Assembly (NCBI RefSeq): GCF_001699815.1
Contig: NZ_MCGB01000057.1
Location: 124,001 to 188,000, forward strand
Reading direction: 5' to 3'
DNA: 64,000 nucleotides
From: Ralstonia pickettii
Lineage (GTDB): Bacteria; Pseudomonadota; Gammaproteobacteria; Burkholderiales; Burkholderiaceae
The notes below the pieces were generated by a model. That model was not told the origin of the DNA and did no database searches. It saw only the letters and a list, made by a program, of their open reading frames with translations. Positions 1-64,000 of this stretch are shown piece after piece. The translations under genes were made by a program, and so were the position numbers. Each line of letters starts with the position of its first letter. Within the stretch, counting starts at the first letter, position 1.

Positions 1-447
1 CTGATTCATCAAGACAATCTTGTCGCCTTTCGCAAGCGTCGAGAATCTCTCGGCCGGATCGACACTCACACCACCGGTGTCGGTCGGCATGCTATCGATC
101 GCAGTGTTCGCCGCCTGAGCGCACAAGTTGGCCTCGAACAGCGCTTTGGCGAGTGACGTGGCTTGGGGTGCGGCCGACGCGGAGATCATCGAGCCACCGC
201 TCCTGAGTACAGCCAGCGCGCTATCGAGCGACAGATTGGCAATGCCAACGCCGGTCATCGTGGCCCATAGCATGATCACCTGCGCGCCGCAGTAGCCCCC
301 AAACAGTGGCACGAGTGACGAAAAGCCAGCGCACATCCGGATGATGAACCAGGGAGATGATTTCTTCGCCCCCTTGAATTCACCTTCTTGCCCGGTAGCA
401 ATCAATGCTGCGCCGAAGTGGTACGCCGACACCGTGGTGCTGGCCAT
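1..447 (-). CDS. DotA/TraY-like conjugal transfer protein, partial (runs off left edge)
   Basis: An open frame reads leftward through the window edge with no stop. It is hydrophobic, and a segment corresponding to about 334-380 (KSSPWFIIRMCAGFSSLVP, then GYCGAQVIMLWATMTGVGIAN) resembles the conserved first part of DotA/TraY proteins of type IVB secretion and IncI-type conjugation systems, inner-membrane components of the mating channel. ATG at 447 gives the longest sensible reading; ATG at 336 is an alternative. The signal peptide and first membrane segment expected upstream are absent: the frame is open to 540 but the sequence there no longer looks like the family. It is therefore probably a 5'-truncated remnant of an integrative conjugative element. 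The family call is from memory of motifs. Confidence 0.55.
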   Translation of the reverse strand, partial: MASTTVSAYHFGAALIATGQEGEFKGAKKSSPWFIIRMCAGFSSLVPLFGGYCGAQVIMLWATMTGVGIANLSLDSALAVLRSGGSMISASAAPQATSLAKALFEANLCAQAANTAIDSMPTDTGGVSVDPAERFSTLAKGDKIVLMNQ

Positions 448-571
448 CTGCTCGCTGCTGGTCGCGCTAGATGCGTTCGTTGATCGCCTCGGAACGCCCG
501 ATGAAGCGGCCGAGGTGAAGGAACTGGTCAACGCGTACCGTCAGCTGCATGAGGAACCAGAAACCCACTGA
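341..571 (+). CDS. Hypothetical protein, doubtful N-terminus
   Basis: A 76-codon frame ends in a plausible acidic helix (TPDEAAEVKELVNAYRQLHE) and is followed 9 bases later by a gene with a good ribosome-binding site, so the downstream half may be real. The upstream half lies antisense to the DotA/TraY-like reading and has no visible ribosome-binding site before 341. The true start may be internal. Function unknown. Confidence 0.3.
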   Translation: MMNQGDDFFAPLNSPSCPVAINAAPKWYADTVVLAICSLLVALDAFVDRLGTPDEAAEVKELVNAYRQLHEEPETH

Positions 572-580
572 GGAGGTTCT

Positions 581-832
581 ATGGCAACCAAGAAGGTCAC
601 CAAGAAGAAGTATTTGAGGATTCTCAACAAGCGCCTGCGTGCCGAGCCGGATGTTTCGTCCAGCGCGCTGTTCGTCTTCTACCCTCTGGGTGCGAAAGCC
701 AAGCATGCCACCGGCGTTGTCGCCTGCGAGCCCCACAGCGGGCCTGAGTTCGCAATTATGGCCGCCATTCAGCGCAAGGCCGCAACCGAGTTCATCGTCG
801 TCAACGAGGGAAACAAAGCGGGCAACGGCTGA
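581..832 (+). CDS. Hypothetical protein, 83 aa
   Basis: Starts with ATG 7 bases after a strong AGGAGG. The N-terminus is very lysine-rich (MATKKVTKKKYLRILNKRL) and is followed by a short alpha/beta-looking domain. No family recognised. It lies in the accessory DNA left of the IS3 remnant and could be co-transcribed with the frame ending at 571. Basic and small, so a nucleic-acid-associated role is possible but unproven. Confidence 0.5.
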   Translation: MATKKVTKKKYLRILNKRLRAEPDVSSSALFVFYPLGAKAKHATGVVACEPHSGPEFAIMAAIQRKAATEFIVVNEGNKAGNG

Positions 833-1300
833 CCAGGGTTGGCCGCCCCGCGTCGCATAACCAACACGATTTAGTCATTTTCGTTTTTCAAAGTCGAAAA
901 TGCCCCAAGGCCTACCCTGCTACTCCGATGATGCACAGGAGACCGAGATCCTCGGCGGGCTGGTGTCTTTGCTTAGATCCATCGAAACGACAAGAGGCGG
1001 CCATGACGCCCAGGCACGACCTACGCCAGTCGCGTAAAAGAATTCTTGCAGGAGCCACCGTGCCCCCCAGGGGGGAAACCAAATCGAGGGGGGCACTGCC
1101 CTCATGGGTACGCATAGATCTTGGCCAAATTGATTGGTTAGTTGCAATTGCAAAAACCAATCAACGGAACTGCACTGGCGACGGCCTTCATCCATAGGCA
1201 TGCAATTTGTCGCCCGTATGGCTGATGTCTGGCCTCATGTCCAAGTGCTTTACTCCGATGAGACAAGAACAATCTCGGAGTTGATCATGGCAACCGGTAC
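833..1300. other. Non-coding accessory stretch
   Basis: No frame here looks protein-coding on either strand. The notable structures are the nested palindrome at 1130-1164 and a shorter inverted repeat at about 1252-1279 with arms ACTCCGA and its partner CTCGGAGT. The word TACTCCGATGA also occurs at 922. Probably intergenic debris of the integrated element. Confidence 0.4.
1130..1164. repeat. Nested perfect palindrome
   Basis: Outer arms TTGATTGGTT (1130-1139) and AACCAATCAA (1155-1164) are perfect 10-bp inverted repeats. They enclose a separate perfect 12-bp palindrome, TTGCAATTGCAA (1142-1153). Nothing coding overlaps. It could be an operator or a structured single-strand element; there is no downstream T-run, so it is not a standard terminator. 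Confidence 0.6.
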
Positions 1301-1301
1301 A

Positions 1302-1373
1302 TATCGAGTGATGATCGCACATCAGCTTGACCGGCCAGGCCACCCGGTGCTTCGCCACGAACTCGAACTTCAC
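1302..1373 (-). pseudogene. IS3-family transposase OrfB, N-terminal fragment
   Basis: Begins at GTG 1373, overlapping the orfA stop. About 24 codons (KFEFVAKHRVAWPVKLMCDHH) match the usual start of the OrfB integrase subunit, after which similarity to the family stops. The DDE catalytic domain is entirely missing, so the copy is dead. Confidence 0.7.
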
Positions 1374-1663
1374 AGTGAGTCCTTGGCGAAGTAGGCCGCG
1401 GCTTTTTTCAGAATGTCGCGCTCCTGCTTGAGCTTCGCCACTTCCTTCTTCAGTCGCTCGATTTCAGCCTGCTCAGGCTTCATCACCCCTTTGCCGGGGA
1501 ATGCCTCCTGAGGGTCTTGCGCCGCCTCCCGCACCCACTTGCGCAGCACGTTCTCGTGCACGTCCAAGTCGCGCGCTGCTTGCGACACCGACACCCCTCG
1601 CTCTTTGACCAGCCTCACGGCCTCAAGCTTGAACTCCCGGCTGAATTGCCGCCTCGTTCCCAT
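1370..1663 (-). CDS. IS3-family transposase OrfA
   Basis: A 97-aa helix-turn-helix protein. Residues about 1-45 (RQFSREFKLEAVRLVKERG, then VSQAARDLDV and VLRKWV) form the HTH_Tnp_1 domain, and residues about 63-95 form the leucine-zipper-like coiled coil (IERLKKEVAKLKQERDILKK) that IS3 OrfA uses to dimerise and to join OrfB after frameshifting. Full length for the family. Its stop overlaps the GTG of orfB by GTGA, as is usual. With OrfB destroyed it cannot transpose alone; it may act only as an inhibitor or be inert. Confidence 0.9.
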   Translation of the reverse strand: MGTRRQFSREFKLEAVRLVKERGVSVSQAARDLDVHENVLRKWVREAAQDPQEAFPGKGVMKPEQAEIERLKKEVAKLKQERDILKKAAAYFAKDSL

Positions 1664-1690
1664 AAACCACCTCCAGTTTCATTTTCCACC

Positions 1691-1882
1691 TTAACAAGGT
1701 GTCCATGAAACCGGCAGCAGCCCATTACCCGTTTTCTGCAACCGGAACTCACGTTTGCTCAGAAGCGATTCGACCTGAGACCACCTTCCGACATTTTGTC
1801 GGCCAACGGTGTCCATCTCGCTCGCGTAGCGCATAACGGCAAACGTGCGAGCCTCTCCCTGAGCGACGGCAGCTTGATTCAT
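1691..1882 (-). pseudogene. Hypothetical gene truncated by the IS3 remnant
   Basis: ATG at 1882 overlaps the stop of the upstream gene (ATGA), continuing a translationally coupled operon. About 50 native codons (MNQAAVAQGEARTFAVMRYA and on) are followed by a tail encoded by the IS terminus, so the natural C-terminus is lost. The same insertion ends the operon. Function unknown. Confidence 0.55.
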
Positions 1883-2214
1883 TTGGCACCCCCTCCGCTC
1901 ACGTTTCGCAACGGCAAGAGGACCTCCATCACCTTCTCGACGGAAGGCAGTGTTTTGCCTCGCTTTGCGCGATCGCACAAGAGCGCAAAGTACACCCCTT
2001 CCGGGGTGTCAGTGCGCCACTGCCACACTGGCCCAACACCTTGAACAACGAAGCTTCGCAGTCCGGCGAATCGTGCTTCGATAATGGCGTGCCCGATAGC
2101 GTTAAGGCCGGTAGCCACTCCACCAACGTGATCTACATGATTAAGGAGCACGGGTTCCATGCCAGCGCCCAGAACGAGCGCATGACTGAACTTGCCTCCA
2201 TTTTCTGAGCTCAT
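1879..2214 (-). CDS. Hypothetical protein, 111 aa
   Basis: Third gene of the coupled operon that starts with the AlpA-like regulator. ATG at 2214 overlaps the preceding stop by ATGA and its own stop overlaps the next start the same way. The protein looks globular (MSSENGGKFSHALVLGAGME, then hydrophobic strands and a basic C-terminal third). No family recognised. The conserved overlaps suggest a real accessory function of the element. Confidence 0.6.
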   Translation of the reverse strand: MSSENGGKFSHALVLGAGMEPVLLNHVDHVGGVATGLNAIGHAIIEARFAGLRSFVVQGVGPVWQWRTDTPEGVYFALLCDRAKRGKTLPSVEKVMEVLLPLRNVSGGGAK

Positions 2215-2360
2215 TTTGCAGACCTCCCTTGCGACAATGCCTTGAAGTCATCCTCAGCCCATGCCACGCGGCCAATGTTGCTCAGTTCCGGCAGGCCATG
2301 AGATTTTCCATATGCCTGTCGGCTCGCACAGCCGCGAGGGTTGGTAGACGGCGGGATCAT
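2211..2360 (-). CDS. Small hypothetical protein, 49 aa
   Basis: ATG at 2360 overlaps the AlpA-like stop (ATGA), and its stop at 2211 overlaps the next ATG. This tight coupling on both sides is the main support. The C-terminal half (LSNIGRVAWAEDDFKAL) looks like a short helix-turn-helix or excisionase-type segment. Unknown function. Confidence 0.55.
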   Translation of the reverse strand: MIPPSTNPRGCASRQAYGKSHGLPELSNIGRVAWAEDDFKALSQGRSAK

Positions 2361-2587
2361 GCGCCGCCTCCATACGTGCTTTGAATGAGCTTCCGGATGT
2401 CTTCCACGCGCCAAACGGTGATGCGTGCGCCGAGTGTCTTGATGGAAGGTGGATAGCGCCCCGTTCGGACGCCCTCCCACCATGTCGACTTACTGACAGG
2501 GATGATGGCTGGGACGGGGGGGACTGCTTGAGGATCGCCAATGATCTGGCGCAGGCGCAGGTAGCCAGTTTCCGGGAGTTGGTACAT
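2357..2587 (-). CDS. AlpA-family transcriptional regulator / excisionase-like
   Basis: A 76-aa MerR-like winged helix protein. Residues about 8-45 (GYLRLRQIIGD, then IIPVSKSTWWEGVRTGRYP) match the AlpA pattern of P4-type elements, ending with the usual WRVEDIRKLI helix. AlpA proteins activate or repress the integrase gene of cryptic prophages and islands and can act as excisionases. It heads the leftward operon 2587-1691. Inverted words GCTGTCCG and CGGACAGC lie just upstream (2593-2642) and are candidate operators. Confidence 0.8.
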   Translation of the reverse strand: MYQLPETGYLRLRQIIGDPQAVPPVPAIIPVSKSTWWEGVRTGRYPPSIKTLGARITVWRVEDIRKLIQSTYGGGA

Positions 2588-2592
2588 GCTGT

Positions 2593-2646
2593 GCTGTCCG
2601 TTGGTGGTTGAAGACAGTCACAAGCGTATGACTGCGGACAGCAAAT
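2593..2646 (-). promoter_or_regulatory. Candidate operator upstream of alpA-like gene
   Basis: Arms GCTGTCCG (2593-2600) and CGGACAGC (2635-2642) are perfect inverted repeats 34 bases apart, directly upstream of the regulator start at 2587. The right arm lies in GGACAGCAAAT (2636-2646), an 11-mer also found upstream of the AlpA-like gene of the second element (27685-27695). Confidence 0.45.
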
Positions 2647-2670
2647 CCCTACCCCGGTAAGGCGAGCTTT

Positions 2671-3465
2671 TTAGTTCGCCTTAGGCTTCTTGACGAGCCG
2701 CGCAATATGCGCCGATGACAAGCTCTCGTTGAGTATTGCACTGGTGATGCTGGCGACTGTGCCATAGAGCGGCGAGCCAAACTCTTCCCTGATGTACGCC
2801 GCGAGGGCTCGCACAAAGTAGAGGCGGCGATCCGTCTTCTTGTTCTGTGAGGCGCGCTCAACGATCCGGTGCTCCTTCATTGCCTCGTCAGCTAGCTCCA
2901 GAGCGCGGTCTGCCAATTCGCGTAGCACAGTGGTTAAGGGAGGCCACTCTCGGAGCAAGTCGTGCGCTTGCCAACCTCGCTCCAATTTCGACAGTTGTCC
3001 CCTGTCGGGGAGTCCGTTTGCCGCTATCGCTTCGGTCGGAAAATATTCGAAGGTCAACCTATCCAGCGGCCCTTCTTCTATGGCGTCAGCCAGCGTCTGC
3101 GCTTGGCGGGCGATCTTCCGGCGTTGTTCGCGAACGTCTGTCCGTCGGTAGACCACTGGTCTGCGACTCCTCTGCTCAATGAATACGATTTCCCGAAAGA
3201 GCCGCATCGCGTAATCCGACGTTTTCTTGTGTCTATGAAGAGCGCGCCATGCCGACTCCATGTCAGAGTGGGTAAGCAAAGAGCGAAGGAAGTTGCTTCC
3301 TTTTCCTACGGTGAAGTCTTGATACGCCTGGATCAACGATGCCGGCGCCGAGGCGACGTGTGCCGTCAGCACGCGCTTGCGCTTTGAAGCCCCATCTTTG
3401 CCGAGAATCGTTTGAGGGGTCAGCTTGAGGGTTGCGGGGCGAGCCGCGACCTTTTTCTTTGTCAT
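2671..3465 (-). CDS. Hypothetical island protein, 264 aa
   Basis: A soluble, basic, mostly helical protein with an N-terminus rich in lysine (MTKKKVAARP). It sits between the integrase and the alpA operon, the usual place for element-specific regulators or cargo. No motif allows a function. The middle holds an arginine-rich helix (YRRTDVREQRRKIARQ) and the C-terminus is strongly basic, compatible with nucleic-acid binding but not proof of it. Confidence 0.6.
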   Translation of the reverse strand: MTKKKVAARPATLKLTPQTILGKDGASKRKRVLTAHVASAPASLIQAYQDFTVGKGSNFLRSLLTHSDMESAWRALHRHKKTSDYAMRLFREIVFIEQRSRRPVVYRRTDVREQRRKIARQAQTLADAIEEGPLDRLTFEYFPTEAIAANGLPDRGQLSKLERGWQAHDLLREWPPLTTVLRELADRALELADEAMKEHRIVERASQNKKTDRRLYFVRALAAYIREEFGSPLYGTVASITSAILNESLSSAHIARLVKKPKAN

Positions 3466-3486
3466 CTATCAGCCCTCCGCCCCCTC

Positions 3487-4710
3487 TCACGCGGCCGTCC
3501 GTGACGTAGGCATTGGCACTACGGCTGCCCCAGTCTTCAAGCGATCCAGGTAATCCGCCCACGCCTGCATCATCTGCTTGCGCACAGCCAGGAAGGCCAC
3601 ACGGTCATATGCCGCGCCGTTTGGGTCTTTCTTCCTGTGCGCTAGTTGCAGCTCGATTACCTCGGCCTCGAAACCCAGCACCTCACGCAGGATGGTGCGC
3701 GCAATGGGGCGCACGCCGTGGCCGGTGAACTCCTTCTGCGTATCGATACCCATGCGCTTGAGAGCCGCGTTAATGGCAGCTTCCGACATGGGTTTTTTCT
3801 TGTCTCTGGCACCGGGGAAGACGTAGTGCCCGTGGCCGGTCAACGCGTGCAGATCACGCAGGATTGCGACGGCCTGGGTGGATAGCGGCACGATGTGAGC
3901 CACGTCCCGCTTGGATGACACGAAACGCCATTCGCCTGCATCCAGATCGATGTCTGCCCATTCCGCGGCCCGCAGTTCACCTGGTCGAACGAAGAGCATT
4001 GGGGCCAGCAGCAGCGCGCACTTCACAACGAATGTTCCGGTGAAGCCGTCAAACACACGCAGCAAGCCGGCCACCTCTTTGGGGTCGGTCGGCGCGGCGT
4101 AGTGCTTCCCCTTGGCCGGCGGCAACGCGCCCCGCAGGTCACCCGACGGATCGCGCTCTGCCCGCCCAGTGGCGACAGCGTAGCGGAAGATCTGGCCGCA
4201 GGTCTGCAGCACTCGGTGTGCAGTATCCAGAGCGCCACGAGACTCGACGCGGCGACACACGGCCAGCAGATCGGGCGCCTTCAGCTCAGCGATCGGCCGG
4301 CCGCCGAGCCAGGGGAATACGTCGTTCTGCAGGCGGGCGATCACCTTGTCGGCGTTGCTCTTGGACCACCCGGGCGCGTACTTGGTGTGCCACTCGCGGG
4401 CCACAGCCTCAAAACTGTTTGCCGCCCGCTCGACCGTCGCCACCTTCCGCACCTTGCGTTCGACTGACGGGTCAACCCCCTCGCCCAGCAGCCGTTTGGC
4501 TTCCTCGCGCCGGTCCCTCGCCTCTTTCAGGCCGACTTCAGGGTACACGCCAAGGGCCAGCAGCTTCTCTTTGCCCGCGAACCGATACTTCAGCCGCCAG
4601 TAGCGCTGCCCGCCGGGCGTGATGTGGAGAAACAAGCCGCCGCCATCAAACAGCTTGATAGGCTTTTCGGCCGGCCGGGCGTTGCGGACCGCCGTGTCTG
4701 TGAGAGCCAT
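3487..4710 (-). CDS. P4-type tyrosine recombinase (integrase)
   Basis: A 407-aa site-specific recombinase for integration at tRNA-Val. Residues about 1-90 are the DUF4102 arm-binding domain (MALTDTAVRNARPAEKPIKL), about 100-185 the core-binding domain, and about 205-390 the catalytic domain. Catalytic residues are visible: Arg242 (RPGELR), Lys268, His331 and Arg334 (HGVR), His358 (LAHR) and the nucleophile Tyr368 (AAYDR). ATG 4710 was chosen because it follows GAGGTACC and begins the conserved start. The gene points away from the tRNA, and its promoter region carries five copies of a GGGGTA/TACCCC word. Confidence 0.9.
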   Translation of the reverse strand: MALTDTAVRNARPAEKPIKLFDGGGLFLHITPGGQRYWRLKYRFAGKEKLLALGVYPEVGLKEARDRREEAKRLLGEGVDPSVERKVRKVATVERAANSFEAVAREWHTKYAPGWSKSNADKVIARLQNDVFPWLGGRPIAELKAPDLLAVCRRVESRGALDTAHRVLQTCGQIFRYAVATGRAERDPSGDLRGALPPAKGKHYAAPTDPKEVAGLLRVFDGFTGTFVVKCALLLAPMLFVRPGELRAAEWADIDLDAGEWRFVSSKRDVAHIVPLSTQAVAILRDLHALTGHGHYVFPGARDKKKPMSEAAINAALKRMGIDTQKEFTGHGVRPIARTILREVLGFEAEVIELQLAHRKKDPNGAAYDRVAFLAVRKQMMQAWADYLDRLKTGAAVVPMPTSRTAA

Positions 4711-4712
4711 TT

Positions 4713-4771
4713 GGGGGTACCTCCACACAGGGGTATCACATCTACCCCCAGAAATACCCCCGCGTACCCCC
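4713..4771. promoter_or_regulatory. Iterated TACCCCC sites in the integrase promoter
   Basis: TACCCCC occurs at 4743-4749, 4755-4761 and 4765-4771; the reverse-complement word occurs at 4713-4719 (GGGGGTA) and, shorter, at 4730-4734 (GGGGTA-like). Spacing of 10-12 bp places the three direct copies on one DNA face. They lie immediately upstream of and over the integrase start, so they are likely binding sites for an AlpA-like regulator or the integrase itself. Confidence 0.5.
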
Positions 4772-4807
4772 GGCTGTCAATGCACCTTATCGGACATTGA
4801 CGGAATG

Positions 4808-4844
4808 AAAAAACCCACGAAGCCTTGAGCTATCGTGGGTTTTT
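4808..4844. terminator. Bidirectional rho-independent terminator
   Basis: Arms AACCCACGA and TCGTGGGTT with flanking A-run and T-run, between the tRNA-Val 3' end and the integrase promoter. It terminates tRNA-Val on the minus strand and shields the integrase. Confidence 0.75.
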
Positions 4845-4875
4845 GGACTTCGGCGGATGTCGCCGGAAGTGAATT

Positions 4876-4950
4876 TGGTGGGTGGTACAGGGATTGAACC
4901 TGTGACCCCTGCCGTGTGAAGGCAGTGCTCTACCGCTGAGCTAACCACCC
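4876..4950 (-). tRNA. tRNA-Val(CAC)
   Basis: A 75-nt cloverleaf with acceptor stem GGGTGGT/ACCACCC, D-arm TTAGCTCAGCGGTAGAGC, anticodon loop TTCACAC (anticodon CAC), T-loop GGTTCAATCC and an encoded CCA (4878-4876). It reads GTG codons. Its 3' end abuts the integrase-bearing element to the left, marking the insertion target. Confidence 0.95.
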
Positions 4951-5021
4951 GAATGCGGTGAAAACGAGATTATGGCGAAAAGGTGCAGCCGTGTAAATAC
5001 CCTGACCGCACATTTTTTTGA

Positions 5022-5750
5022 TCAGGCAGCCGGCTGCGCAGATTCCACGGGTTCACGCGTCCAAACGGTCTTGCCGCCGCTGGCCTTGTCGATCTCCTTG
5101 AGCACGCCGGCGTGCGCTTCGGCCTCCGCTTCGGTCGCCAGCAGCACCGGCAGTTGCAACGCGCTCAGGTCGACGGCAACGGCTTCGGCCGACGCGCCCT
5201 CGCCCGACTCCAGCATGTCGATCACCAGCGTGTTCTGGCCGCGCGTCATGGCGAGGTAGACCTCGGCCAGCAGTTCCGCATCCAGCAGTGCGCCGTGCAG
5301 CGTACGGTGCGCGTTGCTCACGCCCAGACGGTCGCACAGCGCATCCAGCGAGTTGCGCTTGCCAGGGAACATCTGGCGCGCCTCGCGCAGCGTGTCGATG
5401 TGGCCCGAGAGGTGCTCACGGAAGGCTGGCAGGCCCAGGCGCTGGAATTCCATGTCCAGGAAGCCCAAGTCGAACGCGGCGTTGTGGATGATCGCTTCGG
5501 CGCCCTGCACGTAGTCGCGGATCTCGTTGACGATCTCGGCGAACTTCGGCTTGTCAGCCACGAACTCGTTGGTGATGCCGTGCACAGCCATCGCGCCCGC
5601 GTCGATCTCACGCTCCGGGTTGATGTAGAAGTGCAGGTTCCGGCCGGTCAGGCGGCGGTTGACCATCTCCACGCAACCGATTTCGATCACGCGGTCGCCC
5701 GTGGCGGCATTCAGGCCGGTGGTTTCGGTATCGAGAATGATCTGTCGCAT
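5022..5750 (-). CDS. dnaQ: DNA polymerase III epsilon subunit (3'-5' exonuclease)
   Basis: A 242-aa proofreading exonuclease of the replicative polymerase. Exo I is LDTETTGL with Asp7 and Glu9; Exo II holds HNAAFDLGF with Asp94; Exo III holds HGALLDAELL with His152 and Asp157, so the full DEDDh set is present. The C-terminal extension should carry the polymerase-binding segment. Normal length. It lies 24 bases downstream of purU on the same strand and upstream of tRNA-Val, so it may be co-transcribed with purU. Confidence 0.95.
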   Translation of the reverse strand: MRQIILDTETTGLNAATGDRVIEIGCVEMVNRRLTGRNLHFYINPEREIDAGAMAVHGITNEFVADKPKFAEIVNEIRDYVQGAEAIIHNAAFDLGFLDMEFQRLGLPAFREHLSGHIDTLREARQMFPGKRNSLDALCDRLGVSNAHRTLHGALLDAELLAEVYLAMTRGQNTLVIDMLESGEGASAEAVAVDLSALQLPVLLATEAEAEAHAGVLKEIDKASGGKTVWTREPVESAQPAA

Positions 5751-5773
5751 CGCGCTCCCCTACTCTGACTGGA

Positions 5774-6640
5774 TTACTTGAAGACGACGGTCTTGTGGCC
5801 GTTGAGCAGGATGCGGTGTTCCGCATGCCACTTCACGGCGCGGGCCAGCGCCACGCACTCCACGTCGCGGCCGACGGCGGTGAGCTGCTCCGGGTCCATG
5901 CTGTGGTCCACGCGCTCGATTTCCTGTTCGATGATCGGGCCTTCGTCCAGGTCGGCCGTCACGTAATGGGCCGTTGCGCCGATCAGCTTCACACCGCGCT
6001 CGTGCGCCTGGTAATACGGCTTGGCGCCCTTAAAGCTCGGCAGGAACGAGTGGTGGATGTTGATGGCGCGGCCTTCGAGCTTGCGGCACAGATTGTCGGA
6101 AAGAATCTGCATATAGCGCGCGAGCACCACCAGGTCGATCTGCTGCTCCTGCGCGATTTCCCAGATGCGGGCTTCCTGCTGGGCCTTCTGCGCGTCCGTC
6201 GCCTGCAGCAAGGGCAGGTGCATGAACGGCACGTCGTACGACGCAGCCAGTTGGTAGAAATCGCGGTGGTTCGAGACGATGGCCGCAATCTCGATCGGAA
6301 GTTGGCCGGCGCGGGCACGGAACAGCAGGTCGTTCAGGCAGTGGCCGATCTTCGAGACGAGAATCATCACGCGCGGCTTGGCTGCGGCGTCGAACATGCC
6401 CCACTGCATGGAGAAACGTTCGCCGATGGGCGCAAAGCAGTCGCGCAGCGTAGCGAGATCAAGCGGTTGCCCCTGCGGCACAAAATGCACGCGCATGAAG
6501 AAACGGCCGGTGAATTCGTCGCCGAACTGGTCCGAATCGAGAATGTTGCAGCCTTGCTCAAACAGCAGGCCCGACACCGCGTGGACGATGCCAGGCTGGT
6601 CCGGGCACGACAGGGTAAGAATGAAACCGGAGTGACTCAT
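5774..6640 (-). CDS. purU: Formyltetrahydrofolate deformylase
   Basis: A 288-aa enzyme hydrolysing 10-formyl-THF to formate and THF, balancing one-carbon pools and feeding formate to PurT. Residues about 1-80 form an ACT regulatory domain (LTLSCPDQPGIVHAVSG), and about 89-288 the formyltransferase-type domain. Catalytic Asn194, His196 and Asp232 are visible (INIHHSFLPSF and DLDEGPIIEQ). Start ATG 6640 gives the standard N-terminus. The NUDIX gene ends only 8 bases upstream, suggesting a NUDIX-purU-dnaQ operon. Confidence 0.96.
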   Translation of the reverse strand: MSHSGFILTLSCPDQPGIVHAVSGLLFEQGCNILDSDQFGDEFTGRFFMRVHFVPQGQPLDLATLRDCFAPIGERFSMQWGMFDAAAKPRVMILVSKIGHCLNDLLFRARAGQLPIEIAAIVSNHRDFYQLAASYDVPFMHLPLLQATDAQKAQQEARIWEIAQEQQIDLVVLARYMQILSDNLCRKLEGRAINIHHSFLPSFKGAKPYYQAHERGVKLIGATAHYVTADLDEGPIIEQEIERVDHSMDPEQLTAVGRDVECVALARAVKWHAEHRILLNGHKTVVFK

Positions 6641-6648
6641 GAAGCGTT

Positions 6649-7503
6649 TTATATAGTGTTGCCGGGCGCAAACCCCTGTGGCGCAAGGGCCGAACTCAGG
6701 CGCGCAAGGGCGTCGAGTGTAACGAGCGTGGCGTCGACCGTCATCGCGAAGTCCGCCATGATATCAAGCGCAGTGTCGGGACTGGCGCGCAGGTGACCGG
6801 CGACCTCCCCGTCCTGATTGACGGGGATGAAGCTGTCCGGCAGCGTCAGGTCGAAGGCGAACAGCGTTTCGCACTGGATGCCTTCGGGCACTTCCCGCAG
6901 CACATCCAGCGTGCCGCATGGCACCAGTTGGGCTGCCAGGTCGGCGCCGATGCCCGCCTCTTCCCAGCATTCCTTCTCCAGCGCGCCGCGTGCGTCGAAG
7001 CCATGGCCGATGCCGCCGGCGACGAGGTTGTCCCACATGCCGGGGTCGATCGGCTTGGTTTCGGCGCGGCGGGCCAGCCAGAGCGCCGGCGCGCCGCGAT
7101 CTGCGCCGTCGATCAGGCCGTTCATGTGGACAGCATAGGTGCGGATGCCGAAGAAGCGCGCAGCGGCACGTTCGACCAGCGCCAGCGTGGGCGTGCCCCA
7201 GCCAGTGTTGACGGCGAAACGCTCGTCGCGCCAGCCGCGCACGTGGCCGTCTTCAGCCAGGCGCGCAATGACTTCGGCCAGCGCCCCGGTGCGCTCGGCG
7301 TCGCTGGCAAGCGTATTCCGCAGATCGACCCGCAGCGTCGACACGTCGAACCAGTGCGGCCAGCGCGCAAGCAGCGACGCGCGCTCACGGCTCAGCCAGC
7401 CGACGCGTTGTCCGGCAACAATCCATGGAACGAGCGCCTCAGCATCGAACGCTAGCCGGGCGGCCAGGCCATCCCGTATGCGCTGCATGCGCGGGTCGGT
7501 CAT
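6649..7503 (-). CDS. NUDIX hydrolase with DUF4743 N-terminal domain
   Basis: A 284-aa protein with an N-terminal DUF4743-like region (about 1-110) and a NUDIX domain (about 120-265), similar in layout to thiamine-pyrophosphatase-like fungal and bacterial NUDIX proteins. The NUDIX box reads GGIGHGF, seven residues, then KECWEEAGI: the metal-binding core is kept (KE instead of RE), but the first conserved Glu is Phe. Substrate unknown; nucleotide-diphosphate derivatives are typical. ATG 7503 (MTDPRMQRI) was preferred over the longer 7551 frame, which adds atypical residues. Confidence 0.8.
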   Translation of the reverse strand: MTDPRMQRIRDGLAARLAFDAEALVPWIVAGQRVGWLSRERASLLARWPHWFDVSTLRVDLRNTLASDAERTGALAEVIARLAEDGHVRGWRDERFAVNTGWGTPTLALVERAAARFFGIRTYAVHMNGLIDGADRGAPALWLARRAETKPIDPGMWDNLVAGGIGHGFDARGALEKECWEEAGIGADLAAQLVPCGTLDVLREVPEGIQCETLFAFDLTLPDSFIPVNQDGEVAGHLRASPDTALDIMADFAMTVDATLVTLDALARLSSALAPQGFAPGNTI

Positions 7504-7607
7504 GTTGGCGCCCCACCATGCCGGGCGTGCATTGTGCTTTCCGTGCAGCACGGGTCGCGCGATAATGCATCGTCAATACAAGCCGTCATCAGACTGGAGA
7601 AACAAGG

Positions 7608-8003
7608 ATGGATGAAATCGACGAGTTGTCGGATCTGCCGACCCCACGCTTTATCTGGGGCTTCGCCATTGCCGTCACACCGTCCGGCGAAGTGTCGCAC
7701 GATGAATTCGAATATCTGACGCACACCCGCGTGCCGCGCTTCACCTGCCGCGTGGTCGAACTCGAAGACGCGCCTGCCGAGCCCGAAGACGAAGGCGACA
7801 TCGACGGCCGCATTGTCCACTTCGACAACCCGAAGCGGATGTTTTACATCACGGATCTGGGCTTGGCCCTGATGAACTTCACGCTGTTCGACAAGGTGGA
7901 TAACAAGACCAAGCTGAAAAACGCCTGCGATCAGGCCATCGCCGACTGGCTCACCCGCCGCGAGTTTCTCGACTCCGAACCAGACGACGACGAGGACGAT
8001 TGA
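7608..8003 (+). CDS. Conserved hypothetical acidic protein, 131 aa
   Basis: A small soluble protein with very acidic ends (MDEIDELSDLPTP and EPDDDEDD) and a compact middle (FIWGFAIAVTPSGEVSHDEF, then MFYITDLGLALMNFTLFDKV). No membrane segment or known motif. Preceded by a reasonable ribosome-binding site (ACAAGG) and divergent from the NUDIX gene. Probably a lineage-restricted core gene; function unknown. Confidence 0.65.
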   Translation: MDEIDELSDLPTPRFIWGFAIAVTPSGEVSHDEFEYLTHTRVPRFTCRVVELEDAPAEPEDEGDIDGRIVHFDNPKRMFYITDLGLALMNFTLFDKVDNKTKLKNACDQAIADWLTRREFLDSEPDDDEDD

Positions 8004-8028
8004 GCCTAATCGCTTGATCGCCTAATCA

Positions 8029-8589
8029 TTAGCCCTGACCGGTGGCACCGCCATCCTCGACAAAGCGCAGGTCGGTCAGGCGCACATCGGCGTAGGAACG
8101 CCCGGCATCGAGCAAGGCCGAAATCTGCGCCTTCACCCGCTCCTTCTGCGCGCGCATCGCGCGCGGCGGCACGGTCGAATCCTGACCGGTGTGGTGCAGA
8201 TACAGCATCTTGTAGGTGAGTTGGCTCACCATCCACTGCCGCAGCACGCGGCGCCGGCCGGCATGGTCGGCTTCCAGCCCATCGATCCGTCCCAACAACG
8301 CGGAAAACGCGCGCGCCAGGCTTGCCGGCTCCGCGGCCTCGCCGGCGATGCAACGCTCGGCCAAGGCGCGCGCTTCCGCCGGTGACATGGTGTCGTCCGT
8401 TTCGACGAAGCGCTCGGTGGCAGGGTCTGGCCGTGGCATCGGTGGCCGGTTTGCCAGCCGCGCCGAGACCGCAGACAGCGCTTCCTGCGCACGGCGCATG
8501 GACGCTTCCAGCGATTCCGCATTGCCCGGCACGATGCCAATGGTGGTCGGCATATCGCTGGATTCTTCGTCGCGTTTTTTGACGTCCAT
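8029..8589 (-). CDS. Conserved hypothetical protein, 186 aa
   Basis: ATG 8589 follows GGAGGGAGCG, a strong ribosome-binding site, and begins MDVKKRDEESSDMPTTIGIV. The longer frame upstream lacks such a site. The protein is helical, with an arginine-rich helix (GRRRVLRQWMVSQLTYKML) in the second half and no membrane segment. Convergent with the gene ending at 8003. No family recognised. Confidence 0.6.
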   Translation of the reverse strand: MDVKKRDEESSDMPTTIGIVPGNAESLEASMRRAQEALSAVSARLANRPPMPRPDPATERFVETDDTMSPAEARALAERCIAGEAAEPASLARAFSALLGRIDGLEADHAGRRRVLRQWMVSQLTYKMLYLHHTGQDSTVPPRAMRAQKERVKAQISALLDAGRSYADVRLTDLRFVEDGGATGQG

Positions 8590-8849
8590 CGCTCCCTCCG
8601 GTGATCGTCCGTGACCAGCATACTTGGCGGACGAGAACAGAATTGTAGAACGCGACGCACATTTCGCGACAAATCGACACAGACGTTCCTTATCGCAAAG
8701 ACAGCGCAAACGATAACGTGGCATCACAAACCACGGTGCACTGTTGGCGGCTGTCCACGCGGCGCGGCTCCGCCACGGGTAAAATGCCGGATTGCGCTGA
8801 CAACGCATGCACTCAATTGCTGACCGCCCTGTGCGGCAAGGAAATCGCC

Positions 8850-9752
8850 TTGATCAAGTGGATTATCGTGGCCCTGTATCTGGGTTCCATTCTGTACGTG
8901 CACTTTCGCGGCAAGGTGCGCCTGAAATTCTGGCGCCAGATGTTCGACCACTCGGCCGTGGTCGCGCCGGTCAACTGCTTCATGTACGCCTTTTCGGGCG
9001 TGCCGCAGACGCCGTATGTGCCGGTCGAGCGCTTTCCGGATCTGGAAAAACTGCAAGCCGCGTGGCCACAGATTCGCGACGAAGGCCTTGCGCTCATCAA
9101 CCTGCGCAAGATCAAGGCCGCCGAGAAGAACGACGACGCCGGCTTCAACTCGTTCTTCAAGAATGGCTGGAAGCGCTTCTACCTGAAATGGTACGAGGCG
9201 CATCACCCCTCAGCCGAACAGCTTTGCCCGCAGACCGTCGCGCTGCTGCGCGATCTGCCCAGCGTGAAGGCGGCGATGTTTGCCGAACTGCCGCCGGGCG
9301 GCAAGCTGAATCCGCACCGTGATCCGTTTGCCGGCTCGCTGCGCTATCACCTGGGCCTGTCCACGCCCAACGACGACCGATGCTTCATCGAAGTCGACGG
9401 CCAGCGCCACAGCTGGCGTGACGGCCAGGGCGTGGTCTTTGACGAGACCTATCTGCACTGGGCCGAAAACGCCTCCGACAAGGATCGTCTGATTCTTTTC
9501 TGCGATATCGAACGCCCGATGAAATTCGGCTGGGCGCAGCGCATCAACAAATGGCTCGGCCGCAAGGTCATGACTGCTGCCAGCTCGCCCAACGATGAGG
9601 GTGACCAGACCGGCGGCATCAACAAGCTGTTCCGCTATGTGTGGGTGATGGGCCAGTACCGCCGCCGCTTCAAGGCGTGGAACCGCAAGGTCTACTACGT
9701 GGTGAAGTTCGGCCTGATCATTGGCGTGGCAGCGTTGATCATCTGGATCTGA
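8850..9752 (+). CDS. lpxO: Lipid A hydroxylase LpxO-like, aspartyl/asparaginyl beta-hydroxylase family
   Basis: A 300-aa Fe(II)/2-oxoglutarate dioxygenase predicted to 2-hydroxylate a secondary acyl chain of lipid A on the inner-membrane face. The N-terminal membrane helix (IIVALYLGSILYVHF) and C-terminal helix (VVKFGLIIGVAALIIWI) flank the double-stranded beta-helix domain. Iron ligands His156, Asp158 (NPHRDPF) and His203 (YLHWAEN) and a 2-oxoglutarate-binding Arg213 are present. The TTG start at 8850 follows AAGGAAA and gives the family's normal N-terminus; the frame is open further upstream. Confidence 0.85.
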   Translation: MIKWIIVALYLGSILYVHFRGKVRLKFWRQMFDHSAVVAPVNCFMYAFSGVPQTPYVPVERFPDLEKLQAAWPQIRDEGLALINLRKIKAAEKNDDAGFNSFFKNGWKRFYLKWYEAHHPSAEQLCPQTVALLRDLPSVKAAMFAELPPGGKLNPHRDPFAGSLRYHLGLSTPNDDRCFIEVDGQRHSWRDGQGVVFDETYLHWAENASDKDRLILFCDIERPMKFGWAQRINKWLGRKVMTAASSPNDEGDQTGGINKLFRYVWVMGQYRRRFKAWNRKVYYVVKFGLIIGVAALIIWI

Positions 9753-9787
9753 CCTCCAACCCTCCCCCTCTCCTGCTCTACACAAAG

Positions 9788-9812
9788 AACCGGCCTGAAG
9801 CGCCGGTTTTTT
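9788..9812 (+). terminator. Rho-independent terminator after lpxO
   Basis: Stem AACCGGC/GCCGGTT followed by a T-run. The rest of the 9753-10064 gap holds no gene; it should contain the promoter of the lipoprotein gene at 10065. Confidence 0.8.
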
Positions 9813-10064
9813 GTTGCGCATGAAAAAGCTACTCGCATTGCAGTCGGCTTGCGTTTTTACAAAGCAGTGAAGCAAAAGCGCCACATGGGGCACAAATCTC
9901 GCCTAATGTCAGGAATTGAGCGCTCCGGCGCTTATGCGATATGGCGGGCACGCCGCTTGCTTTTCCTTGGCTGACACCCATGCTGATTGCACGGGACCGA
10001 GTCAGAGCGGGGACGCGTGTGCCTGTGTCCCTCGTCAACAACAAAGACAGTGAGATCGATCGCC

Positions 10065-10682
10065 ATGAAAAAGAACCTCATTAGCCGCCAGACCATCGTC
10101 ACCCGCGCCGCCGCGCTTGCTGCTGTCGCACTGCTCGGTACCCAGATCGCGGCCTGTACCACGACCAGCCCCAATGCACAGGGCTCAGATGTGATGTCGT
10201 CCACCAACAAGCACGCCACCACCAACTCGCAGGCAGATTCCGTGCTCTCGCGCCTGTACACCACGGCCAGCGGCTCGCGTGAGCTGGTGGGACGCGCCAA
10301 GGGCGTGCTGGTGTTCCCGTCGGTGCTGAACGCCGGCTTTGTGGTGGGAGGCCAATACGGTGAAGGCGTGCTGCGTACCGGCGGTGGCCGTCCGCTGGGC
10401 TACTACAACATCGCCTCGGCGTCGGTAGGCTTCCAGGCTGGCGCGCAGTCGCGTGCGCTCATCATCCTGTTCATGACGGACGAAGCGCTGCAGAAATTCC
10501 AGAACAGCCAAGGCTGGACAGCCGGCGTGGATGCCACCGTGGCCCTGGCAAAGATCGGCGTGAACGGCGCGGTCGATACCAACACCGCGCAGCAACCGAT
10601 CATCGGCTTCAACCTGACCAACGCAGGTCTGATGGCCGGCGCGTCGATCGAAGGCACGAAGATCACGAAGCAGAACAACTGA
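10065..10682 (+). CDS. YSC84/SYLF-domain lipoprotein
   Basis: A 205-aa exported protein. The signal peptide ends in the lipobox-like TQIAAC (Cys about 31), so it is probably lipid-anchored. Residues about 60-205 form the SYLF/YSC84 lipid-binding domain (RAKGVLVFPSVLNAGFVVG, GEGVLRTGGG, NTAQQPIIGFNLTNAGLMAG). Bacterial members are secreted or outer-membrane-associated proteins of poorly known role. Monocistronic between terminators at 9788 and 10709. Confidence 0.85.
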   Translation: MKKNLISRQTIVTRAAALAAVALLGTQIAACTTTSPNAQGSDVMSSTNKHATTNSQADSVLSRLYTTASGSRELVGRAKGVLVFPSVLNAGFVVGGQYGEGVLRTGGGRPLGYYNIASASVGFQAGAQSRALIILFMTDEALQKFQNSQGWTAGVDATVALAKIGVNGAVDTNTAQQPIIGFNLTNAGLMAGASIEGTKITKQNN

Positions 10683-10708
10683 TCTGCACTTCGCGCAACG
10701 CGCCAATG

Positions 10709-10735
10709 CCGCCGTCTCGTACGGCGGTTTTTTTT
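10709..10735 (+). terminator. Rho-independent terminator
   Basis: Perfect stem CCGCCGT/ACGGCGG with loop CTCGT and eight T residues, directly after the SYLF lipoprotein gene. Confidence 0.9.
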
Positions 10736-10895
10736 GCATGGAACCCGCGCGCAGCGTTGCGGCAATGCTGCAGCCCTAGGGAAATCCGGAGGCGGCGCCT
10801 CGGGGCTTCTCCGCTAGCATCGTCCCGCCGATGTTGCGATGGGTTTCGCCGTCTCGGCACACAAAAAACAATCACCCAGAAAAAAGGGGGGAGAC

Positions 10896-12047
10896 ATGAT
10901 AGGTTGCAATGCCGCCTTGCAGCGCGCCATCGGGTGCGCATGGCTGTCGGGGCTGTTGCTGGCGTCGGGTCCGGCGATGGCCGAGCCAGGCATCACCGAT
11001 GGCAAGATCGTCATCGGACAGACCGCGGGCTTCACCGGGCCCGCCGGCGAGCAAGTCCAGGAGATGACGCAAGGAGCCAGGCTCTACCTCGATGCGGTGA
11101 ACCGCGCTGGCGGCGTGAATGGACGCAAGATCGAACTGATCTCGGAAGACGACGGCTTTGATGCGGCCGCCTCCAAAAAACACGCACATGCGCTGCTGGT
11201 CGACAAACAGGTCTTCGCCCTCTTCCTGCCGCGCGGCACGCCAAACACCGAAGCGATCATGACCGAGGCTCGTCCGCTTGGCGCCCCGGTGGTGGCGCCG
11301 TCCACCGGTGCTTCAACCTTCTTCGATCAGCCCGACCCGCTGCTGTTCGTGGTGCGCGCGAAATACCAGGCCGAGATTGCCGAGCTGGTGCATTACTTCG
11401 ACACGCTCGGCTTGCGCCGCCTGGCGCTCGTCAACGTGAATGACACCTTCGGCAAGGACACCGAGATCGGCTTCAGCAACGCCACGAAAAAGCTGCCGCC
11501 CGACGCGCACAGCATCTTCACTGTCGACCGCCTGAAACCGGATATCGCCAAGGCCACGGCAGACGTGGGCAAGTTCGCCCCGCAAGCGGTCATCCTGGCC
11601 TGCCCAGCCACGACCGCGCGCGCAATGATCGAGGCGCTCAACAAGCAAGGCACGGTGACGCAGATTGCCGCGCTTTCCAACAACGCCGGCCTGGCGTTTG
11701 CGAAATCGCTCGGGGCGCTGGGGCGCGGTGTCGTGATCTCGCAGGTGATGCCGTCGCCGGTGCGTTCGACTTCGTTGCTGGGACGGGAGCTGGCGTCCAG
11801 CGCGAAGTCTGCCGGGGTGACGCCGTCGTACGCCATGATGGAAGGCTACGCAGCCGCGCGCGTGCTGGTCGAAGGGCTCAAGCGCGCGGGCAAGTCACCC
11901 ACGCGGGCCAGCTTTGTCTCGGGGCTGGAATCAGCCGGCACGATCGACCTTGGCGGGCTGGAAGTCTGCTACGGCCCGAACGTTCGCAAGGGATCGGACT
12001 ATGTCGAGCTGACGGTGATCGGGCCAAACGGCACCTTCGTCAAATAG
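10896..12047 (+). CDS. Branched-chain-amino-acid-type ABC substrate-binding protein (orphan)
   Basis: A 383-aa periplasmic-binding-fold type I protein with a signal peptide cleaved near AMA-EPG (about residue 28). Features of the LivJ/amide-binding family are visible: KIVIGQTAGFTGPAGEQVQE at the mature start, RKIELISEDDGFD, and VVAPSTGAS. ATG 10896 follows GGGGGGAGAC. No permease or ATPase gene accompanies it, so it may serve a distant transporter or a sensory pathway. The ligand cannot be told from sequence. Confidence 0.85.
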   Translation: MIGCNAALQRAIGCAWLSGLLLASGPAMAEPGITDGKIVIGQTAGFTGPAGEQVQEMTQGARLYLDAVNRAGGVNGRKIELISEDDGFDAAASKKHAHALLVDKQVFALFLPRGTPNTEAIMTEARPLGAPVVAPSTGASTFFDQPDPLLFVVRAKYQAEIAELVHYFDTLGLRRLALVNVNDTFGKDTEIGFSNATKKLPPDAHSIFTVDRLKPDIAKATADVGKFAPQAVILACPATTARAMIEALNKQGTVTQIAALSNNAGLAFAKSLGALGRGVVISQVMPSPVRSTSLLGRELASSAKSAGVTPSYAMMEGYAAARVLVEGLKRAGKSPTRASFVSGLESAGTIDLGGLEVCYGPNVRKGSDYVELTVIGPNGTFVK

Positions 12048-12209
12048 ATCCGCACGGCGGTGTACCCTGCCTCGGCAATGGTTGCACCGCAGGACATAGC
12101 GGTTGCCAGCGCAAAACGCATGAGTACATAAGAAAATACTATTTTGAATTCGCATAGTGCCTCTACCAGAATGCACAAACCACATGCATGACTGGGATCA
12201 AACAGGCGG

Positions 12210-13184
12210 ATGGAACTCCGACAACTCGAAGCCTTTGCCGCGGTCATGTCGACCGGCAGTGTCACTGCGGCGGGCAAGCTGCTGGGACGCTCGCAGCCCG
12301 CCATCAGCCGGCTCATCCAGGATCTCGAAGCCGAAATCGGCTACGCCCTGTTCACACGCGCGGGGCCGCGCGTCTCGCCAACGGAGCAGGGTTTCCTGCT
12401 GTACGAAGACGTCGAGCACACGCTGATCAGCTTACGTCAGATCCGAACCCGTGCCGAAGAAATCGCGCGCGGCGAGGCACGCCCGCTGCGCCTGGCAGCG
12501 ACGTCCGCATTGGCGGCCGGCTTGCTGCCCGCTGCGTTGGCCGATGAGCCGGAACTCGCGCAACACATCCAGATTCGCAGCGCCTCGCCGGAACAGGTTG
12601 TGCACGCCGTGCTGACCGGCGCTGCCGACCTTGGCCTCAGCAGCCTGCCGCTGGAACATCGCGGCGTAACCGTGCATTGGATCGGCGAAGCCGCGTGCGT
12701 GGCTGCTGTGCAGACACACGACCCGCTGGCGGCCGGCAAGCGCGTGGTATTGGGCGATTGCGCGGGACAGCCCATCATCACGATGCACAACCCATATCGA
12801 TTGCGCCGCCGTCTGGACCAGGCGCTGGCGAGGGCCGGCGTGGAACCCACCTCCCTCATCGAGACCAACGCATCGCTCAATGCACTGACCGCCGTGCGAG
12901 CGGGCCTGGGCGTCGCGTTGCTGGAGCCGGTGACGGCCTACGGCGTGCCGATCGACGGCGTGACCGTGCGCCCGATCGACGCCGACATTCCCTTCTTCTT
13001 TGGCGTGATCACCCCCGAGGCCAAGCGGCCGTCGGCGGCGGTGACCTCATTGACCGACGCCCTCGCGCGCGCGGCACAGCGCCTGCTGCCGGACTGCAAG
13101 CTGCACGCTCCGGCACGCCATGCCAGCATGCTGCAGGTGCTGTATGGCGAATCCATCAACGAAACCGAAGGCGCGTCCGCATGA
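12210..13184 (+). CDS. LysR-family transcriptional regulator
   Basis: A 324-aa regulator. Residues about 1-60 are the winged helix (MELRQLEAFAAVMSTGSVTA, then GRSQPAISRLIQDLEAEIG); about 90-295 form the effector-binding domain. It is co-directional with the transport/oxidation genes and overlaps the monooxygenase gene by ATGA, unlike the usual divergent LysR arrangement, so it may autoregulate its own operon from a promoter at about 12050-12200. The effector is unknown. Confidence 0.9.
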   Translation: MELRQLEAFAAVMSTGSVTAAGKLLGRSQPAISRLIQDLEAEIGYALFTRAGPRVSPTEQGFLLYEDVEHTLISLRQIRTRAEEIARGEARPLRLAATSALAAGLLPAALADEPELAQHIQIRSASPEQVVHAVLTGAADLGLSSLPLEHRGVTVHWIGEAACVAAVQTHDPLAAGKRVVLGDCAGQPIITMHNPYRLRRRLDQALARAGVEPTSLIETNASLNALTAVRAGLGVALLEPVTAYGVPIDGVTVRPIDADIPFFFGVITPEAKRPSAAVTSLTDALARAAQRLLPDCKLHAPARHASMLQVLYGESINETEGASA

Positions 13185-14680
13185 CCGCTGCACAGCAAGA
13201 CAACGCGCTGCAAGTGACCGGGCTCGCAGCGCTCGAAGCCCGTTTGCACCAGGACCTGTCGTGGTTGGAGCTGCCCGCGAAGCACTGGACGCTGCCGCAC
13301 ACGTTGGAGGGCCGATCCGTGCTGGATGTGGCCGTCATCGGTGGCGGCATGGCAGGCCTGGCGGCCGCGGCATCGCTCAAGCATCTCGGTATCGGCGTGA
13401 TGGTGTTCGACCGCTCGCCCGCCGGCTTCGAAGGCCCATGGGCGACGACGGCGCGCATGGAAACGTTGCGCTCGCCAAAGCAGTTGACCGGCCCTGCGCT
13501 CGGGCTGCCGGCGTTGACGTTTCGCGCATGGTTTGAAGCGCAGTTCGGCACCGATGCGTGGGAGGTGCTCGACAAGATCCCGAGACTGCAATGGATGGAC
13601 TACCTGCGCTGGTACCGCCGCGTGCTGCAGCTCGACGTGCGCAACGAACACCACGTAAAGGCCATCCACCCGCGCGTGGATGGCGCCGTTGAATTGCTGA
13701 TCGACGCGCCTGACCAACCGACGCAGCGCGTGTTTGCGCGCCGCGTGGTGTTGGCTACCGGCCGGGACGGGCTTGGCGGCGCATCCGTGCCGGACTTTGC
13801 GCGCCGGCTGCCGCGCCGCTGGTGGGCGCATTCGTCTGACGAGATGGATTACGGCGCGCTGGCGGGCAAGCGCGTGGGCGTGATCGGCGCCGGTGCGTCC
13901 GCCATGGATTCGGCAGCAACGGCACTGGAAGCCGGTGCCGCCAGCGTCGACATGCTGATCCGACGCGCCGACCTGCCGCGCGTGAACAAGGGCAAGGGTG
14001 CGGGCAGCCCAGGGCTCGTGCATGGCCACCTATATCTGCCCGACGCCTGGAAATGGCGCATCCGTCATTACATCAATGTCGAGCAGGTTCCCCCGCCGCG
14101 CGGCAGCACGCTGCGTGTGTCGCGGCATCCGAATGCGCGCTTCAATTTCGGCTGCGGCATTCTGGGCGTGGACGAGCACGACGGCGTGCTGCACGTGGCC
14201 ACGACCAAGGGCGTATTCCAACTGGACTTCCTGATCTTCTCGACGGGCTTTCGCACCGATTGGGCCGCACGCCCCGAATTCAGCGCTCTGGCACCGCATA
14301 TCCGCCAATGGCGAGACCGCTACACGCCGCGCCCCGACGAGGAAGACGCGGAACTCGCCGATTCACCCGACCTCGGGCACGCGTTCGAATTTCGCGAGAA
14401 AACGCCCGGCACGCTGCCTGGCCTGTCGCGCGTGCATTGCTTCTGCTATCCCGCGTCCGTCACGCACGGCAGCGTCTCGGGCGACATCCCGGCCATCAGC
14501 GAAGGTGCGAAGCGGCTGGCGCAGGGCATCGCCGGGTTGCTGTACCAGGAAGACATCGACGCGCACTACGCCGCCATCCAGGCCTACGCCGAGCCGGAAA
14601 TCTTTGGCGATGAATGGACCCCAGCCCCACCGCCCGGCGTGGAAGCGAATGCCACTTCCAGCCAGGAGGCTGCCCGATGA
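13181..14680 (+). CDS. Flavin-containing monooxygenase-like FAD/NAD(P)-binding protein
   Basis: A 499-aa flavoprotein with two Rossmann motifs: VAVIGGGMAGLAAAA at about residue 50 for FAD and KRVGVIGAGASAMDSA at about 230 for NAD(P)H. The layout matches flavin-dependent monooxygenases, which oxidise soft nucleophiles or ketones. The classical FMO fingerprint FxGxxxHxxxW is not obvious, so the reaction is uncertain. It overlaps the regulator upstream and the permease gene downstream, suggesting that the imported compound is its substrate. Confidence 0.8.
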   Translation: MTAAQQDNALQVTGLAALEARLHQDLSWLELPAKHWTLPHTLEGRSVLDVAVIGGGMAGLAAAASLKHLGIGVMVFDRSPAGFEGPWATTARMETLRSPKQLTGPALGLPALTFRAWFEAQFGTDAWEVLDKIPRLQWMDYLRWYRRVLQLDVRNEHHVKAIHPRVDGAVELLIDAPDQPTQRVFARRVVLATGRDGLGGASVPDFARRLPRRWWAHSSDEMDYGALAGKRVGVIGAGASAMDSAATALEAGAASVDMLIRRADLPRVNKGKGAGSPGLVHGHLYLPDAWKWRIRHYINVEQVPPPRGSTLRVSRHPNARFNFGCGILGVDEHDGVLHVATTKGVFQLDFLIFSTGFRTDWAARPEFSALAPHIRQWRDRYTPRPDEEDAELADSPDLGHAFEFREKTPGTLPGLSRVHCFCYPASVTHGSVSGDIPAISEGAKRLAQGIAGLLYQEDIDAHYAAIQAYAEPEIFGDEWTPAPPPGVEANATSSQEAAR

Positions 14681-15660
14681 CAGGTTGGCTCATCCGCCGC
14701 ATCGGCCAGGCGCTGCTGGTCGTGCTGGTGATGACGGTAATCGTCTTCATCGGCCTGCACGCCATCGGCAACCCGGTCGACATCCTGATCGGCCAGGACG
14801 TCGACCAGATCGACCGCGCGCGCATCATTGCCGAACTGGGCCTCGACAAACCGCTGTGGGAGCAGTACCTCGCCTTCCTGAACGGCGCGCTGCATGGCAA
14901 TCTCGGCAAGAGCTTCGTCTACAACGAACCGGCCATCCAGCTGATCCTGCAACGCCTGCCGGCCACGCTGGAGCTGGCGTTTTCGGCGCTGATCATCGCG
15001 GTGGTGATCGGCGTGCCGCTTGGGCTGTTCGCGGGGCTGTATCCGCGCCATCCGGTATCGCGCCTGCTCATGACGGGCAGCGTGGTGGGATTCTCATTGC
15101 CGACGTTCTGGGTGGGCCTGATGCTGATCATGGCGTTCAGCGTGAGCCTCGGCTGGCTGCCCGCCAGCGGGCGCGGCGAAACCGCACGCCTGTTCGGCGT
15201 CGAATGGTCGTGGCTGACGGTCGATGGGCTGCGGCACCTCGTGCTGCCGGCGGTCAACCTGTCGCTGTTCAAGCTCTCGCTGGTGCTGCGGCTGACTTCT
15301 GCCGGCGTGCGCGAGGTGGTGCCGCTGGATTTCGTGAAGTTCGCGCGTGCCAAGGGCCTGTCGCCGCTGCGCGTGGTGCTGGCGCACGTGCTGCGCAACA
15401 CGCTGATCCCGCTGGTGACGGTGCTGGGCCTGGAGCTGGGCTCGACCATCGCCTTTGCGGTGGTGACGGAAAGCATCTTTGCGTGGCCCGGCGCGGGCAA
15501 GCTCATTCTCGATAGCATCAACTCGCTGGACCGGCCGGTCATCGTGTCGTACCTCATCGTTGTGGTGTGCCTGTTCGTGTCGCTCAACCTGATCGTCGAC
15601 ATCCTGTATCGGCTGCTGGACCCGCGCGTGCGTGCGGCGGACAGCGCGGAGGCTGCATGA
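14677..15660 (+). CDS. Dipeptide/oligopeptide-type ABC permease, DppB-like
   Basis: A 327-aa inner-membrane permease with about six membrane helices. The N-terminal start MTGWLIRRIGQALLVVLVMT and the EAA loop region (DFVKFARAKGLSPLRVVLAH) are typical of the DppB/OppB family. It overlaps the monooxygenase stop and the next permease start, so translation is coupled throughout the operon. Paired with the DppC-like protein it would form the transmembrane channel. Confidence 0.9.
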   Translation: MTGWLIRRIGQALLVVLVMTVIVFIGLHAIGNPVDILIGQDVDQIDRARIIAELGLDKPLWEQYLAFLNGALHGNLGKSFVYNEPAIQLILQRLPATLELAFSALIIAVVIGVPLGLFAGLYPRHPVSRLLMTGSVVGFSLPTFWVGLMLIMAFSVSLGWLPASGRGETARLFGVEWSWLTVDGLRHLVLPAVNLSLFKLSLVLRLTSAGVREVVPLDFVKFARAKGLSPLRVVLAHVLRNTLIPLVTVLGLELGSTIAFAVVTESIFAWPGAGKLILDSINSLDRPVIVSYLIVVVCLFVSLNLIVDILYRLLDPRVRAADSAEAA

Positions 15661-16586
15661 TGAATACAACTCCGCAACCCACCACCGCAGCCGCGGTTGC
15701 CGCCCCGCGCAAGCAATCGCCGTGGCGCCGCGTGGTGTCCGATTTTCTGGCATCCCAGACCGCCGTCTTTGGGCTCGCCGTGGTCGTGATCCTGATGCTG
15801 GCCGCGCTGGCCGCACCGTGGATCACGCCGCAGAACCCATACGACCTGATGCAGCTCGACGTGCTCGACTCGCGTCTGCCGCCAGGTTCGCCGAATGGCT
15901 TGGGGACGTTCACGTACTGGCTCGGCACCGATGGCCAGGGGCGTGACCTGTACTCCGGCATCCTCTATGGCTTGCGCATCAGCCTGGGCGTGGGGATCGG
16001 TTCGGCAGCCGTGGCGGCGGTGATCGGCACGCTGCTCGGCCTCATTGCGGCGTATGCCGGTGGCCGCGTCGACAGCATCATCATGCGCACGGTCGATCTG
16101 CTGCTGTCGTTCCCGTCGGTGCTGGTGGCCATGATGATCCTCGCCTATCTGGGCAAGAGCATCACCAATGTCGTGCTGACGCTGGTGGTGCTGGAGTGGG
16201 CGTATTACGCGCGGACGGTGCGCGGGCAAGCGCTGGTCGAGCGTCGCCGCGAATACGTGGAAGCCGCCCGCTCGCTCGCCCTGCCCGGCTGGCGCATCGC
16301 GCTCAAGCACATCCTGCCGAACTGCCTGCCGCCGCTGATCGTCGTGGGCACGCTGCAGGTGGCGCGCGCGATCACGCTGGAAGCCACGCTGTCGTTCCTG
16401 GGCCTGGGCGTGCCGATTACCGAGCCGTCTCTGGGCCTGCTGATTTCCAACGGATACCAATACATGCTGTCTGGCCAGTACTGGATCAGTTTCTATCCGG
16501 GCATCGCGCTGTTGCTGGCGCTGGTGGCCATCAACCTGGTGGGCGACCGCCTGCGCGAAGTGCTGAACCCGAGGGCGCAACGATGA
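15657..16586 (+). CDS. Dipeptide/oligopeptide-type ABC permease, DppC-like
   Basis: A 309-aa second permease of the importer. The N-terminal DUF-like cytoplasmic region and first helix (LAVVVILMLAALAAPWI) are followed by the DppC hallmark WLGTDGQGRDLYSGILYG and an EAA loop (YVEAARSLALPGWRIALKH). Two ATGs stand in tandem at 15657 and 15660; either could be used. Overlaps both neighbours by four bases or so. Confidence 0.9.
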   Translation: MMNTTPQPTTAAAVAAPRKQSPWRRVVSDFLASQTAVFGLAVVVILMLAALAAPWITPQNPYDLMQLDVLDSRLPPGSPNGLGTFTYWLGTDGQGRDLYSGILYGLRISLGVGIGSAAVAAVIGTLLGLIAAYAGGRVDSIIMRTVDLLLSFPSVLVAMMILAYLGKSITNVVLTLVVLEWAYYARTVRGQALVERRREYVEAARSLALPGWRIALKHILPNCLPPLIVVGTLQVARAITLEATLSFLGLGVPITEPSLGLLISNGYQYMLSGQYWISFYPGIALLLALVAINLVGDRLREVLNPRAQR

Positions 16587-17587
16587 CGGCGTCCACCAAC
16601 GCGACCACACTCGAAGTCCGCAACCTGCGCACGCATTTCTTCACGCGTGAAGGCGTGCTGCCGGCGGTGGACGATGTGTCGTTCTCGCTCGCGCGCGGGC
16701 GCATCCTCGGGCTGGTCGGCGAGTCCGGCTCAGGCAAGTCCGTCACCGGTTTCTCCATCATGGGTCTGGTGGACCCGCCCGGCCGCGTGGTCGGCGGCGA
16801 GATCCTCTACCAGGGCCGCGACCTCACCAAGCTCGCCCCGCGCGAACTGCGCAAGCTGCAGGGCAATCGCATCGCCATGGTCTTCCAGGACCCGATGATG
16901 ACGCTCAACCCCGTGCTGCGCATCGATGCCCAGATGATCGAGGCCGTGCGCGCGCACAGCAGCATGAGCCACAAGCAGGCGTGGGACCATGCACGCGACA
17001 CGCTCGGCCTGATGGGCATTCCGAGTCCCGAAGAGCGGCTGCGGGCGTATCCGCATCAGCTTTCCGGCGGTATGCGCCAACGCGTGGCGATTGCCATTGC
17101 GATGCTGCATCGGCCCGACCTGATCATTGCCGACGAACCGACCACGGCGCTGGACGTGACCATCCAGGCGCAGATCCTGTCCGAAGTGCAAAAGCTCGCG
17201 CACATGCACGGCACGGCGCTGATCTGGATCACGCATGACCTGTCTGTCGTGGCCGGGCTGGCCGACGAGGTGGCCGTGATGTACGCCGGGCGCATCGTCG
17301 AACACGGTCCGGTTGATGCCGTGCTCGATGCCCCGCTGCACCCCTACACCATGGGCCTGATCGACAGCCTGCCCAGCGAGAACCGGCGCGGTCAGCGCCT
17401 GCGCCAGATTCCCGGGATGACACCGAACCTGCTGTCGCTACCGGCAGGCTGCGCGTTTGCAGCACGCTGCCCGCGCGCCTCCGATGTCTGCGGCGTCGCG
17501 CCGGAAATCACGCAACCGCTGCCGGGGCGCCTCGTCCGCTGCTTCCATCCCGGCGCGCAGCGCGCGTCCTCGCGGGAGGTCGCATGA
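16583..17587 (+). CDS. ABC transporter ATP-binding protein, DppD-like
   Basis: A 334-aa ATPase. Walker A is [11 protein letters not shown] (about residue 50), Q-loop [11 protein letters not shown], signature [12 protein letters not shown], Walker [13 protein letters not shown], and H-loop ITHDLSVV. The C-terminal oligopeptide/dipeptide domain has the cysteine cluster ([15 protein letters not shown]) typical of DppD/OppD. Coupled to the permease and the second ATPase by ATGA-type overlaps. Confidence 0.93.
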
Positions 17588-18585
17588 GCACGCCGCTCGT
17601 CGAACTCAAGCAGGTCAGCAAACGCTTTGGCGATCGCAAAGTCGGCGCCGCTGATCGCGTTCTGCAGCGCTTCGGCCTGGCGCATCCGCCTGCAATCGTT
17701 CGTGCTGTCGATGGTGTCGACCTCGCGATCCAGCCCGGTGAAGTCGTCGGCCTCGTCGGTGAATCGGGCTGCGGCAAATCCACGCTCGGCCGCATTGCTG
17801 CGGGCCTGATGCCGCCCTCGGCCGGCGAGGTTCGCGTGGACGGCAAGGCTATCGACATGCTCACGGCAGACGAAGCCCGCGCGGCCCGCCTGAAGATCCA
17901 GATGATCTTCCAGGACCCATACGCCAGCCTCAACCCCCGCCTGCGCGTGGAAGAAATCGTTGGCGAAGCGGCGCGCGTGCATGGCCTGACCGACCGCGCC
18001 GACTTTGCCGATTATGTGGCCGCGCAGATGCAACGCGCCGGCCTGGACCCCGCCCTGCGCGACCGCTACCCGCATCAGTTCAGCGGCGGCCAGCGCCAGC
18101 GCATCGGCATTGCGCGTGCGCTGGCCGTGCAGCCCTCGATGCTGGTTTGCGACGAAGCGGTGGCAGCGTTGGACGTGTCGATCCAGGCGCAGATCCTGAA
18201 CCTGTTCATGGACCTGCGCGAGCAGCTCAACCTGACCTACCTGTTCATCAGCCACGACCTGGGCGTGGTGGAGCACCTGTCCGACCGGGTGGTGATCATG
18301 TACCTCGGCCGCGTGGTGGAATCCGCCCCTGCGGAGGAAGTCTTCCGCCGCCCGAACCATCCTTACACGCAGACCTTGCTGGCGGAGATTCCGCGCCTGT
18401 CGGCCCGTCACAAGACGTTCACCGCCATTCAGGGCGAGATGCCGAGTCCGCTGCATCCGCCCACGGGCTGCCATTTCCACCCACGCTGCCCGCACGCCAT
18501 GCCCCGCTGCAAGACCGAGACGCCGACGCTGCGCGGCATTGCGGTCAACCACATCAGCGCGTGCCACCTGAACGACGCGACCTGA
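17584..18585 (+). CDS. ABC transporter ATP-binding protein, DppF-like
   Basis: A 333-aa second ATPase of the importer. Walker A GESGCGKSTLG, Q-loop IFQDPYASLNPR, signature FSGGQRQRIGIARAL, Walker B MLVCDEAVAALDVS and H-loop ISHDLGVVEHL are all intact. The C-terminal cysteine cluster (GCHFHPRCPHAMPRC) is also present. The substitution DEAVAALD for the usual DEPTSALD is common in DppF. Ends 50 bases before the binding-protein gene. Confidence 0.93.
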   Translation: MSTPLVELKQVSKRFGDRKVGAADRVLQRFGLAHPPAIVRAVDGVDLAIQPGEVVGLVGESGCGKSTLGRIAAGLMPPSAGEVRVDGKAIDMLTADEARAARLKIQMIFQDPYASLNPRLRVEEIVGEAARVHGLTDRADFADYVAAQMQRAGLDPALRDRYPHQFSGGQRQRIGIARALAVQPSMLVCDEAVAALDVSIQAQILNLFMDLREQLNLTYLFISHDLGVVEHLSDRVVIMYLGRVVESAPAEEVFRRPNHPYTQTLLAEIPRLSARHKTFTAIQGEMPSPLHPPTGCHFHPRCPHAMPRCKTETPTLRGIAVNHISACHLNDAT

Positions 18586-18635
18586 ACGACATTCAATAAG
18601 CCAACGATTCCAAAAACAGGAAAAAGGGAACCCAC

Positions 18636-20204
18636 GTGAAACGCCTCCTAGCCTCGTCGCTTGCCGTCGCGCTGTTTGCCGCTGCCGGCGCTGCCGGCGC
18701 GCAGACGCTGAACATTGCCTTTGCCGATCCGCTGTCGTCGCTCGACCCGCAGTTGAACAATCACGCAGGCGACCGCTCCGTCGACGTGCACTTCTGGGAT
18801 CTGCTGGTCGAGAACAAGTGGAACCAGCTGCAGCCCGGCCTGGCGCTGTCGTGGAGGACGCTGGACCCGAAGACGTGGGAATTCAAGCTGCGCCCGAACG
18901 TGAAATGGCACGACGGCCAGCCGTTCACGGCGGATGACGTCATCTTCTCGTACCAGCGCGCGCGCAGCGTGCCGGGCAGCGTGGCAACGTTCGCGGGCTA
19001 TCTGCGCACGGTGGAGTCCGTCACGGCCAAAGACCCGCTGACGCTGATCATCAAGACGAACATCCCGAACCCGGACTTGCCGCTGAACCTCGCGTCCGTG
19101 CACATCGTCAGCAAGCATGTGGGTGAGAAGTCGTCGACTGAGGACTACAACGCGGGCCGCGCCGTGGTGGGCACCGGCCCCTACAAGTTCGTCTCGTATG
19201 TGCCGGGCGATCGCGTGGTGATGGCGCGCAACGACAACTACTGGGGCGGCAAACAGCTCTGGGAGAAGGTCAACTACCGCTACATCAACAATGCTGCCGC
19301 GCGCACGGCCAACCTGCTCTCAGGCGAGGTGGATGTCATCGACAAGGTGTCGGTGTCTGACCTGGCGCGCCTGCGCCAGTCGCCCAACGTGAAGGTGTTT
19401 TCCTATCCGGGCTTGCGTGTGATGCTGTTGCAACCGAGCTTCCGCAAGGGGCCGAACGATTACGTCACCGGCAACGACGGCAAGCCGCTGCCGAACAATC
19501 CGCTGCTGGATGTGCGCGTGCGCCGTGCGCTGTCGCTGGCCATCGACCGCAAGGCCATTGTCGACCGCATCCTGCAAGGCGCCGCCACTGTCGCCAACCA
19601 GTGGATGCCGTCGAACACGTACGGCTACAACCCCGACGTGAAGGATATCGCCTACGACCCGGCGCAGGCCAAGAAGCTGCTGGCCGATGCGGGCTTTCCG
19701 CAGGGCTTCAACCTCGTGATGCACGTGCCGAATGATCGCTACCCGCAAGGCCCCGAAACGGCGCAGGCGGTGGCGCAGTTCTGGACGCGCATCGGCGTGA
19801 AGGCGCGCGTGGAAGTGGTGCCCTGGTCGGTCTACTCGGGCCGCGCCAACAAGAATGAATATGCGATGAGCATGCTGGCGTGGGGCAACGGCACGGGCGA
19901 AGCAAGCTACGCGCTTGTCAACGTGCTGGCCACCGTCGATACCAAGAAGGGTCTGGGCGCATCCAACTGGGGCCACTACAGCAACGCGGCTGTCGACAAC
20001 GCGTTGAACGCCTCCACCGAGGAATTCAACGTGGAAAAGCGCGCGGCCATTCTTCGCCACTCCGTCAAGCTGGTCTCGGATGACGTGGGCGTGATGCCGC
20101 TGTACCACTACCAGAACGTGTGGGCCGCCAAAAAAGGCCTGAAGGTGACGCCGATGACGAGCGATCGCACCGCGGCCCAGATGGTCACCAAGGACGGCAA
20201 GTAA
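18636..20204 (+). CDS. Peptide-type ABC substrate-binding protein (SBP family 5)
   Basis: A 522-aa periplasmic binding protein with a clear Sec signal peptide (MKRLLASSLAVALFAAAGAA, cleavage after GAQ or AGA). Family signatures: DPLSSLDPQLNN, the LRPNVKWHDGQPFTADDVIFS block, and GTGPYKFVSYVPGDRV. It supplies the specificity of the DppBCDF-like importer. Its neighbours (CMD-domain and AhpD-domain proteins, monooxygenase) indicate a small organic molecule rather than a general peptide. Ribosome-binding site AAAAAGGGA precedes ATG 18636. Confidence 0.9.
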   Translation: MKRLLASSLAVALFAAAGAAGAQTLNIAFADPLSSLDPQLNNHAGDRSVDVHFWDLLVENKWNQLQPGLALSWRTLDPKTWEFKLRPNVKWHDGQPFTADDVIFSYQRARSVPGSVATFAGYLRTVESVTAKDPLTLIIKTNIPNPDLPLNLASVHIVSKHVGEKSSTEDYNAGRAVVGTGPYKFVSYVPGDRVVMARNDNYWGGKQLWEKVNYRYINNAAARTANLLSGEVDVIDKVSVSDLARLRQSPNVKVFSYPGLRVMLLQPSFRKGPNDYVTGNDGKPLPNNPLLDVRVRRALSLAIDRKAIVDRILQGAATVANQWMPSNTYGYNPDVKDIAYDPAQAKKLLADAGFPQGFNLVMHVPNDRYPQGPETAQAVAQFWTRIGVKARVEVVPWSVYSGRANKNEYAMSMLAWGNGTGEASYALVNVLATVDTKKGLGASNWGHYSNAAVDNALNASTEEFNVEKRAAILRHSVKLVSDDVGVMPLYHYQNVWAAKKGLKVTPMTSDRTAAQMVTKDGK

Positions 20205-20209
20205 GCGCC

Positions 20210-22090
20210 ATGGGAACCTTCGCGCTCAGCGTGACGCCGGCGGATGACCTGATCGACGTATCGCGCGGCATCGTCGTGACGGGGCTCGCGCCTGGCACAC
20301 AAGTCGGCATCGTCGCGCAAACGCGTCGCGGCAATGATGTGCTGTGGCACAGCCGCGCCGCGTTCGTCGCCGATGCGCAAGGCACCGTGGACCTGACGCG
20401 CGACGCGCCCGTCTCCGGCGACTACGCCGGCGTCAGCGCGATGGGCATCGTCTGGAGCCAGCGCCCGGAAGACGGCAAGGCACGCGAGGTGTTTCCACAG
20501 CCAGTCGCAGAGCCGTTGACGACCACGCTGACGGCCACGGCCAACGGCGAGTCGGTCCACGCGAGCTTCGTGCAACGGCTGGCCGCGCCGGGGGTGACGC
20601 GCCACGATGTGCGCGACGATGGTCTGGTCGGTACGCTATACCTGCCCGATCCGTATGCGCACCCGGGCCCGCGCCCGGCCGTGCTCATCCTCAACGGCTC
20701 GGGCGGCGGCATCAACGAGCCGCGCGCGGCGCTGTATGCCTCGCACGGTTATGCCGCCTTTGCGCTGGCGTACTTCAAGGCGCCGGGGCTGCCGGACTAC
20801 ATCTCGAATACGCCGCTGGAATATTTCGAGCGCGCGCTTGCCTGGCTGCGCAAACGCGTGGAGCCGCTGCACGACTTCGTTGCCGTGAGCGGCCAGTCGC
20901 GCGGGGGTGAACTGGCATTGCTGCTGGGCGCGACATTCCCTGAGGCGGTATCTGCGGTCATCGGTTACGTGCCGGGCGCCGTCGTGCACAGCGGGCAGAA
21001 CGCCGCCGACCCTGCTGTGGGCCGCGAAGGCCCGACGTGGCTGTATCGCGGTCAGCCGCTGCCGCATCTGTGGGAAGGCAACCGCACCGCGAGCTGGGCA
21101 CCGTTTGACGAAGGCCCTGCGCCGCATCGGCATGAACGCGCCATCCGCACCGCGCTGCAGGATACCGATGCCGTGGCACGCGCGCGCATCCGCATCGAAC
21201 GCGCGCGGGGGCCGGTGCTGCTGCTCTCCGCCACCGATGACGGCTCGTGGCCCTCGAGCGACTACTCGCGCATGGTGACGACCAAATTGGCCGAGGTACG
21301 CCACCCCTACCCCGTCCAACATTTCGATTACGAAGGCGCGGGTCACGCCATCGTCTTCCCATACGTGCCGACCACGCAGCTCGTCTATGCGCACCCGGTG
21401 TCGGGCCGCATCAGCACCGGGGGCGGCGAGCCGCGCGCCAACGCCCGCGCCGACGCCCAGTCATGGGCAGCAGTGCTTCGCTTCCTCGCCAGCGCGGTAG
21501 CCGCGCGCGGCGCGTCCGTACCCGATTCCCGGAGCCTTTCATCAATGGATTTCACGCCCGCACACGATGTGGCCGACCAGGTTGCCGGCCTGGACGACGG
21601 CAGCCCCACGCATGCGCTGCGCCATGCCCGCGAAAAGGTGGCAACGGCCACGCAGGGCAGCTACAACGCATTGTTCGACGCAGGCCTGCCCGGCCTGACG
21701 TTGGGCGAACGCCTGCTCGTCGCGCTCTATGCCTGCCGCCTCACCCCGGCGCCCGAACTGGCCGAACACTACCGCGCGCGCCTCGCGAGCACGCCGGTCG
21801 ACGCAGATGCGTTGCAAGCCGTCGACCACGGCGATATCGACACGCTGACCGACGCACGCCTGCGCGCCATCCTCACCTTCACGCGCACGCTCGTCGAGCG
21901 CCCCATCGAGGGCGACCGCGATGCGCTGTTGCGCCTGCCCGCCGCGGGCCTCGCCACGGCCGACGTCGTGACGCTCGCGCAGCTCATCGCTTTCCTGTCG
22001 TATCAGACGCGGCTCGTCGCCGGCTTGCGCGCCCTCCGCGAAGCCGCCGGCAGCGGCAGCGCCACCGCTTCCACGGAGACCGCAGCATGA
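20210..22090 (+). CDS. Fusion: acyl-CoA thioesterase/BAAT-like hydrolase + CMD (Avi_7170-like) domain
   Basis: One 626-codon frame holds two proteins usually encoded apart. Residues 1-about 430: an N-terminal BAAT/acyl-CoA thioester hydrolase beta-sandwich (about 1-120) and an alpha/beta hydrolase domain with nucleophile Ser230 (SGQSRGG), an acid near ATDDGSW and His in EGAGHAI. Residues 446-626: a carboxymuconolactone-decarboxylase-type domain of the kind found beside AhpD-like Avi_7169 proteins. Residue 446 is Met (ATG 21545) with CGGAG 10-13 bases upstream, so the second part could also be translated separately. Overlaps the next gene by ATGA. Confidence 0.75.
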   Translation: MGTFALSVTPADDLIDVSRGIVVTGLAPGTQVGIVAQTRRGNDVLWHSRAAFVADAQGTVDLTRDAPVSGDYAGVSAMGIVWSQRPEDGKAREVFPQPVAEPLTTTLTATANGESVHASFVQRLAAPGVTRHDVRDDGLVGTLYLPDPYAHPGPRPAVLILNGSGGGINEPRAALYASHGYAAFALAYFKAPGLPDYISNTPLEYFERALAWLRKRVEPLHDFVAVSGQSRGGELALLLGATFPEAVSAVIGYVPGAVVHSGQNAADPAVGREGPTWLYRGQPLPHLWEGNRTASWAPFDEGPAPHRHERAIRTALQDTDAVARARIRIERARGPVLLLSATDDGSWPSSDYSRMVTTKLAEVRHPYPVQHFDYEGAGHAIVFPYVPTTQLVYAHPVSGRISTGGGEPRANARADAQSWAAVLRFLASAVAARGASVPDSRSLSSMDFTPAHDVADQVAGLDDGSPTHALRHAREKVATATQGSYNALFDAGLPGLTLGERLLVALYACRLTPAPELAEHYRARLASTPVDADALQAVDHGDIDTLTDARLRAILTFTRTLVERPIEGDRDALLRLPAAGLATADVVTLAQLIAFLSYQTRLVAGLRALREAAGSGSATASTETAA

Positions 22091-22677
22091 CCGAGATCAT
22101 CCGCGCACACGGCTTCACCAACGAATCGCTTGAATGGCAAGCGTGGCTGGATGTGGTCGACCTCGACCGCGCCACGCCCGAGCAGATCGCCGTGCTGGAA
22201 GAAAGCCATCCGAAGGCGAAAACGTCGGACTACTACCGGTTTCTCGTTCACCAGCCCGAGATCCTGCGTCAGCGGTCGGCGGCATTCAACGCGATCATGT
22301 ATGCGCCGGGCGGCCTGTCGCGTGCGGACCGCGAACTCGCCAGCGCGGTGGTGTCGCGCGTCAACGGCTGCGTGTATTGCGCATCCGTCCATGCACAGCG
22401 CTTTGAGCAATTGGCCAAGCGCAACGACGTGATCAAGCAGGTCCTTGAAGACCCGCACATCGCAGGCACGAACGCGCGTGAACGTGCCATCGTCCTGTTC
22501 TCGATCGACCTGACATTGCACCCAGGGCACTTGCGCGGCGAAGACCTGAAGCCCCTCAAGGCCGCTGGCCTGACCGACGCGGAGATTCTCGACCTGATAC
22601 ACGCCGTGGCCATCTTTGCGTGGGCGAATCGACTGATGCTGAATCTGGGCGAACCCGTGTTTCCGGACGCGGCCTGA
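22087..22677 (+). CDS. Alkylhydroperoxidase (AhpD-like) domain protein, Avi_7169 family
   Basis: A 196-aa all-helical CMD/AhpD-fold protein. The redox motif is complete: Cys95-x-x-Cys98-x-x-x-His102 (CVYCASVH). AhpD-type proteins reduce peroxides or disulfides with thiol partners; the partner here is unknown. Last gene of the operon, overlapping the fusion gene by ATGA, and followed by a strong terminator at 22701. The pairing with a CMD partner and a peptide-type ABC importer is a recurrent arrangement in proteobacteria. Confidence 0.85.
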   Translation: MTEIIRAHGFTNESLEWQAWLDVVDLDRATPEQIAVLEESHPKAKTSDYYRFLVHQPEILRQRSAAFNAIMYAPGGLSRADRELASAVVSRVNGCVYCASVHAQRFEQLAKRNDVIKQVLEDPHIAGTNARERAIVLFSIDLTLHPGHLRGEDLKPLKAAGLTDAEILDLIHAVAIFAWANRLMLNLGEPVFPDAA

Positions 22678-22700
22678 GCCAGGCGGCATCGCTCCAAAGA

Positions 22701-22730
22701 AAAAGCCGCAGGCGCACACCTGCGGCTTTT
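22701..22730. terminator. Bidirectional terminator
   Basis: AAAAGCCGCAGG and CCTGCGGCTTTT form a perfect 12-bp stem around a 6-base loop, between the convergent AhpD-like and molybdoenzyme genes. Confidence 0.9.
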
Positions 22731-22749
22731 TCATTTCAGCGCAGCGGCG

Positions 22750-25047
22750 TCACGCCATTGGCAACTGCCTCACCGGTTTGCCCGTCAACTGCGCCACGGC
22801 ATGGGCCACGGCCGGCCCGATTGGCGGCACACCCACCTCGCCCATGCCGCTGGGTTCTGCCGTGCTGGGTACGATGTGCGTTTCGATGACGGGCGTCTCT
22901 GCCATCTTGAGCGCCGGGTAATCGGGGAAGTTCGACTGCACGACCTGGCCGTCCTTGATGTCGATCCGGCCATACAGCGCCGCCGTCAGGCCAAAGATGA
23001 CCGCGCTTTCCATCTGCTGCGCAACGATGCCCGGGTTGACCACCGTGCCGCAATCGACTGCGCACACAACGCGATGCACGCGTGGCTTGCCGTCTTTCAT
23101 CGACACCTCCACCACCTGCGCGACCACGGAGCCGAAGCTCGGGTGCAGCGCAATGCCGCGCGCACGCGGTGCGCCGTCAGCGGCTGGTGCCAGCGGCTGC
23201 CCCCAGCCGGCGGCCTGCGCTGCCGTGTCCAGCACCTTCAGCTCGCGCGGATGGTCCTTCAGCAAGTCACGCCGCATCGCCAACGGGTCAAGCTTGGCCG
23301 CGGCCGCCACCTCGTTGAGAAAGCCCTCCATGAAGAACCCGTTGTACGAATGCCCCACGCTGCGCCAGAAGCCTACGGGAACCGGCAGATCGACTGCCAG
23401 GTGCGCGATGTGCTCGTGCTCGATTTCGTACGGCAGGTCGAACAGGCCTTCAGCGGTGTAGCGATCGATGCCCACTGACGGCGCACCGAACAGACGGTCC
23501 AGTTCGCCCGCGAGAATCGATTGGCCGGCGCTGCGCGAGGCAATCGCGGTGACCTTGCCGTTCTCGACACGCGCCTTGAGCCGGGCGATGGCGTGCGGGC
23601 GATAGAAGTCGTGGCGGACGTCTTCTTCGCGCGACCAGATGACCTGCACGGGCTTGCCGTCGGTCTTGGTGGCGATGGTGACGGCCTGACCGATGAAATC
23701 CGATTCCAGCCGCCGCCCGAAACCGCCGCCGATGAGCGGGATATCGATCTGCACCTTGTCGCCGCTGACACCTGCCGCACGCGCCGCCACAAGCTGCGCC
23801 AGCGTGGCGACCTGCGTGGGCGCCCAGAGATGCACGCCTTCCGGCGTCACCTGCGCGGTGCAGTTAATCGGTTCCATCGTGGCGTGCGCGAGATACGGCG
23901 CGCTGTATTCGGCCTCGACGAGGGTGGCGCCATCAGCCTTGTCGAAGGCTTTCAGGCCGTCGCCCATCGATCGATACGTGAAGCCGCCCTTGTCACTGTC
24001 GAGGGCGCTGACAAGCTGCTGCCGAATGCCCGCGGAGTCGAGCTTGGCATGCGGGCCGTTGTCCCACACGGGCTCAAGCGTTGCCAGCGCCTGCCGGGCC
24101 TGCCAGTAATGGTCTGCCACCACGGCCACGCCCGGCGCACCACCGCCCGTGCCCTCGAACGGCACCACGTAACGCACGCCCGGCATGCCAAGCGCCGCTT
24201 TCGACTGGAACGTCTTGAGCTTGCCGCCAAACGCCGGACACATCACGACAGCGGCATACAACATGCCGGGCAGGCGCGTGTCGATGGAGAAGCGCGCGCT
24301 GCCATCCGTCTTCGCGGCGAGATCGTTGCGCGGCGCCGGTTTGCCGATCAACTGGAATTGCGAGGCCGGCTTGAGCGTCACGTTGGACGGCGCAGAGAGA
24401 CCACGCGCCGATTTGGCCATCTCGCCAAACGTGGACTGCTTGCCGCCGGGGCCGATCAACTGGCCTTCACGGATGCTGACTTGCGCAACTGGCGCATTCC
24501 ATTCGCGCGCCGCGGCTTCCACCAGCGCCGCACGCGCCGTGGCGGCGGCCTCGCGCACGGGCTGCCAGCCATCGGCGGTGCTGCTGCTGCCGCCGGTAAT
24601 GATGAGGCCGATCTCGCGCGCGCTCTTGGCCATGATCCAGTGCAGTGCGCGTGCCCAGGTCTTGTCTGCGCTATCGGGATGCAGCGGCAGCGAGCTGTCG
24701 CCCATGGCGACGACGTTGCCGTAGATGCGCTCCACGGGCGCGCTTTCGATGCGCACGCGCGCGAGCGGAATGTCCAGCTCTTCGGCTGCCAGCATCGACA
24801 GCGCAGTGTGGATGCCCTGGCCCATCTCCACGCGCGGCATGGCAAGCACGACGTTGCCTTCGGGCGTGATCTTGATCCAGCCGTTGAGGGCAATCTCGCC
24901 GTTGTGCTCGGGGAAGATGCCCGGATCGCCCACGCGGCTGCGCGGCGGCATCACACCCCAACCGACTACCAGTGCGCCACCAATGCCGAGTGCGCCGAGC
25001 AGGAAACGGCGGCGTCCGCTGCGCGGTTTTGTAGTCTTCGCGTTCAT
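22750..25047 (-). CDS. iorB: Isoquinoline 1-oxidoreductase beta-type molybdopterin-binding subunit
   Basis: A 765-aa large subunit of the xanthine-oxidase family. A twin-arginine signal ([20 protein letters not shown]) shows export in folded form. Two Ald_Xan_dh_C2-type halves follow; motifs [12 protein letters not shown] and [20 protein letters not shown] are typical of the IorB group, and [18 protein letters not shown] ends the enzyme with the catalytic Glu region. It forms a heterodimer with the 2Fe-2S protein at 25044. No FAD subunit is present, as expected for this group, which passes electrons to cytochromes. Substrate: an N-heterocycle or aldehyde. Confidence 0.88.
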
Positions 25048-25511
25048 GCGCGGCCCTCCCGCAACGCCTTGGCAGCGCGCTTGATAGCGGCGCGCATGCG
25101 CGGATATGTGCCACAACGGCAGATGTTGGTCATGGCCGCGTCGATGTCGGCATCCGTCGGGTCAGGGTGTTGGGCCAGCAAGTCCGCCGCGGCCATGAGC
25201 ATGCCGGACTGGCAGTAGCCGCACTGGGGCACCTGCTCGTCAATCCAGGCTTGCTGCAGCGCGTGGCGTTTGCCCCCGCCGCCGGCAAGTCCTTCGATGG
25301 TGGTGATGTGCTTGCCGGCCACAGCCGCCACCGGCAGCACGCACGACCGCACGGCCGCGCCGTCCACGTGTACGGTGCATGCGCCGCACGCCGCGACGCC
25401 GCAGCCGAACTTCGTACCGGTCAGGTTCAGGTGATCACGCAGCACCCACAGTAGCGGCGTGGCCGGGTCGCAATCAACGCTGACCGGCTTGTGGTTGACG
25501 TCCAGTTCCAT
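25044..25511 (-). CDS. iorA: Isoquinoline 1-oxidoreductase alpha-type [2Fe-2S] subunit
   Basis: A 155-aa electron-transfer subunit. The plant-ferredoxin-type cluster uses Cys37, Cys42, Cys45 and Cys57 ([16 protein letters not shown]); the second, helical-domain cluster uses Cys97, Cys100, Cys131 and Cys133 (QCGYCQSGM and [11 protein letters not shown]). No signal peptide; it is presumably exported with the Tat signal of the partner. Overlaps the large subunit start by ATGA. Confidence 0.92.
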
Positions 25512-25621
25512 GGGGCGGTGGTCTCCTTGTGTTGTGATTCTTTTTTGCTGGCCAAGCGTACGTTCAAACGGCTGAGGTCAGCAATAGTGGTCCACCTCGA
25601 CATGGCAACATCGGCGAATGC

Positions 25622-25654
25622 AAAAAGGCCCGAGCACTTGCGCACTCGGGCCTT
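25622..25654 (-). terminator. Terminator, probably the original one of tRNA-Ser
   Basis: Stem AAGGCCCGAG/CTCGGGCCTT; read on the minus strand it is followed by a T-run. It lies 6 bases beyond the left attachment repeat, so before integration it would have followed the tRNA-Ser gene directly. Confidence 0.7.
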
Positions 25655-25660
25655 GGATTC

Positions 25661-25675
25661 CTGGCGGAGAGAGGG
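25661..25675. repeat. attL, left attachment core
   Basis: CTGGCGGAGAGAGGG, identical to 39279-39293. It is the displaced original 3' end of the tRNA-Ser gene. Confidence 0.85.
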
Positions 25676-25688
25676 TCCGCTAGCGCAG

Positions 25689-25818
25689 TGTCTCTGCATG
25701 TCTTGCATTGTCTCTGCAAACCGTTCTCACGCTTGGGTTTGCGGGATTGTATTGTCTCGGTACGTCTTGTCAGATACGATCAAATCGCCCAATTTATGGC
25801 GGGTTGGATGGCGGGTTG
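25689..25818. repeat. Candidate left integrase arm sites
   Basis: TGTCTCTGCA is repeated at 25689-25698 and 25709-25718, 20 bp apart. ATGGCGGGTTG is repeated at 25796-25806 and 25808-25818, 12 bp apart; the same 12-bp-spaced pair stands near the right end (39215-39237). This is the pattern of arm-type sites of tyrosine integrases. Confidence 0.55.
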
Positions 25819-25836
25819 ACGACAAGGGGGCAACAA

Positions 25837-27081
25837 ATGCCGAAGGTAGCGAAGGAGCTGGGCGCGCTTGCGGTCTCGCGCTTATCGACGCCGGGGATGC
25901 ACCCGGTAGGTAAGGTGGCCGGGCTGAATCTGCAAATCAGCAAAACCGGCGCGCGCTCTTGGATCTTGCGCGTTGTTGTCGGAGACCGCCGGCGCGAAAT
26001 TGGCCTTGGCCCTTATCCAGCAGTCAGCCTGAAGGAGGCTCACGCCAAGGCCCAGGCCGAGCGCGACAAGATTCGCGACGGCATTGATCCGGTGCTTGCG
26101 CGGCGCGAGGCGGAAAGCCGCATCAAGGCCAGCCAAGCGCTGGAGATGACATTCGCAGATGCCGCAGAGCGGTTCATTGCTGCTAAGTCGGCCGAATGGA
26201 AGAACGCTAAGCATGCAGCCCAGTGGACGGCGACCATCGAGCAATATGCCAAACCAATTATCGGCAGCGTGAATGTCCGGCATATCGGCCGTGAGCATGT
26301 CATGCAAGTGTTGGAGCCGATCTGGCGCACCAAAACCGAGACGGCATCTCGCCTGCGCGGGCGCATTGAAAGCGTTCTGGACTGGGCGAGGGTGCGGGGC
26401 TACCGGTCCGGTGAGAACCCGGCCGCCTGGCGCGGTAATCTGGATCAGCTTTTGCCGGCGCCGAACAAAACAAAGACCGTCCGGAACCATCCCGCTTTGC
26501 CCATCGAGCAAATGCACAGCTTCATGGCAACCCTTCGCAAGATCGACACGACGGGGGCACATTGCCTCGAATTTGCGATCCTCACGGCCGCCCGGTCTGG
26601 CGAGGCTAGGGGCGCCACGTGGAAGGAAATCGACTTCGACAAAGGCGTGTGGGCAGTCCCAGCCGATCGCATGAAGGCAAAGAAGGAGCATCGCGTTCCG
26701 CTGTCGGATGCTGCCGTTGATCTGCTGCGCAAGATGCCTCGCGTTGATGGCTGTGAGCTTGTGTTTCCCAGCCCGCGGGGGCGGCAACTCTCCGACATGA
26801 CGCTGTTGGCAATCATGCGCCGGTTGGCGTTGACCGCGACGCCGCACGGCTTTAGGTCGACATTCCGGGACTGGGCTGGCGAACATACCAATTTCCCTCG
26901 CGAGCTGGCCGAGGTTGCGCTGGCGCACGTGAAGGGGGACAAGTCGGAGGCTGCGTATTGGCGCGGAGATGTGTTAGAGCGCCGCCGCCGGATGATGAAT
27001 CACTGGGCCGAAGTCATTGCCAAGCCAATGCCACAGGGCGCCGTCATTCCGATGCGCGCGGCGGTGGAGGTCGCAGCATGA
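25837..27081 (+). CDS. Tyrosine recombinase (integrase) of the tRNA-Ser element
   Basis: A 414-aa integrase. Residues about 1-90 are the DUF4102 arm-binding domain (GLNLQISKTGARSWILR), about 105-205 the core-binding domain, about 220-390 the catalytic domain. Arg253 (AARSGEARG), His337 and Arg340 (PHGFR), His364 (LAHV) and nucleophile Tyr374 (AAYWRGD) are present. ATG 25837 was chosen over the longer frame because upstream sequence holds the repeats. It lies at the end of the element distal to the tRNA gene. Overlaps the next gene by ATGA. Confidence 0.92.
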   Translation: MPKVAKELGALAVSRLSTPGMHPVGKVAGLNLQISKTGARSWILRVVVGDRRREIGLGPYPAVSLKEAHAKAQAERDKIRDGIDPVLARREAESRIKASQALEMTFADAAERFIAAKSAEWKNAKHAAQWTATIEQYAKPIIGSVNVRHIGREHVMQVLEPIWRTKTETASRLRGRIESVLDWARVRGYRSGENPAAWRGNLDQLLPAPNKTKTVRNHPALPIEQMHSFMATLRKIDTTGAHCLEFAILTAARSGEARGATWKEIDFDKGVWAVPADRMKAKKEHRVPLSDAAVDLLRKMPRVDGCELVFPSPRGRQLSDMTLLAIMRRLALTATPHGFRSTFRDWAGEHTNFPRELAEVALAHVKGDKSEAAYWRGDVLERRRRMMNHWAEVIAKPMPQGAVIPMRAAVEVAA

Positions 27082-27638
27082 AGCCAAAGAAAACGCCGGA
27101 CCAAATCCGCCGGGAGTTCTGGGAGAAGCAGAAAAAGCGGACAGATGAATTAGTCGGCAATGGCCCGATCGCACAAATAGCGTATGCGCTTCACCAATCG
27201 GAAGCACCTTTGACGAGGTTCGAGGACTTGAAGCCCTATTCGGTAACGCTTGAAAAGGCGGCGAATATGGTCGACGTGGGCATGGGGGCGATGCGTGCAG
27301 CGGTTAATTCCCACAATGCCAGCAAGCCGCGCCCGAAGAAGAAACCTACGCACAAGAGCATCGTTCTAGACGCCATGCGATCTGCACAACGTGACGATAA
27401 GAGCTTCGACCAGTTCATCATCAGCGCTATTAACGCCGGTTACGACGGAATGAAGATGGAGCGCCTTACCGGGCAAGGCGAGCGCTATAGCATCTATTGT
27501 GATGCCATGATCCCGACTGACTTGGCCGAAGACGATGAACAAGCCATGGAAGGTGCCCGATTTGCTGCCACTGTAGAGCGCAGCCACAAGGCACTTGAAG
27601 GCTGGTGGACGGAGGCCAAAAAGCCGAAAAAATCCTGA
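27078..27638 (+). CDS. Hypothetical protein, 186 aa, coupled to the integrase
   Basis: Starts with ATGA overlapping the integrase stop, so it is translated with it. Highly charged N-terminus (MKPKKTPDQIRREFWEKQKK) and a long helical region; no cysteine pattern or membrane segment. Proteins in this position in related islands are often accessory to integration or excision, but that is inference. Unrecognised. Confidence 0.6.
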   Translation: MKPKKTPDQIRREFWEKQKKRTDELVGNGPIAQIAYALHQSEAPLTRFEDLKPYSVTLEKAANMVDVGMGAMRAAVNSHNASKPRPKKKPTHKSIVLDAMRSAQRDDKSFDQFIISAINAGYDGMKMERLTGQGERYSIYCDAMIPTDLAEDDEQAMEGARFAATVERSHKALEGWWTEAKKPKKS

Positions 27639-27675
27639 GTTAGCCGGTTAGCCAAGACCCCGTTCTTAAAGTCTG

Positions 27676-27701
27676 TTGACAGTGGGACAGCAAATTGTCC
27701 C
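27676..27701 (+). promoter_or_regulatory. Candidate promoter/operator of the alpA-like gene
   Basis: A consensus -35 hexamer TTGACA (27676-27681) is followed directly by the palindrome GGGACAGCAAATTGTCCC (27684-27701; arms GGGACA/TGTCCC). No clear -10 is visible. The 11-mer GGACAGCAAAT is shared with the alpA upstream region of the tRNA-Val element (2636-2646). Confidence 0.55.
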
Positions 27702-27733
27702 GCGAAACCCCGAAACATCGTGAAGGAGTTTCA

Positions 27734-27937
27734 ATGTCAACAGAAGCACGAGGGCGCGGCTTGCGCCCGGCGAAAGCCGCCGAACATATTGGTGTCGGTG
27801 TCAGTACCTTCTGGCGCTACGCCAAAACAATCCCCGACTTCCCGAAGCCGGTAAAGCTGTCGCCGCGCTGCACGATCTTTTTCGAGTCGCAGCTTAACGA
27901 TTGGCTTGCATCGCGCGCGGCCGCCCACAAGGCGTAA
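27734..27937 (+). CDS. AlpA-family transcriptional regulator
   Basis: A 67-aa winged-helix protein. LRPAKAAEHIGVGVSTFWRY is the helix-turn-helix, and PDFPKPVKLSPRCTIFFES the wing, typical of AlpA. ATG 27734 lies 7 bases after GAAGGAG. AlpA proteins switch integrase or excision in P4-like satellites. It is preceded by a palindromic operator. Confidence 0.85.
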   Translation: MSTEARGRGLRPAKAAEHIGVGVSTFWRYAKTIPDFPKPVKLSPRCTIFFESQLNDWLASRAAAHKA

Positions 27938-27947
27938 GGGGGCGCGC

Positions 27948-28352
27948 ATGGACAAAAAAAGAAAAGCCCGCCGAGGGGCGGGCATTCCTGGGTTGCCTGA
28001 GATTCGTGGCGGCGAATCGACGGCAGCAATCCAAAGCAAAGTACGAGCTTATTTTAGCGCGCTCCGCGCCTTCTGGAAAGCGGCCGGGATCGAAGTCGAT
28101 ACGGTTGACGGGGACGCCCAGCTCGCGCGCCTGGTGGCGATCCTGAGGGTTCAAGGTTCGCGCGGTCTTGGCTCGGTCGAGGGCCGCACTGCTGGCGGAA
28201 TGCTTCAGCTGCCGGCGCGCGTCTTTGACCTGAAGGCACGTGGTTACGAAATCATCTCATCCCGTGAATGGGCTTGGGGTGCTGACGGACTGCGTCACCC
28301 GAATACGGCGCGGTACACCCTGCTGAAAGAGCCGGGAGGCGCGAATGCATGA
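27948..28352 (+). CDS. Helix-turn-helix protein, replication-module type
   Basis: A 134-aa basic protein. Residues about 60-115 (LARLVAILRVQGSRGLGSVE, then LPARVFDLKARGYEI) resemble the HTH_39 winged helix found in phage and island proteins beside replication genes. ATG 27948 follows AAGGGGG. It overlaps the next gene by ATGA, so the two probably act together. Exact role unknown. Confidence 0.65.
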   Translation: MDKKRKARRGAGIPGLPEIRGGESTAAIQSKVRAYFSALRAFWKAAGIEVDTVDGDAQLARLVAILRVQGSRGLGSVEGRTAGGMLQLPARVFDLKARGYEIISSREWAWGADGLRHPNTARYTLLKEPGGANA

Positions 28353-29112
28353 CCAAAGCCTCTCGAAAGAATCGCTATGGCGCGTCGAGCCGCGATGCCG
28401 GCGGCTTTGTGCCGATTCCATGGGCCGTCCTGGACAGCTCCGCCTATCAAGGTCTATCACATCCAGCGAAAGCCCTGCTTGTCGAGATAGCGAGGCAGTT
28501 TCACGGCAACGACAACGGTCGGATGATCGTGACGCTCGCGTATCTCAAGCCGCGCGGTTGGTCGTCCTACGACACGATACAGCGGGCCAAGCAGGAGTTA
28601 TTGGCCGCCGAACTCATCCACGAGACGTGCAAGGGGCACCGGCCGAATCGGGCGTCCTGGTACGCGGTGACGTGGTTGAGTCTGGACAAACTGGACGGCT
28701 ACGACGCGGGAGCTGCGGCCGGCTTTGTTCGGAGTGCGTATCTGAAAACGCAGCCCTTACACCGGGAGACGGTGTAGAGGCCGACCCTATTGCACCGGGA
28801 GACGGTGTAGAGGCCGTTTCCCCTACACCGCCAGACGGTGCAATGAAGGCCATTTTCTGGGACCTCTCTACACCGCCAGACGGTGACCCTCTAGATATGC
28901 CATCTCCCAGTGGTGTTCGGGGGTGTGCTCTTGAGGGTTTGAGGGCTCTGGAGGTGCGCGCGCCCGGAAACGCAAACGCCCAGCAATCGAGCACATGGCG
29001 GAGCCACCTTCCTCGCAAACGGCCTGCTGCCAAAGGCATGGCTGTTCGTGTGGGCGGGCAACCCGCCATCCGACCCGCCAAAGGCGCGAACGTAAAGGGA
29101 GGCGACCAATGA
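28349..29112 (+). pseudogene. Replication-type helix-turn-helix protein, interrupted by a frameshift
   Basis: The first frame (28349-28777, 142 aa) encodes a winged-helix protein (GGFVPIPWAVLDSSAYQGLS, then HPAKALLVEIARQF) of the type found in phage and plasmid replication modules. It stops at 28777. A second frame, one base back, continues without stop to 29112 and encodes repeats of PGDGVEA/PPDGA followed by LDMPSPS. That frame ends in an ATGA overlap with the next gene, as do its neighbours, so it appears to be the true C-terminus. A one-base loss near the A-run at about 28745, or programmed slippage, would explain it. Confidence 0.55.
28758..28887. repeat. Four tandem imperfect dyads, candidate replication origin
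   Basis: Copies at 28758-28776 (TACACCGGGAGACGGTGTA), 28791-28809, 28824-28842 and 28869-28887, with periods 33, 33 and 45. Arms TACACC/GGTGTA are perfect in copy 1. All periods are multiples of three, so the repeats also encode a PGDG-type peptide repeat. Iteron-like position beside a replication-type gene. Confidence 0.6.
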
Positions 29113-29474
29113 GCGAACTCCAAACCGATTCCGACGCATGGGCGGCCATCGTGGGCACGCTGGCGAGCGCCCCACATCGCGCACGTACCGGACTGACTAT
29201 GCGTGCCAAGTTGGACGCAATCGACGCGAAGGGACGAGAGGTCAAGGTCCGGCTCGTCATCCGGCGCGGCCAAGCATTCGACCAGATGGTCGACCTTCAG
29301 CCTGGAGATCGGGTGCGCGTCATTGGCAAGCTTGCTGTACCGGATGCCGGCGACGAGGAAGCGACCTCGCATCTTTGGTTGGATGTTGACAGCGCAATGC
29401 GGCTGGGCGCCGAACCCATCGCGCACCCTTCACGTATCAGCCGCTTCATCAAACGACTCTTCACGACTACCTAA
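29109..29474 (+). CDS. Hypothetical protein, OB-fold-like
   Basis: A 121-aa protein whose start overlaps the preceding frame by ATGA. The middle (AKLDAIDAKGREVKVRLVIR, then LQPGDRVRVIGKL) looks like the strand pattern of an OB-fold single-strand-binding domain; this is a pattern-based guess. A basic tail (RISRFIKRLF) follows. Consistent with a DNA replication or repair helper in the module 27948-30629. Confidence 0.55.
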   Translation: MSELQTDSDAWAAIVGTLASAPHRARTGLTMRAKLDAIDAKGREVKVRLVIRRGQAFDQMVDLQPGDRVRVIGKLAVPDAGDEEATSHLWLDVDSAMRLGAEPIAHPSRISRFIKRLFTTT

Positions 29475-29483
29475 GGAGCCCAC

Positions 29484-29627
29484 ATGGCATCCCCCGTTTT
29501 CAAAATCACGGCCTCGACCGGCACGGTCTTGGTCAACAACTTGCCGTACTACGCCTGCTGGCAAATTTTGCAGCTCTTGCAATACGAATGGAACTTGCAG
29601 GGGCTGACGCTCCAGGTGGGCCCGTAA
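29484..29627 (+). CDS. Small hypothetical protein, 47 aa
   Basis: ATG 29484 lies 6 bases after AAGGAG. The product (MASPVFKITASTGTVLVNNL and on) ends with a short tryptophan-containing helix. It sits in a tight operon, 9 bases after the previous stop and one base before the next ATG. Function unknown. Confidence 0.55.
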   Translation: MASPVFKITASTGTVLVNNLPYYACWQILQLLQYEWNLQGLTLQVGP

Positions 29628-29628
29628 C

Positions 29629-30456
29629 ATGATCGACTCTACCGATTTTCAAATCGTTGACAGCACCGGCCGCGCGCACCACACCGGACTAACTGCTGGG
29701 CAGGCTGACGGCCTGATGAAGCTCATGCTTGCGTCCGGAAAGTTCGCGGCACTCCGCATCGAGCGTATGGGCGCCGCTATCGCACCGGTGGCAGCCACGC
29801 AGGCGCCGCCCATCGTGGCGATAGCAAGCCCTACGCCGCTGCCTGGTGGCGACGTTCGGCAAGCACTACGCACAGCCATCGAGGCGCGTGACGAGGCCGC
29901 TAGAAGGCTCGCAGACGCGAGCAACGCGGTCGGCCGCGCCACCACCCATCAAGACGAGCAAAAAGCCAGCCACGCGGCCGCTACGGTCTCTCATGAGGCT
30001 GCGGTTCGAGCGGCCGGCGCAACCCTCGCCGCGACGTTCAAGGCTGGCGATGCTCTGCCGGCAAGCCGAGCTGCGATCGATCGCGCCGAACTCGCGAACG
30101 CGGAATCGCGATTGTCTGCCGCGTCTGCTGCGCTGGACATGCTGCAAGCCGAGCACGCCGAAGCAGAGCGGCAACTTGAGACGGCTGAAGCTGCCGTCAC
30201 TGCCGCTGTCCTGGCTGTCAAGCGCGCCGAAGTCGAGGTGCTGGTGGGCCGTCTGGAAGGGCTGAAAGCCGAGTTCATCGAGCTGGCTGGCCGTGTTGAC
30301 GGGGCCGGTTTCGCTGGCGTCGTGCTGAATGCACGCGCACAAGCGGCTCTGCACTGTGAGGCCAATGCAGGCGATGCAAGCGCCCACGCGGCGCGGTGGC
30401 ACTCGTACACGCGGACTCTACGTGAAAACGCTGATGCTGCCTGGGAGGCGCAATGA
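29629..30456 (+). CDS. Coiled-coil hypothetical protein, 275 aa
   Basis: The N-terminal 70 residues form a small domain; from about residue 80 to 230 the protein is an alanine-, glutamate- and arginine-rich coiled coil (EARDEAARRLADASNAVGRA, AEAERQLETAEAAVTAAVLA). Such proteins can be structural or chromatin-associated, but no family is recognised. Translationally linked to the small ORFs on both sides (next start overlaps by ATGA). Confidence 0.6.
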   Translation: MIDSTDFQIVDSTGRAHHTGLTAGQADGLMKLMLASGKFAALRIERMGAAIAPVAATQAPPIVAIASPTPLPGGDVRQALRTAIEARDEAARRLADASNAVGRATTHQDEQKASHAAATVSHEAAVRAAGATLAATFKAGDALPASRAAIDRAELANAESRLSAASAALDMLQAEHAEAERQLETAEAAVTAAVLAVKRAEVEVLVGRLEGLKAEFIELAGRVDGAGFAGVVLNARAQAALHCEANAGDASAHAARWHSYTRTLRENADAAWEAQ

Positions 30457-30629
30457 AGACAGCTCGCAAATTCACGTGTGACGCACTGATCCGGCGCGCC
30501 GTAGCCAAACGGAAGGCGGCCACGCGGAAGCCCGATGCGGCCACCGTCGACGCCAAGTCCGCAACGCAGCCCGTCGACCTGAACGAGATCCATCGGCGCT
30601 TCTGGGCGAAGCTGGCCGGCAAGGAATAG
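30453..30629 (+). CDS. Small basic hypothetical protein, 58 aa
   Basis: ATGA overlap with the preceding gene. Lysine/arginine-rich N-terminal half (LIRRAVAKRKAATRKPDAAT) and an acidic-aromatic end (DLNEIHRRFWAKLAGKE). Last gene of the replication-like operon. Unknown. Confidence 0.5.
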   Translation: MKTARKFTCDALIRRAVAKRKAATRKPDAATVDAKSATQPVDLNEIHRRFWAKLAGKE

Positions 30630-30756
30630 CGGATGTCCACGCGGATTAGTCGGTGAGTGCCGCATCCAGAGAAAACCCCGAAAGCCGGCGGCCGCATGGA
30701 AAGCGGCGTGGCCGGCAGCCAACTTTCAATGAGAGTTACCCAAAAGCGGCAAGGCC

Positions 30757-31251
30757 ATGGGCAAACACGGTTTCACCTCCATCGATCGCCACCATGCGCG
30801 CTTCTGGCGCGAACAGCAGAAGGCAGTTGCCAAGCTGCTGGAGGACGACTTTCTTATACGTGAAGCCCTTCTGGATATCGAAGACGAGGCAAGACGCCAA
30901 GTGCCGATTGCGTGCCGGAAATCGTTCGAGGCCGCCATGCTGGCTGCACGCGAGCGTGTGCAACGCACTATCGAGCGCCTAGAGGACGTCGACGAGGGCC
31001 CGAAGCGACTGTTTGGAGCAAGGCAACGCCGGTACGCCAGGCAATCGCGCAAGCGTGCTGAGAACCCGCTCGACCCCCTAATTCTTGAAATCCTTCGCCG
31101 ATCGCCAGACATGCCCGCAAAGGAGCTGCAGCGGCTCCTGGAAAGCGACCTTTATTTCGAAGAGCGAAGAGAGGCTGATTTGAAGCTACCGCTGACCGGC
31201 ATAGCGCAAAGGCGGTCACGAATACTGAAGAAACACATCCGCCCCGCCTAG
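30757..31251 (+). CDS. Hypothetical protein, 164 aa
   Basis: A helical, very basic protein (ARQRRYARQSRKRAENPLDP) with no membrane segment. The C-terminal third (DPLILEILRRSPDMPAKELQ) reads like a small helix-turn-helix. It stands alone between the replication-like operon and the tail genes. Could be a regulator; no family recognised. Confidence 0.5.
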   Translation: MGKHGFTSIDRHHARFWREQQKAVAKLLEDDFLIREALLDIEDEARRQVPIACRKSFEAAMLAARERVQRTIERLEDVDEGPKRLFGARQRRYARQSRKRAENPLDPLILEILRRSPDMPAKELQRLLESDLYFEERREADLKLPLTGIAQRRSRILKKHIRPA

Positions 31252-31399
31252 GAGCCTCGGCGCCCATTTTTCCCGGATAGCCGGCTACATGAAAAAACAC
31301 ACGATCCAATAGCGTTCAGGTTGAGTCAACAGCGAACAATGCACAGCAGGCGCAGCAATCTCGCTCAACCGGCGCCCAGCTAGTTGCACGAGAGAGCAA

Positions 31400-31693
31400 A
31401 TGACAAACGCAATATCGAGCGACGGCATTGCCGCGACGCTCAAGCACTTCGACGAGCTGCCGGACTCGGCGCATGTCGACACCGATGTCGTGGCGGCAAT
31501 TTTTGGCTGCTCCATCTCCACCGTGCGCCGCCGCGTGAAGGCCGGCGAGTTGCCGGCACCTCAGAAGGTTGGGCACCTGACGCGATTCCGCGTTGGCGAC
31601 GTCCGCTTCGCCACGCAGAAGCTAACCCCGTTCACACTCGACGATCCCGAACGTGGATTTGACGCGGGCGCCCTTCATCGAGACGAGGAGTAA
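31400..31693 (+). CDS. Excisionase/MerR-like helix-turn-helix protein, 97 aa
   Basis: Residues about 25-75 (HVDTDVVAAIFGCSISTVRR, then PAPQKVGHLTRFRVGDVR) form the winged helix of DNA-binding excisionase-family proteins. It is followed after 2 bases by the tail-fibre gene, so it may control or be co-transcribed with the tail genes. Second AlpA-like protein of the element. Confidence 0.7.
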   Translation: MTNAISSDGIAATLKHFDELPDSAHVDTDVVAAIFGCSISTVRRRVKAGELPAPQKVGHLTRFRVGDVRFATQKLTPFTLDDPERGFDAGALHRDEE

Positions 31694-31695
31694 CA

Positions 31696-32622
31696 ATGGC
31701 AACGAATGATTTCCTCCCGTTCGCATATGGCGGCGGCGCAAACGTCCTTTCTCAAGCCGCATACGCTGCGCTCACGACGCTTCTGTCTGGCGGCTATCAG
31801 TCGGGCGTCGCGCAATCGAGCCAGATGAACAAGACCTTGCGCCAGAGTTCGATCATGGCGGCTGTGCTGGGCCAATTCGCCGCGGACTACTCCGGCAACA
31901 ACTCGACCGATGACGGCACAACGGCAACGCTCGAGGCCAACCTTGTTGCCGCCATCCGTAGCGCGACGAAAACGAGCGTGATCCTCGCCGATACCGGTGC
32001 AGCGAATGCGTACACGGCCGTCAACGCGCCCCCGCTCGTCGCCGGCACATGGGTGGACGGCGTGGTTCAGCAGGTCAAGATCGCGCATGCCAACACTGGC
32101 GCATCGACATATGCACCAGATGGCCTGACGGCGATTCCGATCTACGGCCTCGGCCTGCAACCTCTGCAAGGCGGCGAACTTGCGCTCAACGGCACTGCAG
32201 TGCTCATGCGCGCGACCATCGCCGGCGTGAACAGTGGCAATCCTATCGCGGTGCTCATGGAATGCGCAGGAGGGGCACAGCAAGTCGCCCCCGCCACGGC
32301 CAGCCAGCATGCGGTGAATCTGGGCCAGTTCGGCGCCTCGATCGGTGCCAACGGTTATCAGAAATTGCCGAACGGTCTGATCGTGCAATGGGGGGCTGGC
32401 ACAGGATCGACTTCAGGCGCTGTTTCTGTGGCCTACCCAATTGCGTTTCCCAGTGCCGTGTATTCCGTCGTCGCACTTGACACCAACAGCGCGTCCGCCT
32501 CCGGTTCGGCGCGCGTCGGTGCGATTTCAACGACCGGATTTTCCATTTCCACTTCCTACTACAACGGAAGCGGACTCACCTATTACGCGGACGGCTTCAA
32601 CTGGATCGCAATCGGCAAGTAA
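31696..32622 (+). CDS. Phage tail fibre protein with gp53-like C-terminal domain
   Basis: A 308-aa protein. The N-terminus (MATNDFLPFAYGGGANVLSQ) is the baseplate-attachment region seen in Burkholderia/Ralstonia myophage fibres; the C-terminal about 90 residues (GYQKLPNGLIVQWGAGTGST, then TTGFSISTSYYNGSG) form the putative receptor-binding domain. Such proteins determine host range. It is the first of a tail cluster that lacks any tube, sheath or tape-measure gene nearby. Ribosome-binding site GAGGAG precedes ATG 31696. Confidence 0.8.
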   Translation: MATNDFLPFAYGGGANVLSQAAYAALTTLLSGGYQSGVAQSSQMNKTLRQSSIMAAVLGQFAADYSGNNSTDDGTTATLEANLVAAIRSATKTSVILADTGAANAYTAVNAPPLVAGTWVDGVVQQVKIAHANTGASTYAPDGLTAIPIYGLGLQPLQGGELALNGTAVLMRATIAGVNSGNPIAVLMECAGGAQQVAPATASQHAVNLGQFGASIGANGYQKLPNGLIVQWGAGTGSTSGAVSVAYPIAFPSAVYSVVALDTNSASASGSARVGAISTTGFSISTSYYNGSGLTYYADGFNWIAIGK

Positions 32623-32630
32623 GGAACATC

Positions 32631-33053
32631 ATGGCCCAAAAATTCGCAGCATACGACGCACAAGGCGTCATCACCGCCTTTTACGACAGCGTAGACAGCC
32701 CTGTGCCGGCGGGCATTACCAACACCCTTGCGATCACCGATGCGCAGTGGCAGGCGTGTATCAGCACTTCTGGGTACAAGGTAGTGAGCGGTGCGCTGGT
32801 GGCGCCCCCGGCTACGACTGCCGCGCAACTCGCAGGTCAAGCGACGGCGGCCGCATGGTCAGCATTCCAGGTCAAAGCCCAGGCCGCGCTTGATAAGTCG
32901 GACATCACCATCCTGAGATGCACCGAGAACGCTGTTGCGGTGCCTGCGGCATGGGCTACTTATCGTAAGGCATTGCGCGCGATCGTGGGCGCATCGTCTG
33001 GCGACGCGACTCAGCCTCTGCCGACGCAGCCAGCATATCCGGCTGGCACCTGA
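32631..33053 (+). CDS. Tail-fibre-assembly-like protein
   Basis: A 140-aa protein 9 bases after the fibre gene with a good ribosome-binding site (AAGGAA). The opening (QKFAAYDAQGVITAFYDSVD) and the tail region with LDKSDITILRCTENAVAVP are typical of phage tail-fibre assembly/XkdW-like proteins that follow fibre genes. Probably a chaperone for fibre trimerisation or attachment. A terminator follows at 33067. Confidence 0.65.
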   Translation: MAQKFAAYDAQGVITAFYDSVDSPVPAGITNTLAITDAQWQACISTSGYKVVSGALVAPPATTAAQLAGQATAAAWSAFQVKAQAALDKSDITILRCTENAVAVPAAWATYRKALRAIVGASSGDATQPLPTQPAYPAGT

Positions 33054-33066
33054 GCGACTTACGCAG

Positions 33067-33088
33067 GCCCGCCTCAGGCGGGCTTTTT
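33067..33088 (+). terminator. Rho-independent terminator after the fibre genes
   Basis: Stem GCCCGCC/GGCGGGC with loop TCA and five T residues. Confidence 0.85.
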
Positions 33089-33122
33089 CACGGCGGCAAC
33101 CGTACAAAACCTGACATCAAGG

Positions 33123-33749
33123 ATGTTCATGAGCAACTTTCTGCAAACCGGCGTCGCGATCGGGGCATCGATCGGCGGTGAACTCATCAGCGCCTTTTTC
33201 AGCCCGAAGCGGTCCATCAATTCTCAGCTCGGCTCGTTTCATCTGTATGTGACTCTGGAAGAGCGGCATCACGACGAACTAGTGATTACCGATCATCCAG
33301 TCGAGCAGGGTGCCGCGATCACGGATCACTCATACAAGAAGCCTGCCGAACTGACGATGACGATCGGCTGGTCGAATAGCAACCTTGCTTCGATCGCATC
33401 GCTTCAGTTCGGCAACTACTCGCGCAGTACGTACAACGATCTGTTGACGCTTCAGAAGTCTCGCATCCCATTCAATATTTCGACCGGGAAACGGAAGTAC
33501 AGCAACATGCTGATCCAGTCGTTGAGCACGACGACGGATGCGAAGACGGAAAACTCGCTGATCGTCACGCTGAACTGTCGTGAGGTCATCATCGTCCAGA
33601 CGACGACCACGCAGTTGCAGCCGGCGGCGAATATGACCAATCCGCAAAAGACGGCACCGATCGTAAACACTGGAGTGAAGCAACCGCAGGCCACGACAAC
33701 TAGCCTGGCCTATCGAGTGGCGAAAGTCATCACCGGACAAACGCAATGA
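33123..33749 (+). CDS. Phage baseplate protein, Dit-like N-terminal domain
   Basis: A 208-aa protein; ATG 33123 or the in-frame ATG 33129, which suits AAGGA better. The block HHDELVITDHPVEQGAAITD and KPAELTMTIGWSNS matches Dit-like phage baseplate hub proteins of long-tailed phages. The C-terminal half is a threonine- and proline-rich segment, less conserved. Its separation from a full tail operon is unusual; it is transcribed after a terminator, presumably from its own promoter. Confidence 0.7.
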   Translation: MFMSNFLQTGVAIGASIGGELISAFFSPKRSINSQLGSFHLYVTLEERHHDELVITDHPVEQGAAITDHSYKKPAELTMTIGWSNSNLASIASLQFGNYSRSTYNDLLTLQKSRIPFNISTGKRKYSNMLIQSLSTTTDAKTENSLIVTLNCREVIIVQTTTTQLQPAANMTNPQKTAPIVNTGVKQPQATTTSLAYRVAKVITGQTQ

Positions 33750-33811
33750 GACTGCGAGCTATCAGCGCCGTACCTGAGGTCATCATCGGCTGATAAAACA
33801 AGGAAAGAACA

Positions 33812-34216
33812 GTGGCGTTTCAGAAAGGAAAGTCGGGTAATCCGAAGGGCCGCCCGCGCGGCACAGGCAAAGTCGCAGCGCTGCGCGAGCAGATAGCGGA
33901 ACATGTGCCGAGCATTGTTAAGGGCTTGATCGACGCCGCACTGGCTGGCGACATGCAGGCCGCAAGGCTGCTGCTGGACCGTGCTCTGCCTCCACTGCGT
34001 GCGGAAGATGGCGCGGTCACGATCAACATGCCTGCCGGTGGCTCGCTGTCCGACCAAGGTGATGCAATCGTGAAGGCCGCTGCTGACGGGCGAATCACGC
34101 CCGCCCAGGCTAATGCCATGACGACCGCGCTTAGTTCGCTGGCACGCATCCGCGAGGTGACCGAGCTCGAATCGCGAATCGAAGCACTGGAGGCGGCAAA
34201 TGCGCAATCTCAGTAA
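33812..34216 (+). CDS. DUF5681-domain protein, phage packaging-associated
   Basis: A 134-aa protein from GTG 33812 (after AAGGAAAGAAC). The hallmark SGNPKGRPRG (about residues 8-17) is the DUF5681 signature, a domain often encoded beside phage terminase genes. The C-terminal part forms a coiled coil (RIREVTELESRIEALEAANA). It overlaps the next small gene. A role in DNA recognition for packaging is inference from context in other phages. Confidence 0.75.
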   Translation: MAFQKGKSGNPKGRPRGTGKVAALREQIAEHVPSIVKGLIDAALAGDMQAARLLLDRALPPLRAEDGAVTINMPAGGSLSDQGDAIVKAAADGRITPAQANAMTTALSSLARIREVTELESRIEALEAANAQSQ

Positions 34217-34379
34217 CCGGGTGGCGAAGCTGGAGCAATCCAGCACAGGTGACTATGTGGAGGTCATGCCGATCGAGTGGTTCTACGGCGATCGGGACGC
34301 CAAGCCGATACGGATGACGCGCCAGGAATTTCAGGGCCGGACGCTGGACGACTTTTATCGCGAGGAGGGTCAGTCATGA
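34200..34379 (+). CDS. Small hypothetical phage protein, 59 aa
   Basis: ATG 34200 overlaps the DUF5681 gene; the stop overlaps the next ATG at 34376. Sequence begins MRNLSNRVAKLEQSSTGDYV, a short coiled coil, and ends in a charged tail. Small genes of this kind stand in the packaging region of related phages. Unknown function. Confidence 0.6.
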   Translation: MRNLSNRVAKLEQSSTGDYVEVMPIEWFYGDRDAKPIRMTRQEFQGRTLDDFYREEGQS

Positions 34380-34729
34380 CGACCGCGCTGCGGAAACGGC
34401 TGGCCGCGCTGGAAGTCGCGAAGCCGGCTCAGGCCAGTTCTTGCCTAGAGGAAGCTATCAGACGCATCCACGATGCGCTGTATGCCTCGCTGCGGTCCGA
34501 CCCTGGTATGCAGGTGCCGAGCCCGATTTACTCACACGCCTACGGCACGGTCGGCTACGTCTCGTCTCGTACGAAGGTACTGGAGCTTGGCCAGCGGCTG
34601 CGCGAAGGGACCGAGACAGCCGACGATATCGCCGTACTCGACGCGCTGCCCGCCGATGCTCTCGCCGTTGCTCGAATCGATGCGAGGGGCTTCGTGGAGA
34701 TGATTCTTAGCTTGGAAGAGCGATTCTAG
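34376..34729 (+). CDS. Hypothetical phage protein, 117 aa
   Basis: Starts with an ATGA overlap. N-terminus MTTALRKRLAALEVAKPAQA is another short coiled coil; the rest is helical and acidic (LREGTETADDIAVLDALPAD). It completes a three-gene coupled block with DUF5681. No function recognised. Followed by the first cluster of GTACGAAA words. Confidence 0.6.
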   Translation: MTTALRKRLAALEVAKPAQASSCLEEAIRRIHDALYASLRSDPGMQVPSPIYSHAYGTVGYVSSRTKVLELGQRLREGTETADDIAVLDALPADALAVARIDARGFVEMILSLEERF

Positions 34730-34875
34730 CCGCGGGCGTTGCTCGCGCTGCCTAAAGGGGGCTAACTGGCCCGCCTCTTTGATACTTCGCAATACGTCCT
34801 GCGAAGCAACCCGCGAAGTGACGCCTATCGCCCGCCGATGCCGTGGCCATCATCGGCGCCCAAGCTTGCTCTGGC

Positions 34876-34980
34876 TGTACGAAACTGAGGTACGAAGGTT
34901 CGCCCATGTACAAAAGCTGCTTGGCCTAGTTTCGTACACAGCTGCCGGATGGGTCCGTAACCGGTCGGTTTCGTACATCA
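34876..34980. repeat. Candidate res site A (GTACGAAA/TTTCGTAC words)
   Basis: TGTACGAAACT (34876-34886) and AGTTTCGTACA (34928-34938) are perfect 11-bp inverted repeats; further copies are GTACGAA at about 34890 and TTTCGTACATC at 34969-34979. The same word set stands upstream of the serine recombinase (37613-37708). The surrounding gap 34730-35033 contains no gene. Confidence 0.55.
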
Positions 34981-35033
34981 TCAATTCATACAAACTTGCA
35001 CAGGGCCGCGCCGCCCAAGAACGGGAGAAGAAC

Positions 35034-35894
35034 ATGAAGAAGTTTGCGGTTCTAGCTGCGATCTCGGTCTCTCTGTCTGCCGGCGCCGGTCAGTTCGCTG
35101 CCGATCCGGTAGGCATGGAATATCTGCACCGGGTTATCCGTGACGACATTGATGTGTTTCAGAGTGGCGGCAGATCGATGTTCACTTGGGCGGCACTGAC
35201 AGATGGCCCGTTCACGCCATCTGCGCAGAAAGAAGCCGACAGGGCAATTGACGCTTGGTTCGCGGGAGAGAGGCCACCCCCAGGCTTCACGTCTGCCGTC
35301 GATCACGGTGACATCCTTCTATTTCAGATGTATTGGGTCGGGACCAAGTTACCGAAAAACTGCACCAAAGATTCAACTGCAAGCGGATGTGAAGAGCAAA
35401 TGCAGGCGGCAATGCGCAAGGCTCAATTCGGCGATGCGGATTTCATGACGGCATACAACGACGCGCGCGGGCCGTTGCATCTATCGACTTTCTTTCCTGA
35501 GGTCGAGAGGAGCGCCGACGTCGGCCATCCGCAGCGCTCGCCGCTACCGCTCCCTCATCCCCAAGCACTCGCAAACTCTGATCGCCGATGCGACGACCTC
35601 GCATTTTCCTCCGGCGATAAACGGCTTGGCGAAACATGCAAACGCCGTAACCACCGCGGCCTCGATGAATTGTCGGGAATGCAGAACGACCCTGAGATCC
35701 GGGTCGAATTTTGGTCGGCCTGTAATCAGGCAGTTGGGTTTAGCGTATCGACAGAGTACTCAGGCTGGGCAAAGTGCGTTCGGTTCGTGCGAAAGTCATG
35801 CCCTGCTTCGAAGATTCATTCTGACGATGATATACGTCGCTGCCTACGTGCAATCCAAAGCGACGGCTGGATCTTGAACTCATCGTCAAATTAA
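35034..35894 (+). CDS. Exported hypothetical protein, 286 aa (cargo)
   Basis: ATG 35034 lies after CGGGAGAAG. The N-terminus MKKFAVLAAISVSLSAGAGQ is a Sec signal peptide, so the product is periplasmic or secreted. Cysteines are numerous, suggesting disulfides. The region about residues 148-195 is proline/histidine/arginine-rich and looks out of frame, so two compensating frameshifts are possible. It lies between the two candidate res sites and is not phage-like; no family recognised. Confidence 0.5.
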   Translation: MKKFAVLAAISVSLSAGAGQFAADPVGMEYLHRVIRDDIDVFQSGGRSMFTWAALTDGPFTPSAQKEADRAIDAWFAGERPPPGFTSAVDHGDILLFQMYWVGTKLPKNCTKDSTASGCEEQMQAAMRKAQFGDADFMTAYNDARGPLHLSTFFPEVERSADVGHPQRSPLPLPHPQALANSDRRCDDLAFSSGDKRLGETCKRRNHRGLDELSGMQNDPEIRVEFWSACNQAVGFSVSTEYSGWAKCVRFVRKSCPASKIHSDDDIRRCLRAIQSDGWILNSSSN

Positions 35895-35983
35895 GGCGAA
35901 CGGGCGGCGCCGGCTAGTCGAGTTGCCACGAGAGGCTCGGGCAATGCTCGCGTTGCTTCGGGGCGACTGACTGGAGATGCGAT

Positions 35984-36277
35984 ATGAAATCCTGCCTACT
36001 CCTGCTGGCCGCCCAGTTCGACGGCCGAGTGCTGTTGACCCTGGAGGAGGTGTGCGACGCTATCGCCATCCAGAAGCAGACGGCCTATAACCGGCTGTCG
36101 ATGGGTTCATTCCCGATCCCGATGCGCAAGGAGGGCCGCAACCTCGTTGGCGACATCCGGGACGTGGCCGACTACCTCGACGCGCAGCGCGAGGCGGCCA
36201 GGCAGGAGCACGAGAAGATGAAAAACCTGATCCGGCGCGATGAGACGGCGCCGCAGATGAAGGCGCGCGCGACATGA
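35984..36277 (+). CDS. Helix-turn-helix protein, PrtN/excisionase-like, 97 aa
   Basis: Residues about 10-60 (RVLLTLEEVCDAIAIQKQTA, then MGSFPIPMRKEGRN) form a winged helix of the pyocin-activator/excisionase type; the C-terminal third is a charged helix. Third such protein of the element. Preceded by GGAGATGCG. Confidence 0.65.
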   Translation: MKSCLLLLAAQFDGRVLLTLEEVCDAIAIQKQTAYNRLSMGSFPIPMRKEGRNLVGDIRDVADYLDAQREAARQEHEKMKNLIRRDETAPQMKARAT

Positions 36278-36499
36278 GGACCCCTCCGACCGTGTCGGCC
36301 TGTCACTAGGAGGGATTGTAGATCCCGATATCGTACTTGTGGTGCAAAGGACTGCCTTTCTGGAAGGCGTCCGAGGTGATTGCTTGGACCGAGGGGCACC
36401 GGGATAAGGTCATTGGGCGCCCACGGAAGACGGATTGAGGAGCCAAGTCATTTTCTGGCTGAACCACAGCGTCAGCGCTGGACAACGGAGGTAGGGCAA

Positions 36500-36829
36500 A
36501 TGAAAGCAAGGAAGGCGGTCCTTGATTCAATGACACCGATCTATGTCGATCCCTCGGCGTCCTCCGACGTCTCAAACCTCTCCCCAGCTGGCCTGACGGT
36601 CGGCATCAAGGGGGCGGCGGAAATTCTTCACATTCACCCCAATACGGTTGTGGACCTGATCACGAATGGCCAGATCCCGGCGGCAAAGGTTGGTCGCGCC
36701 TGGGTGATGATGACGCGCGACGTGCTTGCTTACGTTGAAAGGCTCATCATCGCGCAGACGGCCGAGCGCTTGGTTGCCACTGGTCGCCCGCAGCCCACCA
36801 GCGTGTCACGGCGACGTCGGCGTTTCTAG
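36500..36829 (+). CDS. Excisionase-family DNA-binding protein, 109 aa
   Basis: The segment LTVGIKGAAEILHIHPNTVV followed by GQIPAAKVGRAWVMMTRDVL is the classic excisionase-family helix-turn-helix and wing. A basic tail (SVSRRRRRF) ends the protein. ATG 36500 follows GGAGGTAGGG. Fourth AlpA/excisionase-like gene in the element. Confidence 0.75.
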   Translation: MKARKAVLDSMTPIYVDPSASSDVSNLSPAGLTVGIKGAAEILHIHPNTVVDLITNGQIPAAKVGRAWVMMTRDVLAYVERLIIAQTAERLVATGRPQPTSVSRRRRRF

Positions 36830-36867
36830 GGTTCGGAGCCGCTCTCTTGTGCTCGGGAGAGCCGTAA

Positions 36868-37143
36868 GAGAAAGCCGCGCCGGACTGGGAGCGCATTGAG
36901 GCGGAATACCGGGCCGGCGTTTTGTCGATCCGGGAAATTGCCGCTCAGCACGGAATTACCGATACTGCGATCCGCAAGCGCGCAGCCCGAGATGGTTGGG
37001 CACGGGATCTCAGCAAACGCATACAGGACAAGGCCGAAGCGCTGGTTCGCACGGCTGAGGTTCGCAGTCAGGTTCGCACGGAAAGCGCGAACTCGGATCG
37101 CCTCATTGTTGAGGCTAACGGCGAGGGGTACGCGCAATGCTGA
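36868..37143 (+). pseudogene. Small terminase (TerS)-like fragment without a start codon
   Basis: The open frame after the stop at 36865-36867 encodes DWERIEAEYRAGVLSIREIA followed by HGITDTAIRKRAARDGW, a pattern typical of the N-terminal DNA-binding domain of phage small terminase subunits. No ATG or GTG precedes it; the only candidate is an internal TTG at 36922, which would cut off the first helix. The C-terminal oligomerisation part is also missing. Probably a decayed packaging gene. Confidence 0.6.
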
Positions 37144-37466
37144 TCGCAGTTTTGACCGCCGACCAGGTGGCGGAAGCTCTGGGATGCACGCCGGAGCATG
37201 TCAATGCGCTCGCCGCCTCCCGCAACCTTCCGGCCGTGAAGTTCGGAAGATCATGGAGATTTCCAGCCGCCGCCCTTGCGCGTTTCCTGGATGAGCAGGC
37301 TACGGCCAACCTGACTTTACCTGTTCAGCATATACAGGCCGTCCAGCCCATAAAGGCGACGAAGCGAGGCAAGCCCCTCCCCGACCTTATGCGCGCTGCG
37401 CGTGAGGCAGGTCTACCCATAAGCGATCAGCTAAGTCTGAGCCACGGGGTGACACGTACCACATGA
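37137..37466 (+). CDS. Excisionase-family DNA-binding protein, 109 aa
   Basis: Residues about 5-50 (LTADQVAEALGCTPEHVNAL, then NLPAVKFGRSWRFPAAALAR) are a textbook excisionase helix-turn-helix and wing. It overlaps the TerS-like fragment by 7 bases. Fifth gene of this class in the element; its nearness to the recombinase gene may mean it directs recombination or represses that promoter. Confidence 0.75.
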   Translation: MLIAVLTADQVAEALGCTPEHVNALAASRNLPAVKFGRSWRFPAAALARFLDEQATANLTLPVQHIQAVQPIKATKRGKPLPDLMRAAREAGLPISDQLSLSHGVTRTT

Positions 37467-37612
37467 ACGCTCGGGGGCTCTTATGCCCTGGGACGTGTTG
37501 GGCTATGCAGAGAAGCTCATCATCGATTAGACCGATGAGCGGCTAGCCACCCCGTGGGGCAGCTCCATTGCCAAAGAGCGCTGCGTGCTGATGGGCGGCA
37601 CATGTACGAAAA

Positions 37613-37708
37613 CGAACGATTGCGGCCCCGTGTGGCTAGATGTGTACGAAATTTGTGATTGACTTATTTCGTACGTATCGTATTATCCGTACATCGTCTA
37701 CGTACATC
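37613..37708. repeat. Candidate res site B upstream of the serine recombinase
   Basis: GTACGAAA at 37614-37621; the inverted pair GTACGAAAT (37644-37652)/ATTTCGTAC (37666-37674) spans 31 bp, the size of a res subsite; then CCGTACATC and CGTACATC near 37688-37708. Lies in the gene-free stretch 37467-37723, directly upstream of the recombinase start. Confidence 0.6.
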
Positions 37709-37723
37709 CAAGGAGGTCCAGGC

Positions 37724-38314
37724 ATGTCCCGCATCTTCGCTTACTGCCGCGTGAGCACCACTGATCAGACAACCGAAAACCAGCGTCGTGAGATCGAAGC
37801 GGCAGGCTTCTCCGTCGACAAGCGGCGCATCGTCGAAGAGTCGATTAGCGGATCTGTCGGAGCAATGGACCGCCCGGGCTTTGCGAAGCTGGTGGACCGA
37901 CTGGAATCTGGTGACGTGCTGATAGTCACGAAGATGGACCGGCTGGGGCGCAATGCGATGGACGTGCGAGCAACGGTCGAGCGACTGGCGGGCATCGGCG
38001 TACGCGTTCACTGTCTTGCGCTTGGTGGAGTCGACCTGACCAGTCCAGCCGGCAAGATGACCATGGGCGTGATCTGTGCCGTTGCCGAGTTTGAGCGTGA
38101 TCTCTTGATTGAGCGCACGCAATCTGGCTTGGCTCGAGTGAAGGCTGCAGGAAAGGTTTTGGGCCGAAAGCCGTCACTTTCTGATGACCAGCAGCGGGAC
38201 GTCCTTAAGAAGCTCGCGGCCGGCGTCAGCGTGGCGCAGGTAGCCCGAGACATGAAAACGACGCGCCAGACCATCATGCGCGTGCGCGCAGCCGCCGAGG
38301 TCGATACGAAATAA
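37724..38314 (+). CDS. Serine recombinase (resolvase/invertase family)
   Basis: A 196-aa recombinase. The catalytic domain begins [20 protein letters not shown] with nucleophile Ser11 and contains [13 protein letters not shown] and the [16 protein letters not shown] helix E; residues about 145-190 form the HTH_7 DNA-binding domain ([20 protein letters not shown]). Full length for a small resolvase or invertase. ATG 37724 follows AAGGAGG. The upstream GTACGAAA repeats look like its recombination site. Confidence 0.9.
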
Positions 38315-38407
38315 CCCGACGCCTGACGGTATCAGGCAAAGCGGCGGCCAAGGTGCTGCAACACCAAAGCCGCCTAATCACAACCCAAGCTACAAAGGAG
38401 CTGGACC

Positions 38408-38671
38408 ATGACTAACATCAATCTTACCCCCCGCGCTATCGGTGCCGATGAAGGCGAGGCGCCAGAGATTAAGCTAAGACAGCTCGCCAGCGACTATGAG
38501 GCTGGGGAGATTGAGGGGCTCCTCGTCGCGTACGTGATGGGTGACGGGGAAGTGAAGTACAAGTTGATGGGGGCGCTCGCCGAGAAGGAGAACCTCCTCA
38601 ACGCAGCGGCCATCGCCGGCGAACTCAAGAAGAGGACCGAGATTCTCTGGGTACTGGAAGGGGGGGTGTGA
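38408..38671 (+). CDS. Hypothetical protein, 87 aa
   Basis: Good ribosome-binding site (AAAGGAG) before ATG 38408. An acidic helical protein (KLRQLASDYEAGEIEGLLVA) ending in hydrophobic residues, with no known motif. Small proteins like this occur near the ends of prophages. Unknown. Confidence 0.5.
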   Translation: MTNINLTPRAIGADEGEAPEIKLRQLASDYEAGEIEGLLVAYVMGDGEVKYKLMGALAEKENLLNAAAIAGELKKRTEILWVLEGGV

Positions 38672-38672
38672 G

Positions 38673-38912
38673 ATGTACCCAGAGAAAATGATCGACTTCC
38701 ACAAGTACGCCTACCTGTACGCATCCAAGCATGTCCTGCTTGGCGCCTTGGCTGTCCCACGGGACAGGCGCAGGACAGGTGCGGGACAGTCACGCAGTGT
38801 CACGACCTGTCACGCGGGACGGGTGCGCGCCGTGTCCGCTTTTTGTCCGCATCGTCTGCGGACTGATTGCGGACATCCAAAGGCTATGCGGATGCCTTCC
38901 AGGAGGGCTTGA
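38673..38912 (+). CDS. Doubtful small ORF
   Basis: Begins one base after the preceding stop (MYPEKMIDFHKYAYLYASKH), which looks protein-like for about 28 codons; the remainder runs through the GGACAG repeat array and is arginine-rich and of unlikely coding character. Possibly only the first part was ever a gene. Confidence 0.25.
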   Translation: MYPEKMIDFHKYAYLYASKHVLLGALAVPRDRRRTGAGQSRSVTTCHAGRVRAVSAFCPHRLRTDCGHPKAMRMPSRRA

Positions 38913-39054
38913 GGGAAGGTCGCGCCGTGCTCTAACGGTGTCCTAACTGTTAGGGCACGGTGCCTACAGGGTATAGAAGGCTCGCGAACATTCGCGAACC
39001 TTCTGCGGCGCGTCTGGAAATCCGATGGAAGCCCCTTGCTAGCACCTTGCTAGC
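38752..39054. repeat. Repeat-dense right end: palindromes, 11-bp-phased repeats, direct repeats
   Basis: CTGTCCCACGGGACAG (38752-38767) starts a run in which GGACAG recurs every 11 bp (38762, 38773, 38784). A hairpin follows at 38925-38960 (CCGTGC and GCACGG outer arms, CTAAC/GTTAG inner). Then a 30-bp imperfect palindrome 38975-39004 (AGAAGG, TCGCGAA / TTCGCGA, CCTTCT) and the direct repeat CCTTGCTAGC at 39034-39043 and 39045-39054. No gene lies in 38913-39279. Candidate origin, packaging or recombination region. Confidence 0.6.
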
Positions 39055-39214
39055 CCCCCGGTAGTCCCTAGGCAGTCCCCGCGGACACCGAAGATCGGAA
39101 GAGCTTCATCCAAAATCGGAAGCACTCGATCCTGCCTGAATGGAAACCGTGTGGAAACCCAGTGGGTTTTTCTTGGGATTGGCCTATCGTTGCGCCTTGG
39201 CAACATTTGGCGTG

Positions 39215-39237
39215 ATGGTGGGTTGTATGGCGGGTTG
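39215..39237. repeat. Candidate right integrase arm sites
   Basis: ATGGTGGGTTG (39215-39225) and ATGGCGGGTTG (39227-39237), the same 12-bp-spaced pair as at 25796-25818, in the same orientation, 42 bp inside the right attachment core. Confidence 0.55.
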
Positions 39238-39278
39238 ATCTTGTCGATCGACCGCAAACCCTTACTATATAAGGAAGA

Positions 39279-39293
39279 CTGGCGGAGAGAGGG
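39279..39293. repeat. attR, right attachment core within tRNA-Ser
   Basis: CTGGCGGAGAGAGGG, identical to 25661-25675. The tRNA gene remains intact because the element supplies its 3' end. Confidence 0.85.
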
Positions 39294-39370
39294 GGATTCG
39301 AACCCCCGATAGGTTATTAACCTATACACGCTTTCCAGGCGTGCGACTTAAACCACTCATCCATCTCTCC
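39280..39370 (-). tRNA. tRNA-Ser(GGA)
   Basis: A 91-nt tRNA with acceptor GGAGAGA/TCTCTCC, anticodon loop CTGGAAA (anticodon GGA), a long variable arm (TATAGGTTAATAACCTATC region), T-loop GGTTCGAATCC and an encoded CCA. It reads TCC. Its 3' end is the integration target of the 13.6-kb element, which now separates it from the terminator at 25622-25654. Confidence 0.95.
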
Positions 39371-39502
39371 GAAGCCCGCGATTGTAGCACACTGCACGGT
39401 CTCGCCAAGTTTCCCTCACGAACAAAAGGCCCGGTCTCCCGACAAGGCCTTTTGCATCCCACCGCCGACTCAACTTACCTGGTCGGCATCCCCTCTCGTA
39501 AC

Positions 39503-39784
39503 TCAATGCAGCGTGGCTTGTGTCTCATTCGTCATCAGCGTCTGCGCAACCTGATCGCGAATCGACTGCGCTTTCAGCAGCAGGCGCAGGGCGATATCGG
39601 CACCACGGCTATTGGCAACGTGCTCGATAAACGCGTTGCGTGCGCGTTCATTCAATGTGGCAACGTGCGCGGCCTCCGACCAGACCCGCCACGCGGCGGG
39701 CTGACCGGCAAACTGCTCGCGGCGGCGGAGCAGGTCCGAGTCGATGGCAGCGGCAATCTCGACGTCTTGAATGTTGCGATTCAT
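39503..39784 (-). CDS. Conserved hypothetical protein, 93 aa
   Basis: ATG 39784 follows AAGGGGG on the minus strand. A helical soluble protein (LNERARNAFIEHVANSRGAD, then LRLLLKAQSIRDQVAQTLM). No motif recognised. First gene outside the tRNA-Ser element and likely a core gene of the lineage. Confidence 0.6.
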   Translation of the reverse strand: MNRNIQDVEIAAAIDSDLLRRREQFAGQPAAWRVWSEAAHVATLNERARNAFIEHVANSRGADIALRLLLKAQSIRDQVAQTLMTNETQATLH

Positions 39785-40311
39785 GATGGCCCCCTTGCGG
39801 TCTGTGCTGTTGTTGCGCTCTTCGTATGGCGCCCTGCGCCGGGCGTGCAGCCTGAATATGCAACGTCCATGCCAACACCCATGAGCCGCTCAATTCGCGC
39901 GTGTTGCATGCGTGCGTTGTTGTTTTGATCTGTTTGAAACACCCTGTTGGCGGCGCTTTGCGGGGAGCATCCCTACGTCGGTGGGGTGCGAAATTCTCAT
40001 CTGAAAACCGCTGCGTCAGGCGGCTCGTTACGCGGAACGTTACGTAACGCGGGCGGTGTTCCGGGCCCCAACACACGTGCCATATCGCCGTACAACGCCA
40101 TCTGCGTGGTGACGGGCGGTGGGCATGCTTGGTGCTTTATCCGTGCGCCCAAGCCCGCTGGCGCGCGGTCGGTCGTGTCACCCACCCCTCTTCTGCGCCG
40201 GCCTCTTCGCTTGCTTCGCTTCTGAACCGGAAGCGATCGGCCGCATGCCGCCACCCTCGGCGCGCTGGCCATTCCCCCCACACAACAAAAGCATTCAAGA
40301 GGAGACACCCC
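39785..40311. other. Intergenic region upstream of the secreted hydrolase
   Basis: No convincing gene. It contains the CGTTACG palindrome cluster listed at 40026-40051 and should hold divergent promoters for the genes at 39784 and 40312. Confidence 0.4.
40026..40051. promoter_or_regulatory. Candidate operator with CGTTACG half-sites
   Basis: A perfect 12-bp palindrome CGTTACGTAACG (40038-40049) is preceded by a third half-site CGTTACG (40026-40032) 12 bp away. Such palindromes are typical of TetR-family operators. It lies 263 bp upstream of the hydrolase gene. Confidence 0.4.
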
Positions 40312-42318
40312 ATGCAAATGGGCACCCCACGTGTGCGGCGCGGCCGCATGCTGATGTCGGCACTGCTGTGCGCGGCGCTTTCGCTCTCGGGCTGCGGCGG
40401 CAATGATGGCTCGACTGTCGCCAACAGCATCCGCGCAGATTCAAACACCACCACGCAGCCAACACCGCCGGTACAGCCGGCCGCAGTCAACTGGACCACG
40501 CTCGGTACGCGCGCCACGCCCGCGCAGCCGGGCACGTCCATCACGAGCAACGCTGGCGCCAAGTGGGTCGACTACAACCCGCCCGTGCTCTACGCGGGCG
40601 TCGCCCGGCAAGCCACGCAATACATCTCGATGCCCGACGGCACGAAGCTCGCCGCATATGTGACGCTGCCCGCCGACGCATCCGGCAACGCCGCAACGGG
40701 CTCCTTTCCGACGGTGCTCGTGCAAACCTCGTACAACGGCGGCAACGCGCAATACGAAGCCTCGATCGGTGCTGCGCTGGGCGCGGCCGATCCGTACATC
40801 GTCCAGCACGGCTACGCGACGGTGGTGGTGGACGTGCGCGGCACCGGCCAGTCGCAAGGCACATGGGACGCCTTCGGCGCCGATGAGCAAAGCGACTATG
40901 GCCACGTGGTCGACTGGGTGACGCAACAAGCGTGGAGCAACGGCGCCATCGGCCTGTACGGCGTGTCGTACCTCGGCATCACGACGGTCATCACGGCGGC
41001 GCAGAACCATCCGGCGGTCAAGGCGGCCTTCCCCATCGTGCCGATTGGCGATGGCTACCGCGACATCGTCTTCACCGGCGGGCAGACCAATCTGACGTTC
41101 ATCCCGGCGTGGTTCGGGCTGGTGTCGGTGCTGAGCCTGACCGATCCGACGCTGGTGACAGACCCGTCCATCGGTCTGCCAGCCGTGCTGCAACATCTGG
41201 TGTCTGCGGTCACGACGTTCCAGCTGCCGACCATGTTGCAGGCACTGCTTGGCACACCGGCCACCGCCTATGACGGCGCGTTCTGGGCGACGCGCTCGCC
41301 ACTGGAAAACGACGACAGGATCAGGGTGCCGACCTTCGTGGTGGGCGGCTTGCACGATCTCTTCCAGCGCAGCGAGCCGCTCACGTACGAGAGCATCAAG
41401 ACGCAGGCGCCGGCCAAGTTGCTGATCGGCCCGTGGACGCATCTGCAGGCCGCGTTGGGCAGCGGTTTGCCGGTCGATGGCGTGCCGCCGCTGAACCACA
41501 TTCAGTTGCAATGGTTCGACCAGTACGTCAAAGGCATGAACGTGGGCGCCGATGCGCTGCCCAACGTCACGCAATACGTGACCGGCCTCGGCCACTACGC
41601 TACCGCCACAGACTGGCCGCATCCGCAGGTGCAGGCGCAGCAGCTCTTCCTGCGCGGCGACAAAAGTCTGTCGACCACCGCGCCGGCCGCCAACGAAGCG
41701 TCGAACAAGGTCGCACAGCAGCCGCTGAATGGCGCGTGCTCCATCAGCCTGTCGCAATGGACGGCCGGTTTGACGGGCTTCATCCCGCTACCGTGCCAGA
41801 CCGACGACACCCTTGCCGAAGCCGCCGATGTGAAGTTCGAAACGCCGCCCATGCCGGCCGATGTCTACCTCAACGGGCCGATTGAAGCGGATATGTGGAT
41901 CTCCACCACCGCGCTGGACGCCGGCGTCTCGGTACGCATTGACGACGTGGACGCGGCAGGCAACGTCACGCCACTCACCGATGGCCTCCAGACGGCCTCG
42001 CTGCGCGCGGTGGACGCCAGCCGTTCGCGCACGATGAACGGCCTGTCGATCCAGCCATGGCATCCGTTCACCCCAGGCTCCGTTCAGGCGCTCATGCCGG
42101 GCCAGGCCGTGATGGTGCCGGTCGAGGTGTTCCCGACCAGCGCGCTCATCGCCAAGGGCCACAAGCTGCGGGTGGCCGTGGGCGCGAGCAACCTGCCGCA
42201 AGGTGTGCCGCCACTACCTACGCTGCTCAACTCGCTCGTCGGCGTCCTGACGGTCTATAGCGATGCGGCGCATCCGTCCACGGTGGTCCTGCCCGTGGTA
42301 CCAGCCACCGCGCTGTAG
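40312..42318 (+). CDS. Secreted CocE/NonD-family hydrolase (S15-type), lipoprotein
   Basis: A 668-aa alpha/beta hydrolase. The signal peptide ends in the lipobox LSGC (Cys28), so the enzyme is anchored to a membrane. The X-Pro dipeptidyl-peptidase/cocaine-esterase fold shows the nucleophile Ser219 in GVSYLG, an acid region near GGLHDLFQRSEP and the catalytic His in LLIGPWTH; residues about 500-668 form the jelly-roll C-terminal domain (ADVYLNGPIEADMWISTT). It would cleave an ester or Xaa-Pro-type bond of an unknown external substrate. ATG 40312 follows AGAGGAGACA. A terminator follows at 42345. Confidence 0.88.
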   Translation: MQMGTPRVRRGRMLMSALLCAALSLSGCGGNDGSTVANSIRADSNTTTQPTPPVQPAAVNWTTLGTRATPAQPGTSITSNAGAKWVDYNPPVLYAGVARQATQYISMPDGTKLAAYVTLPADASGNAATGSFPTVLVQTSYNGGNAQYEASIGAALGAADPYIVQHGYATVVVDVRGTGQSQGTWDAFGADEQSDYGHVVDWVTQQAWSNGAIGLYGVSYLGITTVITAAQNHPAVKAAFPIVPIGDGYRDIVFTGGQTNLTFIPAWFGLVSVLSLTDPTLVTDPSIGLPAVLQHLVSAVTTFQLPTMLQALLGTPATAYDGAFWATRSPLENDDRIRVPTFVVGGLHDLFQRSEPLTYESIKTQAPAKLLIGPWTHLQAALGSGLPVDGVPPLNHIQLQWFDQYVKGMNVGADALPNVTQYVTGLGHYATATDWPHPQVQAQQLFLRGDKSLSTTAPAANEASNKVAQQPLNGACSISLSQWTAGLTGFIPLPCQTDDTLAEAADVKFETPPMPADVYLNGPIEADMWISTTALDAGVSVRIDDVDAAGNVTPLTDGLQTASLRAVDASRSRTMNGLSIQPWHPFTPGSVQALMPGQAVMVPVEVFPTSALIAKGHKLRVAVGASNLPQGVPPLPTLLNSLVGVLTVYSDAAHPSTVVLPVVPATAL

Positions 42319-42344
42319 CGACACCCCGCTTCGTGGCAATCGTA

Positions 42345-42371
42345 CGGCCCGCTTCGGCGGGCCGTTTTCTT
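42345..42371 (+). terminator. Rho-independent terminator
   Basis: Stem CGGCCCGC/GCGGGCCG with loop TTCG region and TTTTCTTT. Confidence 0.85.
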
Positions 42372-42828
42372 TAGACACCCGACACCACAAAAATAGGTAG
42401 CCAGCTAAATACATAGGTAAAACCACGCATGGCAAACGATGCAGAGAAAATAGCGATAGCTGACTCCAGGTAACGCGAATAGGGTAGGAAAACCTTGGCG
42501 CCACACATTTTGCATAACCGCCCACGCCATTCGGAATGATGGCGGCCCAACCCTTTCCAGATAAGGTTTCACTGGCAAAACAAGGCCCCTCAATTGCATT
42601 AAGTGAAAACGCGCATAAGAAAGTTATTCAGGATTATCTTTTTAATGCCGATAACCCTGTGGAGACCGGAAAATTCAACGAAGACAAATCGGTCACGCCA
42701 TGACATAACCTGCATCTTTCTCAAGTAAGCAGCACCTTGCATATAACAAACGTGGTCGTCGACCGTCTTTCTCAAGCCGCTCCGGTGCGCGACCACATCT
42801 CAAGTCATTCAGCAAACCGGAGAACGCT
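42372..42828. other. AT-richer intergenic region before the chemoreceptor
   Basis: No gene supported. A perfect sigma-28-type -10 element GCCGATAA stands at 42647-42654, but no TAAA -35 box lies at the expected distance. The base composition is clearly lower in GC than the flanks. The chemoreceptor leader would be about 170 bases long if this promoter is used. Confidence 0.35.
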
Positions 42829-44406
42829 GTGAACCTTTCTCAGATGACCATCAAAGCCAAGCTGACCACGGGTTTTGGCGTGCTGGCAGCCATTGTTGTC
42901 GTCGTGTCGGGCATGTCGCTGCGGGCGCTGTCCGAATCGACCGAAGGATTCTCGAACTACGTGCACGGCATCAGCGCCCGCGCAGACGTCGCGAACGACG
43001 TGCGCACGGCGGTGGATCGCCGCGCCATTGCCGCACGCAACCTGGTACTCGTGGTCACCCAAAAAGACCTGGATCTGGAGAAGGCTGACGTCTTCCGTGC
43101 GCACGACGATGTGAAGAACAAGCTCAAGCAGCTCAACGACATGATTGCGGGCGCCAAGGACGTAACCGACCGCGCCCGTACGCTGGTGGAAGACATCAAC
43201 CGCGTGGAAGCACAGTACGGCCCTGTGGCGACCGACATCGTCGGGCTGGCACTGGCCGGCAAACGCGACGAAGCCGTCCAGAAGATGGACAACGAGTGCC
43301 GCCCGCTGCTGGCAGCGCTCATCAAGACCACCGACGCGTACGCCACCTACACGCACGAGCGCCAGGAACAGCTCGTGCAGGCATATGAGGCGCAGTACGT
43401 CATGCAGCGCAACCTGCTGGCCGGCCTGTCGATCGGCGCGGTGCTGCTGGCAGTGATCGCCGGCATGGTCATCACGCGCTCGATCACGCAGCCGATCCGC
43501 ACCGCCGTGAACGTCGCCCAGACGGTGGCACGCGGCGATCTGAGCAGCCGCATCGAGGTGCGCGGCAAGGATGAGACGAGCCGCCTGCTCTCCGCCCTGC
43601 GTGACATGAATGACCGCCTGACCGAGATCGTGGACAAGGTGCGCGACAGCAGCAGCAGCGTTGCCGGTGCAGCCAAGCAGATTGCCGCCGGCAATGCCGA
43701 CCTGAGCCAGCGCACGGAAGCCCAGGCGTCGTCGCTGCAGGAAACAGCCGCCAGCATGGAAGAGCTGACGTCCACCGTGAAGCAGAACGCCGAGAACGCC
43801 CAGCACGCCACCGCGCTCGCCTCCACCGCGTCGGAGGTGGCGCTCAAGGGCAGCACGGTCGTCAGCCAGGTCGTGTCCACCATGCAGGACATCAGCGACC
43901 GTTCGAGCAAGATCGCCGACATCACGGGCATCATCGAAGGCATTGCGTTTCAGACCAACATCCTCGCGTTGAACGCCGCCGTGGAAGCCGCACGTGCAGG
44001 CGAGCAGGGCCGCGGCTTTGCGGTGGTCGCCAGCGAAGTGCGCAGCCTGGCGCAGCGTTCGTCAACGGCCGCCAAGGAGATCAAGGAACTGATCGCCTCG
44101 TCGGTGGAGCGCATTCACGACGGCTCCACGCTGGCCGGAGAAGCCGGCGAGACGATGACGGAGGTCACGCAAGCCGTGGCCCGCGTCACGCACATCATGG
44201 AAGAGATTGCCGCTGCATCGGTCGAGCAGAAGCGCGGCATCGAACAGGTCAATCAGGCGATCTCGCAAATGGATGAAGTCACGCAGCGCAATGCAGCGCT
44301 GGTGGAAGAGGCCGCCGCCGCATCGCAATCGCTGCAGGACCAGGGGCAGGAGCTGAACGCCACGATGTCGTTCTTCCGAGTCGATCCGCACGCCGTACAC
44401 GCCTGA
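42829..44406 (+). CDS. Methyl-accepting chemotaxis protein
   Basis: A 525-aa chemoreceptor starting at GTG 42829 after CGGAGAAC. Membrane helix 1 ([20 protein letters not shown]), a four-helix-bundle ligand domain of about 150 residues, helix 2 ([20 protein letters not shown]), HAMP, then the signalling domain with hairpin tip [20 protein letters not shown]. Methylation-type helices flank the tip. It lacks the C-terminal NWETF-like CheR/CheB pentapeptide. The ligand is unknown. Confidence 0.95.
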
Positions 44407-44452
44407 TCGCAGCACAGTCACCGTAGCAACCGCCATCTCCAAGCTGTCATTG

Positions 44453-44484
44453 CGCCCGCTGCCGAAAGGCCGCGGGCGTTTTCT
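44453..44484 (+). terminator. Rho-independent terminator after the chemoreceptor
   Basis: Arms CGCCCGC/GCGGGCG followed by TTTTCTCTTTT. The remaining 238 bases to the next gene show nothing else recognisable. Confidence 0.8.
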
Positions 44485-44722
44485 CTTTTATTTCCTGTGT
44501 CTTTCGTTAGGCCGTCGTTCGTGACTTCCGCTGCATTGGCGGACCTGCACGCGCGACGCAAAGTGAACTTGCCCCGTTCAACACCCGCGACGGAGCAAGC
44601 CGGGGCCGCGCACGGCCCGCCCTGCCGACGAAGGTCACCATGCAAGCAAAGACCTCAGACTTGCGGCGCAGCCTGTTCGGCGCCGCCATGCCACACAAGC
44701 CAGTCAGTAGCGGAAGGCCCGC

Positions 44723-45751
44723 ATGATCCCGCTCGCCCTCTCTCACTGGCTGCGGCCGCGCGCGGTGCCGCAACCGCAAGCGCAGCCGCAACCCGCTCCG
44801 GCCCTCGCTGAACAACTGCGTGAAGAGTGCGAGGCCATGGCGCGCTATGCCCTGCACCACGGCCTGCCGGTCGCGCCGGAACTCATCGCTCAGCTCGGCG
44901 CGCTCATCGACGGCCAGATGCCGGCGCATGCTGCGCCGCACCACGCGTTGGCGGCCATCCACCGCAAGCTTGCAGCCGCCATTGCACCGGCCACGCCGCA
45001 GGCCGTCACGCTGCTCGACGCGCAGCATCGCAGCGCTCATCCATTCGCGTGGCTTGGTCCTGTACCGTTGATCCGGCTGCTGACCGGCGCCGCGATCGTC
45101 TTCCTGGTCGCAGTGATTGCCACCGGCATGTCGCCCGACGTGTCGAGCGCGAACATCGACCGGGGCTTCCTGGATTCGGACGGCGCGCCCCTGCTATGGA
45201 ACACGCTGTTCCTGCTGTTCTGCGCGGGGTTGGGCGCGTCGTTTGCCACGCTGTTTCAGGCGCATCGCTATGTGGCCGCGTCCACGTACGACCCGAAGTA
45301 CGACGCCTCTTACGGCGCACGGTTGATCCTCGGCGTGATTGCCGGGCTGATCCTCGTCGAAATGCTGCCGGCGCAGTTGTTCGACCAGGGCAGCATGCAC
45401 AGCTTCGGCAAACCGGCGCTTGCCATGCTGGGCGGCTTCTCTGCCACCGCTGTGCACCGGCTGCTTCAGCGGCTGGTGGACGCGCTCGAAACACTCGTAC
45501 GCGGCGATCGATCGGCCGATGCCGACGCCGCCATGCAGGCCTACCGCGCCCGCGCCGCCAGCGAGCGCACGCAGTGGCAAAGCGAACTCGCCGCCAACCT
45601 GATCGATCTGCAGCAATCGCTCGACGGCACTGCCTCTCCCGAGGCGATGCGCAAACGCCTGGCCGACTTCACGCGCGCCATGCTCGCCGCCAGCGACCCC
45701 GCGGCCGCCCCGCCGCCCTCTCTCTCGGCCGGCGGCACTTCCAAGGAGTGA
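44723..45751 (+). CDS. Hypothetical membrane protein, 342 aa
   Basis: Cytoplasmic proline/glutamine-rich N-terminus (PRAVPQPQAQPQPAPA), then about four hydrophobic segments (LIRLLTGAAIVFLVAVIATG, WNTLFLLFCAGLGASFATLF, ARLILGVIAGLILVEML, FGKPALAMLGGFSATAVHRL), and a C-terminal coiled region. No family recognised. It is 4 bases upstream of the DUF4239-type gene, so the two probably form one membrane system. Confidence 0.65.
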   Translation: MIPLALSHWLRPRAVPQPQAQPQPAPALAEQLREECEAMARYALHHGLPVAPELIAQLGALIDGQMPAHAAPHHALAAIHRKLAAAIAPATPQAVTLLDAQHRSAHPFAWLGPVPLIRLLTGAAIVFLVAVIATGMSPDVSSANIDRGFLDSDGAPLLWNTLFLLFCAGLGASFATLFQAHRYVAASTYDPKYDASYGARLILGVIAGLILVEMLPAQLFDQGSMHSFGKPALAMLGGFSATAVHRLLQRLVDALETLVRGDRSADADAAMQAYRARAASERTQWQSELAANLIDLQQSLDGTASPEAMRKRLADFTRAMLAASDPAAAPPPSLSAGGTSKE

Positions 45752-45755
45752 CCTC

Positions 45756-46559
45756 ATGCTGTTCCTCTACAACATCCCCGCATGGGCAATGGGCACAGTC
45801 ATCGTGTTCGCGACGCTCCTCGTGGCGTTGGCCGGCTACGCGCTGTTCCGCCGCATTTTTCCGGTCACGCTCGACGCCGAACAACGCAACATGACCATCG
45901 CCATGATGACGGCCGTCACCACCATCAACTCGTTGCTGGTCGCGTTCTCGGCCATCTCGGTGTGGGGCGCCTATCAAGCCGCCGCGGACATCGTGGCCGC
46001 CGAAGCTGCGTGCGCCACGGAACTTGCCCGCGACCTTTCGGCGTTCTCGCACCCGAGCGCTGCTGCCGCGCGGCGCGAGTTGATCATGTATCTGGACCGC
46101 GTCGTCCACGACGAATGGCCGAGCATGCAGCAGCAAGCGCGCCCGGATGCCGGTACGGAAGTCGCATTCAACAGCATGTTCGCCACGGCCAACCGCATCA
46201 CGCCGCGTGACGACCGCGAGCGCGTGTTGCTGATCGAAGTGCTCGCCCGCGTCAACGAGATGGTGAAGTACCGCGAGAAACGCCTGCAGAACCTGGAAGC
46301 CGCCATGCCCGGCACGCTGTGGGGCGTGATGTTGATCGCCAGCGGCTTGTCGCTGGTGCTGCTCTATGCGCTGCCGGCCACGCGCTTTTACATGGCGCTG
46401 GTGGTGGTGTGGGCGGCCACGCTGGGCCTGGCGTTCTTTTTTGTGCTGGCCGTGGACCGGCCCTTTGCAGGCGAAGTCAGCGTCAGTGCGGCGCCGCTTG
46501 AGCGGGCCATCCAGACGCTATCGAACGACAAGCCGCAAATGAATCCGTTACCGGACTGA
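45756..46559 (+). CDS. DUF4239 / bestrophin-like membrane protein
   Basis: A 267-aa protein with two N-terminal membrane helices (WAMGTVIVFATLLVALAGYA, TINSLLVAFSAISVWGAY), a soluble middle of about 110 residues, and two C-terminal helices (LWGVMLIASGLSLVLLYALP, MALVVVWAATLGLAFFFVLA). This 2+2 layout is that of DUF4239, distantly bestrophin-like. Ion-channel activity has been suggested for relatives only. Translationally close to the preceding membrane protein. Terminator follows at 46657. Confidence 0.7.
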   Translation: MLFLYNIPAWAMGTVIVFATLLVALAGYALFRRIFPVTLDAEQRNMTIAMMTAVTTINSLLVAFSAISVWGAYQAAADIVAAEAACATELARDLSAFSHPSAAAARRELIMYLDRVVHDEWPSMQQQARPDAGTEVAFNSMFATANRITPRDDRERVLLIEVLARVNEMVKYREKRLQNLEAAMPGTLWGVMLIASGLSLVLLYALPATRFYMALVVVWAATLGLAFFFVLAVDRPFAGEVSVSAAPLERAIQTLSNDKPQMNPLPD

Positions 46560-46656
46560 GGCGCGCCACTTCGCCGCGCTGCCTCCACTCGCGATGTGGG
46601 CTGGCGGGAGAGGCCAGCCCCGGGGCCGAAGCCCCACACTTCGGCCCTGCCCTTTG

Positions 46657-46682
46657 CCGGCTCGTCGGGAGCCGGTTTTTTT
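46657..46682 (+). terminator. Rho-independent terminator
   Basis: Stem CCGGCTC/GAGCCGG, loop GTCGG, then seven T residues; overlaps the 3' end of the opposite-strand symporter gene. Confidence 0.85.
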
Positions 46683-48744
46683 ACAGCGGATCGCGAAGGT
46701 AGCCGACGAGTTTGTCGACCACCGGCCGGTTCGGCTTGGTCAGCAGGCTCACGACAATCGCCGCGACAAACCCCGCCGGCACGCCGAACGCACCCGAGGC
46801 AATGGGGTCGACACCAAACCACGGCTGGCCAAGCAGGCCCGTCATGCGCGTGAAGAACGGGTAATTGGCGATGATGTAGTAAACGCTCACGGCCAGCCCC
46901 GTCAGCATGCCCGCGATGGCCCCGGCACGATTGGTGCGCTTCCAGAACACGCCCAGCACCAATACCGGAAAGAAGCACGACGCCGCCAGCGAGAAGGCCG
47001 CCCCTACCAGGAAGAGGATGTTGCCCGGCTTCAATGACGTCACATAGGCGGCCAGCAAAGCCACGCCCAGCAACACTACCTTGGCGCTCGTCACGCGCCG
47101 CTGGTGGCTGGCCGTGTTGTCGATCATGTGGAAGTACACATCGTGCGAGAGCGCATTGGCGATGGTCAGCAGCAGGCCATCGGCAGTCGACAGCGCCGCC
47201 GCCAGCGCACCGGCCGCGATCAGGCCCGACAACACGTACGGCAACCCGGCAATCTCGGGCGCGGCCAGCACGATCATGTCCGGCTGCATCATCACCTCGG
47301 CCCACTGCACGATGCCGTCGCCGTTGATGTCATGCAGCGCAAACACGGGCGGGTCGACCTTGCGCCAAGGCACAATCCATTGCGGCAGATCCGCAAACGG
47401 CGCACCCACGAGGTGCTGCAGCAGATCGAGCTTGACGAGCGCCGCCAGCGCCGGTGCCGACACATACAGCAGCACCACGAAGACGAGTGTCCAGCTCACC
47501 GAGTTGCGCGTCTCACGCACCGACGGCGTGGTGTGAAAGCGCGTGAGGATGTGCGGCAGGCTCGCCGTGCCAACCATCAGGCAAAACACCAGCAGCACGA
47601 AGTTCAGCCGCTCGGTGCCGCGCTCGTTTTCCGACGCCGACGGGAATGGCTCGGTGGATGGCGGCCCTATACGGCTGCGCGCCAGCGCGTCTTCGCGCTG
47701 CTCGTTCCAGAGGATCGACGCGGTGGCCGCATCGGGCGGAAACTCTTCGCGCTGGCGCTCCAGCGCCTTGATCTCGCGCAGTGGCGCATTGCGTTCGCGT
47801 GCAAGCTTGAGCTGCGCATTCAGCGCTTCGCGGGCATGGTCAAACGACTGCGGCAGCTGCGAGATACGCTCCTGCAGCCCCTGAGCTTCGTTCAGGAAGT
47901 GGTCACGCACGTGCTGCTCGGCAGGGTCATGCGCGATGCGCCGCTCCTCTTTCTCGATCTGCACCAGCAGGCGACCCGTCGATAACTGCGGCACCGGATC
48001 GTGATACCGATGCCAGCCGATGATCGACACCACGCCCAGGAACGACACGATCATGATGATGTACTGCGCCACCTGGGTCCAGGTCACGGCGCGCATGCCC
48101 CCCAGGAACGAGCACACCAGTATGCCCGCCAGCCCGAAGAACACGCCCACCGAAAACTCCACGCCGATAAAGCGCGTGACCACCAGCCCCACACCCTGGA
48201 TCTGCGCGACGAGGTAGACGAACGAACACAGCGTCGCCCCCAGCACCGCAATGCCACGCACGACAGAACTGCCGCCCCGCTCCCCGTTGCCGTAGCGGTT
48301 GGCGAGAAAATCCGGCACCGTGTAGCCGCCAAACTTGCGCAGGTACGGCGCCAGCAGGAAAGCGACGAGGCAGTAGCCGCCCGTCCAGCCCATCACATAG
48401 GCGAGGCCTTCATAGCCCGAGGCGAACACGATGCCCGCCAGGCCGATGAAGGATGCCGCGCTCATCCAGTCAGCCGCGGTGGCCATGCCGTTGAAGAACG
48501 CCGGCACACGGCGCCCTGCCACGTAGTACTCGGTCAGATCGGCCGTGCGGCAGATCAGCCCGATGCACGCATAGATGGCAATCGTGACGAACAGAAACAC
48601 GTAGCCGAGCCACACGCCCGGCCCGCGCACGTGCTCGATCGCGCCCATCATCACGATGAAGAGCAGCAGCCCTACGGTATAGAGCCCGTAATACAGAAAC
48701 AGCCGCTTGCGAAAGCGGCTGTCTTGTTGGGAGTCGGTGGCCAA
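46681..48744 (-). CDS. Sodium:solute symporter, VC_2705 family (acetate/monocarboxylate-type)
   Basis: A 687-aa inner-membrane carrier of the SSS family with about 13 helices. Conserved: GRRVPAFFNGMATAADWMSA near helix 2-3 and LSTADGLLLTIANALSHDVY in the later half. A long hydrophilic insert (about residues 250-360, QIEKEERRIAHDPAEQHVRD and on) between helices 6 and 7 is characteristic of the VC_2705 subgroup. It lies 22 bases downstream of the acetyl-CoA synthetase gene, so acetate or a related short acid is the likely substrate. Confidence 0.88.
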   Translation of the reverse strand: MATDSQQDSRFRKRLFLYYGLYTVGLLLFIVMMGAIEHVRGPGVWLGYVFLFVTIAIYACIGLICRTADLTEYYVAGRRVPAFFNGMATAADWMSAASFIGLAGIVFASGYEGLAYVMGWTGGYCLVAFLLAPYLRKFGGYTVPDFLANRYGNGERGGSSVVRGIAVLGATLCSFVYLVAQIQGVGLVVTRFIGVEFSVGVFFGLAGILVCSFLGGMRAVTWTQVAQYIIMIVSFLGVVSIIGWHRYHDPVPQLSTGRLLVQIEKEERRIAHDPAEQHVRDHFLNEAQGLQERISQLPQSFDHAREALNAQLKLARERNAPLREIKALERQREEFPPDAATASILWNEQREDALARSRIGPPSTEPFPSASENERGTERLNFVLLVFCLMVGTASLPHILTRFHTTPSVRETRNSVSWTLVFVVLLYVSAPALAALVKLDLLQHLVGAPFADLPQWIVPWRKVDPPVFALHDINGDGIVQWAEVMMQPDMIVLAAPEIAGLPYVLSGLIAAGALAAALSTADGLLLTIANALSHDVYFHMIDNTASHQRRVTSAKVVLLGVALLAAYVTSLKPGNILFLVGAAFSLAASCFFPVLVLGVFWKRTNRAGAIAGMLTGLAVSVYYIIANYPFFTRMTGLLGQPWFGVDPIASGAFGVPAGFVAAIVVSLLTKPNRPVVDKLVGYLRDPL

Positions 48745-48766
48745 GGTTGGCGGCCAGCGCTGGCGG

Positions 48767-50749
<1,983 letters not shown>

Positions 50750-50952
50750 GGTGTCTCCTGATAGCGATGTCTGTAGTCGTTTTGCGGCGAATCTAAGGGG
50801 CTGACCTGACTCCAGCCTTACGCATTTCTGCGCCGCAAGCCGACGCGAAGGGCACTACTATAATGCGTCACTTCCTGTTACGGCACGCATCGCAGCGCAA
50901 CATGGCCGGCAAGAGAGCCGCGTCCCGTGCCGGTTTCCACTGATTCCTCATT

Positions 50953-51924
50953 GTGCCCGTCCACGCCCTTTTCCTGATTGCTGCCATGGCATTGGTCGGC
51001 AGCAACGTCGGTTTCGGCAAGTCGATCGTCGCCGTCATGCCGGTGATGCTGTTTGCGTTGCTGCGCTTTCTGATTGCCATCGTCTGCATGGCGCCGTGGT
51101 ACAAGCCGGCGCGCATGCGCCGCGTGACGCGCGGCGAGTGGACTAACCTGTTCCTCCAGGCCTTCTTTGGTACGTTCGGTTTTACGCTGCTGATGCTGAA
51201 CGGCGTACGACTGACCTCGGCGCTGGCCGCGGGCATCATCACCAGTACGATTCCAGCCGCGGTGGCACTGCTGTCGTGGCTGGTGCTGCGCGAAAAGCCT
51301 TCGGGGCGGACGCTGGCGTCGGTGGTGCTGGCGGTGGCCGGCGTCGCCATTCTCAATGCCTACCGTGGGGGCGAATCCTCGGGCGCTGCCCCTGCCGATG
51401 CGGCGCAGGCGCTGCTGGGCAATGCGCTGGTGATGGGCGCGGTGCTATGCGAATCGATCTACGTGATCCTGTCGCGGCGGCTGACGCAAACCTTGCCCGC
51501 TATCGAGATCTGCGCGTACACGCACCTGATCGGCGGCCTGCTGATGCTGCCACTGGGGCTGATGCCGCTGCTCACCTTCGATGTCTCGAGTGTGCCCCTG
51601 CCCATCTGGGGCCTGGTGCTTTGGTATGCGCTGTCGGCCAGCATCTTCTCGTTCTGGCTATGGATGAAGGGCATTCGGCACGTGCCGGCGCACCTTGCAG
51701 GCGTGTTCACCTCGGTGCTGCCGATAGCGGCGGCCACCTACGGCGTCGTCGCGCTGGGCGAGACGCCGGGCTGGCCGCATGGCGTGGCGCTGGCTTGCGT
51801 GGTGGCGGGCATTCTCGTGGCCAGTCGGCCGGCCCGGCCACGCCAGCCGATACAGCGGGGGCGACAGCGCGGCCGTGTGGCCGATCCGCTGGACCCGCTC
51901 GATCCGTCGTTGGATCGGGAATGA
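50953..51924 (+). CDS. DMT-family (EamA) transporter
   Basis: A 323-aa inner-membrane protein with ten predicted helices in two EamA repeats (first about 1-135, second about 150-290). Starts at GTG 50953; no strong ribosome-binding site is seen. Typical pattern: FGTFGFTLLMLNGVRLTSAL, then AALVSxP-like block SSLAAGIITSTIPAAVALLS as TSALAAGIITSTIPAA. Exporters of this family carry amino acids or other metabolites; substrate unknown. A basic tail (RQRGRVADPLDPLDPSLDRE) follows. Confidence 0.87.
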   Translation: MPVHALFLIAAMALVGSNVGFGKSIVAVMPVMLFALLRFLIAIVCMAPWYKPARMRRVTRGEWTNLFLQAFFGTFGFTLLMLNGVRLTSALAAGIITSTIPAAVALLSWLVLREKPSGRTLASVVLAVAGVAILNAYRGGESSGAAPADAAQALLGNALVMGAVLCESIYVILSRRLTQTLPAIEICAYTHLIGGLLMLPLGLMPLLTFDVSSVPLPIWGLVLWYALSASIFSFWLWMKGIRHVPAHLAGVFTSVLPIAAATYGVVALGETPGWPHGVALACVVAGILVASRPARPRQPIQRGRQRGRVADPLDPLDPSLDRE

Positions 51925-52013
51925 AGCGCGTCACTCGCGTTTTCCAGTAAGCGATTCCGCAATCACGGACCGTTACAATCGCGCGGTTTTTCGACCACTC
52001 GCCCGTCCTACCC

Positions 52014-52553
52014 ATGAAGTCGCCCATCGCCCCGCTGCGCCCGATTCCGCGCCTGATTTTCTTTTCCCGCTGGCTGCAACTGCCGCTTTACCTGGGGCTG
52101 ATCATCGCCCAGGCAGCGTATGTGTACCTCTTCGTCGTCGAGGTGTGGCACCTGGTTTCGCACCTGGGCGACCTGGACGAAACCAAGATCATGCTGGCCG
52201 TGCTGGGCCTGATCGACGTGGTCATGATCTCCAACCTGCTGATCATGGTGATCATCGGGGGGTACGACATCTTCGTTTCCAAGCTCGGCATCGAGGGCCA
52301 TGAAGACGAGCCCGAGTGGCTGGACCACGTCAACGCGGGGGTGCTGAAGGTGAAGCTGTCGATGGCGCTGATCAGCATCTCGTCGATCCACCTGCTCAAG
52401 ACGTTCATCGACGCTGCCCAGAAAGATACGCACACGATCCTGTGGCAGGTGGTGATCCACGTAGCGTTCCTGGTGTCTGCGCTGGTGATGGCCTGGGTGG
52501 ACCGCATCGTTTCGCACGCGCATCCGCACGGCGAGGCTGCCGACGCACATTGA
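52014..52553 (+). CDS. UPF0114 / YqhA-family membrane protein
   Basis: A 179-aa protein of the TIGR00645/UPF0114 family with three or four membrane helices ([60 protein letters not shown]). The conserved [11 protein letters not shown] and [19 protein letters not shown] blocks are clear. Function unknown in all bacteria; inner-membrane location is certain from the helices. Confidence 0.9.
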
Positions 52554-52742
52554 CGCTGTGCCCTTGTTGGCGCAGCGATTCCGACGAACGCGCTCGGACA
52601 ATCCGCGCCCGACATTGGGTGTATGATCTTAGGCTGTTTTGAGCCTGCGGCGCCCGCCGTCCAGGTCACAGGCAGGGAGTGAAGGTCACCGACCACTGCC
52701 CTGCCGCACCGGCTTTTCATTCCTATACGTTGGTCCCCCACC

Positions 52743-54266
52743 ATGACCGTCATTCGTCAAGAAGACCTCATCCAGAGCGTCGCCGACGCGCTGCAGTACA
52801 TCAGCTACTACCACCCGATGGACTACATCACTGCTCTGGGCCGCGCCTATGAGCAGGAGCAGAGCCCGGCGGCCAAGGATGCCATCGCGCAGATCCTGAC
52901 CAACAGCCGCATGTGCGCCGAAGGCAAGCGCCCGATCTGTCAGGACACCGGCATCGTCACCGTGTTCCTGAAGGTCGGCATGAACGTGCGCTGGGACGGC
53001 GCCACGATGAGCCTGGAAGACATGGTCAACGAAGGCGTGCGCCGCGCGTACAACGACGTCGACAACAAGCTGCGTGCAAGCGTGCTGGCTGATCCCGCTG
53101 GCAAACGCACCAACACGAAGGACAACACCCCGGCCGTGATCAACATGTCGATCGTGCCGGGCGACACAGTGGACGTGATCGTCGCGGCCAAGGGCGGCGG
53201 CTCCGAAGCCAAGTCGAAGTTCGTGATGCTGAATCCGTCGGATTCGATCGTCGACTGGGTGCTCAAGACCGTGCCGACCATGGGCGCCGGCTGGTGCCCG
53301 CCGGGCATGCTGGGCATCGGCATTGGCGGCACGGCTGAAAAGGCCATGCTGCTGGCCAAGGAAGCCCTGATGGAGCCGATCGACATTCAAGACCTGATCG
53401 CCCGCGGCCCCAGCAACCGCGCAGAAGAACTGCGCATCGAGCTGTATGAGAAGGTCAACGCGCTGGGCATTGGCGCGCAAGGCCTGGGCGGCCTGGCCAC
53501 CGTGCTCGACGTGAAGATCCTGGACTACCCGACGCACGCAGCCAACCTGCCGGTTGCCATGATCCCGAACTGCGCCGCCACGCGCCACGCGCACTTCACC
53601 CTGGACGGCAGCGGCGTTGCCAAACTGGAAGCGCCGGACCTGTCGCAATGGCCGAAGGTCGAGTGGGCACCGAACACGGAAACGTCGAAGCGCGTCGACC
53701 TGAATACGCTCACGCCGGAAGAAGTTGCCTCGTGGAAGCCCGGCCAGACGCTGCTGCTGAACGGCAAGATGCTGACGGGTCGCGACGCCGCACACAAGCG
53801 CATCGCCGACATGCTCGCCAAGGGCGAAAAGCTGCCGATCGACTTCACCAACCGCGTGATCTATTACGTCGGCCCGGTCGACCCGGTGCGCGATGAGGTT
53901 GTCGGCCCGGCAGGCCCGACCACGGCCACGCGCATGGACAAGTTCACCGAGACGATGCTCGCCCAGACGGGTCTGATCGCCATGGTGGGCAAGGCCGAGC
54001 GCGGCCCGGTCGCCATCGAGTCCATCAAGAAGCACAAGTCGGCTTACTTGATGGCCGTGGGCGGCGCGGCGTACCTGGTGTCGAAGGCCATCCGCGGCTC
54101 GAAGGTGCTGGCGTTCGAAGACCTTGGCATGGAAGCCATCTATGAGTTTGACGTGAAGGACATGCCTGTCACCGTGGCCGTGGACAGCTCGGGCACGTCG
54201 GTCCACAAGACCGGCCCGGCGGAATGGCAAGCGAAGATCGGCAAGATTCCGGTCGCAGCGGGCTGA
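52743..54266 (+). CDS. fumA: Fumarate hydratase, class I
   Basis: A 507-aa oxygen-sensitive [4Fe-4S] hydratase converting fumarate to L-malate in the TCA cycle. The N-terminal catalytic domain holds the cluster ligand Cys66 in ICQDTGIV, with further cysteines in GAGWCPPGMLG and MIPNCAATRH. The C-terminal beta domain contains GRDAAHKRIADML and IYYVGPVDPVRDEVVGPAGP. Single-polypeptide form of normal length. It lies 20 bases upstream of murI. Confidence 0.95.
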   Translation: MTVIRQEDLIQSVADALQYISYYHPMDYITALGRAYEQEQSPAAKDAIAQILTNSRMCAEGKRPICQDTGIVTVFLKVGMNVRWDGATMSLEDMVNEGVRRAYNDVDNKLRASVLADPAGKRTNTKDNTPAVINMSIVPGDTVDVIVAAKGGGSEAKSKFVMLNPSDSIVDWVLKTVPTMGAGWCPPGMLGIGIGGTAEKAMLLAKEALMEPIDIQDLIARGPSNRAEELRIELYEKVNALGIGAQGLGGLATVLDVKILDYPTHAANLPVAMIPNCAATRHAHFTLDGSGVAKLEAPDLSQWPKVEWAPNTETSKRVDLNTLTPEEVASWKPGQTLLLNGKMLTGRDAAHKRIADMLAKGEKLPIDFTNRVIYYVGPVDPVRDEVVGPAGPTTATRMDKFTETMLAQTGLIAMVGKAERGPVAIESIKKHKSAYLMAVGGAAYLVSKAIRGSKVLAFEDLGMEAIYEFDVKDMPVTVAVDSSGTSVHKTGPAEWQAKIGKIPVAAG

Positions 54267-54286
54267 TCCGTTCATTCACATTCAAT

Positions 54287-55135
54287 ATGACGACACGCGC
54301 GCAGGCACCGGTCGGGGTCTTTGATTCCGGCCTCGGAGGGCTCTCCGTCCTGCGCGCGATTCGCGCCGAACTGCCGGCCGAATCGCTTCTCTACCTGGCG
54401 GATTCCCGCCATGCCCCGTACGGGGAAAAATCTCCCGAGTACATTGCCGATCGCACGCTGCGTGTGTGCGAATGGCTGGTCGACCAGGGCTGCAAGGCAC
54501 TGGTGATCGCGTGCAACACCGCCACAGCGCAGGCCGTGCACGTGCTGCGCGAAAAGCTCGCGGTGCCGGTGATTGGCGTCGAGCCGGGCTTAAAGCCGGC
54601 AGTTGCGACGTCGAAGAGCCGTGTGGTCGGCGTGCTCGCGACCGAAAGCACGCTGCGTAGCGAGAAATTTGCGCGCCTGCTGGCGGGTGCCTCTGGCGAT
54701 TGCAAGGTGCTGAGCCAGCCCGGCTACGGCCTCGTCCCTCTGATCGAACGCGGCGATACCCACTCGCCCGCGGTGCTGGAACTGCTGCGCGCCTATCTGC
54801 AACCGATGCTCGATGCGAATGCCGACACGTTGGTGCTCGGCTGCACGCACTACCCCTTCCTGGAAGATGCCATCCATGAGATTGCGGGCGACCGGTTGAC
54901 ATTGATCGACACCGGACACGCCGTCGCGCGCCATCTGGGCCGCACGCTCGCGGCAGCGGGATTGCAGGCATCGGGCCAAGCCGCAACGCCATGCTTCATG
55001 AGCACCGGCGATGTGCTTCCGCTGCAAGCCATGGTGGCTGCGTTGCTCGGAGAGGCGCCAATGGCCCAGCGGGTCGACATTGGCGACGCGCCCCTGAGCC
55101 CCGTCGCGGTGTCGCTCGCTTCCCAGCCCGAATAA
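54287..55135 (+). CDS. murI: Glutamate racemase
   Basis: A 282-aa cofactor-independent racemase supplying D-glutamate for peptidoglycan. The two catalytic cysteines are Cys76 (VIACNTATAQ) and Cys186 (LVLGCTHYPFL); Asp13-Ser14 (VFDSGLGGLS) and the GVEPGLKPA loop are conserved. ATG 54287 begins MTTRAQAPVGVFDSG. Close to fumA, so possibly co-transcribed. Normal length. Confidence 0.95.
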   Translation: MTTRAQAPVGVFDSGLGGLSVLRAIRAELPAESLLYLADSRHAPYGEKSPEYIADRTLRVCEWLVDQGCKALVIACNTATAQAVHVLREKLAVPVIGVEPGLKPAVATSKSRVVGVLATESTLRSEKFARLLAGASGDCKVLSQPGYGLVPLIERGDTHSPAVLELLRAYLQPMLDANADTLVLGCTHYPFLEDAIHEIAGDRLTLIDTGHAVARHLGRTLAAAGLQASGQAATPCFMSTGDVLPLQAMVAALLGEAPMAQRVDIGDAPLSPVAVSLASQPE

Positions 55136-55154
55136 CGCCGCCCGAATAGGACAA

Positions 55155-55174
55155 CGCCGCCCTGAAAGGCGGCG
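55155..55174. terminator. Weak convergent hairpin
   Basis: Stem CGCCGCC/GGCGGCG with loop CTGAAA between the convergent murI and symporter genes; no long T-run on either strand. Confidence 0.45.
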
Positions 55175-55195
55175 CATTGTCATCTTGGCTGAATG

Positions 55196-56485
55196 TCAGC
55201 CAACCGTCGGTTGCACTGCCGGTTCGGCAACGTCCGCCGCCACTTCGTCTTCTGCCGGCTCGTACTTTGCCACCACGGCCGTGGCCAGGCTGTTGCCGAT
55301 CACGTTGGTTGCCGTGCGGCCCATGTCGAAGAACTGGTCGATCCCGATGATCAGCAGCAGACCGGCTTCGGGCAGATGGAACATCGGCAGCGTGGCCGCC
55401 ACCACCACCAGCGATGCACGCGCCACGCCGGCCATCCCCTTGCTCGTGAGCATCAGCACCAGCAGCAGCGTGACCTGTTGCGTGAAGCTCATCTCGATGT
55501 TGTAGGCCTGCGCGATAAACAGCACCGCAAACGCCTGGTACATCATCGAGCCATCCAGGTTGAACGAGTAGCCCAGCGGCAGGACGAAGCTGGAGATGCG
55601 CTTGGGCACGCCAAACCGGTCCAGCGCCTCGATCGTCTTCGGGTAAGCGGATTCGCTGCTTGCGGTGGCGAACGCCAGCAGCGTCGGCTCGCGAATCAGC
55701 CCAAGCAGACGGCCCAGCGAGCGGCCCAGCAACACATAGCCCACCAGGAACAGGATCGCCCACAGCAGTGCCAGGCCCAGGTAGAACTCGCCGATCAGCT
55801 TGCCGTAGGTCCACAGCACGCCCACGCCTTCCACCGTGATCGCAGCGGCCATGGCGGCAAATACGCCCAGCGGTGCAAAGCGCATCACGTAGTCGGTAAT
55901 GCGGAACATCAGCTTGGTCAGTTCTTCCAGGCCACGGCCGATCACACTGTCCATCGGATTCTTCATCGTCGACAGCGCGGCGCCGAAGAACAGCGAAAAC
56001 ACCAAGATCTGCAGGATTTCGTTGGTGGCCATGGCCTCCACGATGCTGCGCGGAAACACGTGCGTGATGAAGGCCTTGAGGGTGAAGTCACCCGTCTTCA
56101 GGCCCGACGTGGCCGACACATCCGGCAGCGCCAGGTTCATGTGCATGCCGGGTTGGAAGAAGTTGACCAGCAGCATGCCCAGCGCCAGCGACGTGGCCGA
56201 CGCGCACACAAACCAGATCATCGCGCGCAGGCCCACGCGGCCCACCGAACGGCCGCCACTCATGCTTGCCAGGCCCGTCACCAGGGTCGAGAACACCAGC
56301 GGCGCAATGATCATCTTGATCATGCGCAGGAAGATGTCGGTGATGATGCTGAAGTACGAAGCGATGTCCTTGGCCGCCGCAGCGTCCTTGGCGTATTCGT
56401 GGCAACCCCAGCCGACGGCAATGCCCAGCAGCATTGCCAGCCCAATGTGGGAGGTCAGACGTTTGGTGTTCAAGACTTTCTCCAA
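55196..56485 (-). CDS. Dicarboxylate/amino acid:cation symporter (DAACS family)
   Basis: A 429-aa inner-membrane carrier of the GltP/DctA type with eight helices and two hairpins. HP1 serine-rich motif: LLAFATASSESAYPKT; helix 7 motif: GYSFNLDGSMMYQAFAVLFI; HP2 and helix 8: LTSKGMAGVARASLVVVAAT and DQFFDMGRTATNVIGNSLAT. Likely C4-dicarboxylates or glutamate/aspartate; the two cannot be separated here. Starts at ATG 56485. Confidence 0.9.
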   Translation of the reverse strand: MEKVLNTKRLTSHIGLAMLLGIAVGWGCHEYAKDAAAAKDIASYFSIITDIFLRMIKMIIAPLVFSTLVTGLASMSGGRSVGRVGLRAMIWFVCASATSLALGMLLVNFFQPGMHMNLALPDVSATSGLKTGDFTLKAFITHVFPRSIVEAMATNEILQILVFSLFFGAALSTMKNPMDSVIGRGLEELTKLMFRITDYVMRFAPLGVFAAMAAAITVEGVGVLWTYGKLIGEFYLGLALLWAILFLVGYVLLGRSLGRLLGLIREPTLLAFATASSESAYPKTIEALDRFGVPKRISSFVLPLGYSFNLDGSMMYQAFAVLFIAQAYNIEMSFTQQVTLLLVLMLTSKGMAGVARASLVVVAATLPMFHLPEAGLLLIIGIDQFFDMGRTATNVIGNSLATAVVAKYEPAEDEVAADVAEPAVQPTVG

Positions 56486-56841
56486 GGAATACCGTGGCCG
56501 GAAGGCGGCGCGCGACAGACGCGGATCTCATGGGGCCAAGGGCTGGCCCAAGTTCATCACGCTTTGTAAAAAGCGACGATATTAGAGAAGCGCATGGCGA
56601 TCGTTATGTCGATGTTGCATAGCACCATGCAATTTCTGCATACATCGATATGGCGCCGTTGACACCCTGCTGCGACGCCGCATGAGCATTGGAATTGGGC
56701 AGTGCGAAGCGGATTATTGAGCGACACGCAATGCCGTCGGGGCATACCAACAAGCGCTGTTTCGAGCACATGAAAAGCGACGCCTGTACCACGTATGCCG
56801 CTGATAGCATCATGGGCTTATGTCACCACCGGAGCCCTGCA
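56486..56841. other. Intergenic region between symporter and cupin genes
   Basis: No gene supported on either strand. The sequence TGCATAGCACCATGCA (about 56617-56632) is a short imperfect palindrome; the region should contain divergent promoters. Nothing else is recognised. Confidence 0.35.
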
Positions 56842-57183
56842 ATGAAAATGGCGCTCTTCGCCTTCGGCACAACCGACTGGTCTGCCGTTGAACCTACCGA
56901 ACATGCCGGCGAAACCGGCATGGCGATCTGGCGCACGCGCTACTTTGGCGACGAGTCGGACCGCATCCGCGTGCGCATGGTGGAGTACACGCCTGGCTAC
57001 CTGGCCGACCATTGGTGCAAGAAGGGCCACATCCTGTTCTGCCTTGACGGCGAACTGGAAACCACACTGGAAGACGGCCGCACGTTCACGCTCACGCCCG
57101 GTATGAGCTATCAGGTGGGCGACGATGCCGAAGCCCATCAGTCGACCACCAAAAAGGGCGCTCGACTATTCATCGTTGACTGA
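56842..57183 (+). CDS. Cupin protein with DHWC motif
   Basis: A 113-aa single-domain beta-barrel. The DHWCKKGHILFCLDGELE segment carries the DHCW-type motif of a small cupin family, with likely metal ligands His and the distal EAHQSTT. ATG 56842 follows GGAGCCCTGC. Function unknown. It precedes the anaerobic module but reads in the same direction. Confidence 0.8.
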   Translation: MKMALFAFGTTDWSAVEPTEHAGETGMAIWRTRYFGDESDRIRVRMVEYTPGYLADHWCKKGHILFCLDGELETTLEDGRTFTLTPGMSYQVGDDAEAHQSTTKKGARLFIVD

Positions 57184-57220
57184 CCGGGACACCCGGCTAG
57201 TGCATCGGCCCCGGCCCCGG

Positions 57221-57234
57221 TTGACCGGGGTCAA
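57221..57234 (+). promoter_or_regulatory. FNR/DNR-type box upstream of nrdD
   Basis: TTGACCGGGGTCAA is a perfect palindrome with half-sites TTGAC and GTCAA spaced by four bases, close to the FNR/ANR consensus TTGAT-N4-ATCAA. It lies 86 bases before the chosen nrdD start. Likely bound by the Crp/Fnr regulator at 60237 or by FNR. Confidence 0.7.
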
Positions 57235-57319
57235 GCGATTCAAAGATCCAGGTCTTTAAGGCTCACAGACCACAATATGTAGTGCTAGTCTGACTCCATA
57301 CCACTATATGGAGTACCTC

Positions 57320-59383
57320 ATGACGGGCACACAGGTCACTGGGCAAGTCACCAAGCGCGACGGTTCATTGGCGCCGTTCGATGCGCAGAAGATCCGACAG
57401 GCCATCGCCGCAGCCGGCCAGGCCACCGGCGAATTCGACACCATCGAGGCGCAGCACCTGACCTCAGGCGTGGTTGCACATCTTGCGCCGCTCCCCTGCC
57501 CAGGTATCGAAATCATCCAGAACTGCGTGGAAGAGGTGCTGGTGGACGCCGGCTATTGGCGCACCGCGCGCGCCTACATCGTCTACCGCGAACAGCACGC
57601 CCGGCTGCGTTCGCTCAAGCACACGCTGGTCGATGTCGAAAGCACGATGGAGGAGTACCTCGAGCAGCGCGACTGGCGCGTCAACGCCAACGCCAATCAG
57701 GGCTATAGCCTGGGCGGCCTGATCCTGAACGTGGCGGGCAAGGTCACGGCCAACTACTGGCTTTCGCACGTCTACAGCCCCGAAGCGGGCACGGCGCACC
57801 GCGAGGGCGACCTCCACATCCACGATCTCGACATGCTCTCGGGCTACTGCGCAGGCTGGTCGTTGCGGCAGTTGCTGACGGAGGGATTCAACGGCGTGCC
57901 GGGCAAGGTGGAGGCAACGCCGCCGCGGCATATGTCCGCAGCCATCGGGCAGATCGTCAACTTTCTGGGCACGCTGCAGAACGAGTGGGCCGGCGCGCAG
58001 GCGTTCAGTTCGTTCGATACCTACATGGCGCCGTTCATCCGCCGCGACGCGATGTCGTATGCCGCGGTCAAGCAGTCCATGCAGGAACTGATCTACAACC
58101 TGAACGTACCCAGCCGCTGGGGCACGCAAACGCCGTTCACCAACCTCACGTTCGACTGGACTTGCCCGGCCGACCTGCGCGAACAGGTTCCTTACATCGG
58201 CGGCGAAGAGATGCCCTTCACCTATGGCGATCTCCAGCCCGAGATGGACATGATCAACCGCGCGTATATCGAGGTCATGATGGCCGGCGATGCGAAAGAC
58301 CGCGCGTTCACGTTCCCGATACCGACCTACAACATCACGTCGGACTTCGATTGGGAGCACCCAAACACAACGTTGCTGTTCGAGATGACGGCGCGCTACG
58401 GGCTGCCCTACTTCCAGAACTTCCTCAACTCCGATCTGGAGCCGCACATGGTGCGCTCGATGTGCTGCCGCCTGCAGCTTGACCTGCGCGAACTGCTCAA
58501 GCGCGGCAACGGGTTGTTTGGCTCGGCTGAGCAGACCGGGTCCATCGGCGTCGTGACCGTCAACTGCGCACGACTGGGGTATCTCTACGCGGGCGATGAG
58601 GCAGCGCTGCTGGCGCGGCTGGACACGCTGCTCGCCCTCGGCCGCGATGTGCTGGAGGTCAAGCGCAAGTTCGTGCAGCGGCTGATCGATCAGGGGCTGT
58701 ATCCATACACGCGCCGCTACCTGGGCACGCTGCGCAACCACTTCAGTACGCTGGGCGTGAACGGCATCAACGAAATGGTGCGCAACTTCACACACGATGC
58801 CGACGACATCACCACGCCATTCGGCCATGCCATGGCGGTGCGCCTGCTCGACCACGTACGTCAGCGCATGACGGAATTCCAGGAGGCGACGGGGCACCTG
58901 TACAACCTTGAAGCCACACCCGCAGAGGGCACTACCTACCGCTTCGCCCGCGAAGACCGCAAGCGCTGGCCTGGCATCCTGCAGGCCGGCACGGCAGCGC
59001 AGCCGTATTACACCAACTCAAGCCAGTTGCCCGTCGGCTACACCGACGATCCGTTTGAAGCGCTGGCGCGCCAGGAAGCACTGCAGAGCAAGTACACGGG
59101 CGGCACGGTCCTGCACCTGTACATGAACGAAGCGATCTCATCGCCGCAGGCATGCAAGGAACTCGTGCGCCGCGCGCTGGCCAACTTCCGCCTGCCGTAC
59201 ATCACCATCACCCCGACGTTTTCGATCTGCCCGAAGCACGGCTATCTGTCCGGCCATCACACGTTCTGTCCGAAATGCGATGCAGATCTGCTGGCCCAGC
59301 AGCCCCACGGCAAGTGCGGCTGCACAGGGGCCGGCACCCCAGGTTCTTCCACCCACCTCCATCACGAAGGAGCCTCCGTATGA
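57320..59383 (+). CDS. nrdD: Anaerobic ribonucleoside-triphosphate reductase, large part without glycyl-radical loop
   Basis: A 687-aa class III reductase body. Residues about 8-95 form the ATP-cone (VTKRDGSLAPFDAQKIRQAI), followed by the barrel with GGLILNVAGKVTANYW, HIHDLDMLSGYCAGWSLRQL and TPFTNLTFDWTCP. The C-terminus has the zinc-site cysteines (SICPKHGYLSGHHTFCPKC). The conserved RVxGYxRP glycyl-radical segment that should end NrdD is absent and is encoded by the overlapping small ORF at 59380. ATG 57320 was chosen since GGAG lies 7 bases upstream; ATG 57308 is the alternative. Confidence 0.9.
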   Translation: MTGTQVTGQVTKRDGSLAPFDAQKIRQAIAAAGQATGEFDTIEAQHLTSGVVAHLAPLPCPGIEIIQNCVEEVLVDAGYWRTARAYIVYREQHARLRSLKHTLVDVESTMEEYLEQRDWRVNANANQGYSLGGLILNVAGKVTANYWLSHVYSPEAGTAHREGDLHIHDLDMLSGYCAGWSLRQLLTEGFNGVPGKVEATPPRHMSAAIGQIVNFLGTLQNEWAGAQAFSSFDTYMAPFIRRDAMSYAAVKQSMQELIYNLNVPSRWGTQTPFTNLTFDWTCPADLREQVPYIGGEEMPFTYGDLQPEMDMINRAYIEVMMAGDAKDRAFTFPIPTYNITSDFDWEHPNTTLLFEMTARYGLPYFQNFLNSDLEPHMVRSMCCRLQLDLRELLKRGNGLFGSAEQTGSIGVVTVNCARLGYLYAGDEAALLARLDTLLALGRDVLEVKRKFVQRLIDQGLYPYTRRYLGTLRNHFSTLGVNGINEMVRNFTHDADDITTPFGHAMAVRLLDHVRQRMTEFQEATGHLYNLEATPAEGTTYRFAREDRKRWPGILQAGTAAQPYYTNSSQLPVGYTDDPFEALARQEALQSKYTGGTVLHLYMNEAISSPQACKELVRRALANFRLPYITITPTFSICPKHGYLSGHHTFCPKCDADLLAQQPHGKCGCTGAGTPGSSTHLHHEGASV

Positions 59384-59556
59384 CCACCGTTGCACAAACC
59401 ACCAACCGCACCGTTGCACTCGACGACAGCCAGCGCACGCGCTGCGAAGTCTGGACCCGCGTGATGGGCTATCACCGGCCCGTCAGCTCATTCAATATCG
59501 GCAAGCAAGGGGAATTCCGTGAACGCCGCTTCTTCGTTGAAGACCGCGCCCGCTGA
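59380..59556 (+). CDS. Glycyl-radical C-terminal segment of NrdD as a separate 58-aa ORF
   Basis: ATG 59380 overlaps the nrdD stop by ATGA. The product contains RCEVWTRVMGYHRPVSSFNI (residues 21-40) and GKQGEFRERRFF, which match the C-terminal glycyl-radical loop of class III reductases; Gly30 would be the radical site activated by NrdG. The body encoded upstream ends at its zinc site, so the two pieces together make one full NrdD. Translation coupling would keep them stoichiometric. It overlaps nrdG by 38 bases. Confidence 0.8.
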   Translation: MTTVAQTTNRTVALDDSQRTRCEVWTRVMGYHRPVSSFNIGKQGEFRERRFFVEDRAR

Positions 59557-60232
59557 GCAACCGCACTGCCCGCCGCCGGCCATCGGCGGCCTGGCACCTT
59601 TTTCCAGCGTCGACTGGCCCGGGCAGCTTGCGGCGGTGGTGTTCGTGGCCGGCTGCCCGTGGCGCTGTCATTACTGCCACAACCCGCACTTACAGACCCG
59701 GACACGCACGCTGGATTGGGACGACGTCTTCGCCTTTCTGCAGCGTCGCAAGGGCCTGCTCGATGCGGTGGTCTTCTCGGGCGGTGAACCGCTGAGCGAG
59801 CCGCACCTGCCGCAACTGATACGCGACGTGCGGGCGCTCGGCTACAAGATTGGCCTGCACACCGGCGGTATCTATCCGGCGCGCCTGGCCGACGTACTGC
59901 CGCAGGTGGACTGGGTGGGGCTCGACATCAAGACCAGCGCACCGCACTACGACGCGCTCACGGGCCGCCGCGGCAGCGCAGCGCCGGTCGATGCGTGCCT
60001 GGATCTTCTGCTGCAGAACGGCGGCGCATTCGAATGCCGCACGACATGGCACCCCGACTGGTTGCCGGAACCGCAACTTCTTGCGCTGGCGCAAAACCTC
60101 AGCCGGCGCGGCGTGAAACACTACGCACTACAAGCCTACCGAAGTGCCCCCGGAACCCCGGCCATCACGCTGCCCAGCGAGAGCACTCAGCGCGCATTGG
60201 CTGCCAGCTTTTCTTCTTTCTGTTGCCGGTGA
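59519..60232 (+). CDS. nrdG: Anaerobic ribonucleotide reductase-activating protein
   Basis: A 237-aa radical-SAM activase that generates the glycyl radical on NrdD. The cluster motif is Cys46-x3-Cys50-x2-Cys53 (GCPWRCHYCHNPHL); VVFSGGEPLSEP is the SAM-binding GGE motif. Start GTG 59519 follows AAGGGGAATT, within the small glycyl-radical ORF. Longer than the E. coli protein but normal for the proteobacterial NrdG2-like group. Confidence 0.92.
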   Translation: MNAASSLKTAPAEQPHCPPPAIGGLAPFSSVDWPGQLAAVVFVAGCPWRCHYCHNPHLQTRTRTLDWDDVFAFLQRRKGLLDAVVFSGGEPLSEPHLPQLIRDVRALGYKIGLHTGGIYPARLADVLPQVDWVGLDIKTSAPHYDALTGRRGSAAPVDACLDLLLQNGGAFECRTTWHPDWLPEPQLLALAQNLSRRGVKHYALQAYRSAPGTPAITLPSESTQRALAASFSSFCCR

Positions 60233-60236
60233 CACC

Positions 60237-60914
60237 ATGCAAGACCCCCTCAATGTGGGCGATCTGCTCAAGCACAGCCCACTGTTCCTGGACTTCGACA
60301 ACGATGACATTGCCTTGCTCGCGCGCGACAGCCACGCAGTGCGCGTGTCGCGGCACGACTTCGCGTTTCGCCGTGGCGACCACGCCGATGGCTTCTATGT
60401 CGTGGTGGTCGGTGCGATCAAACTCGTATTGCCGGGGGCGCACGGCCAATGCAAGGTCATCGAGTTCTTCGGGCCCGGCGAGTGGTTTGGTGAGCCCTTC
60501 ATGTTTCTGAACCGCCCCCACGCGGCAGATGCGCAAGCCATGGAAGACAGCCTGCTTGTCTGGATCGGTAAGCGCGGCGTCGACGATGCACTCCACGTGC
60601 ATCCGCGCCTGGCGCGGCAGATGTTGACGGGGCTGTCCACCCGCCTGCACACGCTGATGTGCGACATCGAAACCGTGAACCTGCAAAGCGCCAATGAACG
60701 GCTGATCGGGTATTTGCTCTCGCTGCCGCGCAAGTTTGATCGCACGCGGTTTCCATGCAGCAAGAGTCTGGTCGCGTCCAAGCTTGGGCTGGCACCGGCC
60801 ACGCTTTCCCGCACGCTGCGACAGTTGATTCGCGACGGGTTGATCCGCGTGGAAGGCCGCGAGGTCGTGATCCAAAACACCACGGCGTTGCAGCGTCAGC
60901 TCATCGCGGGATAA
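60237..60914 (+). CDS. Crp/Fnr-family regulator, cysteine-poor (Dnr-like)
   Basis: A 225-aa regulator. Residues about 15-130 form the cyclic-nucleotide-like beta-roll (FRRGDHADGFYVVVVGAIKL, GPGEWFGEPFMF), about 140-165 the dimer helix, about 170-215 the winged helix (SKSLVASKLGLAPATLSRTL). The N-terminal cysteine cluster of FNR is missing, so it does not sense oxygen through an Fe-S cluster; heme/NO-sensing Dnr types are cysteine-poor too. In the recognition helix the FNR-type Glu is Ala (PATLSR). It follows nrdG by 4 bases. Confidence 0.85.
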   Translation: MQDPLNVGDLLKHSPLFLDFDNDDIALLARDSHAVRVSRHDFAFRRGDHADGFYVVVVGAIKLVLPGAHGQCKVIEFFGPGEWFGEPFMFLNRPHAADAQAMEDSLLVWIGKRGVDDALHVHPRLARQMLTGLSTRLHTLMCDIETVNLQSANERLIGYLLSLPRKFDRTRFPCSKSLVASKLGLAPATLSRTLRQLIRDGLIRVEGREVVIQNTTALQRQLIAG

Positions 60915-60934
60915 CAGTAGAAGCTCGACGCAGG

Positions 60935-61324
60935 TCAATCGCCTGCGGTGTCGAGCCGATGCTTGAGCGTGTTGACGGCATCATCCACCAGCGCGGCGGC
61001 AGCACTCAATTCATCGTCGCTGCAATCAGCGTGATAACGCTTCTTGGCGCCGCACTGGTTGAGCACGAGGTGAACGTCCGGTGCCACGCCCGCCGTTGCC
61101 AGACAGGCCTTGACGCACGCCAGTGCACAACCGTCGAGCGCGAGAATAGGCCGCCCGCTGCGTGCTGTCTTGACGAGCGCGCGAACCCCGCCGCCGACAC
61201 CGCTGATGCAAGACATCTCTGCCCTGCCTGCACGGTCCAAATCCACGGCCAGGCGGTTTGCCGCTTGCGCCACGCTCGAACAACCCGAGCAGGCATAGAC
61301 GAGGGGCAACGCGCGTGATGACAT
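60935..61324 (-). CDS. DGC-domain putative zinc-binding protein
   Basis: A 129-aa cysteine-rich protein. Motifs YACSGCSSV (Cys12, Cys15), MSCISGVGG, LDGCALACVKACL and LNQCGAKKRYHADC match the DGC zinc-binding family often found near denitrification and anaerobic-growth genes. Role unknown. ATG 61324, 13 bases downstream of ubiT; last gene of the ubiUVT operon. Confidence 0.85.
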   Translation of the reverse strand: MSSRALPLVYACSGCSSVAQAANRLAVDLDRAGRAEMSCISGVGGGVRALVKTARSGRPILALDGCALACVKACLATAGVAPDVHLVLNQCGAKKRYHADCSDDELSAAAALVDDAVNTLKHRLDTAGD

Positions 61325-61337
61325 GGCGCCCCTCTCC

Positions 61338-61763
61338 CTACCGCGATTGCCAGCGTGCAAGCCACGCCGGGCGTGCGGCCGCATCGAGCCAGTTCTTGAC
61401 GATCAGCCCAAGCTCCGTGTCGCCCGCAATCTTGAGGCGGCGCTGGAAGAACAGCGTGTCCGCGTCGGCAGTGCCGCGAATGAGCGCAACGAAATCGCCC
61501 ATGCCTGCACGCAACTCCAACTCAGGTTCGGAGCTTGACGCAGAAAACATGTGGAACGCTCCACCGCGGCAGCAAAAACAGGCGCGCAAGCCCAGGTCCT
61601 CCACGGTGATGGCAAAGCGCCGCCCGTCCAACTCCGGTGGCGGCGTCAGCCAAGACAGGCGGCGGGCCAGATCGAGCCCCATCACAAAGGGGAACGATGT
61701 GAGCGGCACCGGTAGGCTGCGCGCCATGCGAACGAAGACTTCGGGTGGGCGCAGGCGCGTCAT
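61338..61763 (-). CDS. ubiT: SCP2-domain lipid carrier for anaerobic ubiquinone synthesis
   Basis: A 141-aa SCP2-fold protein. Conserved blocks are [13 protein letters not shown] near the start and [20 protein letters not shown], as in UbiT, the accessory lipid-binding factor of the oxygen-independent pathway. ATG 61763 overlaps the ubiV stop by ATGA, so it is translated with ubiV. Identification rests on operon order as well as on the SCP2 pattern. Confidence 0.85.
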
Positions 61764-62644
61764 TGCGGCATCTCCAGCCATTCAATACCGGACTGCCCAT
61801 GCCAGTAGCCATTGCAGCGCCCAATGCCCTCCGGCGGCTGCACGTCCCGCACAGGCAGGCCCAGGCGCAGGGCATCCAGTGCTGCCACGGCGTCCAGCGT
61901 GCCTCGCGATTGCGGGCTGACACGCAACACCTTCACACCCAGCGCAGACAGCGCGGGCGCCTGATCGAGAATGTCGAGGCATTGCCCTGATTGCGTCTGG
62001 ATACCGTTGATGGCGAGAAACTCCTGCCCTTCGCGCGTGCGCACCGCCAGGCCATCGGGATGCTCGATGCAGCGGAATCCGCAGTCGTCCTTGTTGAGGC
62101 GAAAGTGCCGCGCCGTAAAGCAGCGTGCGGAAAATGCCAGCGGCAAGCGTCCCCACACCATCGCTTCGATCCCCAACTCGGCCGGCTTCTCGCGCATCAG
62201 ATCGGCCAGAGTGGCCTGGCTCATCTCCAGCGGCATGACCGCACGCACCGCGCCCAGCCCAGCCAGCCACGCCAGGGTCGCGCCGTGATACGCGTTGCAA
62301 TGCGGCCCGGCAACGAATGGCCGACCGTTCAGCAACCGCACGGCGCCAAGCTCGCCGGCTTCGACCATCCAGACGTCCTGCTGACACTGCTTGCGCAACG
62401 CCTGCGCCTCGGCACTGGTTTCGATGAGCGTGCGCGTCGACAGCACAACCGACTTGCCAGCCTCGCGCAGCATGGCGGCGATATCGAGCCAGTCGTCCGC
62501 GCGCAATTCGTGGCGGCGGCTGCAAACCGTCTCGCCCACATAGACGATGTCGACAGGGCTAGCGGCCACTTCTGCGTAAAAGTCGAACGTCTGTAGCCGC
62601 GGCCAGTAGTACAGCAGCGGACCAAGCGAAATTTCGTAGGACAT
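61760..62644 (-). CDS. ubiV: U32-family ubiquinone biosynthesis protein UbiV
   Basis: A 294-aa TIM-barrel U32 protein, partner of UbiU in the oxygen-independent ring hydroxylation of ubiquinone precursors. Four cysteines for a [4Fe-4S] cluster are in place: Cys41 ([10 protein letters not shown]), Cys175 (ARCFTAR), Cys188 and Cys192 (DDCGFRC). ATG 62644 lies 10 bases from the ubiU stop. Normal length. Confidence 0.92.
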
Positions 62645-62654
62645 GATGTGCCTT

Positions 62655-63671
62655 CTATTTCCAGGGCCGATCAAACGCACCTTGCGTGACGTGCGCGCCT
62701 TCTGCGTGGCGCACGAGTGCGGCCTGCCAATCGGGCTTGACCGAGAAGCGCGCCGGGTCCGCCTGTGCAGCATCCAATGCGGCGCGCAATGTGGCCACCA
62801 CCTGCGCAACGTACGCCGGACTGCGCTGGCGCCCCTCGATCTTGATCGCCGACACACCCATGGCGAGCAGCCTGGGCAACAGACTGAGCGCATTGAGGCT
62901 CGTGGGTTCTTCGAGCGCGTGATCGACCTCACCGTCGACGAGAAAGCGCCCCTTGCACAGCGTCGGATATCCAGCCGGTTCGCCGGGTGCGTATTGGTCG
63001 ATCATGATGTTGTTCAGGCGTGCATCCAGGTTGCCGTCGCGCTCCACCCAGCGCACCGCATGCGCGGGCGAACACACGCCCTTGTTATTGGGAGAATCGC
63101 CCGTGGCATACGACGACAGCAGGCAACGCCCTTCAGCCATCACGCACAGGCTGCCAAAGCCGAACACCTCAATCTGCGCCGAGGTCTGCTGGATTACACG
63201 TTCGACTTCGGTCAAGGTCAGCACGCGTGGCAGGACGGCGCGGTGGATGCCGAACTGCTCACGCATCAGCTCGATGGCATCGGCATGCGTTGCCGAACCC
63301 TGCACGGATAGATGCAGCCGAAGGTTGGGATAGCGCTCGCATGCATAGGCCATCAGCCCGGGGTCGGCCAGGATCACGGCATCGGCGCCCAGCATGTAGG
63401 CAGCATCGATTGCCATGCGCCACTCGATGGCACGGCCAGGCTGCGGAAACGTGTTGATGGCAAACAGCACCTGGCGCCCTTTCCGATGCGCAAATTCGAC
63501 GCCGGCGCGGATGTCGCTCTCGGTAAAGTTCAGGCCGGCGAAGTTGCGCGCGTTGGTCGCATTCTTCAAGCCGAGGTAGACGGAGTCGGCCCCGGCTTCC
63601 ACCGCGGCCTTGAGCGCGGCCAGGCTGCCGGCGGGCGCCACGAGTTCAATGGGGGAAGCGTTCTGTGTCAT
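62655..63671 (-). CDS. ubiU: U32-family ubiquinone biosynthesis protein UbiU
   Basis: A 338-aa U32 protein. It begins [20 protein letters not shown], then carries the four cluster cysteines Cys176, Cys183 ([15 protein letters not shown]), Cys200 (KGVCSPAH) and Cys239 (PTLCKGRF), matching UbiU. With UbiV it forms the [4Fe-4S] heterodimer for hydroxylation with prephenate-derived oxygen. First gene of the ubiU-ubiV-ubiT-DGC operon. Ubiquinone would support nitrate or other anaerobic respiration. Confidence 0.93.
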
Positions 63672-63716
63672 GGCGGCCAGTCTGCGACTTGTCAGCCAAT
63701 GTGGTTTTGCGTTCCG

Positions 63717-64000
63717 TCAAGCGGGCGCAAACGCTCGCGAGACACGGCGAAACGTCAGCAGCGCCCGGCACAGCATCGCACCCAGCCACACGTGCGACAG
63801 CGCGAACAGCAGGCCCGCGACCACCGCCATCCGCTCAGGATGCAGCGGCACCAGCAACAACGCCAACAATACGAGCAGCAGCAGGCGTGCATGCCAATGC
63901 TGTTGCCGCTCACCGATCAACGTTTGCATGGCCGGCAGCCGCACATGCCGCGGCACCCGCCTGCGCAGGTGCATCCAGATCATGAACGGGATGATCTTGC
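63717..64000 (-). CDS. Membrane protein, C-terminal part (runs off right edge)
   Basis: The frame enters from the right edge and stops at 63717, 45 bases upstream of ubiU. Visible residues: KIIPFMIWMHLRRR, then two hydrophobic helices (ARLLLLVLLALLLVPL, MAVVAGLLFALSHVWLGAML). Only about 94 residues are in the window, so the family is not assigned. The KIxPFMxWxHL block before the last helices is notable, and the gene may be co-transcribed with ubiU. Confidence 0.6.
   Translation of the reverse strand, partial: KIIPFMIWMHLRRRVPRHVRLPAMQTLIGERQQHWHARLLLLVLLALLLVPLHPERMAVVAGLLFALSHVWLGAMLCRALLTFRRVSRAFAPA

What the first reader, a model, noticed from the sequence alone, without database searches (positions are those of the whole stretch)
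25661..39293. Small integrated element with only host-recognition tail genes: possible new phage satellite
Exact 15-bp att repeats bound 13.6 kb that carries integrase, several AlpA/excisionase-like regulators, a replication-like operon, tail fibre, fibre-assembly-like and Dit-like proteins, DUF5681 and a TerS-like fragment, but no recognisable capsid, portal, large terminase, tube or lysis gene. Satellites keep integration, replication and packaging-redirection genes and use a helper's virion. Carrying fibre and baseplate genes could change the host range of the helper's particle. The alternative is a degraded prophage.
Basis: partly seen in the sequence, partly recalled or inferred. Interest (0 to 1): 0.75.

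Follow-up and report, generated by a model that had tools for sequence, protein, structure and literature searches.

The report
Tail-tip-carrying phage satellite-like elements
A small piece of mobile DNA in this bacterium carries genes to move and copy itself plus genes for the host-gripping tip of a virus tail but no recognisable virus shell, and sister elements in related bacteria share this layout, which suggests parasites of viruses that may rebuild the tip of the particle they ride in.

Summary
A 13.6-kb element (25661-39293) sits in the 3' end of tRNA-Ser(GGA); 4 of 15 other genomes of the genus show the clean empty site. It is not a lone degraded prophage. They share integrase (64-72%), a Rep-like gene, two core proteins not found in viral contigs or phage records, and a small regulator 2 bases from, or overlapping, a fibre-slot gene. 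Tail-tip genes vary: Dit in three, baseplate hub in one, neither found in one. Four of five have iterons behind Rep spaced 32/33-33-45, their sequence tracking Rep type. Window Dit and fibre N-terminus are 86% and up to 91% identical to those of 60-kb phages with baseplate J and DUF3383 (sheath, recalled) genes. Dit is under purifying selection.

Best reading: putative satellites that supply tail-tip parts to a helper's particle. Mobility, helper and chimeric tails are inferred. Closest known: V. cholerae PLEs. The TerS piece is probably a relic.

The parts
25661..25675 (.). attL core CTGGCGGAGAGAGGG
   Evidence: identical to 39279-39293; empty sites
25795..25819 (.). putative integrase arm sites, two ATGGCGGGTTG-type repeats
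   Evidence: direct repeat with 39215-39238; similar pair before int in the four sister elements
25837..27081 (+). tyrosine integrase with arm-binding domain
   Evidence: PF00589/PF13356/PF22022; 64-72% to sister elements
27078..27638 (+). hypothetical, about 30% to an ORF in the same place in BL25I1N1
27734..27937 (+). AlpA-like excisionase/regulator
   Evidence: PF05930 over its cut-off; 83-86% to BL9I2N2 and BL25I1N1, 57% to G376
27906..28352 (+). HTH_39 winged-helix protein (start uncertain)
   Evidence: PF14090 E 7e-10
28349..28777 (+). Rep-like replication protein
   Evidence: weak PHROG replication-initiation match, E 0.0012; homologue in 30 of 398 family genomes, own included; 34% to 'replication protein O' of vB_Pae_U1
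28760..28885 (.). origin-like iterons, 4 x CACCGNNAGACGGTG, spacing 33-33-45
   Evidence: same count and spacing in G376 and BL25I1N1
29109..29474 (+). g28995, conserved core protein of unknown fold
   Evidence: 4 strong hits (own included) in 398 family genomes; none in IMG/VR or phages
29629..30456 (+). g29629, conserved core protein
   Evidence: 37-41% to sisters; none in IMG/VR or phages
30453..30629 (+). small conserved ORF
   Evidence: 68% to G273 element
31400..31693 (+). HTH17a regulator, 2 bases before the fibre gene
   Evidence: PF12728; directly before the fibre-slot gene in 5 of 5 elements; no match in phage records or in the loci
31696..32622 (+). tail fibre, gp53-like C-terminus
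   Evidence: phrog_11303 E 7e-47, PF21882; N-terminal 211 aa up to 91% to viral contigs
32631..33053 (+). fibre-assembly/chaperone-like protein
   Evidence: phrog_4912 E 3e-5
33129..33749 (+). Dit-like baseplate protein
   Evidence: PF21821 E 2e-37; 86% to L092; model matches myophage baseplate chains
33812..34216 (+). DUF5681 protein
   Evidence: PF18932; 61% to BL25I1N1 element
34277..34729 (+). hypothetical, 48% to BL25I1N1 element
35034..35894 (+). protein with signal-peptide-like start (by eye); distant relatives on the opposite strand close behind Dit in phage loci
35984..36277 (+). excisionase/PrtN-like
   Evidence: phrog_1300 E 2e-11
36500..36829 (+). HTH_17 excisionase-like
36922..37143 (+). 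TerS N-terminal fragment, probably a relic
   Evidence: phrog_1206 positions 21-90 of 207; no ATG/GTG in frame before it
37137..37466 (+). HTH_17 excisionase-like
37724..38314 (+). serine resolvase/invertase
   Evidence: PF00239
38341..39196 (.). right end: ORF 38408-38671 and repeat-rich non-coding DNA, shared in blocks with two other elements of the genus
   Evidence: blocks 80-93% to L144 and 71-81% to L141
39279..39293 (.). attR core, 3' end of tRNA-Ser(GGA)

Best explanation
The element is a putative phage satellite, one of a small family. (1) Integrase with AlpA-like factors excises it from tRNA-Ser [inferred from families and att structure]. (2) Rep binds the iterons at the end of its own gene and starts replication [arrangement shown, binding inferred]. 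(3) A helper with a contractile tail supplies head, tube, sheath, packaging and lysis [inferred; the helper type is suggested by the source of Dit, fibre and the TerS relic]. (4) HTH17a and the fibre gene are made together; satellite fibre, chaperone and Dit or hub enter the helper's baseplate and give a chimeric tail whose tip is set by the satellite [inferred]. The conserved fibre N-terminus would dock on the baseplate and the variable C-terminus would choose the receptor [inferred].
For: Empty sites. Five elements of 13.6-16.6 kb (sizes computed from att positions) with the same att layout and homologous integrases. Core proteins not found in viral or phage collections. Elements were found through core genes, not tail genes; 4 of 5 carry a fibre of one N-terminal family, the fifth a 710-aa weakly matched protein in the slot followed by a fibre-like 229-aa protein; Dit in 3, hub in 1. 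HTH17a overlaps or abuts the fibre-slot gene in 5 of 5. Iterons match the Rep type in 4 of 5. Dit of two sisters: dN 0.083, dS 0.59. Fibre N-terminus up to 91% and Dit 86% to viral contigs; 8 of 8 Dit-bearing records tested have DUF3383 and 7 of these 8 Baseplate_J. TerS piece 60-63% to ORFs in two such records (3 of 13 records match at all). Precedent: PLE chimeric tails (PMC12987554, passages).
Against: No helper, excision, replication or packaging was seen. No conserved packaging gene: DUF5681 in two of five elements, an unrelated ORF (d_229/c_219) in the other three. TerS is a fragment. Five excisionase-like genes and shuffled tail modules suggest a composite. Rare: 4 strong hits in 398 family genomes, own included; only the own genome among 300 of the order. 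Of 20 Rep loci fetched, 15 showed no fibre of this N-terminal family, Dit or hub, so Rep alone does not predict tail genes. BL9I2N2 has no Dit or hub found. G273 has a different repeat array. The classical sheath model PF04984 is in 0 of the 8 Dit-bearing records; contractility rests on DUF3383 (sheath role recalled) and Baseplate_J. DUF5681 is in 0 of 13 such records. The g28995 model failed (pLDDT 36).
Confidence: 0.55

Rival explanations
1. Remnant of one or more prophages that lost head and most tail genes, left beside a tRNA gene.
For: TerS fragment; tail genes come from a recognisable phage type; five excisionase-like genes; order differs from phages, where Dit starts about 5 kb before the fibre; integrase 48-50% to complete Acidovorax phages.
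Against: Same layout in four other genomes at the same kind of site with diverged, open genes; core not found in phage collections; purifying selection on Dit; Rep-iteron match kept.
Confidence: 0.22
2. A satellite or island whose Dit and fibre act as decoys that spoil tail assembly of incoming phages, a defence in the manner of Tai or Rta.
For: Tai and Rta show that tail assembly is a target of satellite-borne defence (PMC11364771, PMC12987554, passages); a Dit-like protein sits at the core of the baseplate.
Against: Tail genes are near full-length homologues of phage parts and come with a chaperone-like gene; a decoy need not keep a receptor-binding C-terminus. PADLOC on 10 element proteins gave one weak methyltransferase hit, in BL25I1N1, which tests known systems only.
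Confidence: 0.13
3. A satellite whose tail genes are passive cargo picked up from helpers.
For: Dit tree needs at least two acquisitions or exchanges; Dit and hub missing in BL9I2N2; most Rep-bearing loci lack them (15 of 20).
Against: Fibre-slot gene coupled to a family-specific regulator in 5 of 5; purifying selection on Dit; the structural genes that recur are tail-tip genes.
Confidence: 0.1

Closest known systems
V. cholerae PLE satellites with chimeric tails (PMC12987554, passages)
   Same: integrated satellite that encodes part of a contractile tail, in some variants a baseplate hub
   Different: PLE encodes tape measure, tail chaperone and hub; here fibre, fibre chaperone and Dit or hub. 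No sequence comparison with PLE was made; helper unknown here
P4-like satellites (PMC8628076, passages)
   Same: integrase, AlpA, no head genes; tRNA integration is recalled for P4
   Different: no Psu, Sid, delta or alpha match in the 20 ORFs scanned with both Pfam and PHROGs; has tail-tip genes
PICMIs (PMC10803314, passages)
   Same: int, AlpA, reduced gene set, no capsid-remodelling gene
   Different: no primase match in the window ORFs; tRNA-Ser instead of fis; tail genes
cf-PICIs (seen only as a cited title and a figure legend)
   Same: some carry putative tape-measure genes according to the legend in PMC12987554
   Different: they form their own capsids; no capsid gene found here
MiniFlayer satellite (PMC10690885, passages)
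   Same: satellite with a tail fibre gene
   Different: encodes its own encapsidation machinery and lacks key replication genes, the reverse of this element

Membership tests
phage satellite (functional class) | integrates site-specifically, own integrase | tested here: met
   att repeats, empty sites, integrase
phage satellite (functional class) | lacks head genes of its own | tested here: met
   no head family as best match in 23 window ORFs; only the fibre's secondary hit phrog_2557 is filed there
phage satellite (functional class) | conserved stand-alone form in other genomes | tested here: met
   four sister elements
phage satellite (functional class) | mobilised by a helper phage | not testable with these tools
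   needs induction or infection
P4-like | psu, sid, delta, alpha | tested here: not met
   no matches in PHROG/Pfam scans of 20 ORFs
cf-PICI | own capsid genes | tested here: not met
PICI | packaging redirection, e.g. intact TerS (recalled) | tested here: inconclusive
   TerS is a fragment; role of DUF5681 unknown
PICMI | int, alpA and primase together | tested here: not met
   no primase match in window ORFs
PLE | satellite tape measure and tail chaperone | tested here: not met
   only a noise-level tape-measure hit (34779-35894, phrog_19915, E 0.026); a hub only in G273 and in the cousin L186
prophage remnant | core occurs in complete phages or prophages | tested here: not met
   g28995 and g29629: none in IMG/VR by pattern scan, none in phage records by tblastn; whole prophages in bacterial genomes were not surveyed apart from the genome searches

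The most novel reading that the evidence does not exclude
A family of satellites that brings its own virion tip: each member carries a replaceable module of fibre plus Dit or hub and builds it into a helper's contractile tail, so that the satellite and not the helper decides which cells it enters.
Probability: 0.4. Interest if true: 0.9.

Novelty: new variant of a known kind. Interest (0 to 1): 0.72.

Why it matters
PMC12987554 (2026, passages) states that well characterised satellites hijack phage tails and that PLEs are the first known to mix in their own tail proteins, internal ones. A family that carries the receptor-binding end would be a second, separate case and could explain how satellites reach hosts their helpers do not. 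It gives a concrete gene set, site and origin to test in named Paraburkholderia strains. In the listings of searches (capped lists of an open-licence library) I saw no report of a satellite family without head genes that carries a fibre with Dit or hub; preprints and most subscription papers were not searched.

Tried and rejected
Degraded prophage alone: no longer the main reading after the sister elements were found. TerS as packaging switch: dropped, the copy is a fragment. Structure of g28995 (A3, 3 sequences): pLDDT 36, unusable; its OB-fold-like look is only an impression. Right-end DNA as cos/pac: shared with two elements of the genus, no match in phage records, left open. DUF5681 in candidate helper records: 0 of 13, several of them fragments. 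Other loci at the same tRNA-Ser in G004, G006, G007 and G013: no element protein matched except one partial integrase match in G004. PADLOC on 10 proteins: one weak hit in L178. Helper in own genome: no second Dit. Sheath model PF04984: 1 of 9 phage records, not a Dit-bearing one; DUF3383 then matched the other 8. In one search the rep pair was dropped because my BL25 coordinates ran into a stop. Of the 20 Rep loci fetched, 15 (L179, L181-L185, L187-L189, L191, L193-L197) showed no fibre of this N-terminal family, Dit or hub; several have integrase, AlpA, HTH39 or weak HTH17a matches, and L179, at a contig edge, also has the d_229-type ORF (L200). L222 and L223 (marginal g28995 hits) had no matching gene. 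The named-genome scan confirmed only 2 of 96 pattern matches, and did not return the unnamed sisters, so its sensitivity is limited.
Full report
1. Observation. The boundaries are real. The 15-bp repeat at 25661 and 39279 flanks an insertion in the 3' end of tRNA-Ser(GGA), and four of fifteen other genomes of the genus (G005, G008, G009, G014) carry the flanks abutted with a 14-15 bp overlap. ORFs were assigned with PHROGs and Pfam: integrase, AlpA, HTH_39 protein, Rep-like protein, HTH_17 protein, gp53-like fibre, fibre-assembly-like protein, Dit-like protein, DUF5681 protein, PrtN/excisionase-like protein, two more HTH_17 proteins, a TerS N-terminal piece and a serine resolvase. No head, portal, large terminase, tube or sheath family was a best match among 23 window ORFs; secondary hits are told in the observation field.

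2. Relatives. Searching 398 genomes of the family with the Rep protein gave 30 with a match, own included. Twenty loci were fetched and compared. G273 carries it over two fetched pieces. A scan of named genomes with g28995 found BL25I1N1 and Paraburkholderia sp. BL9I2N2 (2 confirmed of 96 pattern matches). So five elements are known: window 13.6 kb, G376 14.25 kb, BL9I2N2 14.8 kb, G273 16.45 kb, BL25I1N1 16.6 kb (computed from the att positions). The att core lies at a tRNA-Ser 3' end in each (GGA in three, TGA in two), followed on the integrase side by TCCGC, and two arm-like repeats (ATGGCGGGT and a variant) stand before the integrase start. Integrases are 64-72% identical to that of the window. 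g28995 gave 7 of 398 family genomes at E 1e-3, 4 strong (own included) and 3 marginal, and only the own genome among 300 of the order. The four sisters have a second Rep near the tRNA; the window element does not.

3. Is the core phage-derived? g28995 and g29629 had no relative in IMG/VR by pattern scan and none in 50,697 phage records by tblastn; HTH17a had none there either. Rep had one phage-record match, a 16.2-kb record with integrase and cox-like gene but no annotated structural gene. The integrase has relatives in complete phages at 48-50%.

4. Replication module. At and behind the end of Rep lie four iterons with spacing 33-33-45 in window, G376 and BL25I1N1, whose Rep proteins are 81-84% identical to the window's. 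BL9I2N2, with a Rep 45% identical, has another palindromic iteron at 32-33-45; the own-genome element L144 has a third at 45-33 (its Rep is on the opposite strand), and the second Rep of BL9I2N2, 65% identical to the L144 Rep, has nearly that iteron at 33-33. G273, with a partial Rep match, has 20-nt repeats at 22-22-32-82 and does not fit. The repeat sequence follows the Rep type while the spacing mostly stays, as expected of an initiator and its origin [inference].

5. Tail-tip module. In phages Dit starts typically about 5 kb before the fibre (one prophage region read). In the sisters the order is Dit or hub (absent in BL9I2N2), then DUF5681 or an unrelated 219-270-aa ORF, then HTH17a-fibre; in the window HTH17a-fibre-chaperone comes first and Dit-DUF5681 after. 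HTH17a and the fibre-slot gene overlap or are 2 bases apart in 5 of 5. The fibre N-terminal domain is in 4 of 5; G273 has a 710-aa protein in that slot with weak matches and a following 229-aa fibre-like one. Dit is in 3 of 5, a baseplate hub (phrog_196, E 1e-57) in G273, neither was found in BL9I2N2. Window Dit is 86% and fibre N-terminus up to 91% identical to viral contigs. Nine such records were tested for tail type: Baseplate_J in 8 of 9, DUF3383 in 8 of 9, all 8 with Dit (its role as the sheath of E217-like phages is recalled), PF04984 sheath in 1 of 9. The Dit model (mean pLDDT 65) matches baseplate chains of contractile phages such as Pam3, E217 and Pa193 (TM-scores about 0.4-0.5, so fold class only). 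Dit of G376 and BL25I1N1: dN 0.083, dS 0.59; window against L092: dN 0.095, dS 0.89; many other comparisons have saturated dS. The Dit tree joins G376 and BL25I1N1 and puts the window elsewhere, both among phages: at least two acquisitions or exchanges.

6. Cousins. The same genome holds L144 (C74): integrase, HTH39, Rep, a 499-aa protein with a fibre-family C-terminus (E 2e-39) and right-end DNA 80-93% identical in blocks to the window element; its att sites were not found. G365 has the same integrase type (68%), HTH17a, Rep, primase, helicase, one spike-like protein (E 3e-6), a 383-aa protein of unknown PHROGs in front of it, and DUF5681, at a contig end. G257 (L186) has HTH39, Rep, the d_229-type ORF and a hub but no related integrase was found.

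7. Mechanism and rivals are given in their sections. Shown: integration, conserved stand-alone layout, absence of recognisable head genes, origin-like array, adjacency of HTH17a and fibre, selection on Dit. Inferred: excision, helper, packaging, chimeric tip, host choice.

8. Known kinds. PLE satellites make chimeric tails from tape measure, tail chaperone and hub and are called the first such family (PMC12987554, passages). P4-like and PICMI definitions were taken from passages of PMC8628076 and PMC10803314. Tai is from passages of PMC11364771, MiniFlayer from passages of PMC10690885. PMC11389934 was searched for a few terms only. No paper was read whole.

Noticed in passing
L144 1200-9900 (G000:C74): Second, diverged element-like region in the same genome with integrase, HTH39, Rep and a 499-aa fibre-like gene; right-end DNA shared with the window element.
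   Followed up: partly
window 38341-38412 and 38782-39196: Repeat-rich right-end DNA shared in blocks with L144 and with L141 at a tRNA-Ser(TGA) of G001, no match in phage records; origin, packaging or regulatory site possible.
   Followed up: partly
L192 with L226 (G365:C1): Element with the same integrase type, primase, helicase, a spike-like protein and DUF5681 at a contig end.
   Followed up: partly
L224 (G271): Element-like region with integrase, S24, AlpA, HTH39, primase, SSB-like protein, DUF5681 and a 698-aa protein of a PHROG of unknown function.
   Followed up: partly
L229 (PP003913.1, vB_Pae_U1): 16.2-kb record deposited as a complete phage has integrase, cox-like gene, Rep-like gene, primase and Rhs genes but no annotated structural gene; looks like a satellite or island.
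   Followed up: no
window 37724-38314: Serine resolvase/invertase; no invertible segment was identified.
   Followed up: no
window 35034-35894: Protein with a signal-peptide-like start whose distant relatives lie on the opposite strand close behind Dit in most of nine phage loci.
   Followed up: no
window 39280-39322: 43 bases identical to Xanthomonas phage PBR31, perhaps its attP for the same tRNA-Ser.
   Followed up: no
G004, G006, G013 at the same tRNA-Ser: Flanks lie about 9-12 kb apart: other islands, without shared proteins apart from one partial integrase match in G004.
   Followed up: partly
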